From Mesostigma viride (lineage: Eukaryota; Streptophyta; Mesostigmatophyceae; Mesostigmatales; Mesostigmataceae): DNA of 64,000 bases. The position numbers and the translations under genes were made by a program. Shown here piece by piece: positions 1 to 64,000 of the stretch (the stretch's first letter is position 1; every line of letters begins with the position of its first letter). Below the pieces are notes generated by a model. That model searched no databases and was not told the origin of the DNA. It saw only the letters and a program-made list of their open reading frames with translations. The DNA lies in assembly GCA_009746045.1 (NCBI GenBank), contig RPFO01000380.1, positions 1,406,020 to 1,470,019 on the forward strand, given 5' to 3'.

Positions 1-541
1 CGTGTTTTTAAGCGCGTGTTTAGGTTTGTCTTTAGCTGTGTGTTTAGGTGCGTCTTCAAGTGTTCCTGCAAGCCAGGTCACATTGCTTCGAAGTACGGCA
101 GCAATGCTGCGAGATCTCTTCATAAAAACACAGCACCCCATGGCAACACAGACGCCACCTTGTTTTTAGGTGTGCTGCCGTGGCGGTGAATTAAGTGCCA
201 GACAGCGCGTTGCCCTTATAATTGGGATCGTGCCAGAAAAACTGCCAAGTTCTAATTAGAAATGTCCCCGAAAACGATAATTAGCAGGCATGGCCTTCTC
301 TAGACACAGCCTTGGTTGGATGCCGCTTCCTTGGCCTTAACATCAACTTTTTGTTCGACAAGTGAGTGAGTTTAGGTATCTGGCTCTAGTTAATTGTTCC
401 ACGTTGCAGAGGGGAAGTGGCTATCCCTCGGGGACATCGCCTATTTATATGGCTTGTGTGGAATTCCTGCCGTGACAGTCCACTGATCCCTGGGTCCCTG
501 TCCCCACTTCCTGGGTGCCCCTGCCGCTCCCGCACGCAGGG
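1..541. other. Left edge, no gene recognised
   Basis: No coding exon can be supported here. The first 70 bases carry a loose repeat of a TGTTTAGGT-like word. The stretch may be the 5' flank or a 5' UTR intron of PAN3, or the end of a gene lying outside the window. Confidence 0.3.
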
Positions 542-15978
<15,437 letters not shown>

Positions 15979-15999
15979 TCACCTAGGGAAGTGGGATCC

Positions 16000-16960
16000 A
16001 GAGAGGTGCCTAGTCACCTAGCTAGGATAGCAGGATCTAACCTGTTAATCGCCAAGAAGTAACTTAGCTGTAGACTACATCTCTTGTCTTGCCGTAGAAT
16101 TGCGTAGTTTGAGTGGTTAAACTCCAGCTTAGAATGACACTTTTTGTAGGCCTTTTGGCAGACACGGGTCGCTAGATTTTGCCAGAATTTTGGTTTTTCA
16201 GTGATGGAATGCTGAGCATCGAAATGCTGTCCCTTAGATTGCCGCTGGTATGGCAGTACAGGGCACTTGTTGTAGCTTGTGCTACTCATTGAACTGCTTA
16301 GCGGCTGATGCATGCACCACACATGGCATGGTGCATAATAATGTAGGTTAGCTGTACACCCGAGTAATACTGTCTACCAATGAGACAACCAGTATATCTA
16401 GGTAACGGACACCTAGTAGATAGTGTAATATATTCATGGCATATAAAGTGACTCCTCTTTGAATTGATCACGGCATATTGTCAAGCACTGCATTAAATTA
16501 AATTAGATGATGTCATGACTCCGTTGGGAGAGCATGTAGCACGTATTCACTTGCTGGATGGATGCTAAACCGAACTGAGCTAATTCTACGCTACTCTAGA
16601 AAACCCAAAGCACTGCATGCACATAAGATAAATACATTTAGAACATGCTTTTCATTAAGATCCAGCTGTTTGTTGCTCATGCAATGATATCAGTGAGATC
16701 AATATGATAGGGTCGGGGCCAGTTTGATCTTATATCTTCCCTCATGCCTGAAGGTAAGCTAGCCACATGCAGTTAATTGCAGTGAACGTACTACTGCATC
16801 GCGATCATGTGCATGCGCACGAGCTCATGCATGCATAATGTATGTGACATGCTCATGGAGAAGGAGAGGCTGATCGACCTCGCGATTGTGGGTGCGCACT
16901 AAGACTGATCGACGTGTGACTAAGCGCCCGGGGGTACGTACATGGGCGCCACGAGTGCGT
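16000..16960. other. PAN3 3' flank, no gene seen
   Basis: AT-richer sequence after the PAN3 stop. No open frame with family resemblance and no clear AATAAA close to the stop. Near 16370-16395 a fragment of the GAGACAACCAG dispersed repeat appears. Short palindromic words such as CATGCATGCAT (16825-16835) become frequent. Confidence 0.4.
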
Positions 16961-16969
16961 TGCACCCTG

Positions 16970-17080
16970 TAAGTAAGTCTAGTAAGCATGTACTTGCATG
17001 CGTGTCATGACGGCATGGGCCGGCATGCCAAGGAGTACTTGCTGCTGATCTCATAAGAAAAACAATAACACGAAAGTTAC
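16970..17080 (-). mobile_element. Dispersed repeat R2, antisense copy
   Basis: Read on the minus strand, this matches the duplicated repeat at 27648-27905. Shared words are TAACTTTCGTGT, a T-run with ATGAGAT(T/C)AGCA, and ACGCAAGTAC-like ends. The element type is unknown. Confidence 0.6.
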
Positions 17081-17104
17081 AAGTATCTTCTGCATCATGC
17101 GGCC

Positions 17105-17460
17105 CAACCATATCAAGGAGACAACCAGCGCTGGCCATGCAGAATCGGGAGAATCCGGACGTCATGGTATGTAGCTCTAGCCTGCCGTTATCTTTTCCGC
17201 GTGTTCGAGTCGTTAACAGGATGATCGATGTGAGTAAATGAATGGAGATGGAAATGTGTAGCCTTGTGCATTGAAATTATGGCTACATCAGTGGCTTACG
17301 TGTAGTATAGCGACTAGATGTGCAAATGACCTAGACGGTGGGGGCAGAAACAGCTTGCTTGATCAGGGCGCGTGTGTTTCGAGCCTAACTGGCCTGGAGT
17401 TTCTAGTGGTGAGCACTGTTGCTACGATAGCTCTCCCATCATTTACGAGGAAATACCCGC
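17105..17460 (+). mobile_element. Dispersed repeat R1, copy 1 (about 360 bp)
   Basis: It begins at TATCAAGGAGACAACCAGCG and aligns along its length with 59155-59515. Shared words are CTTTTCCGCGT, AGCCT(G)GCC and CGTGTGTTTCGAGCCTA. No open frame is conserved between the two copies, so it is probably non-autonomous or a LINE end. Confidence 0.8.
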
Positions 17461-17483
17461 AAATGGAAAACCACCGGATGGGC

Positions 17484-17690
17484 CGGGCAATCGATTATGG
17501 GATAACTTAGGCATTACAGCACTTGAAATGATATTAGCGCACAGCGTTATAGTACTCTTCAATGATTAATTAGCTCTGCATGGCACCTTTGGGCCATCAG
17601 CTTGCACCTAGATTACTTAGCCGACGTCTTGAGCCCGGCATGCACCTCACCTTTGTAGCATAAGCTATGCATTGCATGCGTCAGCCAACG
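17484..17690 (+). mobile_element. Dispersed repeat R4, copy 1
   Basis: This segment aligns in opposite orientation with 20440-20640. Shared words include TAGGCATTACAGCACT, AAATGATATTAGCGC and TTGGGCCATCAGCTTG. It sits just downstream of R1 and may be part of the same element. Confidence 0.75.
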
Positions 17691-17692
17691 TA

Positions 17693-17775
17693 GTACGTAC
17701 GTACCTATGGGATTAATTAATTAATTGATTAATTAATTAATTAATCAATTTTGATTAACATTGATTAATTAATAA
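17693..17775. repeat. Palindromic tetramer tract (GTAC and AATT/TTAA repeats)
   Basis: Three GTAC units (17693-17704) are followed by a long run of ATTA/TTAA/AATT words up to about 17775. Similar short tracts recur at 18578-18600, 21937-21960, 26370-26410, 59617-59635 and 61275-61290. Confidence 0.9.
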
Positions 17776-18129
17776 GCACATGACTGCGTCATGCACGTGG
17801 GTGCCAATACAGAGTAATAGACACGTGACTGCGTCACGTGAGCATAAGTCCTCAGTGGGAGGGGAACATGGGATGGAATGGATGGTGTAAGCTATCTAGG
17901 TCCTACGGTTACAGGGGTGTTGGGACCTCGGCCCGAATCGCTATATGAATGCCATATGCGGTCACACGCGGAGCCCCCACAGACTTGGGGGTGGTCTCCT
18001 TCATCGATCACCACTAAGTACTTGCCATCTATCCTTGCATACCATCTGCCTCCATATTACAGACAAACCACATGAGGCTGCCCGGGTGTGAGCCCGTCAC
18101 GTCTAGTGTAGCACATGTCCATGCCGAGT

Positions 18130-18360
18130 CTATCGATCACGAAAAGTCCACGGGGTGGCGGCCCTGCCGCGCGCGGCCTGCATGGGCCAGGCCAAGTGAG
18201 CCGGGATCGACATATCGCCCAGGCTGGGCGGGCTTGGTGCCAGCTAGTCTATCTGATGTGTCTACCTGATCTGTGCGGGCGGCAGGTGCCCGGCTAGGCC
18301 CAGGCGCCTGACAGTGCCTAATAATGTGGGAAACATAGTAGGGCAAATCAGCGTACAAAT
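18130..18360 (-). mobile_element. Degenerate LINE RT C-terminal fragment (family B)
   Basis: The minus-strand frames give DLYADLPYYVSHII and then RTDQVDTSDRLAGTKPAQPG. These match DLYQGMPYITSTI and RTNQVDTSRGPPAGLRPAQPG of the LINE at 60092-61104. The frame is broken, so this is a pseudogene remnant. Confidence 0.75.
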
Positions 18361-18394
18361 CCTCATTACTAATAATGTGCAAACCAAAGGGGAT

Positions 18395-18560
18395 GTTACA
18401 ACAGAGTAAAGGAACCTTCCGAACCCTACTATATACACAGCGAGAAGGAGCCGGAGGGACGCGGGGGGAGCTTCTCTCACTGCCGCAAGTGGGAAGGCCC
18501 CACAGAGCGCTCTCTCCACAGCATGGTGCCGGGGCGCAACACTGTGCGGGTGCAATATAC
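18395..18560 (-). mobile_element. Dispersed repeat R3, inverted copy
   Basis: Reverse complement of 21724-21905, with the shared GCAGTGAGAGAAGC core, the GAGCGCTCTGTGG word and GTTCCTTTACTCTGT. A third, diverged copy is in PAN3 intron 9. Confidence 0.75.
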
Positions 18561-18584
18561 AACAAGTGCAATACCATTAATTAA

Positions 18585-18640
18585 TCAATTAATTAATAAT
18601 TAAACTCGTGCTCCCGTTGGGGAGTCACGGAGCTCCGGAG
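18585..18640 (-). mobile_element. LINE family B 3'-end motif
   Basis: The AATTAA tract is followed by ACTCGTGCTCCCGTTGGGGA and GTCACGG. The same 3' end closes the LINE at 61233-61290 and recurs at 59617-59675. Here the element lies on the minus strand. Confidence 0.75.
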
Positions 18641-18734
18641 TGCTTTTACCCTGCATGTGCACAACAGGAAGAAAGGGCAGAGACCGGCCCCTAGCTTTCT
18701 CCTTCATGCCAGAGGCATGCCGGGCCACCATGCA

Positions 18735-19470
18735 GTAGCAATCGGACACTATATATACATGATAAATTACGGTGGTGACTGATTGGCAAATGCAACGTAA
18801 GGAAAAACCCGAAAAGAAGAAGAACCCTGAAGAAATAGTAATCTGACCCAGACATCCAAGGATTACGTACGCCAGCTGCACAAGGTACAACTATATAACT
18901 ACATGATTCACAAAACTATGACACGCACTGCCACATCGCTGCCGGCCCACCATGCAGGCCTGGGAGGGATCTAGACCGCATGGGTCGCGACAAAGTCGGC
19001 CCGGGTGCAGCGCAATAACACATCAGCCACGGTGCGAGTGAGGGCGAGTGACAGGCGCTGCCGGCGCCAATACGAGGACCACCTGCGGGCAGACCACGGC
19101 GGGGCGGTCTGACCCTCGAGGTCGAGGCGGTCTTCACGGCGCTGGCACCGCCGGCACTCGTGGAAAAACTCCGCTGTCTCTAGAGGGGCCCATGGCCCCG
19201 AACTCCTCAAGGACAAACAAAGAAGGTGACGACCCGGTGGGGCCCCACATTGCCCGCGTATATATGAGGAGGCAAACTTGTTGCGCTCAGCCACAGCGGC
19301 AGCAGCGCCGTCATCCACAGCCGCCCGCCGGAGGATGTGGCGACCGGAGAGCGGCCGAGCCAGTGACAGAGACATCGATGAGCAGGTGGCAACCCTGCCC
19401 GTCGTAGTCAAGAACGGTAATGTCGGGGCGGTGGTTGGGTGAGTAGAGGGCGGCCCCATCCGCGTATAAC
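18735..19470 (-). mobile_element. 5'-truncated LINE (family 2) with 3' UTR
   Basis: The minus-strand frames encode the tail of a LINE polyprotein: FFHECRRCQ-like, REDRLDLEGQTAP, and LALTRTVADVLLRCTRADF before the stop. The 3' UTR at 18735-18910 carries the TTGTACCTTGTGCAGCT and TCACCACCGTAATTTATC words. The reading frame holds over about 190 codons but the 5' part, including the reverse transcriptase core, is missing. Confidence 0.85.
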
Positions 19471-19483
19471 TATATATATATAC

Positions 19484-19580
19484 GATTTCTTCAGGGTTAT
19501 TCTCCCAGTTATCGGGTTTTTCCTTCTGTTGCATGCCCATCTCACCTCCGTAATCTATCATTCTCAATGAATATATATAC
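19484..19580 (+). mobile_element. LINE family 2 3'-end fragment
   Basis: About 100 bp of the family 2 3' UTR, ending CATTCTCAATGAATATATAT. It meets the inverted family 1 tail at 19586 tail to tail. Confidence 0.8.
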
Positions 19581-19585
19581 GATAT

Positions 19586-19740
19586 ATATTAAAAATATAA
19601 TTACTTACAGCAGAGTGAAATCACTCAAACCAAAGCAAACGCCCCGCTATTAACCTATATACAGAGCCATGTCAAAGCTCTATACTACGATAAGACCAAT
19701 GGAAACGCCTGGAACGATATATATAGTTATATACGATATA
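19586..19740 (-). mobile_element. LINE family 1 3'-UTR fragment, antisense
   Basis: Reverse complement of the family 1 tail, with the words TTTGGTTTGAGTGATTTCAC and TCTGCTGTAAGTAATTATA read on the minus strand. Only the tail is present. Confidence 0.85.
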
Positions 19741-19769
19741 GTTACGATATATACGATATAGTTATATAC

Positions 19770-20145
19770 GATATCTATGCCACCGCCCCGTGGTCGGCCC
19801 GCACGTGGTCCTCGTATTGGCGGCAGCGCCTGTCACTCGCCCTCACTCGCACCGCGTGGCTGATGTTATTCCGCCGCACCCGGGCCGACTTTGTCGCGAC
19901 CCATGCGGTCTAGATCCCCAGTCCAGGCCTGCATGGTGGGCCGGCAGCGCTGTTGCTGCGTGTAGTTTTGTGATGTATAGTTAGTTGTACCTTGTGCAGC
20001 TGCATGGCGTGATCCTTGGATGTCCGTGTGAGATTACTATTAATTTCTTCGATCAGGGTTATTCTCCCATTTATCGGGTTTTTCCTTATGTTGCATGCCT
20101 ATCTCACCTCCGTAATCTATCATTCTCAATGAATATATAAACGAT
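19770..20145 (+). mobile_element. 5'-truncated LINE (family 2)
   Basis: The plus strand carries the last about 45 codons of the family 2 protein, including a GRLCRDPCGL-like reading and, in the correct frame, RTRADFVATHAV before the stop. The full family 2 3' UTR follows, ending in CATTCTCAATGAATATAT. Small insertions break the frame. Confidence 0.8.
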
Positions 20146-20375
20146 CGTCAGCGCTTGTCGGTGGCGCTGACTCGGGCCATGGCTGACATCATGCTCCGCC
20201 GTACGCGGGCTGATTTTGCGGTGCAGCAGGGCTATTAGGTTCCTCCCGTTAGGCGTTTCCAGTGGTCTTATCGTAGTATAGAGCTTTGACATGGCTCTGT
20301 ATATAGGTTTATAGCTGGGCGTTTGCTTTGGTTTGAGTGATTTCACTCTGCTGTAAGTAATTATATTTTTAATAT
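20145..20375 (+). mobile_element. Very short LINE family 1 copy
   Basis: The last about 30 codons of the family 1 protein (LTRAMADIMLRRTRADFAVQ, then a stop after QGY) followed by its 3' UTR ending GTAAGTAATTATATTTTTA. It is joined head to tail to the preceding family 2 copy. Confidence 0.85.
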
Positions 20376-20439
20376 ATATACGATCCGGCAATACCATCGA
20401 TCGCCATGCGTCCAGGCATTAGTTAGTTGTCTCACTTCA

Positions 20440-20640
20440 TACCATACTGTAGGCTGACGCATAGCTTTAATATTATGCTACATGAGGTGATGTGGGTTTA
20501 AGACGTACGTCGGCTAAGGCCCAAGCTGATGGCCCACAAGGTGCCGGAGCTCATTGAAGGTACTATAACGCTGGGCGCTAATATCATTTCAATTATAGTG
20601 CTGTAATGCCCTAGGCTATATCCGGGCATAATCGATTGCC
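20440..20640 (-). mobile_element. Dispersed repeat R4, inverted copy
   Basis: Reverse complement of 17484-17690. Confidence 0.75.
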
Positions 20641-20659
20641 CCCATCTACTAGTAGACAA

Positions 20660-21720
20660 CTAGCTATAGATTGAGTGCTCTATATCCTGCATGGGGGAGC
20701 CTGGGGGGGCTTCTGGACACAGTTTCTTGTTGACATAACTTGAGGAACTCGTGAGCCGTGAGGTCCCCGCCCCGCCAGTACACTTGGGGAGCCCTTCTCG
20801 GGGTTGATCTTGTGGCGGATGTACATAGTCGCGGGGCCACTGATCGCGGCGTTGCTGGTGCTGGCCGGGCTGGCGTCTGACAGGTCGCCGTCAAGCGATC
20901 GGTCCAGGAGGTGTTCACCAGCTTCGATCGTGCGGCGAGAGAGGAACCGAACTCGGGCTGTGATGTCGCTTAATTATAAGGTGACTGAGAACCACTGGAA
21001 CGGGGCCGGCAGTAGCCTAAGTTGCATGTCCCGTGGATAGTGGGGCAGGCGGTACGGGCGCCCAGGCTGCAGTGTCGCACCTGGCAGCTCCAATGATGCA
21101 CGCCAAGAGTTGTTTCTTCAGCTCGTCGAGAAGAGAGTCTGGGGTCTCCTCCGGCTGCATGCATGTCGAAGCGCCTGAGGATGACCTGGGCAGCGGCGAC
21201 GGTCAGTGCGCGGTCAGCCGGCCTCGCGGCCGCGGTGTCTTCCATATCTCCTGGAGCTTGCATGGTGGTGATGGCGGTGGTGATATTAGAGCTAGGTAAC
21301 TTGCCTGGCTCTTGAGCAGGTCAGCCCAGGAGGTGCGCAAGTCGAGGGGTCGCTAGCCCTACCAGCATGCAGGACCTTGGGCTGCGATGGTGGCCGTTCG
21401 CTCGGCGATCTCGGGGACCTAGCTAGCTGCCGGCGTGGCCTGGCCACTACTGAGGGCGTCTACCTTTGTAGTAGCAACTGCCGGCCTCAAGTTCAGTTCA
21501 CGGTGCCTTGGCCGACTCGGCCTTCCGACCTGTACGTTATTAAGGCGGGTGGTCACAGTCGGTGGCTCGGTGGCGTCGGAAAAGTTTGGTGGCTGCCAGT
21601 GATATACATGCTCTTGCGTAGTGAGTGCCAGTCTGATGTCCTCTTGCGTAGCAGTAAACTGAGGCTGGTGCGACTCTGGCTTCAATGTTGTTGACCTTGC
21701 ATGGCCGCGAGAGTGTTGAG
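20660..21720. other. Unassigned part of the repeat cluster
   Basis: Several open frames of 60-105 codons exist on both strands but none shows a recognised motif. The sequence may be decayed retrotransposon ORF1 or 5' sequence. I cannot assign it. Confidence 0.35.
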
Positions 21721-21723
21721 TGG

Positions 21724-21905
21724 ACCTATGGTATCACATCAGGTTGTATTGCACCCGGCCACTGACAGTGTTGCGCCGCGGCACCATGCCGGCTCTGGAT
21801 AGAGCGCTCTGTGGCCTGCCCACTTGCGGCAGTGAGAGAAGCTAGGGCGCCCTCGGACCTCCTTGTTGTGTATAGTAGGGGTTAAAGGTTCCTTTACTCT
21901 GTATT
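21724..21905 (+). mobile_element. Dispersed repeat R3, sense copy
   Basis: The best-defined copy of R3, with the GGCAGTGAGAGAAGCTAGGG core. See the inverted copy at 18395-18560 and the diverged copy at 10900-11040. Confidence 0.75.
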
Positions 21906-22065
21906 AGCACCCACGTGACGCAGTCACGAGCTTATTAATAATTAATTATAATTAATCAATGCAGCCAGTCCACGCGATCGACTCGATCACAACGGGAACG
22001 CGCGATCACTAATTAAATGTCTTAAATTAACAATATACAAGATATTATTATATATATTCATTCAT

Positions 22066-22760
22066 CAGAATTGGTATTTGTATTTGCACACTGTCCTCCT
22101 GACGGTGGTGCTCGCCATGATTCGGTCGGTTTTCCCCCACGCGAACATCCGGTCCGAGGATGCGGATGGCGCTGCCTTCTATTCCCCCAACCACCGGCCT
22201 GACATCGTGGTGCTGGACTTTGACTGGGGGTGGCCGGCATCTGCTTATTGACGTTTCGGTGGCGCGGCCCTTGGCTCTTAGCCACGTGGCTGGGGCCTCC
22301 CTCACGGCAGGTTACACGGCGGACCGGGCGGAGCGGGCCAAGCTCCTGGCCTACGGCGACGTCGGGTGACCATCGTGTGGTGCCCTTTGTCCTGGAGGAG
22401 TTTGGGGCCATGGGGCCCCTGACCTCGGCCTTCTTCAAGGAGTGTTGCCGGCTCCGGGAGGACCGGCTGGACCTGGAGGGCCAGCGGGCCCCATGGTCGG
22501 CGCGGACCTGGACGTCATATTGGCGACGTCAGCGCTTGTCGGTGGCGCTGACTCGGGCCATGGCTGACATCATGCTCCGCCGTACGCGGGCCGATTTTGC
22601 GGTGCAGCATGCAGGGCTATTAGGTTCCTCCCGTTAGGCGTTTCCATTGGTCTTATCGTAGTATAGAGCTTTGACATGGCTCTGTGCATAGGTTTATAGC
22701 TGGGCGTTTGCTTTGGTTTGAGTGATTTCACTCTGCTGTAAGTAATTATATTTTTAAATA
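22066..22760 (+). mobile_element. 5'-truncated LINE (family 1), frame broken
   Basis: The nuclease-like region is present (SPNHRPDIVVLDF) but a small insertion after it shifts the frame. It continues as SVALTRAMADIMLRRTRADF, a stop, and the family 1 3' UTR. The copy starts at the same point of the element (CAGAATTGGTATTTG) as the antisense copy at 25661-26353. Its 3' end abuts the 3' end of the antisense copy at 22762-23890. Confidence 0.88.
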
Positions 22761-22761
22761 T

Positions 22762-23890
22762 ATATTCATTGAGAATGATAGATTACGGAGGTGAGATAGG
22801 CATGCAACATAAGGAAAAACCCGATAACTGGGAGAATTTAACCCTGAAGAAATTAATAGTAATCTGACACGGACATCCAAGGATCACGCCACTACGTACT
22901 GCACAAGGTACAACTAACTACATCACGCAGCAACATCGCTGCCGGCCCACCGCATGCAGGCCCAGTGGGAGGGATCTAGACCGCATGGGTCGCGACAAAG
23001 TCGGCCCGGGTGCGGCGCAATAACACATCAGCCACGGTGCGAGTGAGGGCGATCGAGTGACAGGCGCTGCCGCCAATACGAGGACCACGTGCGGGCCGAC
23101 CATGCAGTGACGGGGCGGTCTGACCCTCGAGGTCGAGGCGGTCTTCACAGCGCTGGCAGCACTCGTGGAAAAACTCCGCTGTCTTGGCGCCCATCCATGG
23201 CCCCGGCCGAACTCCTCAAGGACAAAGGGGATGACCCGGTGGGGCCCCACATTGCCGTAGCAGGCAAACTTGTCGCGCTCAGCCATGAGCGGCAGCAGCG
23301 CCGGCAATGATCCATGCACAGCCGCCCGGAGGATGTGGCGACCGGAGAGCGGCCGAGCCAGTGACGGAGACATCGATGAGCAGGTGGCAACCCTGCCCGT
23401 CGTAGTCAAGCACGGCCGGTAATGTCGGGGTGGTGAGTAGAGGGCGGCCCCATCCGCGTCCTCGCACTTGATGGTCAGTGGAGTGGGGAAAGACCGACCG
23501 AACCATGGCACACACGGCTCACCCGGAGGAGAGCGGTATGGAGATAGAGGAACCAGTTCTGGTTCTGCTGGCCACCCATGCACGCGCGCGATGTAACTAG
23601 TGCGTCCCAGTAGTATCCAGAGCAAGCCCGCAGCTGCCGCAGGACGCACCCGCCGTGATGAGAGGTTGCGGGGCAAAGAGCTGGTGGCGGAGAGCGATGC
23701 ATGGCGTAAAGGGCCGGAACATGCAGCGTGAACAAAGGGCTCATGGGGAGGGCGCGCAGGAATGCTGACCCCACGCTCCCCTCAAGGGAAACGGAGTGAC
23801 GGCCAAGCCTTCCCCTGATCGTTCAAGCTCCGCCAGACGCATGCAGACCCATCCAGTCGCGGCACAGTGTAGTATACCCGCGTAGGTCTT
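22762..23890 (-). mobile_element. 5'-truncated LINE (family 2)
   Basis: The minus-strand frames run from TRVYYTVPRLDGSACVW through FLRALPMSPLF, a cysteine/histidine cluster (CVLRQLRACSGYYW), the nuclease-like part and TRTVADVLLRRTRADFVATH to the stop. The family 2 3' UTR follows at 22765-22925. Its order and spacing follow the sense copy at 23930-25645, of which it is a diverged relative. Confidence 0.85.
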
Positions 23891-23929
23891 TTGTTGTTAT
23901 ATATATCCAGTTGACCCTGGCCAAGTGCG

Positions 23930-25645
23930 CGGTGTACTCGCCCCATGCAAGGTGATTGCTCCGGCTTTCCGCCCCAGCTCTTGGGACGGGACGAGCGCCT
24001 CCATGGGTTGGATGTCCTCGGCGTTCCGGTTGGCGACCCCGAGTTTGTCATCGATGCTCCGTGCGGGCCGCCCTCGAGGCACGCACTGAGGTACTGCCCT
24101 TGATTGCGCGCCTTCATGATTCGCAGACCAAGGGTCTGCTTCTGTGGTTTTGCGCTCACCCTCGCGTCGTTCACTGCATGGCTCCGGGGTGCTCTTCCGG
24201 CTCAGGTCCGGCTGGCCGCCGAGGGCCACGACGAACGCATCCGGCCAGTCGGCCTTGGCGCAGCTGGTCCCGGGCCCCGACCTCCCGCCACATGCAGTAT
24301 TCGCATTGCCTCCCTGCCTGCACGGATGGGTGGCTGTGGTCTGACTCATGCCGCCCGGCTGGCCCCAGCAGCATTTTTGGGCTCCGTCGCTCAGTCGTGG
24401 GCGGAAAGCTGCCGGCTCCTGCCCCTTTTGGCAACGGCAGCGCCTGACCTCCTGGACCCCAGCATGCAGCCCTTTGCCCTTCGTCACCGCCATCCAGGAG
24501 GCCTATGCTGAGATCCAGCAGGCCTGTTCTCCCGTCCGTGCCGCTCAGGCGGTACAGCGCCACCTCCCTCGCGGCACTCCCTCGGTCGCCTCCGTTCAAT
24601 CTCCCGCCGCATTCCCTGCTCGCGTCATCGATAAACACCAGAAAACCTACGCGGGTATTCTGCACACGGCTGATTGGATTGCTCTTTTCGCGGACCTCAA
24701 CGCCCAGGGACGTGCGTGGCTGTTCTCGCTTTCCTTGCAGAGTGTGGGCTCGGCGTACCTTCGTGCTCTTCCCATGGCCCCCCCATTCGCCTTAGCTCCC
24801 AGCCACTACTCGGTGGCGCTCCGGCACCAGCTATTTGCCCCGCAGCCTCTTGTTCCGGCCGGGCGGCCTTGTGGTAGCTGTGGTGGGCAGCCGCTGGATC
24901 CCACGGGGACTCACTACCTTGCCTGCATGCATGGGGGGCCAACAGAATCAGAATTGATATTTGTATTTGCACACTGTCCTCCTGACGGCATGGTGCTCGC
25001 CATGGTTCGGTCGGTTTTCCCCCACACAAACATCCGGTCCGGCGAGGATGCGGATGGCGCTGCCTTCTATTCCCCCAACCACCGGCCTGACATCGTGGTG
25101 CTGGACTTTGAGGGGGGTGGCCGGCATCTGCTTATTGACGTTTCGGTGGCGCGGCCCTTGGCTCTTAGCCACGTGGCTGGGGCCTCCCTCACGGCAGGTT
25201 ACACGGCGGACCGGGCGGAGCGGGCCAAGCTCCTGGCCTACGGCGACGTCGGGCACCATCGTGTGGTGCCCTTTGTCCTGGAGGAGTTTGGGGCCATGGG
25301 GCCCCTGACCTCCGCCTTCTTCAAGGAGTGTTGCCGGCTCCGGGAGGACCGGCTGGACCTGGAGGGCCAGCGGGCCCCATGGTCGGCGCGGACCTGGACG
25401 TCATATTGGCGTCAGCGCTTGTCGGTGGCGCTGACTCGGGCCACGGCTGACATCATGCTCCGCCGTACGCGGGCTGATTTTGCGGTGCAGCAGGGCTTAG
25501 TATTAGGTTCCTCCCGTTAGGCGTTTCCACTGGTCTGGTCTTATCGTAGTATAGCGCTTTGACATGGCTCTGTATATAGGTTTATAGCTGGGCGTTTGCT
25601 TTGGTTTGAGTGATTTCACTCTGCTGTAAGTAATTATATTTTTAT
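23930..25645 (+). mobile_element. Longest LINE copy (family 1), 3' half of ORF2 plus 3' UTR
   Basis: The main open frame is 24348-25520. It has a CCHC-type zinc knuckle (CGSCGGQPLDPTGTHYLAC), then RPDIVVLDF and HLLIDVSV. That arrangement fits the zinc knuckle and restriction-like PD-(D/E)XK endonuclease at the C terminus of R2-like LINE proteins. This assignment rests on motif order, not on a search. It ends TRADFAVQQGLVLGSSR and a stop. Upstream, shifted frames at 23930-24350 carry more ORF2 sequence. The RT catalytic core is absent, so the copy is 5'-truncated. Confidence 0.85.
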
Positions 25646-25660
25646 ATAATATATATATAT

Positions 25661-26353
25661 ATTAAAAATATAATTACTTACAGCAGAGTGAAATCACTCA
25701 AACCAAAGCAAACGCCCAGCTATAAACCTATATACAGAGCCATGTCAAAGCTCTATACTACGATAAGACCAATGGAAACGCCTAACGGGAGGAACCTAAT
25801 AGCCCTGCTGCACCGCAAAATCAGCCCGCGTACGGCGGAGCATGATGTCAGCCATGGCCCGAGTCAGCGCCACCGACAAGCGCTGACGCCAATATGACGT
25901 CCAGGTCCGCGCCGACCATGGGGCCCGCTGGCCCTCCAGGTCCAGCCGGTCCTCCCGGAGCCGGCAACACTCCTTGAAGAAGGCCGAGGTCAGGGGCCCC
26001 ATGGCCCCAAACTCCTCCAGGACAAAGGGCACCACACGATGGTGCCCGACGTCGCCGTAGGCCAGGAGCTTGGCCCGCTCCGCCCGGTCCGCCGTGTAAC
26101 CTGCCGTGAGGGAGGCCCCAGCCACGTGGCTAAGAGCCAAGGGCCGCGCCACCGAAACGTCAATAAGCAGATGCCGGCCACCCCCTCAAAGTCCAGCACC
26201 ACGATGTCAGGCCGGTGGTTGGGGGAATAGAAGGCAGCGCCATCCGCATCCTCGGACCGGATGTTCGCGTGGGGGAAAACCGACCGAATCATGGCGAGCA
26301 CCACCGTCAGGAGGACAGTGTGCAAATACAAATACCAATTCTGATTCTGTATA
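25661..26353 (-). mobile_element. 5'-truncated LINE (family 1), inverted
   Basis: A near-identical reverse-complement copy of 24943-25645, separated from it by about 15 bp of AT repeats. The reading frame is VRP-like, with NHRPDIVVLDFEGVAG then a frame change, and LTRAMADIMLRRTRADF near the end. Together the two copies form a large palindrome. Confidence 0.88.
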
Positions 26354-26439
26354 TATTAAATAATTAGTAATATAGTATACTTAGTATTAATTAATTAAAT
26401 TAAATTTAATATGTTCATGCATGGCGCGGTGTGATTAAT

Positions 26440-28640
26440 ATCGATCGATGTCATCATGCATGGCCAGTCTGCCTTCAGGACGTAGGGGATGACCCAGCTG
26501 CATGATGGGGCCCCACATAATTTGCCAGTCACCTGAGGTGCAAACTTTTCGCCGGGTCGGCCACGTACAGCGGCAGCAGCGCAGGCATCTAGTACGTCCA
26601 CAGCCGCGCGCGGAGGATGCATGTGGCGCGGCGGGCCGGCGAGCGGCGGATCGAGCCACGGAGCCCATAAAAATATGAGCAGGTGCCGGGCGACCCCGCC
26701 GCCCATCTTAGTCGAGCACGGTAATATGTAGGACCGGCTGGTGCCATGTTGGATGAATGAGAGGGTCGGCGGCCCCAATCGGATCGGCATGTCGTCCTGA
26801 GGCACTTCAGATCGGAGTGGGGCAAGATCGACTGATCGACCGAGGCCAAGCCGGCTGACACATGCCGACCAGCCGAGGAGAGCGGTATGCCATGGAACCA
26901 AGTTCTAGCTGGTTTTAATTGCTGGCCATGCATCCATGATCAGAGTAAAAAGATTGGGGTATTCGGATTCGGGATTCGATGGGGTTGTGGACCAACTAAC
27001 ACACTATGGCGGCTATTTTTTGTCTCCTTGATATTTATTCGGTCATTATTCGGTCTTCATTCGGACTCGGAATCGAGGCCAAAACACCATATCTTTGGAC
27101 TGATCGGATGATATTTGTCAAATATTTTTACACTGCATCCATGCAGTGCACGCGACATGCACGCATGTAGCCGGTGTGTCCCAGTAGCATTGAGAGCAAG
27201 CCGGCCGCAGCTGCCGCATGCCGCCCCCCCCGGCCGTGCATGAGCCCGTGATGCCGTAGATCGAGCCGAACTGCCGGCGGGGCAAACTGCTGCTGGTGGC
27301 GGATGGTCCAGGGCCATATACTGAGGGCCGGAACGTACCAGTGCGTAAACAAAGGGTTCGTACGTGGGGAGCTAGGCGCACGGAGGTATATGCGAACCCC
27401 ACGCTCCCCTCAAGGCACTATAGGGATCGAAACGGAGTGATCATGAAGCTAGCCAAGCTCGCCACTGATCGTTCACGGCTCGCATGCACGGCCACCCATC
27501 GGCAGTCGGCACGTACAGTGTAGTATACCCGCGTATATAGGTCTCATTTGTTGTTTGATCAGTTAAATGAAAGAGGACGGCTCGGATGAGGATTACATCC
27601 CCATCAGTAGTGCTTAATGGTTGGGGAATGATGCAGACGATATTTGTTTTAACTTTTGTGTAATTATTTTTTCTAATGAGATTAGCATAGTACTCCGTGG
27701 CATGCCTTTGCGCATGCCATGCACGCAAGTACTTACTTAGTTAAATGAATACAGCCGGGGCAGGGAATGACACTGGGACTGATGTGCACACTATTAATTG
27801 TAATTAACTTTCGTGTATTTTTTTTTCTAATGAGATTAGCATAGTACTGGTGCCCATGCCCATGCGCATGACACGCAAGTACTTACTTACTTTCACTGGG
27901 ACTGACGACATCAGTGGACACGCCGGCCGCCGGGCCCCGGGACAGGCGATGGTGGACGGCGCCTGGTCGGGGCGGATCGCGAGGTCGCAGGCCTGCTGGA
28001 TCTCGATCAAGGTGAGAATCCTGCACGTACAGCCTGCACGAAGGGGAAGGGTTGACCCGGCGAATCGGGCCGATGGCGCTCACCCGGCGCGTGGGACCAA
28101 ACGGCGGATCTCCACCAGCAGGACTGAGCAATTAACGGAGCCGGCCAAGCTAGGAAGGCGGCGGGGGCGAGGCAGGCGGCACGTATACGGGTGAGCCAAT
28201 GCATGATGCACCCGCCCATGCATGAGGCAGGCGGGAGGGTGGCCAAGCGCAGGCCGGGAGCGAGCTGGCGGGCTGGGGCCACGGGGAGGAATGCCTGCAA
28301 GGCAGCCTGAAGTGCGCTCGCCGTGGCCCTCTGCGGCAAGCCGCACCAGGGGGGCCGGCCGGGGGCGCCACAGAACACCCGCGGGTGGGCGCAAATTAAA
28401 CATGCAGAGGCCGGAGGAGCCCTTTGGTCCGGGGGTCCTTGCATGATCGAGGCGTGCCGAAGTCTCCAGGACATCGGAGCATTGTTCCACGGTGGCCCGG
28501 TGCTCCGCTTTGACGGAGTCAGGATCACCCACAGGGATGCCCAGGCCCGAGAAACCACGCGCCTGCGACCGGCAATTCGCCCAGGATAGCGGCAGGGAAG
28601 CCAGAGCAGTCCCCTTGGGGCGAAAAGACTGCACACGTCG
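26440..28640 (-). mobile_element. Interrupted, diverged LINE copy, antisense
   Basis: Pieces in order on the minus strand: GFSGLGIPVGDPDSVKAEHR and QCSDVLETSARL (about 28010-28634), TRVYYTV (about 27520-27540), a cysteine/histidine region with LRPACSQCYWDTPATC (about 27130-27400), and the tail region with LLIFLWAPWLDPPLAG (about 26440-26900). Foreign AT-rich segments at about 26945-27120 and 27560-27990 separate the pieces. Many frame breaks. Confidence 0.7.
27648..27905 (+). repeat. Direct duplication of repeat R2
   Basis: Two copies of about 100 bp (27648-27747 and 27803-27905) share TTCTAATGAGATTAGCATAG and ACGCAAGTACTTACTTA. The antisense relative is at 16970-17080. They lie inside the interrupted LINE. 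Confidence 0.8.
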
Positions 28641-28783
28641 GAAGGTGAGCGGTAATATACATGTGTGTCATTATGTTTTAATTCAAAGTTCTTTGAATTT
28701 ATGATTTATTGACTAGGAAAACAATAACAATATACAGCCTACTGAGTGCCACTAGTATAGAAAACTCTAGGCCTGATTGAGGC
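28641..28783. other. Boundary between the LINE cluster and the coiled-coil gene
   Basis: AT-rich sequence holding the probable 3' UTR of the minus-strand coiled-coil gene. Nothing else is seen. Confidence 0.4.
28705..28710 (-). terminator. AATAAA polyadenylation signal, coiled-coil gene
   Basis: AATAAA on the minus strand, 74 nt after the stop codon at 28784-28786, in AT-rich sequence. Position is typical for a poly(A) signal. It could be coincidental. Confidence 0.5.
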
Positions 28784-31700
28784 CTACTGCCTCTGTTGCT
28801 CCGAGGTCGACCTTCTCTGCAGCTCCGCATCCACACGGCTCAGGGCCTCTCGGATGTTGGACAGCTCTGTCCGTGTCCGCACGTCTTCTTCCTCGTCACT
28901 TCCTGCCTCAATGTTCCGGAGGGCTATCGCCTGTGTCCCACACAGGAACACCAGCAAAGTCAGCAACATGAAACCAGCAATGATAAATGGTTAGAAAATG
29001 AATGCATCCTATAAAGTGCAGCCTTGTACACGCATGCACCGTGGCCCCTTTTACACCGAAGCAAGCTTACCATTCAAAGGCTGCAACACGGTACATAATT
29101 TTATTAGTGGAACAAAAAAGGTTGCTGTGACTACGGGCAAATGCGACTCTGAGGAACCATTCGTGTTGGCAACTTACAACCTGCAGGGATTAGGACAGCG
29201 TTACTCGCACAGTCAGCATCACACGCACGCCGGGAACGGTCCCAGCCCACCTGCCTCCCACGTACCTGTGCTCTGGACAGGAGGTCGTTGCGCATGCCCT
29301 GCAGGGATGCCCTGGGCAGTGCCGTAAGGTTGGGAGCCCGATCTCCCGCCGGACCAGGCCACGCTGGACCCCCTGATGCAGTCACCCTTGCGCCCCCCCC
29401 CCTTCCCATCATCGGATTGGAACGGCGACTGCTTGTCGCTGTTCTCATCAGACGAGCCCCGGAAACCATCCGAAGACCCGCTCCCGCCCCGATCGGCCCC
29501 CCCCGCCCCCCCCGCCGCGTTCTGTAGGGAGCTCACATTCAGCGCGTTCAGGTCGTGGGCATCATCTGCATCCAGATACGACCACTGGCCGCGCAAGTTG
29601 GCGCCGCCGCCGGGCCTTGAGGATCCTCCTTGCGCCGCTCCGCCCGTTTGGTTCCCCACAGCCCCTTGGTATCGGGCACGAGCTGCCGCGTCCGTCATGG
29701 ACAAGTTCCCCGCGGCGTCCCTCTGCCTTGGCTGCGCGATAGCCTCACTGCCACCGATCCCTCCCCCACCATACTGGTTGCCTTGTGAAGACATCGTGCC
29801 GCGCACGCCAGCATGAGACTGGTTCAGGCTGGCCACGGCGGGATCACCACGGAGACTGGTCTCCCCTACCCGCGTGGCATCCAGGCCTCGCAGAACCGGC
29901 GACCCGGCGACGCTTCTACTGGCTGCCGTACGCGCCAGCGTTCCGGAAAACTGCAACGCCTGCAGCTGCCGGATGGCCTCCAGCTGCCGCTGCACCTCGT
30001 CCTCCCACGCGCTGCGTGCCGCCTCTTGCGCCCTCAGCCGCTCCATGAGGGCTGACACGGCTCGCTCGGTGACCGCACCGACCGCGTCCACATGCAGCGC
30101 CCCCGCGGCCGCCTCCATCTCCCCCTGCCGCTTGTGCAGCGCCGCCAAGGCGGACCGGACGCTGATGTACCCTGCGCTCTCCACTGTGGGCCCCCGTAAG
30201 AGTGCCAGCAGCGACTCGATGCGATGGAGCCGCTCCCCCCCGGCCTTGGACGCAAGCTCGAGGCTGGATAACAGCCCCTGCAGCTGACCCTGGAGCGCGG
30301 GGGAGGCCATCTCGACGCCGCCAGCTGGCGCGATTGAGGGCACAGGGCTGAACGTGAGCGGGTTGAGTCCGGTGGCATCACGCAGCAGTAAATTGCTGCT
30401 GTTATTGAGGAGTGTGGATCGCTTGGCATCGGTCAAACCGGCCCCCCCGGCACTGTTGAGGAAGAGCGGGCTGACGCTCTTGACGACCCCTCCTGCAGTC
30501 ATGCTGGCATTCGCGCCTCCTCCGCTGCCACCTCCCAACCTGGTCGAGGCGATCAATCCACCGCCTGTGCGGGCGGTAGCAGTACTCCGCGGCGGCGACA
30601 ACGCCTCCCACAGCTTGTCCACCGCGCCCGCGCGCTCCCTGGAGAGCGCCGAGCGCTCGCGGCTGCGCACCGTCTCGAACGAGGCCGCCACCGCCTCCGC
30701 CTCGGCGCGCAATGCTGTCCGCTGTGCCGTGACCATCTCCCCTTCGGCGTCGAGCGCTGCCTTTGCGGCAGCCAAGGTGGACCCGTGGGTGTCGATCGCG
30801 TCGCGCTCCCGCTCCAGGGTGGCGGCGGTCGCTTGCAGGCGTGACCGGTGGTCCTCTACCAGCGCGGCGGTGACCGACGCGCGCGCCTGGGCCTCGGCGA
30901 CGGAGAGCTCGCGTTGCGCCACACGCGCTTCGCGCTCCTCCAGCTCCGACCTGCGCGTTGTTTTCAGCAAGGCCGTGATCGTGGTGGGAGTGATGTTGGT
31001 TTGTGCGTGTGTGAGAAGAGATGCTTGTATGCATCTGCGAGAAGGAGCAAGAGAGGGGGGGGGAGACAGAGGGAGGAACGGGGAGGTGCCGTCTGCAAGT
31101 CGAGTGCCCACATAATGGCGCAAAAGACCATGGTGAGGGCATCGTACTGGCAGACGCGACGCAAATGGAAGTCATGACGCAGGTTGATCGACCCGGCCGG
31201 CAGTGCGCACTACCTGCTCCTTTCCTGCACTAGTTAATACCCTTCCCACCAGCATTCCCTTCATTCCAGCACCTGCCTGCTCTAGGAACAACCACCTGTT
31301 AATGCCCATTCCATCCATCAACCACCCAAGCGCCCACCTGCGTGCACGGTACGCTGCCTTCAACGTCTCTTCCCTCCTCGCGGCCTCTGCCTCCACCTCG
31401 TCCACGCGCCTCCGTAACTCCTCCTCAGCGGCCCGCCTCAGCTCCTCCCTCTGCGCCGCCAGCGCGGGCACCTCTGCTTGCAGCCGGCCCTCGGCCGCTG
31501 TTGCCGCCTTCTCCCTCTCCGTGAGCCGCCGCTCCCTCAGCTCGCGCTCGGCTGCCAGGTGGCGCTCCCGCTCGGCCAGGCGGGCCTCTTGCTCGGACAG
31601 CTGCGCCGACTCCTTGTCCAGCGACGCGCGCTGTGCCGCCAGCTGGCGCTCCGCTTCGGCGTGCTCGCGCCACCCACCCTCCTGCGGGTGCGTGGCGGGG

Positions 31701-34700
31701 GGATCCGTGTATCAGTGAGCTAGTATAGTATGTGGCCTACTAAAACATAAAGTTGGGATGGCGGTGGAATCTGTGTCAGTATAACGTGATCGACTAAGTA
31801 ACACAACAGACTGGAATTGCGGTGCTCTCCATGTGTTAGCACAAGTTCAGCGAAGAAATAGCACAAAGAGAACGGCATTCAACCGCGTTATACCTAGCGC
31901 AGATGCTGCAGTATTATTAGCTCAAGCGCAAAAACATGCTCACATGTGCTTCCCCCTCGCTCCCTCCCTCGCTCCCTCCCTCGCTCCCTCCCTCCCTCCC
32001 TCCCTCCCTCCCTCCCTCCCTCCCTCCCTCCCTCCCTCCCTCCCTCCCTCCCTCCCTCCCTCCCTCCTCCCTCCCTCCCTCCCTCCCTCCCTCCCTCCCT
32101 CCCTCCCTCCCTTTCCTCCTCCCTTTCCTCCTCCCCCTCCCCCTCCCCCTCCCCACCCACGCCAAACCACCCACCCACCCACCCACCCACCCACCCACCC
32201 ACCACCCACCCACCCACCCACCCACCCACCCACCCACCCCCACCCACCCACCCACCCACCCACCCACCCACCACCCACCCACCACCCACCCACCCACCAC
32301 CACCCACCCACCCACCCACCCACCCACCCACCCACCCACCCACCCACCCACCCACCCACCCCCACCCACCCACCCACCCACCACCCACCCACCCACCCAC
32401 CCACCCACCACCCCACCCACCCACCCACCCACCCACCCACCCACCCACCCACCACCCACCCACCCACCCACCCACCCACCCACCCACCCACCCACCCACC
32501 ACCCACCCACCCACCCACCCACCACCCACCCACCCCACCACCCACCACCCCCCCCCCCACCACCCCACCACCCACCACCCCACCACCCCACCACCCCACC
32601 ACCCCACCACCCCACCACCCCACCACCCACCACCACCACCCCACCACCCCACCACCCCACCACCCCACCCCACCACCCCACCACCCACCACCCCACACCC
32701 CACCACCACCCCACCACCCCACCACCCCACCACCCACCACCACCACCCACCACCCCACCACCCACCACCCCACCACCCCACCACCCACCACCCCACCACC
32801 CCACCACCCACCACCCCACCACCCACCCCACCACACCACCCCACCACCCCACCACCCCACCACCCCACCACCCCACCACCCCACCACCCCACCACCCCAC
32901 CACCCCACCCCCCACCCACCACCCACCACCCCACCACCCCACACCCACCACCCACCCACCACCACCCACCCACCCACCACCCACCCCCACCCACCCACCC
33001 ACCCACCCACCCACCCACCCACCCACCCACCCACCCACCCACCCACCCACCCACCCACCCACCCACCCACCCACCCACCCACCCACCCACCCACCACACC
33101 ACCCCCTTAGAAGTTGAAATCTAGCCACTTCAACGAAGAGCTCGAGGTTGCAAAGCCCCCCCCCCACACACACACTCGAACTTCCTCATATGTGTCCACA
33201 TCCCCAGCATCGCCCCCCCCCCCCCCCCTCGTACCAGCTCGGCGCTGCGAGCCTTGAGCTCGTCGAGCTTCCTCTGCAGCACCAGCGCCTCGGCCCGCTG
33301 CTTCTCGCCCACGGTCTCCAGCTGCTGCTCCTGTGACCGTAGCCGCTCACGCAGGGACTTGACCTGTGGGGAGGGCCGGGGGACGAAAAGAAACAATGTG
33401 ACCGAGAAAATAACCAAGAAAAGTTAGATACATGAACTAAAACATATTTTACGAAGTAGTCAAACTAACTTGCTGTATTGGCAAGACCGAAGCAGGCACA
33501 GAGTCTGTTGCCCAACGAGAGTATGGGCGTTGCCGGAACAAGGTGATGCCGGGGGATGGGCACACTCGTGCCATCCATCGGCTGCACAGATGAAAGCACA
33601 GTCACCCAGATCAGGACCTAACTGGTAATACGACGTCACATTTCCCATTGTCTACTCCTTGGGTCTGCCCTGCAAGTGTACACAACGCGTACATGAACAG
33701 GTAGCAATGCATGGGTGCGGGTGCGGGTGCGGGTGCGACTGTACAGCCTTGAACGTGGCATGAGCATGCTCTTTGAATGCAATCAACCCACCATTGATCC
33801 CTGCCTGCATGCCAAACCTCCAGCCGAGCCCCCACGGGCAAATAATTCCCATAACATCCCAAGATGCCCAGATGCCCAGATGCCCAGACGCCCAGATGCC
33901 CAGATGCCCAGATGTCCAGATGCCCAGATGCCCAGATGCCCAGATGTCCAGATGCCCAGATGCCCAGATGCTGAGCGGCCCAGATGCCCAGATGCTGAGC
34001 GGCCCAGAGGCCCAGAGGCCCAGAGGCCCAGAGGCCCAGAGGCCCAGAGGCCCAGAGGCCCAGAGGCCCAGAGGCCCAGAGGCCCAGAGGCCGAGATGCC
34101 AAGAGGCGAAGGAACCAAGGGACCAAGAAACCAAACTCGTGGCCCCCCACCTCGGCCTCCCGTGCCGCCAAAACCCGCTCCCTTTCCCTCTGCTCCAGCT
34201 CCAGCAGCTTCTGCCGCTCCCGCACCGCGCCCAAGCTGGCGTCCTGCGCCTGGGTGGCGGACGCCAGCTGGCGCGCTGCCGCTTCCCTCCTCTCCACCTC
34301 CGCCTTGGCCGCGTCCACCTCGGCGCGCTCCAGTTTGAGCTTGGCTTCCGCATCAGCCAGAGAGCGCTCTGAATCTGCCATCCGTGACCGTGCCTCCTCG
34401 AGAGCCACGTGGGAGCGCTCGAGCGCACCCCGTTCGGCTTCTATTTTGGGGCGCTCACGGGCCAAGGCAGCGCGCTCGTCCCGCAGTGTGCGCTCGTCGC
34501 GGGACACTTGCGCACGCAATGCTTCAAGCTGGGAGAGGCCAGTGGAGTCACCAAGGAGAGGCATTCACCGACGAGGAAGAGACCAGGGAGCGAAGACGCC
34601 AAAGAATGTGAATTTAGCAACCAGATCATGTGCATAGGAGCGGGGAAATGGGTGGGTTGGAAGTTTACTAGGTGAGCGTGAAGCTAAGCATAAGAAGTGG

Positions 34701-37700
34701 AGGGTGGCGGAGAACACACCGCTCTTAAGTCACATGATGGCGAAATACGCCATGACATGACGTTGTCGATATGTTGCAACAATGCGGTGGCATTTCCCCT
34801 ATCATTGTCCCCTATCATTATCCTAGGCAAGGATGTCAAAACACAGCACTGCGCCTTGCTAGCCAAGGATGTCAAAACACAGCACTGCGCCTTGCTAGCC
34901 AAGGATGTCAAAACACAGCACTGCGCCTTGCTAGCCAAGGATGTCAAAACACAGCACTGCGCCTTGCTAGCCAAGGATGTTAAAACACAGCACTGCACCT
35001 TGCTAGCCAAGGATGTCAAAACACAGCACTGCGCCTTGCTAGCCAAGGATGTCAAAACACAGCACTGCACCTTGCTAGCCAAGGATGTCAAAACACAGCA
35101 CTGCACCTTGCTGGCCAAGGATGTCAAAACACAGCACTGCGCCTTGCTAGCCAAGGATGTCAAAACACAGCACTGCGCCTTGCTAGCCAAGGATGTCAAA
35201 ACACAGCACTGCGCCTTGCTAGCCAAGGATGTCAAAACACAGCACTGCGCCTTGCTAGCCAAGGATGTCAAAACACAGCACTGCGCCTTGCTAGCCAAGG
35301 ATGTCAAAACACAGCACTGCGCCTTGCTAGCCAAGGATGTCAAAACACAGCACTGCGCCTTGCTAGCCAAGGATGTCAAAACACAGCACTGCACCTTGCT
35401 AGCCAAGGATGTCAAAACACAGCACTGCACCTTGCTAGCCAAGGATGTCAAAACACAGCACTGCACCTTGCTGGCCAAGGATGTCAAAACACAGCACTGC
35501 GCCTTGCTAGCCAAGGATGTCAAAACACAGCACTGCGCCTTGCTAGCCAAGGATGTCAAAACACAGCACTGCGCCTTGCTAGCCAAGGATGTCAAAACAC
35601 AGCACTGCGCCTTCCCTACGTCCTCACCCTGCTCGTCCCACACAGTGCCCCTGCTCTGCTCACCGCGCGGATCCCCCCCCCCCTCCCCCCCCTCACCTTG
35701 CTCATCCCACGCATTGCTTCTCCCAAACCACCTTGTGGACTCCCCCCCCTCACCTTGCTGACTGCCTCCCCGAGCTCCCGCTCCCTCCCCCCCAGCTCCA
35801 TCGCCATGAGCTCCACCTGCTCCCGCTCCCGCGCCACTCGCTGCTGCGCCTCCGCAAGCTCTGCCAGCGCGCCTTTCGCCTGTGCTGCCTTGGCCCCCGC
35901 CGTGACCGCCTCCCGCTCCAGCGCCGCCCGCTCCTCCCTCGCGTGCTCCGCGTCCCTGGCCGCATCCCTGGCCGCCCTCTCCACCTCGGCCCGCCTCCGC
36001 AGCAACGCCCCTTCCCTCTCCGCCAGCTCCGCCTGCGCCTCCCGCAGCACCGCTGACTCCTCGGCGAGCTGCTTCTCGCGAGCGGCCCGACGGTCCTCCC
36101 ACACATCGAGCTGGAGCCGACGGGCCTCAAGCTCTCGGTTGGCCTCTTCTACTCGCGCACGCGCCGTGGCGAGGTCGGACTTGGCGGTCTCCAGCTGGGC
36201 CAGCTCGGCGGCACGCGTGGCCTTGCCTTCGTCCCATGTGGCACGTTCGCGGAGCATGGACTCATATGCGCGCCGCTCGGCTGCCGCGCTGGCCTCCGCT
36301 TCCTTGTGCGCAGCCATCTGTGCGGAGAGCGCCGCGCGGTCTGTACGGGTGAGAGCAGGGCGAGGTGGGGATAGCCGTCATGCATAGAGGTGGGGGGAAT
36401 ACAGAGAGTGCATGACGGAGTGCGGAGAGGAGTGTAGAGAGGTGCGTGGTGCGGCAAGGACATGTGGGGGTCAGGGTGGTGTGGTGGAGTGCGGTGGAGA
36501 GGGTGATATGTAGGTCTTTGGCGCGGTGTGTGGTGACACAGGTGGCCAAAGGGGCTGATCGAAAGGCGTATTAGTGGCGCATGGTAGGGGGGTCGCCAGA
36601 GCACGGGGACCGTGATGCATGCGTCAGGCCAGGCAAGCCGTGATCTGCAGTGTCGGCCCACACGCCCCGCCCCTGTACCGTAGCGTCTTACTGCCACTCT
36701 AGGGGCAAGGTCTGGCTGGGCTTACATGCATGACCAACGTGACCCATCCTGGCAGCAAATGACCGCCTACAGCTTCCCAGGGCAGCTAATGCTTCCCAAG
36801 GCTCGCATCACGTGGTCTGACTCCTGTTGTCCAGGCCATGCCTACCTGCCCGGATCTGGCTGGCCCGTCCGTACGTGTCCTCCTCCATCGCGTCCAGTTC
36901 CCTCTCCTTGGCAGCGAGCGCCGCCTCCCTGGCGTCCAGCTCCCTCTGCCTGCGCCCATTCTCCGCCAGCATCGCCTCGGCTTTGCGCTCGTCCTCCTCC
37001 ACCTTCTGCTGGCGCTCCCGCAGCGTGGCTTCCCTGGCGTCCGCCTCGGCCAGCCGCGTCAGGCCCTCCATTCGCTGCGCGTCCACTTGGGCGCGCTCGC
37101 GCTCGAGCTGCTCCCGCAGCACCTTGGCCTCAGCGAGGGAGGCCCGCAGGCTGTCACTGCGGGAGGTGAGCTCAGCGGCTTCACGCTGCACCTCCACCTT
37201 CTCCTTTTGTAGCGACTCTTGCAGCCGCAGCAGCTGGTCTTCCCACGCCTGATGCGGGAGTGGTTTGAGATAGGCATGCGGAGACAGGCAGTAGTTGGGA
37301 AGCAGTGGGAGAGGCAAACAGTGAGGGAGGCAATATGGAGGGAAAATGTGGAGAATGTGGGAGAGACAGGGTATATCAAGCAGCAAGGGACAGTTGGACA
37401 GGTAACTGAGGAAATGGACCAGGACGCCTCGGGACCCACTTCCCCTGTCTTTACCTCCCTCCTTCCCTCTCGCATCGACCCACTCCGCACTGTGGCCATA
37501 ACCTACTTCACCTTATCCATCCCCCCACCCACTCGCTTGCTCTGGGCTCTCCTTCCCCTCAGCTTTTCTCACCTATCCCTGCCCCCCTCACTTTCTCCAA
37601 CGCTCCGTCCTATCCCCCCCCCCACCTCCACCCCGCAACCTTGGTGATCGGATCCCTCACCTGCACCAACATCCCTCGGCCCCTTTTAACCTTCTTCATC

Positions 37701-40700
37701 TCATCCTCCTACCTTGGCCATCGCCTCCTGGCACCTTACCCTCAGGGTTTGTTTCTTCCTCCTTTCCCTGCTCACCTTGATCCTCCCCCCCCCCCCCTCC
37801 CTCCCCTTTCCCCCCTCACCTTGGTCATCGCTTCCTGGTCCCGCATCTCCCCCCGTACACGCTCCACCTCCTCCTCGCGCACTGCCAGCTCAGCATCAGC
37901 CCTCGCACATGCTGCCAGCTTGTCCGTGACCTCGGCCAGTTTTGCCTCCGCGTCCGCTTTCGCTGCCTTCCCCTCCGCCTCTGCCTTCGCGGCCGCTTGG
38001 CTCTTCTCGGCCAGCGCCTCGGCTGCCGCGTCCAGCTCTTTCTTCTGGGCCAGCAATGCTGTTGCTGTTGCCGCCACCTCCTTCTCACGGGCCAGCATCT
38101 TGTCCTTGAGGGCGACCAGGTCTCGAACATCGGACTCGAGACGGCTGCGCTGCGCGTCAAGGGTAGCGGCCTCTTGCGTGAGGGATGCGCGGCCCGCTTG
38201 GACGAGCTCGTGGGCCGAACCCAGCTCCTTGTTGCGTGCCTCCTGGGCGTGGGGGTGGCACATTGTAATGTCATTTGTGTGTGTGCGTGCATGTGTGCGC
38301 GTGTTTGTGTTTGTGTGTGGCCAGCAAAAGGGCAGTCATGGCAACAGATGTGGCAGCAACGTGATCAGGAGTGGTGACAAAGTGAGGGGCCATCTGGACA
38401 GATTAGGGCGGGAAGCCGATGGCCAGGGAAAGCAGATAGTGTGTCACTGTTGCTGTACGCGTTGGGCTGTGCAAAAGCAAACACATCACAGCCGAAATGA
38501 CAACCAGAATGCACCGGCCACAAGGCAGCTAATCCAAGCAGGCCACTGCCTGGGAAACCACCAGTGTGGCATGGGCGCATGACTACCAGCCAGATAGACA
38601 CCATGGCGACCATCTCTACAAGGAGCAACAACCATATGCAGATGACCACAACCGCATACTCACCACTACAGCAAGCATCTCCCTGGCCTTGGCGGTGGCC
38701 TCCTCCGCAGCTGCCTGCTTGGCCGCCAGCTCGCTCTCTTGCGTTCGGCTTGCTGCCTGCACTTCTGCCAGCTGGCCACGTTCTTCTGCCAGCTGTGCCT
38801 CCACGGTGGCGATCTCGTCCAGTAGTACCTGGCGCTTCTCCTGCAGGGATGCCTGCTCGGCTTGCACCGCCTGCGCGGGACCAAGAGGTGACGGGAGGAT
38901 GCGTGGGGCCCGGCCAAGCGCGGGACGCGCGATTTATAGGGGGACACCATGATCTTTGATGGATGATCGTTTTGTTTATGATTTGATGCAGGGGGAACAA
39001 GGCGCAGGGTTCATAGGGGGACGACATGATCTTTGATGGATGATCGTTTTGTTTATGATTTGATGTAGGGGAAACAAGGCGGAACGGGGAGCCGGCGGGC
39101 TAGCCATGATGAGCAGGAAGGAGGCATTGGCAGGCTGTTCGCATCCAAAGCTACATCCATCGCAGCGCGAAACGAGCTTTGGCTCAAACGATCTGAAACA
39201 TGTGGAAGTTCCAACGGGGGTAGGGATTGCCGCAGTGATGAGTGATTACGCCCACCTGGTGCACTTCACCCCCCCAGGACTGCCACGCCACCCACCTGGT
39301 GCAGCGCCTCGGCCTGCGCCGTCTGTTCCCGGCTCCTCTCGCTCTCGGATGCCAGCAGCGCCCACTGAGCGTCCAGCCGGTCGCGCTCCTCTTCCAGCTC
39401 CTCTGCTTGCTGCCGTAACACGCGCTCGCGCTCGCCCAGGGAGCCCTCGCGCTCGCCCAGCCGCGCAAACAGCCGCCTCTTCTCGGCCTCCACCGCGTCC
39501 CCTAGCTCGGCTAATGCTTGCGACCGCGCCTCGAGCTCCGCCTCGCGTGCGCCCAGGTCGATCTCGGCAGCCTCACGCGCCGCGTGGAACTGGGGCGGGG
39601 GGGGAGGGGGTGGGGAGAGAAGGAGAAAAGGAATTTAACGAGACAAACGTAAAAAAAGAACTTTGGGGAGGGGGAGGAGCAGTTTGGGAAGGGAACTATT
39701 TTTAGAAGAGAATTAGCTTTGCCAGGAGGGGGAGGGCCGCGTGCTAGAAAGGGTCCAATCCATTCCAACAAGGGAGAGATAGTTATAATAAAAACTGCTG
39801 ATTGCAAAATCGAATATCCAGAGTGTAGACTTGCCACAGCAGGCAGTGAAAACATATCAAGGAGACAACCAGCGCAGGCCAGAAATCGGGAGAATCCGGA
39901 CCACATATGCATAATCATGAATAGAGATACATAATCTACTGATTACATCTCATAGGAATCTTTAACAACCCTCCCATGGCATGACTCACCCCCCGCTGCT
40001 CCTGCGCGAGCTCCTGTGCTCTCCGCGCAGTCTCCTCCACCTCAGCCTGCGCGCCACGCACCGCGCTCGCAGCGTCCTCTTCTGCCACCCGTACCGCCCG
40101 CTCCCGCCCCAACACTGCCCGCTCCCTCTCCTCCAGCTCCACCATCGCCCTCTCCCGCTCCGCCACCCGCCCTAGCCGCACCCGCAGCTCCTCCTGCGCT
40201 GCTTCCAGCGCACGCCCAGCCCTCGCCTGCGCCTCCTCCTTGTCCTCCAGCTGCCGCTCCCTGCTCTTCAGTGCCGCCTCCCTCGCGTCCCCGCCGATGC
40301 TGGCACCCCGCACCTCCTTCTCTCTCGCCTCCACCACCTCCTCGCGTGCCCTCGCCGCCCTCTCGGCGCGTTCTAGCGCAGCCGCCCTTGCCTCCGCCCT
40401 CTCCTCGGCTGCCTGGAGCTCACTTGCCCGCGCCTGCAGCCTCCCCCGTAGCTCCTCGCCCTCCAACACCGCCTCCTCCCGCACCGCGAGCGCCCGCTTC
40501 TCCCTCTCCACCTCCTCCTGCGCCTTCTTGATCCCCTTATCCGCTGCCTCCACCGCCGCCTCCCGCGTCCTCAACTCACCCTCCCACGCGTCCAGCCGCG
40601 CCACGTCCGCCGCCGATGCCTCCAGCCCTCTCTCTAGCAGCTCGAGCTGGTGCGCTTTACTGCTGGCCTCGGCCACCATCTTCTTGACATCCTCATTCAT

Positions 40701-43700
40701 CCTGTACAGCGCGTTCTCCCTCTCCCTCAAGTCCTCCATCCGTGCGGTCACCTCCGCCTTGAGCGCCTCGGCCGCCTGCCGGTCGGCCGCCGCCGCGGCC
40801 CGGTCTGTCCCAGTCTCGGCCAGCGCTGCTTCTGCTTGCGACCGGCACCGCACGGCATCAGCCATTACCGTCGCCACTGCCTCGCTCTCTTTCGCCAGCT
40901 GGGCACGCAGGGCGTCCATTTCTGCTTGCGCACGCTCCACCATTCCCCTCGTGTGCTCCTCGGCATCATCTGCTCGTGCCTCAGCCTCCTTTAGCCTAGC
41001 AGCTGCAGAAGCCTCCGCCTCACCCAGCTTAGCTTCTACTTCCACCACACGCGTCATTGCCCGCGCCTCCACTTCCTCCCCCCTCGTGACCAACTCCTTG
41101 GCCCGCTCCCTGGCCGCCGACTCCATCTCCCTCGCCGCCTCCTCCGCCTGCGCCACCATCGCCGCCGCCTTGCTTGCCGCACGCTCCTGGACCACCCTGG
41201 CATTGGCCTCGGCGCGCTCCTCGATGCTGGCGCCCGCTGCCTTGGCCTCTGCCTCCACCGTCCCCGCCGCCTTGCGCGCCGCGTCCAAAATGTCCGCCGC
41301 GCTCGCCCGCGCGCGCTCCTCGGCCTCCGCAAACGCCTGCTTGCCCGCGTCCACGATCCCCCTGGCGTCCGCAACCGCCTTGGCGATAATTCTACCTGCC
41401 TCCACGTGGCCCTCCTCCTCCGCCTCCCGCCCTTTCTCCCTGCCAGCTGTCACAATCTCCCTCGCCCTGGCCTCCGCACCGTCCAACACCGCCCGCGCCC
41501 CCGCCTCCGCTTCCGCCTTGATCTCGAACGCGGCCCTGCGCGCCTCTTCCACTAATTTTGCCGCCGCGGAGCTTGTGTCGCTCTCCCTCTTCTTCAGCCC
41601 TTCCTGGAAGGCACTCCGCTCGGCCTCTAATGCCGCCACCTGTTCCTTGAGCGCCCGCTCCCTCTCCCCCACGGCCTGCTGCCACGCGGCATCCTCTTGA
41701 GCCATCTGGTGTCGGAACGCCCTCTCCTCTTCCTCCAGCGCCGCCTCTCTCTCCGCCAGCATGGCCGCTCGCGCATCAGCCCGGTCCCGTTGCTCCGCGA
41801 TGGACCGCAGCGCAGCCGCCTCCTCCGCGGCCACCGCCGCCTCCGCATCCCTCTGCCATTCCGCCACATCAGCTTGGCACCGCGCCCGATATGCCTCCAG
41901 GGCCTCTTTCTCTTGCGCGAACGATTCCTCCACTGCTGCCAGCCGTCGCATCTCTTCCACTTGCGAACGCCCCCTCGCATCCACCTCATGGAACCAGTCC
42001 TCGAGGGCGGCTTTGTCCGCCGCCAGCTGAACCTCAGCGACTCGCAGGGCCTCGGTGCGGGTGGCAGCATCGGCCTCTTCTTTCCCAACCGCCTGCTCCC
42101 GCGCCACCACGGCCGCGTCGCGCTCGCTCAACCCCCGCGCCATCGCTAGCAGCCGCCCCGCCCCGTGCTGGAGACCTAATGCCCACTTTTGGAGCAGCCG
42201 CTCGCATTCCTCCAGCTTGCTCGCGTGGGCCAGCGCCGCACTGCCCAGGAGTGGTTGTGCTGGCAAAGGGACCGATGGCTTGGGCACGTGGCTCGTCTGC
42301 GATTGGCTGCTGGCATCCGTTGTCGACGAGGACGGATATGGGAAGGGAGGGAGGGGCATTGAAAGTGCCTCGTCGTCACCCCATTTGCCAAGCGCCAAGT
42401 CAAGCGCGGAGACTGCGGGCAGCTTGGTCAGCTGCGATACCTCGTGGTGGACCGCGGCCGCCAGCCGGACCAGCTCTGCGATGTTGCTGCTGCTGGCCCC
42501 CGTAACCGAGCCCAGCAGCTCACCCAAACCATCGCCGGCACCTCTGCCAGAATACGAGCCAGCGGCCTCATACCCTCCCGTGGACTTGCGGCGGTTCGAT
42601 CCGTTGCCGTAACGGGTGCTATCCCCCGAGTCCCCGGGGAACAACGGCCCAGCCCCGAGGAGCGTCGCAAAGTCCTCGCCCAGGGACTGCGGCAGGGGGT
42701 CCACGTCCTTAAGGAGCGACAGGTACATGGCCCGCAGAGACTGCGCACGCGCAGCCAGTAACTGCTCCCTTCGTCCGAACTCGGCCGAGTACGCGCGCAG
42801 GACATCGGCGTCACGATCCAGCGACACCCTCGCGGACGCCAACGATGCTTGCTCCTCCTGTAGCTTCTTGCGCTGGTCACTCAGCGCGGCCTCTTCGGCA
42901 GCTTTCTCCTTCTCCCACTGGTTTGCGGCGGAGAGCGTCGCCTCGGCTGCCGCCCAGTTGTCCACGGCCGCGGACTCGCGGGAGTTTGCGGCTCTGACCG
43001 CCGACACCGCCTTGGCCTTCTCGGCGTCAGCCTCGGCCAGGGCAGCGCGGAGCCGTTCCTCCGATGCCGCCAGCTCAGCTTCTCGCTCCTGGTGATCGGG
43101 GGTCGAAGGCGGCGAGGGGTAGGATTGTGACATGAGGGGTGTGTGTGGAAGGGGGATGGGTGGTGGACAAGGACAGACGGGTGGGGGGGGAAGGGGGATG
43201 GGTGGTGGAAAATCTAGTCAAGTAAACAAGGATAGAAAGTCTGTCAGAGGAGCAAAAAAGGTCTAGTTGAGGTGTTATGGTAGGGCCAAGACATTCATTC
43301 GAAGGGAGCCATTAAATAGAACAGCTAACCGCACAGGGACGACAACATACCACAGGTGGTAAGGGCATGCATCGCGCCACCCTCAAGTGCGGCACTGCCA
43401 TCCGCTTGGACCCACCTTGACCTGCTGCCGGTGCCTCTCTAATGCCGCCATCCGGTCCTCGTGCTCCTGCCGGTAGCGCGCGTGCTCCCTCGTGTTCTCT
43501 GCCGCCATCTGCCCCTCCGCCGCCAGCTTCTCCTCCGTGTGTTTGATGGCCGCCAGCCGGTCGTTGAGCACCTGCGCGGGTGTGGGTGCGTGCGTGGGGC
43601 GTGTGCGCATGGGTTATGGGATGAGATGAGTGCTTCTCATGAGTTGTGGGCACTACTTGAGGACTGGTGCATACATAGGGCCTGCTTCGTGCGGTGCATT

Positions 43701-46700
43701 TGTGGGTTGCGGCACTGGGAAACCTAGTGTTTGAAGGAAACTGTGTTTGAGGGAAACTGTGTCCATGGGTTGTATTCCATGGGTTGTTTCATGGACTGCA
43801 TTTCGTAAGCTTGGGTAGTTACTACATCCCTGTAGTTAGTATAGGTGTCTCCCTGCCTTTTGCCTCTACCATGGACCAGCACTGATACACCCCCCAGAAT
43901 GCGGCGGTGAGGGGCGTTAGAAAGCAGGCTAGCAAAGTGCGGGAGTAAGAAAAGTAACAAGGGCAGAAGAAAAAACACGGCTCCGTGACACACCAGCCAG
44001 ATGTCATTGTTGACCGGACAAATGAGCTGTTTTCAACGGCCACAAAGCGCCTGTCCACAGACAGACGGGGGAGAAAGTTCGATCCCCCACCCACATGAGC
44101 ACACCAAGCGAGCACTATCATGCGAGAGGTCCTGTGTTCGAATCCAGTTTCGTACCAAAAAATTTCACTATCGGTTCGCAAGGCAATCCCTTGCAAGTAT
44201 GCAAAAGTAATGTGTATCGCATTGACTAACCCCACCCCCCACCTGCTCGGCCTTGTCCATCTCGGCCGCGCGCTGCTCTAGATCCTTGGTGCGATCCGCT
44301 GCTGCCCTCTGCTCCGCCTCTAGTGCCACGCGCGCGCTGTCCATCTCCTTGGCCCGCGCCTCCAGGTCACGCTCGTGCTGGGCCACGCGCAGCTGTTGGT
44401 TGGTAGCCCCCGTTGGTAGGCCCGGTTGGTAGACCCAATGAATAGGCCCGGTTAGAAGTCACAGTTGATAGACGCAGTCAGTACACCAGGTTGATAGCCC
44501 GAGTTGATGGAGCCCGTCGGTAGCCCCGGAGCAGGTCAAGCCAAGTGGCACAGGGGAAGCCAGGGAGCGAGGAGGCAGCGAGGACTTGTATATACTTGGT
44601 CAGTTAGCTGGCTAGCTTCTTACATTCAGAACTATGATATAGCCACGGGAAGTGAATCAATGACTGACTAGAACTGTGCTGTCACACTAGCCAGCTCGCG
44701 CGCACTTGCCTCGTGTGCCCTGACCCCCTGCTCCGCCGCATGGATGCGCTCCTGCCACTGCTCCAGCAGCGCCTCCCGCTCCGACAGGAAGCGGCGCGAC
44801 TCGGCTTGCGTGAGGCTACGGAGTTGTGGGTGTGCAGGTGGTGGTGGTGGTGTGTGGTGTGTGTGGGGGGGAAGGGACGAATCTTAGCAGTGAGCAAAAG
44901 AGGCCTGAGCAAGAAACGCAGGATTGATTGTGAATGAATGCAAGCGAGAGCATGTGATTGCAACTGAGTGCACAGATACAGATGCATGCAAGCGCATGCC
45001 CATGCATGCAAACACATGGAATCAGGACGTTAGGCATTATATACCTCATGATTAATGGCATCACCAAAAGTGCTGAAGTTCAGGTCCAGGAACAGGTAGC
45101 AGGAACACTCTAAGTTGCGTGGGCCAGTGTAGGGCTCTGTCTCCAGTGAAACAGGCTTAAGCTTGGTGTCAACTGCTGCAGTCATGTTACCTGTCCGTGA
45201 GCATGGACTTGGGGGGTGCCAGTCAGGCGAGGTCGACGGACAGGGGGGGAAGGGGGGGACAAAGAGGAGATTGTATCCGCGCACTCAAAATACATTGCAT
45301 CTTCTGAACTTTGGTGGCTAGGGTGAGTGGGGATATCCAGCAAGAGTAGCACGTGAATGCCTGCCTGTGTTCAAAGAAGCTCAGCATCTGGATGTGCATG
45401 GGTGCACATCCAGACGCCGAGCTTCACAAATTGATTCATGGATGAAGGACGGGCACATGGAGAATGGAGGGAGCACCATTGGTGTGTTGGGGGAGCCGAT
45501 TCATGAATACTCGGGAGGACCTGCGTGGGTGCTCCCAGCTGGGCAACCCACAAGGACGGCGGCCCCACCTGTGCCTGTCGTCCAGTGCCTTCTCTTGCGC
45601 CCGCAGCGCGGCCGCTCTCTCCTCCAACATCTTGCGCTGCTGCGCGGCCTGCTCCAGGTACTGCTTGCTCTCCTCCACACGCAGCTGGGTTTCCTTGGTG
45701 GCTTCGTCCACCAGCTTCAACTGAAAGCAGACGACGAATGGGGAGGGGATGCCTCGCCAGCAAGTTTGCAGTGTAAGGGAACCCGTTGGTGGGAAACTTG
45801 GTAGGCAGGCAAGGGCAGGAATGTTGCAGCAACGATTCAGTCTATAGATGGGAGAAGGAATTACAAGAACATCCAATCACCGATGCGGGTTCTAGTGCAT
45901 GCAGCAGCAGTGGCAAGCGCTTCCTGTCAAGTGTGCAAGCAGTGGCGGCTCACAGCAGTATGCTGATCGCTGAAGAAGCCGCTGACCGCATGTCATTCAG
46001 TATGGCACCTAGAGGCATCAGAGCTAGGGACCGCATGCATTTCTTAGTCGAATCAATGTTGCTGAAGAAAAGGGAGTGCTGGAGTGACTTCAGTAATATA
46101 TGTGCTTTAACATAATGCTACCTAGACACAAGATCGCTTAAAGCTTCCAGTAAACAGAAGCCAGTAACAATCCCGAGACTGAATAACAGTTTTGATTGTC
46201 CAGGCCAGGCAATAAGCATCAGCTGGTAAATAAGACCTACCCGCTGCGCCTCGGCCTTATTGGTTGCCTCTGCCTCAGACAGCATGTGCAGTCGCTGCTC
46301 CAGCGATGCCTCCATGCGCTCGCGCGAGGCCTCCCATTCGAGGATCTTGGCGTGCAGCGCCGACGCCTCGTCCTCCAGCACCTTGCGCTTGCCGTCCAGC
46401 TCCTCCTGGGGGAATGAGGCATGCGGAGAAAGAACAAAATAGCATGTACCGTGGCAGCTGGTTATCCGTCCAGCTGCTGAGGAGATGGGATGCGGATGCA
46501 GATAGATACATAAGAAACTATGTTACATAGCAGATTGGTTAGCAACCCAACTCCTCCAGGGGACATGGTGCGACACAGAAAAAAAGTGCCGAAGGTTACA
46601 AAGACGTTACTTAGCAATAAACTCGTATGGTCATTAATAACACAACTCTATACTGTGGTTGAATAGCAGTTACTGAGCAGCAGTCATAGCAGGTAAGAGT

Positions 46701-49700
46701 ACATCAACTTCACATAGCATCCACACAAACACTGAGTGATTCCTGTAAAGCCCACGTGTGCACTCTTGCGGTGCTAGCATGGTACATGATGGAACTCTGA
46801 TAGAGCTGCTCTGCAGAAACCAGCAAAGCACATTTGACGTGCAAGCAGCCAGGAGGCCTGAGGACGTGAGACGCGAGCCCCACCACCCGCGCGAATGCAG
46901 GCCGGTGGGATGCCACCGCGCTGGGGCTGTAGTAGCCAATGCTAGCCGATACTACGACACATACCATTCGACCCGTGCGCCTGAGATGCCATGAGAGGTG
47001 CTCTACCTATAGGAAATCTGTTTGCAGCGTCCCCAACAACACAGCCTTGCAGTCACATAGTTGCGAGTGTGGCAAGATACGCCATCAGTGCTGCGAGCAG
47101 CGAGAGGCATTTCACAGCGGCAATCAGACATACGTACGCATGCAAGTCAGATCTTACAAAAACATCCATCACGCGGTGAATGCCAACCTGCAGGTTTCTC
47201 TCAAGCATGCTGCGTTCGTCCTTCCACTCTTGTGCTGCCTGCCGCACCAGCCCTTGCACCTTGACCAGCTCTTGGTGCTCCGCATCCTGTGGCCGCCATC
47301 CAGAGAAAGTATGCCAGTAGCATCCAACGCTCATGATCTCTAGGAAGAAATGGTGATCAGACATCACCATGTAAACATTCTGCTAAAACGTACATGGCAC
47401 CATATAGAACAAACATCAAGATCAGCCATACAGAACCTGCTACTACCAGGCTCAAGGCATGCCAAATTATCCAAGGTATGGACAATTGAGCCCTTCTGAA
47501 CAACCGCCTTCGACACCCGACCCGTCTTATGCACCGCACCAACCGGCGTCGCGCCTCGATAGCGCGGTGCATAAGACGGGTCGATTGCCTTCAAGTTCAC
47601 ACAATTCAGAAATAAGGCGGACCTCTTTAGAGCGGGTGTCTCGTGGGTTGTCGGCGCTGCGTACGCGGCGCCAAGATGTGATTCTGCCGCGCCACGCGAG
47701 GATCTTACCACTGTTCTTCGTTCCCACCCGTCCGTAAGTCGGTTTCTACGTAGGGTCCCTAGAAGGGGACCTGCGCGACAGAACCGGCCCTGAGCTACGC
47801 CTTAATCGCAATCCGAACCCGCGCCAACGTCGGTGGTTCAGAAGGGCTCTAATGATAGCTGAAAATGGATAACCTAACGGCACCAGCAATGCAAGCAGGG
47901 ATGCTAGGTGCAGCCTCTCCAAGCAGTTGCAGGCATCAAAATCATATGGTTTAAGCATCACATGGGGCCCAACCCATGACGATGAAGATGCCAGAAATAA
48001 GGGTTACCTACCAGCAGAGCCCTCTCGCGCTGGCGTTCCCTGGAAAGCGAGGACAGCTCGGCCATGGTGACGTGGAACTGGGGCCACAAGGGGATTGGCG
48101 GCGAGCGGAACGCATGGACAAGGTAACAGAAGAACTAGGGTAAGAGATCAAGATGGACCAGAGCAGCAGGGGATGGTTTCCGGTGAGTGGACAGGGATGC
48201 ATAGGCAGCACAGCCAACCGAGAGGTGGCCAGAAAGTGTGTGTGTGTGTGTGTGTGTGTGTCGGGAAGGGGGGGGGGGGGGAGGGGGGGGGGGGGCATAA
48301 TATGTATGTGTGTGCATGTGCGTGCCAGTGTGCATGAGGGGGGATTCATGGTAGCGCAGCTTCCAGTGTCGCAGTCCGGAAGCGGCTAGGTGGGCCCACC
48401 CAGAACCGCTGTGTGGCAGCAGATGTTCAACAGCCCGAGGACAAAGTGGGCACTCCAGGCCAGATTGGTTCTTTTCCTGCCATGTGTCCCATGTTCATGC
48501 CCCATGCCGCATGACCATGCCAGCTGCCCACCTGTTGCCGCGCACTCTCACTGTCCTGCCGGTACGACAGCAGTGCCTTGTCGGCCTCCGCCGCCTTCTT
48601 CTCGGCCAGCGCCTGCGCCTGCTGCGCGTCCTCCAGCGCTTGCCGCTGCGACGCCAGCACCTTCTCCACCGCCTTGCTCTCGTCCATCAGCTGCCCGTGA
48701 GACAAAGGGGGGAAGGATGCAAGAAGAAGGTATACAAGCAGCAAGGGGACAAGGTTGCAAGAAGTAAAGGTGTGCACAAGTATACAATTTTGTGCCAGCT
48801 GCAGTAAGCTGCAGTGAGGGAAATGGTGCTGAGTTGCTAGTAAGACACTAATAAGCTGCCATCTGATATTACGTCCACACTGGTTGGCCTGTATCCACAT
48901 GGCAGTGTGTGAAATGAGGGCACTCGGGGCTCTAGACGACCTGAGTAGCATTGCCAACAGCAAGTTCAAAGGAGAAAGGGAGCGCAAGCGAGAATCGCAG
49001 TCAGGCAGGCAGGCAGGAGGCTTGGAGCAAGACACAGGGCGCATGGCGCACACACGTGACAGCAAAAAACAAACCAAATCGACCCGGACAACAATCCAAA
49101 GCAGGCAATCAGGCACACGGCTCATGCATGATCCCAGATGTCCATTCTTCTGGACGCCTCTTAATGGGATGTTTCGTCATCATCCGTTGATTGGTATCCT
49201 TCCTTTAGTATCCTTTTGTTCCCGTCACGCCCGCCACCTTGGACATCATGAGCCACCATCGCTTCCCACCCTGCCCACCATCTCCGTCACGCCCACCACC
49301 TTGGACATCATGAGCCACCATCACTTCCCACCCTGCCCACCATCTCCGTCACGCCCACCACCTTGGACATCATGAGCCACCATCGCTTCCCACCCTGCCC
49401 ACCATCTCCGTCACGCCCACCACCTTGGACATCATGAGCCACCATCACTTCCCACCCGGCCCACCATCTTGAGTCGGTTTGTGCTGGCCTCCAGATCGGC
49501 CTCCACGGCGCGCAGCGTCGCCTCCTTCTTGATGATGGCCGCGTCCAGGCTGGCCAGCTGCTCGCTGCGGCTGCGCTCCTGCAGCTCGTGCCGGCTCTTG
49601 ACCGCTGCCTCTTGCTGCAGCGCCGCGTCACGCAGCCTCTCGCCCTCCTTGAGCAGGGAGTCGCGCATCTCCTGGGGATGTGTGTGGGTGGGTGGACGAC

Positions 49701-52700
49701 GCAAGTGACAAGGGTGGATGTGTGCGGGTGGGTGGACGACGCAAGTGACAAGATGTGCCTGTGAGCCGGGTGGATGCTGAGATGTTGACAATGTTGACAA
49801 TGTTGACGATGTTGACACTGGGGACGATGGGAACAATGGGGACGATGGGGAAACTGGGGACAATGAGGACAATGCGGACAATCGTGACAGTTGGGACGAT
49901 GGGGACAGTGGGGACAGCGGGGACGATGGGGAGAAATGGGACAGTATGGACAGAGGCGGCTTGGAGAGGAAAGGCACAGACGGAGGAGACGAGCCCTACC
50001 TCTATGCAAGCGTGAATAGGTCACTGGTGCGGTTTGGAGTCATGGGCAACGAAGGCCATGCATCTCGTGGGGACGGCTTCCAGATATACCCCGGCTTCAC
50101 ATTCGAGAGGCAGCATACCGAAATACCTTGTCAGGTCAACAAATACACCCACTCCGTGGAAACGGGAAGGCGGTGGAAGAGTGAGGAAGAAAGGATGCCA
50201 GCAGATAACGGAATCAAAAAAATCTCGGAACACTGCCATTATGGGCCTCAACGAACCACAACTGATGGAACTACAACTACGACTACAACGGGTGTCTGGG
50301 TCGAGATCTCAAGCTGTTCAGAGTATAGCAGCTCAATAACGCCTTACTTTTGCACATGACTACTCCTGCACACAATGTAACAGACTTTTCGCGACACTCC
50401 AGCAGATATCGCCCAAAGCCCGGGGGGTCTCAATGGCCCGTGTGTGTGTGCGGGGGGTGGGGGGGGGGGGGGGGGAAGCGGGGTCCAAACCCCCCACTCC
50501 CGACGTTTTATGAGTGGGGTGGGGTGTGGGGGTCCGACCCACCCACCCCTCTGGGGCCCATCCCCGGCTGTTATAAATAGCTGGGGGGGGGGGGCAAGCC
50601 TTCTTTACCCCCCCCCCCCCCCATGGACCCCCCGGGGGGGGCAACGAATTGGGGGGGGGGGGGGGGGGGGAGGGGCGTCTGCCCCCTAACCCCTGGGGGC
50701 TCCCGTGGCTAGGGAGGGGGGACTTGACCCCCCCCCCCCCTTCTCGGGCAATATCTCCGGGAGTGTCGCGAATAGGCTGATAAATTGTTACAGCTTGACC
50801 AATCATATAGGTCCTTTATCTACTTTTGCTTCACTGATAGATAAACTAGCTTTAGTAAGACCTAAACTATTTTTTGAATGCCATCATAAGAGCAAATAAC
50901 GCGATTGCCTCGGTTAAAGCGAATCCTAAAAAAGCATAACCAAATAATTTATTAGCTTGAAAAGGATTTTGTGCTACTGCACTAATCAAAGAACTAAAAA
51001 CATTTTGATTTTTCCCAATCGGAAGCTTCTTCTCTACTTGAGTAGAGAGGCATGAGTAGAATTCAAATGTTTATAAACCAAGTCAAGCTGCCCACAAGAA
51101 AGCAAGGCACCTACCCTTTTCAGAAAGCAGCTGTTTCTTGCCTGCGATGTGACTAGAAGACGGACACTAAATCCCGTGACCATCCCGCATTGAGCATCTC
51201 AGATGTATCGAACCCCACCTGCAGCTCCGCGCGCGACTGGTCCAGCTCCCTCGCCCCCTCGCGCTGCACCGCCATCATCGCGTCCACGTCCTTGCGCGCC
51301 GCATCCAGCCCCCGCGCTGCCGCCTCCGCCACCTCCTCACGCTTCTTGACGGCTGCCTCCCGCCCCTCCAGCGCGCGCACGCTCTCCTGCACGCGCAGCT
51401 GCTCGCTCTGGTGTGGGTGAAGGGGGGTGAGCCAGAGGCGGAGGCCAGATGAGGTGGCCACATGAGGGCGGTGAGACAGGAGACTTTGAAAAGTGTCATG
51501 GCTGACAGGTGTCGTAGACAATAGTAATAATGGACCAAGACGATGAGGCAGGTGGGGGGGAAGAGACACAAGCAACGCCAGATGCCTTGGACGAAGAGGC
51601 AGGAGTTTTAGTGGCAATGCCCTTCCTGGCGTCATGCCTTATCACGGCGTCATGCCTTTACGGTACGATGGGGAACTTTACGACGCAGACGCCAAACTAG
51701 TGAGCACACTACCAATAACCTTGTGCCCCAGTGTCGCCACCCCAGCAAAACTATCACATGCATTAAAGCTAGTGCCCATCTGAAGCAAGTAAGCCAACTT
51801 GTGGCTCCAGCCAACAACAAGCTTCCTTAGATATACATGGGCTTCTTCACGATGACGCCCGTGTAAACTCATGGTGGTCCACTCAAGGAGACCATGCTAT
51901 ACTTACGAAAGGCAGGACAGAGATAGGAGTAAACACCTCGCGCATCGTCAGATGGTTTACTAGAGAGCGGAGCACCCACCTCGCGCATGATCCACCGCTG
52001 GTGTACTAGAGAGCGGAGCACCCACCTCGCGCATGATCCACCGCTGGTGTACTAGAGAGCGGAGCACCCACCTCGCGCATGATCCACCGCTGGTGTACTA
52101 GAGAGCGGAGCACCCACCTCGCGCATGATCCACCGCTGGTGTGCTAGAGAGCGGAGCACCCACCTCGCGCATGGTCAGCCGCTGGTGTACTAGAGAGCGG
52201 AGCACCCACCTCGCGCATGATCCACCGCTGGTGTACTAGAGAGCGGAGCACCCACCTCGCGCATGATCCACCGCTGGTGTGCTAGAGAGCGGAGCACCCA
52301 CCTCGCGCATGATCCACCGCTGGTGTACTAGAGAGCGGAGCACCCACCTCGCGCATGATCCACCGCTGGTGTACTAGAGAGCGGAGCACCCACCTCGCGC
52401 ATGATCCACCGCTGGTGTGCTAGAGAGCGGAGCACCCACCTCGCGCATGATCCACCGCTGGTGTACTAGAGAGCGGAGCACCCACCTCGCGCATGATCCA
52501 CCGCTGGTGTGCTAGAGAGCGGAGCACCCACCTCGCGCATGATCCACCGCTGGTGTGCTAGAGAGCGGAGCACCCACCTCGCGCATGATCCACCGCTGGT
52601 GTGCTAGAGAGCGGAGCACCCACCTCGCGCATGATCCACCGCTGGTGTACTAGAGAGCGGAGCACCCACCTCGCGCATGATCCACCGCTGGTGTACTAGA

Positions 52701-55700
52701 GAGCGGAGCACCCACCTCGCGCATGATCCACCGCTGGTGTACTAGAGAGCGGAGCACCCACCTCGCGCATGATCCACCGCTGGTGTGCTAGAGAGCGGAG
52801 CACCCACCTCGCGCATGGTCAGCCGCTGGTGTACTAGAGAGCGGAGCACCCACCTCGCGCATGGTCAGCCGCTGCTCCCACTGGCTCAGGCTGGCTTCCC
52901 TCCTCTCGCAAGCTTTCTCCCGGGCCACAACGGTCGCGGGGGGCCCAAACGTGATCTCCGCATCCTTGCCTTCGTCCGCCTGGAGACGGAGGGCAGCCTG
53001 GCGGGGCGCTCAGCAGTCAACAAGGAAACAGACAAGGGAAGAAGAACTTGAGTAACAAACATGTACCCTGGAACACCAAGGTCGGTGGTATGCAGCCATG
53101 CACACTCAGATTGTAAGCACACGAAAACGAGCTGGATGATATGCTGGCGGCATAACGCTTGATCTATGTACCTGTTATGGATGATCTCGCCATCGACCAC
53201 AAGGAGAAAAGAAAGCACCTTGAAATCACGACCGCTTCATGTCGCACCAACCCGCCAAACGTGCTACACATCCAGCCCCACTGAGCTGAGGTAGCCTTTG
53301 GCGGCATAGCACAAGACAAGGCGGCACTGTGAGGTCCCTACCTTGAGGTTATTGCAACAAAACAAGATGGCCCTACCTTGACCCGCTCGAGCTCCTCCTT
53401 GGCCTCCTGCAGCTCGGCCTTGTGTGCCTTGGCCTCTCGCTCCGCCTCCTTGACCTCCTTCCCGGCTGCATCCCGCTTCTCCAGCAGCGTAAACGCCTCG
53501 GCGCGCAGCGCGGATATTTCGGCCGCGTACTCAGAGCGCGTGGCGTCAAGCTGACGCACGGCACACGCACTCAGGCCCACAAGCAGGCATAGGTTGTGGT
53601 GAGTGTCTGAGTGTAGGTGGGTGGGTGGGTGGGTGGTGGGAGGGCGGGAGGGCGGGTGGGCGGAGGGCGGGAGGGCTGGAGGGCGGGAGGGCGGGAGGGC
53701 GGGAGGGCGGGAGGCGGGAGGGCGGGGGCGGGGAGGGCGGGAGGGGAGGGCGGGAGGGCGGGAGCGGGAGGGCGGGAGGGCGGGAGGGCGGGCGGGAGGG
53801 CGGGAGGCGGGAGGGCGGCGGGAGGGCGGGAGGGCGGGAGGGCGGAGGGCGGGAGGCGGGAGGGCGGGAGGGCGGGAGGGCGGGAGGGCGGGAGGGCGGG
53901 AGGGCGGGAGGGCGGGAGGCGGAGGGCGGGAGGGCGGGAGGGCGGGGAGGGCGGGAGGGCGGGAGGGCGGGAGGGCGGAGGGCGGGAGGGCGGGAGGGCG
54001 GGAGGGCGGGAGGGCGGGAGGGCGGAGGAGGCGGGAGGGCGGGAGGGCGGGAGGGCGGGGGCGGAGGGAGGGCGGGAGGGCGAGGCGGGAGGGCGGGGCG
54101 GGGGGCGGGAGGGGGAGGGCGGAGGGCGGAGGAGGGCGGGAGGGCGGGAGGGCGGGAGGGCGGGAGGGCGGGAGGGCGGGCGGGCGGGCGGCGGGCGGGA
54201 GGGAGGGAGGGAGGGAGGGAGGGAGGGAGGGCGGGAGGAGGGAGGGAGGGAGGGAGGGAGGGAGGAGGGAGGGAGGGAGGGAGGGAGGGAGGGAGGGAGG
54301 GAGGGAGGGAGGGAGGGAGGGAGGGAGGGAGGGAGGAGGGAGGGAGGAGGGAGGGAGGGAGGGAGGGAGGGAGGGAGGGAGGGAGGGAGGGAGGGAGGGA
54401 GGGAGGGAGAAGGGGGGAGAGGGGGGTGGGCTGCTGCAGGGGAAGGAGGGAGGAAAAAGTGCATCTCCCTCTGTTGTACGAATGCTGAACAAACGATGGC
54501 AGGGGGTGATGATCGACTAGCTGGATTTGGGGAGAAGTGGCATTTTCCCTGTTCCCCATGGTACATTGCTTTCATTGCTAATCCTTATATCCATGAGAGC
54601 TACTTTGCATGTGATTTATTATTACGCCCGATGCAAATAGTGGCAGGCATGTCGCCCATATTGCCAGGTCGCTGACCCTCAAAGACTGTCCTGCACAAAG
54701 GAGCACCCGGCTCACCTGCTGCAGGAACGCCTGTGCGACCGTCTTGAGCCACTGGTCCAAAAGCTCCGCGTTCGGCCCCTCCCGCACCCCTCCCGATTGG
54801 AGCGAGGGCGGCGCCACCTTGTCCAGCACCATGCGCAGCGACTCGGGCAGACCCTGGGAGATGCCCGCGGGCGGGCTCCTGCTGGAAAGGCCATATGCAC
54901 GGGATATTTGTAAGGGTTTGGTGCGGGGCTAGGTAGGTGTGAGAACGGCCTGGCATCTTTTGAGCTTGGACATGAGAATGAGCAGGCGGTGCTTCACAAG
55001 CTTGCAACTAAGGAACAAGGGGTCACTTTGTACAGTTCTACAAGAAAGCCACCGTGGCGCAAATAGTTCATGGCAAGCAGACAGAAAATACGTTCTTAAT
55101 CGTCTTCCTGTAATGTCCAGTGCTAGTTAACAACTCACGTGAAGAATGCCCTCAAGTGGGCCACGGAGTCATGGCTTGACTTGGAACTGCCGCTGCTGGC
55201 AGCCGCGTGGGACGCCAGCCCGGTCCCGCTGCTGCCGCGGGACTGCACGACAGTGAATGCCAAACAGTGAGGCAGGAGCATTCCACAAAATCGAGTTGTA
55301 AGAAAATTCAGAGAACCGTGAACCAGGTGGGGGTTCCCCGTTCCCACAACGTCATACATTGGCATGTTTCATGTGCATATTGGTGTTGACAAGGACTAAT
55401 ATGACCAAGTGTGTGCGCGAGGAGGGAGTCAGTCATGCATTCAATACCCAAGGGGCAGGCCCCCAACAGAGGCGAATGGATATGAACGGTAAGACCTTCC
55501 CGAGAGAGCATCCACCTGACTAACAAACCCTACAAACCATACGCTATGTGTGGCATTAGTAGCTGGTCCATATATCCCAGAATTCTAGTTCAAGCTCTTA
55601 CCTCATCCAGGGGAGTGATAATCGGGATCTGAGGCTGCACAGGCTGCGCAGAAAAGGGAAAGAATGACGCTCCCGGCTGGCTTCTCTGTACTAGGGGCGG

Positions 55701-56539
55701 TCTGGGTACATTGGCGATGTCTCGGCCCACAATCCTTGCCTTCTGCTCCATGCTCTCCAGCTGTGCTTGACCAGCATCAGGATGGCAAACGAAATAAAAA
55801 CCGGAGAAAGACCATGGAAGATTAGGTAACCTTAAGACGTTGTAGAAAAAGATCAAGGGCGATGACTTGTCTTCAATGACATATGGGCTAGAGAACAACA
55901 TATTTGCACCAAGCAGCATTGGGGAGGGCACACCAACTACAGTCTACCAATAAATGAACCTAACACAGGTTTAAGCCCAAAGCACCAAGCAAATCCTGGA
56001 TTGAGGTCCGTTCACAAGATTAGTACCGTGGACTGCCATTAATGCAGCAGGAAGGACATGACCCTACCCACTGCTCGCCTCTAGCCATGCGGCCCCTTGG
56101 AGCTGCTTGTGACCGCATGCAGTCGGGAAATAACCGATGCGACCCCAGCAGATCATCAGAACAGCAGATGAACACAGCAAGGGCTTGTACAAATAGTGCA
56201 GTGCGAAATTACTCGTAGCAAAAAAACAACAACAAACAGACGGGGTTGCAAGCAATCTTGATTGCCGTGGATACTATTGACATCACATTGCCGGCGGTAC
56301 CAAAAATTAGGACGAACCTGTCGTTCAATAGCTTGGAACTTGTTCATAACTTTTGGGACGGTGCGAGAGCTTTCAGCCTTTCTGGTAAAAGAAGTATTTC
56401 TGGCTGGAAGTGCTCTCCTGGGCTGCCCGGCACTAGGCGCTCCTGTAGCCATGCTTGCGCCGGCGGCCTTTCTGGAAGCTGTTTGTTCTAAATTATTCGG
56501 GTTTTGGCTAGCATCCAGGGAAGCTGGCCCAGACGACAT
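28784..56539 (-). CDS. Giant coiled-coil protein, about 3,360 residues, 27 exons, function unknown
   Basis: Exons in transcript order: 56539-56318, 55760-55602, 55242-55139, 54878-54716, 53550-53377, 52979-52854, 51407-51219, 49671-49465, 48690-48532, 48077-48012, 47286-47188, 46405-46241, 45720-45569, 44815-44710, 44392-44243, 43571-43416, 43088-39990, 39589-39296, 38870-38664, 38242-37820, 37248-36846, 36340-35754, 34528-34151, 33363-33235, 31681-31338, 30950-29266, 28930-28784. Phases match at every junction, including the non-zero ones. The first about 180 residues are Ser/Pro-rich. From exon 5 the protein is nearly unbroken Ala/Glu/Arg-rich coiled coil; exon 17 alone encodes 1,033 residues. 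Exon 26 encodes a Gly/Ser-rich region, and exon 27 a short acidic helix ending EQQRQ. No enzymatic domain, signal peptide or membrane segment is seen. A cytoskeletal, basal-body or nuclear scaffold is possible, but I recognise no family. One homopolymer in exon 26 breaks the frame (see findings). Confidence 0.85.
29393..29402 (-). other. 10-C homopolymer frameshift in exon 26
   Basis: Upstream of this run the open frame reads [10 protein letters not shown]. Downstream, the phase that joins exon 27 is the one reading [13 protein letters not shown] to [13 protein letters not shown]. One base too many (or two too few) in the G-run of the coding strand explains the shift. Confidence 0.65.
31960..33105 (+). 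repeat. (CCCT)n then (CCCA)n/(CACCACCC)n array
   Basis: About 150 bp of CCCT repeats, then about 950 bp of CCCA, CACC and CACCACCC mixtures. The array fills most of intron 24 of the coiled-coil gene. The sense transcript is G-rich. Proline/threonine/histidine and glycine/tryptophan open frames across it are artefacts. Confidence 0.98.
33860..34092 (+). repeat. 8-bp minisatellite (GATGCCCA / GAGGCCCA)n
   Basis: About 29 copies in intron 23 of the coiled-coil gene. The GATG form dominates the first half and the GAGG form the second. Confidence 0.95.
34828..35612 (+). repeat. 36-bp minisatellite, about 22 copies
   Basis: The unit GCCAAGGATGTCAAAACACA plus GCACTGCGCCTTGCTA is repeated head to tail in intron 22 of the coiled-coil gene, with G/A variation at one site. 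The length divides by three, so an open frame crosses it on both strands. On the coding strand each unit contains AGCAAGG, a word that also spans the exon 22 end and donor (AGCAAG, GTGAGG at 35754/35753). Confidence 0.97.
39850..39905 (+). mobile_element. Dispersed repeat R1, short fragment in an intron
   Basis: TATCAAGGAGACAACCAGCG and GAAATCGGGAGAATCCGGAC match the start of the R1 copies at 17105 and 59155. It lies in intron 17 of the coiled-coil gene, 140 bases after the donor of the giant exon. Confidence 0.75.
44090..44160 (+). other. tRNA-like 3' half
   Basis: The word GGTCCTGTGTTCGAATCC resembles a tRNA T-arm and B box and is followed by a CCA 20 bases on. No acceptor stem, D-arm or anticodon stem can be formed with the upstream sequence. 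At best this is a decayed tRNA or tRNA-derived SINE piece. Confidence 0.25.
44393..44709 (-). other. GC-AG intron 14 of the coiled-coil gene
   Basis: The donor is GAG followed by GCAAGT (exon end 44710), not GT. The acceptor before 44392 is ACAG. The neighbouring phases fit only this junction. The intron also contains a degenerate run of GTTGGTAGCCC-like words near 44395-44530. Confidence 0.7.
45376..45425. other. 23-bp intronic hairpin with a 4-nt loop
   Basis: The arms at 45376-45398 and 45403-45425 pair over 23 positions with two mismatches around the loop TGGG. It lies in intron 13 of the coiled-coil gene. Confidence 0.85.
47488..47849. mobile_element. MITE-like element with terminal inverted repeats (362 bp)
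   Basis: The ends are inverted repeats: GAGCCCTTCTGAAC plus AACCG on the left (47488-47506), matched by the reverse complement at 47831-47849 with one mismatch. No open frame of note lies inside. A perfect 20-bp hairpin is at 47518-47583. Base composition differs from the surrounding intron (intron 10 of the coiled-coil gene). No clear target-site duplication was found, so the class is open. Confidence 0.65.
47518..47583. other. Perfect 20-bp hairpin inside the MITE-like element
   Basis: The arms at 47518-47537 and 47564-47583 are exact reverse complements (CGACCCGTCTTATGCACCGC), with a 26-nt loop. Confidence 0.9.
49222..49465 (-). repeat. 62-bp repeat containing copies of the exon 8 donor
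   Basis: Three tandem units, spaced exactly 62 bp, carry ATG then GTGGGCAGGGTGGGAAG on the minus strand. That matches the real exon 8 end and donor (ATG, GTGGGCCGGGTGGGAAG at 49465/49464). The array directly follows the exon in transcript direction. Confidence 0.93.
49780..49930 (+). repeat. Degenerate 9-bp repeat (GACAATGTT / GACGATGGG)n
   Basis: About 16 units in intron 7 of the coiled-coil gene. The first part is T-rich and the second G-rich. Confidence 0.85.
50388..50774. other. G/C-homopolymer block flanked by inverted repeats
   Basis: The arms at about 50388-50414 and 50748-50774 are near-perfect inverted repeats (TTCGCGACACTCC then AGATAT(C/T)GCCC). Between them lie G runs and C runs of 10 to more than 20 bases. 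It sits next to the atp9 fragment and may have come with it from mitochondrial intergenic DNA. That origin is an inference. Confidence 0.7.
50867..51020 (-). pseudogene. atp9: Nuclear mitochondrial insertion: atp9 (ATP synthase subunit c) fragment
   Basis: On the minus strand the sequence reads [14 protein letters not shown], then [13 protein letters not shown] and [16 protein letters not shown], followed by KK and a stop at 50867-50869. This is the second half of the proton-translocating c subunit of ATP synthase; the conserved glutamate lies in [10 protein letters not shown]. The DNA is AT-rich, unlike its surroundings and like mitochondrial coding DNA. Upstream of NVF the match breaks (PIGKNQ), so the first helix is missing. 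It lies in intron 7 of the coiled-coil gene, in the same orientation, with no sign of expression. Confidence 0.9.
51937..52857 (-). repeat. 46-bp minisatellite made of exon 6 ends and 5' splice sites, about 20 copies
   Basis: On the minus strand each unit reads ATCATGCGCGAG then GTGGGTGCTCCGCTCTCTAG, then a TACACCAGCGGTGG-like spacer. The real exon 6 ends ACCATGCGCGAG at 52854, with donor GTGGGTGCTCCGCTC at 52853. The array follows the exon directly in transcript direction. The two units nearest the exon keep its GGTCAG spelling (+ strand); so does one central unit. The rest carry GATCCA. Confidence 0.97.
53614..54420 (+). repeat. (GGGAGGGC)n then (GGGA)n array
   Basis: GGTG repeats pass into about 560 bp of GGGCGGGA units and then about 230 bp of GGGA units, in intron 4 of the coiled-coil gene. 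The sense transcript is C-rich. Arginine/glycine and proline/serine open frames here are artefacts. Confidence 0.98.
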
Positions 56540-57469
56540 TCTTTCTTACACCTTACGAGGATTGCAATGTGCCTGCAGCTGGGAACAACAGTGAACAGTG
56601 ACCGTTGACCCGCAACATTTGCTTTCTCCAATATCTACTGTCCGTTAGGAAATGGCCCTAATCATTATGTATGCCATATGCAGATATCGTTGGAGAACGA
56701 CCGTTCACAGCTCGTGAATTTTTGTTCAAAAAAAGTCTTCGAGCTAAGCGAGGATAAGGAATTCCCCATGACATTTGATTTTACCTCTTCTCGGGTGCCT
56801 ACATTCCCCTACAAAGACAAACGGCACATCGCTTCTCCTAAAAATGAAATTGCACACTTCAGCAAGAGGTGAATAATGTTAATTCTTTATGGCCGCGCCC
56901 GTCCCCCAATTGGACTGGCTTCATCATGTGCGCTCGCTGCCAACTCGGTTTTCAACTTCCAACGTCCATCGCACACTTGCAGTCCCGTTGCGTTACGAGC
57001 CCCAGCGACCACGCCCATGCTCCCATAAAATTTGAAGGTGAACGTCCCGCGCCTTCCGTAACTTATTACGCCGCGCCAGGGATAAGTTGACCATACATGT
57101 TGTCGCGTCTGCCTACTACAGTATCACAAAATTAATGTACATTTGCTAGCATACATCGTAAGTACGCTGGGTCGTCACTCGTCAGGCTGGCACCTTCCAT
57201 ACTGTATACTGTAGTTCCATTTTGCACGTCTTCCTGCTTTCGCAACAAAAATGTAACGCAATCGAGCGATGTCCCGACTTCGACAACAGCTGGTGACCGA
57301 TTTCCTTGAACCAGTGGGCACTGCGCACGTCCCACAATTCTGGTGAGACTTTTGGTAGCTGCGAAAACATCTTAATATTAATAAAGCTAGCTGCTCGGCT
57401 CACTGCATCCTTGTCGTGGACAGTTTTGCATGAACGTGGGTACACACGAATTGTCGCTACACTGTCGAC
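56540..57469. promoter_or_regulatory. Intergenic region between two divergent genes
   Basis: The coiled-coil gene starts leftward at 56539 and the SDHAF4 gene starts rightward at 57470, so this 930-bp stretch must hold both promoters. No TATA box or known element was recognised. Short open frames in it show no family resemblance. Confidence 0.45.
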
Positions 57470-57880
57470 ATGCATGTCCGTTTAATTTCGAGGTTACCCG
57501 TCGGACTACAGCACGTCGATGTGCATCGACGTGTTCCTTTTCTTCTTGGCATTCTTTGTTCCCAGAGTTCGCGTGTCAGAGTCGTTGACGCACAATTCAA
57601 TACATGTTCTACATCTGCCATCAACCCCCGTAGTGGTTCCGGTGACACAACGGTAGGCAAGGGCGTTGGGGGACAGCAGGAAAATATTCAAAAAAACCTT
57701 GGATCAAAAAAATCACCCACTGGCGATGACACAAAAGAAACACCCAGTCCAACTGTCGACAAGGCACCTGGGACGGATAAGGAAGTTGAAAGCAAGCCGG
57801 TCGAGCTCGGAGGTCCAACTGGTCCAGAGCCTACTCGTTACGGCGATTGGGAGCGGTCCGGCAGGTGCTCGGACTTTTGA
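57470..57880 (+). CDS. SDHAF4: Succinate dehydrogenase assembly factor 4 (SDHAF4 / Sdh8, DUF1674), mitochondrial
   Basis: SDHAF4 binds FAD-loaded SdhA in the mitochondrial matrix and helps it join SdhB during complex II assembly. The 136-residue product ends TGPEPTRYGDWERSGRCSDF, which carries the family C-terminal signature (EPTRYGDWxxxGRxxDF). The middle is hydrophilic and Gly/Thr/Lys/Pro-rich (about aa 52-115), as usual for the family. The first about 45 residues are Arg- and hydrophobic-rich with almost no acidic residues (MHVRLISRLPVGLQ, later LLGILCSQSSRVRV), which fits a mitochondrial targeting peptide. Start chosen as the first in-frame ATG. No intron is needed, unlike every other gene here. 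It is divergent from the coiled-coil gene. Length is slightly above the typical 100-120 residues. Confidence 0.88.
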   Translation: MHVRLISRLPVGLQHVDVHRRVPFLLGILCSQSSRVRVVDAQFNTCSTSAINPRSGSGDTTVGKGVGGQQENIQKNLGSKKSPTGDDTKETPSPTVDKAPGTDKEVESKPVELGGPTGPEPTRYGDWERSGRCSDF

Positions 57881-59154
57881 CACGGCATAATCTGCAGTGG
57901 CTCCAAGAAGCAGGGTATTTTTTGAACGGCGGACGAAGCCCGAATGCGAATTTTGCTGCATCATACCACCTTTAATCACCTGCTCAGGCATGAATCCGAA
58001 TTGTGCTCTATACGGAGTCTGGGCAATGTGAGCAAAACAAGGCTGCCATTGGACGAGACTGTGTTCGCTCCTGTGAAGGAAAACCGGCTCGTGTCTTGGG
58101 CCATGGCTGTCGGGCCATAGCTTGTTGCTCATGCAACATGAGCTATGTATAGTCTGCGCTCTCTGACTACTATGATGTCCCATGGGAGTTTCGGCGCCGC
58201 TCCAGCTGAGACCTGTCTCCTCACCAAAGGGGCGATGGCATTTCGGCGTGGTGGAAGCTTAAATACACCAAGATGATGGCTGAAGTGGCACGCCTCAAGC
58301 CGTCACTAGCTTTGGCCATTGGAGAACTCCCCAGACCCCATCACGGCGTGACCTCATGCTTCTGGGTAATATAGGCTGGCATTGAGAATTTGGCCCGTTC
58401 AGCCCTGTTTTCCAGAAGCTTAACTCGGCTCATCTGCCACAAGCATGCTAGCATGCACGCGCTAAGCACCGGCTCTATGTTAATTTCGCCTTGGCACTGG
58501 CACCCTTTGTGCTTAGATGAGATCCAGAGTAGATATTAGCGCATAATGAAAGGTTATAAGACACGTGTCCGTCATGGCGCATGGCTAGATTCAGGCAGGG
58601 GGGGTTATAGAGAGTGCACATGCCTATATGCACAGGACTTTGATCTTGTGAACACATTTACTACATGATATATAGCAAGTACTTGTCTCACTAGCGCCAT
58701 GGACTATGGAGGTCAAGACAATTATGCATGTATTGCATGTCAATCTGCATTTATCACTTTAACTTATATACTTGACATTGCTGTAGAAAACAGCTGGGCT
58801 TGAATCTTTGAACAATTATACGGCCCCCTACGTCGTGGACCCTTGATTTGATGTGAAGATGTCTACGCACGGTTCTAATGTAGGCCGTACTCGTCTAGTA
58901 GGGGGCAGGGCAACCTGATTGGTACAATCGTGCCCGTACGTACGTGGTGGGTGATCAATGTGCGGGTGCCGGGTACACTTTCCCCTCATAATTGAGACTT
59001 TTCACTGCCTTGTCGTGAAGCTTAAGTGAACTACGTGCTGTCCAGAATTTCCTTTCTTTATTACTTGTGTTTGATGCATTCATCTTCCACCTGTAACAGA
59101 ATAAAATGGTGGCCTCTGCTCCACTACCCCATGCCAGGCCTAGCATTTAGGTAT
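57881..59154. other. No gene recognised
   Basis: The 3' flank of SDHAF4. Open frames are short and without motifs. Sequence becomes AT-rich with palindromic words after about 58600. Confidence 0.4.
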
Positions 59155-59515
59155 GATACATCATCAAGGAGACAACCAGCACAGGCCAGAAACGATCCGG
59201 AGAGTCCGGACCATGGTAGCTCGAGCCTGCCATTATATCTTTTCCGCGTTTTCAAGCTAGTCGTTCAGGATGATGAATATGAATGGAGCTAGATGGAAAT
59301 TTGTAGCCTTCAGTACGCATATAGAAATAATATCAAGGAGACAAATATGGCTGGCTTACTTGTAGAGCGTCTAGATATGACCTAGACAGTGGGGCTGGAA
59401 ACAGCTTGCACTTGATCAGCTAGGGCGTGTGTTTCGAGCCTATAACTGGCCAGGAGTGTACGTCTAGTGGTGAGCACCATATTGCTGCGCGATCGCCCTC
59501 CCACCATTTACATCA
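59155..59515 (+). mobile_element. Dispersed repeat R1, copy 2
   Basis: Aligns with 17105-17460 from ATCAAGGAGACAACCAGC to the GAGCAC and CTCCCA(C/T)CATTTAC words. An internal second ATCAAGGAGACAA near 59334 suggests a nested or duplicated start. Confidence 0.8.
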
Positions 59516-59616
59516 TGTGGCCGTGGTACATGCTGGTGCACCTTGTGCACCCAGCGTACGTAGGTGGCAGTTTACATCCCCCACCTGCATGCAGGTTGTA
59601 ATCTCATGCAGGGATA

Positions 59617-59675
59617 TGAATCAATTAATTAATTAAACTCGTGCTAGCTCCCGTTGGGGAGTCACGGACCATTAA
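59617..59675 (-). mobile_element. LINE family B 3'-end motif, inverted
   Basis: The AATTAATTAA tract, then ACTCGTGCTAGCTCCCGTTG and GGGAGTCACGG, is the reverse complement of the LINE end at 61233-61290 with a CTAG insertion. The two ends point outward and enclose the LINE fragment. Confidence 0.8.
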
Positions 59676-59689
59676 CCCCTCGGGGATAT

Positions 59690-60090
59690 GTGTTACATAT
59701 ATTCCCACGGGAGATATGTTCTTATAATTAATGCATTCATCTTAATTCCATTTGCCTCAAGTGGCTCCCTCACCTTCTTTTGTTCTGCTTTACCACCTCT
59801 CTCATTACCATCTATATCCGTACGTCCCTTTGCTCCGGGCCCCCTCTTACCTCTCCTGGCATCTCTTCTTCTTACTGATCCCTTTCTAGCCTTGCATTTT
59901 TTTTCTGTGATCGATCGATCCAACACTATTTGCTTTCAGGAGCATTCACTTTTCCATGTGATATCGGCTGCGGTGACACGCAAAGTGTGCACAAGTGGTG
60001 ACTGGCCGCAGTGTCGCCCCTGCACAGAGTAATTTGGAGGGCATGCATACACCCACGCACTTCTTACGGGACCACGCCCCCATGCCCTTT
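59690..60090. other. Unassigned sequence inside the family B block
   Basis: The minus strand has a Lys/Arg-rich open frame (RRRDARRGKRGPGAKGRTD) with no clear family. It may be LINE linker sequence. GATC is repeated three times at 59909-59920. Confidence 0.3.
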
Positions 60091-60091
60091 A

Positions 60092-61290
60092 CAGAAGGGT
60101 GTGTGGCAGGGCTGCGTGCTGTCGCCCTACCTGTTTGAATTATTGTTGTCGAATACGTAATGATTCAGGCGCGCAAGCGATTTGCCCGCATCGTGGGTAG
60201 GGAACCAGGAGTGCAGGTTGCTAACAAATTCTGGCATGGCGGTGCGGACACGGAGATTCGGCTAGCAGACATCATTTACGCAGACGACACCACCCTCTTC
60301 GAGGACACTGAGCACGTGCAGACATGGCTTGACTGCCTGGCTCTCTCGGCCCGTGCAGTGGGGCTTGAGGTCAGCAAGAAGACAGAGGCCCTGGCGGTTG
60401 GGCTCACCAACTCACCGCCGCCCCTCTATCTCCTAGACGGCTCTCGAGTCCTGTATCGGGACCGCGTTAAGCTGCTGGGCAGCCTGCTCCCCAGCTGTGA
60501 GGTTGATGTGGACCATCGCATCTCCCTCGCCTGGCACGCTTTACGCCAGTACCGGGCCCTGTGGCGCAAGCCCCTGGGCAAGATCGAGAAACAGGACCTG
60601 TTCAAGGTCCTCGTCCTTCCTGTTCTCACGTATGGCGCCGAGACGTGGACCCTCACCGCCGACCTGGCCCGCAAGCTGGACGGCGCGGTCACCAGCATGC
60701 TGCGTTCCATTTTCAGAGTAGGATATGCTGCTCATGTCCGCAATGAGGACCTGTACCAGGGCATGCCCTACATCACCAGCACCATTAAGCAACGCCGCCT
60801 GCAGCTAGTAGGGCACCTAGCTCGCACCAACCAGGTAGACACCTCACGTGGCCCCCCCGCAGGACTGCGACCAGCCCAGCCTGGCCGGCACCTCCTGACG
60901 TGGGCTGGGCCCAGTGATGTTAGACGCCGCAAGGCCCGCACCTTCAAAGAACAGCTAGTAGAGGACATGGGGGGCCTAGGCCTCTCCGTGATTTGGAAGA
61001 AGATGATGGACAAGGCCAAGTGGGCCAAGGTCATACAGGACAACGAGCCCCCCCCAGTGGGGAAGCGCCCACGTGTGCAATCCCGCGGGAGGCACGCCAG
61101 ATAGCTCCCCAGGGCAGCGTGCGGCAGCCTGGATAGATGTTGTAGTTAGCATGCTGTTAGATAGATGTAGTATGTAGCCAATGTAGATAGATTAGACCGG
61201 TATGAATGTTTGCACCCATCCATCCATCCATCCGGGTTAATGCTCCGTGACTCCCCAACGGGAGCACGAGTCTAATTAATTAATTAATAC
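60092..61290 (+). mobile_element. 5'-truncated LINE (family B) with RT motifs
   Basis: A piece of reverse transcriptase: GVWQGCVLSPYLFE (fingers/palm motif B) at about 60098-60140, a one-base frameshift near 60148, then an open frame at 60160-61104. It carries the catalytic box YADDTTLF and thumb-like sequence (VLPVLTYGAETWTL, TSMLRSIFRVGY, QLVGHLARTNQVDTS). This layout resembles RTE or related animal and plant LINEs. The 5' RT motifs and any endonuclease are missing. The 3' end has CATC repeats and then GACTCCCCAACGGGAGCACG and an AATTAA tail. Confidence 0.88.
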
Positions 61291-61299
61291 ACCCATACT

Positions 61300-61345
61300 C
61301 TCCCGATTTCTGGCCTGCGCTGGTTGTCTCCTTGAAATTCTGTCA
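61300..61345 (-). mobile_element. Dispersed repeat R1 start, antisense fragment
   Basis: Reverse complement of the R1 start: GATTTCTGGCCTGCGCTGGT and TGTCTCCTTGA. It sits 10 bases after the LINE tail. Confidence 0.75.
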
Positions 61346-61409
61346 CGACCACGTACCTGCACCCTTTGATCGCTGATTAGATTTCTGGACAACTATTACT
61401 GACGCGCAG

Positions 61410-61415
61410 TTTATT
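61410..61415 (-). terminator. AATAAA signal downstream of the dehydroquinate synthase gene
   Basis: AATAAA on the minus strand, 165 nt after the stop at 61580. A plausible poly(A) signal, not proven. Confidence 0.4.
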
Positions 61416-61579
61416 CAATGAAAAATATACGCCTGCCTGCATGTCTGAGCACAAACCTGATTGTTGCACAAAAAAAAAAGTCTATCCAACGGTGAAACAT
61501 GACAAACTCAAGAGCAACATTCCCATGGCTTCGATTTTAATTTGACGCTCTTTTGCCTTAGACTCAGAACTGGCATGCC

Positions 61580-64000
61580 TTATCTTGCAGCAGAACAGAA
61601 CGTTTCCAACGTCTCATCCAGCTTCTTGGGATCAAAATCACTGGTAAAGACGCAGTTTCCGAGTGGCCCCTTCAATAAGATGAGCCGCAGCACCCCATTA
61701 GCCACCTTCTTGTCGACCTGAGCCACGAGATCATGCCGCACACAGCAACAGTCAGGAGCAAACATGCAAAAATCGTGCCAATCGTGAAATTACATGTCAA
61801 CGACACACCCAGTGCAAAGCAAAAGTTTGCAAATCAAGTGAGAGGTCCCATCAATGTTGAAAGTGCACGCCTAAAACAGCCCAAGGCTACTATACTAATG
61901 TTAAAACTAGGGAGGGTCTTAAAAACGAATTACCACTAGCACTCACCAACTTGTGCTCGCGCAACTTGTCCAACGGTCATCTCCTCGCGTTGCAACTTGT
62001 CCAACGGTCATCTCCTTGGGAGCAACCAAGAAGATACAGACAATGTCCTACTAGAAAGGTCACTATGATCGAGATATGAGAGGGCACTATACTCAAGAAG
62101 CGAGAGGGCTTTCTACTCAAATATCACGCACCATCATGAGCTCGCGGAACTTGTCCACGGTCATCTCCTTGGGGGCGGTCACGGGGCACTCGGCGCGCCG
62201 CAGCAGCTTGATGAGCCGCTGCGTGATCTCGCCGTCGATCCAGCCCAGCCGGTGCGACATGTCGCTTGCCATGACCTGGGCAGGCGAGGCAACGCGGGGC
62301 AGCATGAATGGGGTGGCACAGGGGCATTGGGCAGCACAGGGGCATGGGGCAGGCAACCGACAAAAACGACCAGGGCACAAGCAACCGACAAAACAAGACA
62401 ACCGAGGTGATGTGTCAGGTGTCTGATTGTTAAAAATGCATGCATGTAGGGATGCTTGCGATGTCATGCCTGTGCTATAGTTGCTTCATTGATGTACGGG
62501 AAGACCATACCCTGTGTTAGATGCCTACCGCTTGCTGGGTGAGGCGATTTCCACTCTGCATGAGCCAAGTGTGGTGGCTTAGATTATCTAGATGCCCACG
62601 GGGGAAAAGCACACACCCAATTACCCCAACGTCACTGTAGCCCAGTATTGTTCATCTCCAATAATCAGGGCAGGAGCACCCTCCGACTCCCACTTCACCT
62701 GGCAATGCCCAAGAAATGCCCAGCGCTTCACGCTCTGCACACGCACCCCGGTTGCACATGGAGGCACCCGACGGACGCACGAGGCGGAGCTGTTCTAGCA
62801 GAAGGCATACAAGCAGGCTGTACGAAGGGTCCTAGCCGAAACCATATGCACGTCGCAGGGTGGCTCACCATGCCAGCGGCCACGGCCTCCCCATGCAGCC
62901 AGTTGCCGTAGCCCACACCCGTCTCGATCGCCTGCAGGGTGCCACGGGCCATCATGGAGGACCAGTGCACGTATGAGCACACGTGCATGTCAGTCATCAC
63001 CTCAACCTTCAAAGGAGTCATAGTATTAATGATAGTATTTCCCACACCCCTGCTTACAAAAATGAGCCGTGGGCAAAAGGAGGGTCCAGAGAGGCTTCCA
63101 AACAAGAACCATGCTAGTGGCTTACAAACATGCGCTCGCACAGGAAGGCATCAAACAATCACAGGATTGCCTTGACAACGACGCCGTTAGCACCGAAAGT
63201 GATGCTTCAACCCACTCGCCTTACAATAAACACGTAATGCTGGATGGCACGACAATGCCTACTAAGTAGTGAAACTCCCATCACTCCCACAACGGGGTTA
63301 AACCAATCCCCACCCTTCCCACAACTTGTGGGCCCAACAACCTCCCACAGCTGGTACCTCCCACAGTGGTGTGTCGACTTGCATGCCCGAACGTGTGCCC
63401 AAACAGCTCACATGCCCACGCATGAGCCAAAACAGTCTTTATGGCCAAACATGTCCAGTCACCTACATGCCCAAATGCATGCCACAAACAGGCTGAACCC
63501 TAACTACTCGAATGCCCAAACATGTTCAGGGAGAGAGTGACTCACGTGCCCAAACATGCCGAGTAACTCACGCACCGTAAAGGTGTGCCACAAAGGGTTA
63601 CAAATCCAATTACCGAAGCGACTCTATGCCTAACATGTGCCCAAACAGGTCACATGCCCATCCCTGTTTTATCCACTCACGTGCCCAAGTGTGTGCCCAA
63701 ACCACCCACACGCCCAAAACACGTGCCCAAACCACCCCATGCCCAAACGTGTGCCCAAACCACCCGCATGCCCAAATGCGTGGCCAAACCACCCATGCGC
63801 CCAAAACATGAGCCAAAACCACCCGCGTGCCCCAACGAGTGACGAAGCAACTCACATGCCCAAACGTGTGCCCCAGGTTGAGGATCGCGCGCAGGCCGCC
63901 CTCCCTCTCGTCGCGCGTGACCACGTCCGCCTTGTCCTCGCACGAGCGCTTGATGGCGTGCAACAGCGCCGCCGGGTCACACGCCATTAGCGCCTCCATG
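61580..64000 (-). CDS. 3-dehydroquinate synthase, C-terminal part (gene runs off the window)
   Basis: The enzyme turns DAHP into 3-dehydroquinate, step two of the shikimate pathway, using NAD and a metal ion. It is plastid-located in plants and algae. Exons in view: 63999 (edge)-63856, 62931-62869, 62275-62132, 61717-61580, all phase 0, giving 162 residues. Motifs: [32 protein letters not shown] joined to [20 protein letters not shown], then RLGWIDGEI and [15 protein letters not shown]. The histidines of GHTFGH and LHGEAVA correspond to metal ligands of the family. The NAD-binding N-terminal half and the transit peptide lie beyond the right edge. It is a single-function enzyme in the visible part, since the stop follows shortly after the normal C terminus, which argues against the fungal AROM fusion. 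Two of its three introns contain copies of the preceding exon end. Confidence 0.93.
61940..62030 (-). repeat. Echoes of the dehydroquinate synthase exon ending at 62132
   Basis: On the minus strand, GGAGATGACCGTTGGACAAG occurs twice. The copy further from the exon continues into TTGCGCGAGCACAAGTTGGT and GAGTG. The real exon reads GAGATGACCGTGGACAAG then TTCCGCGAGCTCATGATG and donor GTGCGT. Confidence 0.92.
63400..63850 (-). repeat. Many echoes of the dehydroquinate synthase exon ending at 63856
   Basis: The real junction on the + strand reads ACTCACATGCCCAAACGTGT. Copies with GCCCAAA and often ACTCAC follow in the intron at about 63407, 63536, 63648, 63675, 63700, 63720, 63745 and 63770. The copy at 63675-63698 (ACTCACGTGCCCAAGTGTGT) is the clearest. 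Confidence 0.88.

Follow-up and report, generated by a model that had tools for sequence, protein, structure and literature searches.

Single-gene precedents are known for introns in which repeated DNA carries splice sites. Turri, Cuin and Porter reportedly described, in 1995, a minisatellite with multiple splice donor sites in the human interferon-induced gene 6-16. Judging by the title of that work, the likeness to the introns considered here is that of a minisatellite supplying multiple donors, as the true donor lies within an array in four of the present introns (Ce, Cg, DA and Cu). The 6-16 case concerns one human transcript, whereas here copies of an intron's own exon-intron junction (referred to as echoes) are found at the donors of 28 of 81 introns in unrelated genes; they are mostly degenerate, and echoes of acceptor junctions are rarer.

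Tandem repeats are abundant in the introns of Chlamydomonas and Volvox, and more so near intron-exon junctions (PMC3887541); in its accessible portion that report deals with repeat position and motif, not with repeat units that hold an exon end together with its splice site. Tandem duplication across an intron-exon boundary has given rise to a new intron in the potato RdRp gene (PMC4974935), and Drosophila introns have likewise been made by tandem duplication (PMC2891723). As far as the available parts of these two reports go, they share with the present introns a tandem duplication across or at the exon-intron boundary, yet there a new intron is made, whereas here existing introns are enlarged and the mRNA is the same where this could be tested. 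Introner elements account for large-scale intron change, algae included (PMC9860276, PMC3879977). In the portions of those papers at hand, one element is copied into many genes, whereas here junction queries match their own intron, which comes first for 26 of 81 donors. What is new here is the occurrence of systematic donor echoes with a donor-over-acceptor bias, in the sense that no earlier case was found: the literature search, outside of which most subscription papers fell, recovered neither systematic donor echoes in one genome nor such a bias.

Each echo amounts to a natural experiment in splice-site choice, in which a similar donor, typically 40 to 250 nt downstream, is seemingly ignored; at intron Ce, 19 identical consecutive donors are seemingly passed over. 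The donor-over-acceptor bias would provide a testable footprint of transcription order in splice-site choice, and duplication of this kind would be a concrete route for lengthening introns with the mRNA unaltered. Gene predictors may misplace exon ends in such genomes.

Junction copies in the window and in other genes

The window is the whole stretch of Mesostigma viride DNA that was analysed, 64,000 nucleotides in length. Manual modelling from the sequence gave 35 introns: seven in PAN3 (3570-15978, plus strand, with exons modelled at 3570-9480 and 14068-15978; Pan3_PK Pfam match at E 3.3e-50, and homologues), 25 in a long coiled-coil gene (29141-55751, minus strand, ends approximate) and three in the C-terminal part of 3-dehydroquinate synthase (61578-64000, minus strand; DHQS_C at E 6.6e-41, and homologues). 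The PAN3 interval 9481-14067, where exons are unsettled, and the sequence upstream of the first modelled exons are excluded from this set. The spliced reading frame of the coiled-coil gene is free of stops over all 25 introns, 20 of which are in phase 0, and its intron Cm has a GC donor at 44709. In the PAN3 tree the alga adjoins Chlorokybus (support 96/90, with long branches). No match was obtained in a homologue search with the coiled-coil N-terminus at E≤0.001, in an Rfam search at gathering scores, or in a near-identity plasmid search with one exon. By eye, ORFs at 60139-61104 (plus strand) and at about 18000-26700, in the gene-poor part, resemble pieces of non-LTR reverse transcriptases; the ORFs at 60139-61104 and 24345-25520 had no Pfam match at E 0.001.

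For each intron the donor query consisted of the last 40 nt of the exon and the first 20 nt of the intron, the acceptor query of the last 20 nt of the intron and the first 40 nt of the exon, and the target was the rest of the same intron; significance was set at p≤0.01 against 200 dinucleotide shuffles. Copies of the intron's own donor junction were found in 10 of the 35 window introns (P2, P4, P8, Ce, Cg, Cq, Cs, Cu, DA and DC), where 0.35 would be expected, and copies of its own acceptor junction in four (P1, P4, Cj and Cp); the Cp echo, which ranks sixth of 35 in comparison with other introns, may be noise. The own intron was the top match of 35 for seven donors. Ungapped matches over positions -10 to +6 at 12/16 or better occurred in the own intron for 11 of 35 donors, as against 52 of 1190 comparisons with other introns, and one of the 11, that of Cc, has lost its GT and looks like a chance match. 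At a score of at least 35, direct copies were present in 9/35 window introns and inverted copies (reverse complement) in 0/35. At a score of at least 32, neither donor echoes in the previous intron nor acceptor echoes in the next intron were detected (32 tests each). Within the window alone the donor excess stands at 10 versus 4 of 35 introns (p=0.13), or 9 versus 2 of 35 when counted as junction windows (p=0.045).

The assembly (439,911,974 bases in 2243 contigs) was sampled further through genes chosen by Pfam family and not by eye. Exon pairs were hand-picked from match lists before sequence inspection, within loci already retrieved for the chaperonin TCP1 set and mostly over spans under 5 kb for the kinesin set; the selection omitted at least five further neighbouring pairs from the kinesin matches and two from the chaperonin matches. 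Twenty neighbouring exon-match pairs yielded 17 chaperonin introns (three pairs without a model), and 30 exon-match pairs yielded 29 kinesin introns (one without). These models were derived from adjacent domain matches, open frames and splice-site scores for which the window had served as training set, and a few that were retained are weak, such as that at C1613:1392158 (score -0.5).

Donor echoes are present in 6/17 chaperonin and 12/29 kinesin introns, acceptor echoes in 1/17 and 6/29 respectively. Ungapped echo donors occur in the own intron for 7/17 chaperonin donors versus 43/867 comparisons with other introns, and for 12/29 kinesin donors versus 81/2320; among the matches listed for the two sets, inverted scores do not exceed 25. 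When the three samples are pooled, donor echoes (28/81) outnumber acceptor echoes (11/81; p=0.003), ungapped echo donors are found in 30/81 own introns versus 176/4377 other-intron comparisons, and the own intron ranks first for 7/35, 8/17 and 11/29 donors, with 35, 52 and 81 introns compared. Donor echoes extend beyond the window and are present in about a third of all examined introns.

A sequence-only reading of the window had claimed that introns here carry copies of their own exon-intron junctions, up to 20 of them, in the same orientation and the same intron and mostly downstream of the donor, and had proposed shuffled and unrelated introns as the comparison. Own introns exceed both, the pattern recurs outside the window, and 20 echo donors are counted in Ce. 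The figure of at least 15 introns proves slightly too high by this test, under which 13 distinct introns of 35 carry a donor echo, an acceptor echo or both. Acceptor-side echoes, which that reading had not listed, are present as well.

Two contigs with one chaperonin gene, C1641 and C887, are 97-98% identical over about 3 kb, and bear on an intron outside the 81. The true donor is common to both, and an echo donor about 100 nt downstream of it (score 42, z 7.9) is present on one only; on the other contig the site differs and, by eye, a short adjoining stretch is doubled. A further difference between the two is a near-tandem duplication of 18 nt, with 78% ungapped identity to its neighbour. Contig duplication is seen elsewhere as well, C622 being identical to C2 over 2.9 kb, and these duplicates (the C1641/C887 pair, at about 98% over 3 kb, included) are either uncollapsed haplotypes or assembly duplicates. 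Contig C2011 carries long frames for chaperonin and aminoacyl-tRNA synthetase without interruption and is probably a bacterial contaminant in the assembly of the alga.

Anatomy of the echoes and choice of donor

Nearly all of the best donor-echo copies (27/28) span the junction. Their median extent is 25 nt on the exon side and 16 nt on the intron side, where the query stopped at +20, and they lie at a median offset of 105 nt downstream (range 40-465). An assembly artefact is an unlikely source, because most echoes have diverged (median identity 0.88). Exon sequence farther from the donor is echoed in 2/77 windows at -80 to -40 and, among the introns of the 64,000-nt stretch, in 0/55 overlapping windows beyond 60 nt.

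Self-copies occur all along the introns; duplication is not stopped by the donor and passes the acceptor less frequently. Interior self-copies are found in 168 of 787 windows on the donor side (21%) and 132 of 787 on the acceptor side (17%). Donor windows (25/81, 31%) exceed the interior 21% at p=0.04, in a comparison where detection favours junction windows, since their exon half is conserved and thus easier to detect; the excess allows for a junction-linked component beyond this detection bias. Acceptor windows (9/81, 11%) do not differ significantly from their own interior value of 17% (p=0.23). Donor and acceptor windows differ from each other at p=0.003, as do exon-side windows taken separately (21/81 at donors versus 6/81, or 7%, for the first 40 nt of the next exon; p=0.003). 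The near-equal repetitiveness of intron interiors indicates that the echoes stem mainly from local duplication in general, which is tolerated where it crosses a donor.

In three introns the true donor is contained in a tandem array. Intron Ce of the coiled-coil gene (51936-52874, minus strand) has its donor at 52853, within the opening unit of an array with a 46-nt period; of its 20 echo donors, 19 are identical over 16 nt and follow at 46-nt steps. The donor of Cg, also in the coiled-coil gene (49222-49469, minus strand), lies at 49464 within a 62-nt array with three echoes, and that of DA in dehydroquinate synthase (63387-63873, minus strand) at 63855 within an array of about 29/58 nt, where 12 junction-like copies at 12/16 or better are found, five of them without GT. 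The coiled-coil intron Cu has an echo at 35683-35702 (minus strand) that is identical at 20/20 positions, and its donor at 35753 also sits within a two-copy 22-nt array. The mirror case is PAN3 intron P1 (4744-5075, plus strand), in which the array includes the true acceptor: echoes at 4744, 4835 and 4937 precede the acceptor at 5042 with spacings of 91, 102 and 105, and the pyrimidine tracts of the decoys (0.50-0.59) fall short of that of the true acceptor (0.82).

For intron P4 of PAN3 (6641-7044, plus strand) an array is inferred by spacing. The exon end and donor at 6680 are followed by echoes at 6795-6853, 6901-6939 and 7016-7044, which are read as a worn, degenerate tandem array of ~100-nt units. 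Junctions are spaced at 151, 103 and 104, and the first unit contains a repeat-family piece at 6683-6739 (plus strand; 57 nt including one copy of the flanking 9-nt repeat AGTTATAAT), without which the spacing becomes 94, 103 and 104. The second and third stretches resemble each other (z 6.3), the first resembling them weakly (z 1.8 and 1.4). The core of the repeat family, GGAGACAACCAGCGCAGGCCAGAAATC, has four copies in the window at up to three mismatches (6704-6730, 39861-39887, 59168-59194 and 61305-61331), the first of these being the one that sits in P4 with the 9-nt flanking repeat.

In PAN3 intron P2 an echo at 5219-5265 (plus strand) covers exon -37 to intron +5 at 86% identity, with no detectable copy of the stretch between junction and echo; a candidate third echo there was not significant. 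The P8 echoes (14302-14468, plus strand; donor 14262) lie partly in 29-nt units. Those of DC in dehydroquinate synthase (61937-62023, minus strand; donor 62131) have 97% and 88% identity, and the homology considered for the stretch between was not significant. Among the coiled-coil introns, Cs is G-rich with degenerate echoes at 37568-37786 (minus strand; donor 37819), Cq has a short echo at 39250-39265 (minus strand) that ends in CAG/GTGGGC, 40 nt past the donor at 39295, and Cj, which ends at 46406, has an acceptor-side copy of the next exon's start at 46455-46479 (minus strand), placed by eye.

Alignment to relatives is free of gaps at the junctions of P2, P4 and P8 in PAN3 and of DA and DC in dehydroquinate synthase, which indicates that the outermost donor is used at these five introns; the PAN3 alignment starts at exon 2, with P1 outside its range. 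For the coiled-coil, chaperonin and kinesin genes, splicing at the outermost donor is a feature of the intron models. Ungapped echo donors in the window number 51, 20 of them in Ce; 44/51 keep GT, 33/51 outscore the weakest tenth of true donors, and the use of 42/51 would result in a stop codon. In P4 one echo donor is without GT, and the true donor has a better score than the others. The arrays of decoy donors suggested by the sequence-only reading are thus borne out.

Origin of the echoes

Of the 24 echoes for which the stretch separating copy from original could be tested, 11 have that stretch duplicated and 13 have no detectable duplicate of it; simulation at 10-15% divergence per copy puts detection at 75-98% of trials for stretches of at least 45 nt and at 90-100% for those of at least 60 nt. 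Two of the 13 are borderline (z 2.8 and 2.9), and the insertion in P4 partly explains one; echoes without a detectably duplicated stretch include those of P2, DC and C1446:792849. The earlier proposal that introns here grow by repeated duplication across the 5′ splice site stands in part. Copies are local, direct and intron-specific, arrays straddle the donor, and echo introns are somewhat longer (median 728 versus 572 nt; p=0.045 for all 81 introns and 0.06 for those of the window). The process is not peculiar to the 5′ splice site, given interior self-copies and acceptor echoes, and contiguous duplication does not visibly account for 13/24 testable echoes.

The explanation that is considered probable is that introns grow by local direct duplication, with the outermost donor kept and copies that cross the acceptor purged more often. 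Frequent local direct duplication of stretches of roughly 30-200 nt would lengthen introns. A unit reaching from exon into intron would do no harm provided that splicing stayed at the outermost donor; the mRNA would remain the same, and the copy would become a decoy. Protein constraint would preserve the exon original, keeping the echo recognisable as its intron half fades, and insertions such as that of P4 would disrupt the spacing of an array. Where an acceptor is duplicated, the intron-side copy would lie upstream, be transcribed first and be spliced in, and it is proposed that the donor-over-acceptor bias arises because such duplications are purged more often. Order of transcription, whereby the first-transcribed donor wins, would thus lie behind the bias together with purging at acceptors, and the mutational mechanism would presumably be slippage or unequal exchange. 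Constraint on the branch point and pyrimidine tract may add to the bias; exon-side windows are free of such constraint.

An unlikely but surviving alternative is that the exon end and donor (about -40 to +20) are recopied nearby without the intervening stretch, for example by template switching in replication or repair at an R-loop formed where transcription runs into a G-rich intron. The unexplained cases of P2, DC, C1446:792849 and others, in which no duplicate of the intervening stretch is detectable, keep it alive, and it would fit both the excess of donor windows over the interior and the higher G content of echo introns over their initial 100 nt (0.37 versus 0.31, p=0.008). It does not sit well with the arrays that hold the true donor at Ce, Cg and DA, with the 11 duplicated stretches or with intron interiors that are almost as repetitive. 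Inverted copies are a frequent product of template switching, yet the window has none. GTGGG donors, tried as a cause and rejected, are not significantly commoner in echo introns (12/28 versus 13/53 others, p=0.13). Quite unlikely is the more far-reaching form, in which recopying without the stretch between is linked to transcribed 5′ splice sites, many thousands of decoy donors are tolerated, if the sampled rate holds, because transcription order settles the choice of donor, and the acceptor deficit is a trace left by this rule in evolution.

It is very improbable that selection keeps the echoes as regulatory decoys, alternative donors or recruiters of the U1 snRNP. Retention of GT and donor-like scores in much of the set of 51 would be expected of selected sites, but most would introduce a stop if used, 20 are supplied by the single homogeneous array of Ce, the P4 echoes are weaker than the true donor or without GT, and an echo donor is missing from one of two near-identical contigs. 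Hardly credible is the Rogers model, under which the arrays would be relics of intron birth by tandem duplication of an AG/GT exon segment: arrays do straddle donors, 11/35 exons begin with GT and the start of P8 resembles that of the next exon (rank 0.057), but over the 35 window introns the signature is absent, both for intron start versus next exon start (p=0.37 ungapped, 0.10 local) and for intron end versus previous exon end (p=0.79 and 0.46). A shared or transposed element is not supported, as junction queries match their own intron and not others, and templated insertion during end joining, from which copies are expected in either orientation, left no both-orientation copies in the window (score at least 35: reverse 0/35, direct 9/35).

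Two introns also contain long hairpins. That in Cl (45350-45450, minus strand) is near-perfect, with arms of about 23 bp and an RNA fold z of -5.2, and may represent a young foldback element or the precursor of a small RNA; the second, in Ci (47515-47600, minus strand), has a stem of about 25 bp and a z of -8.0.
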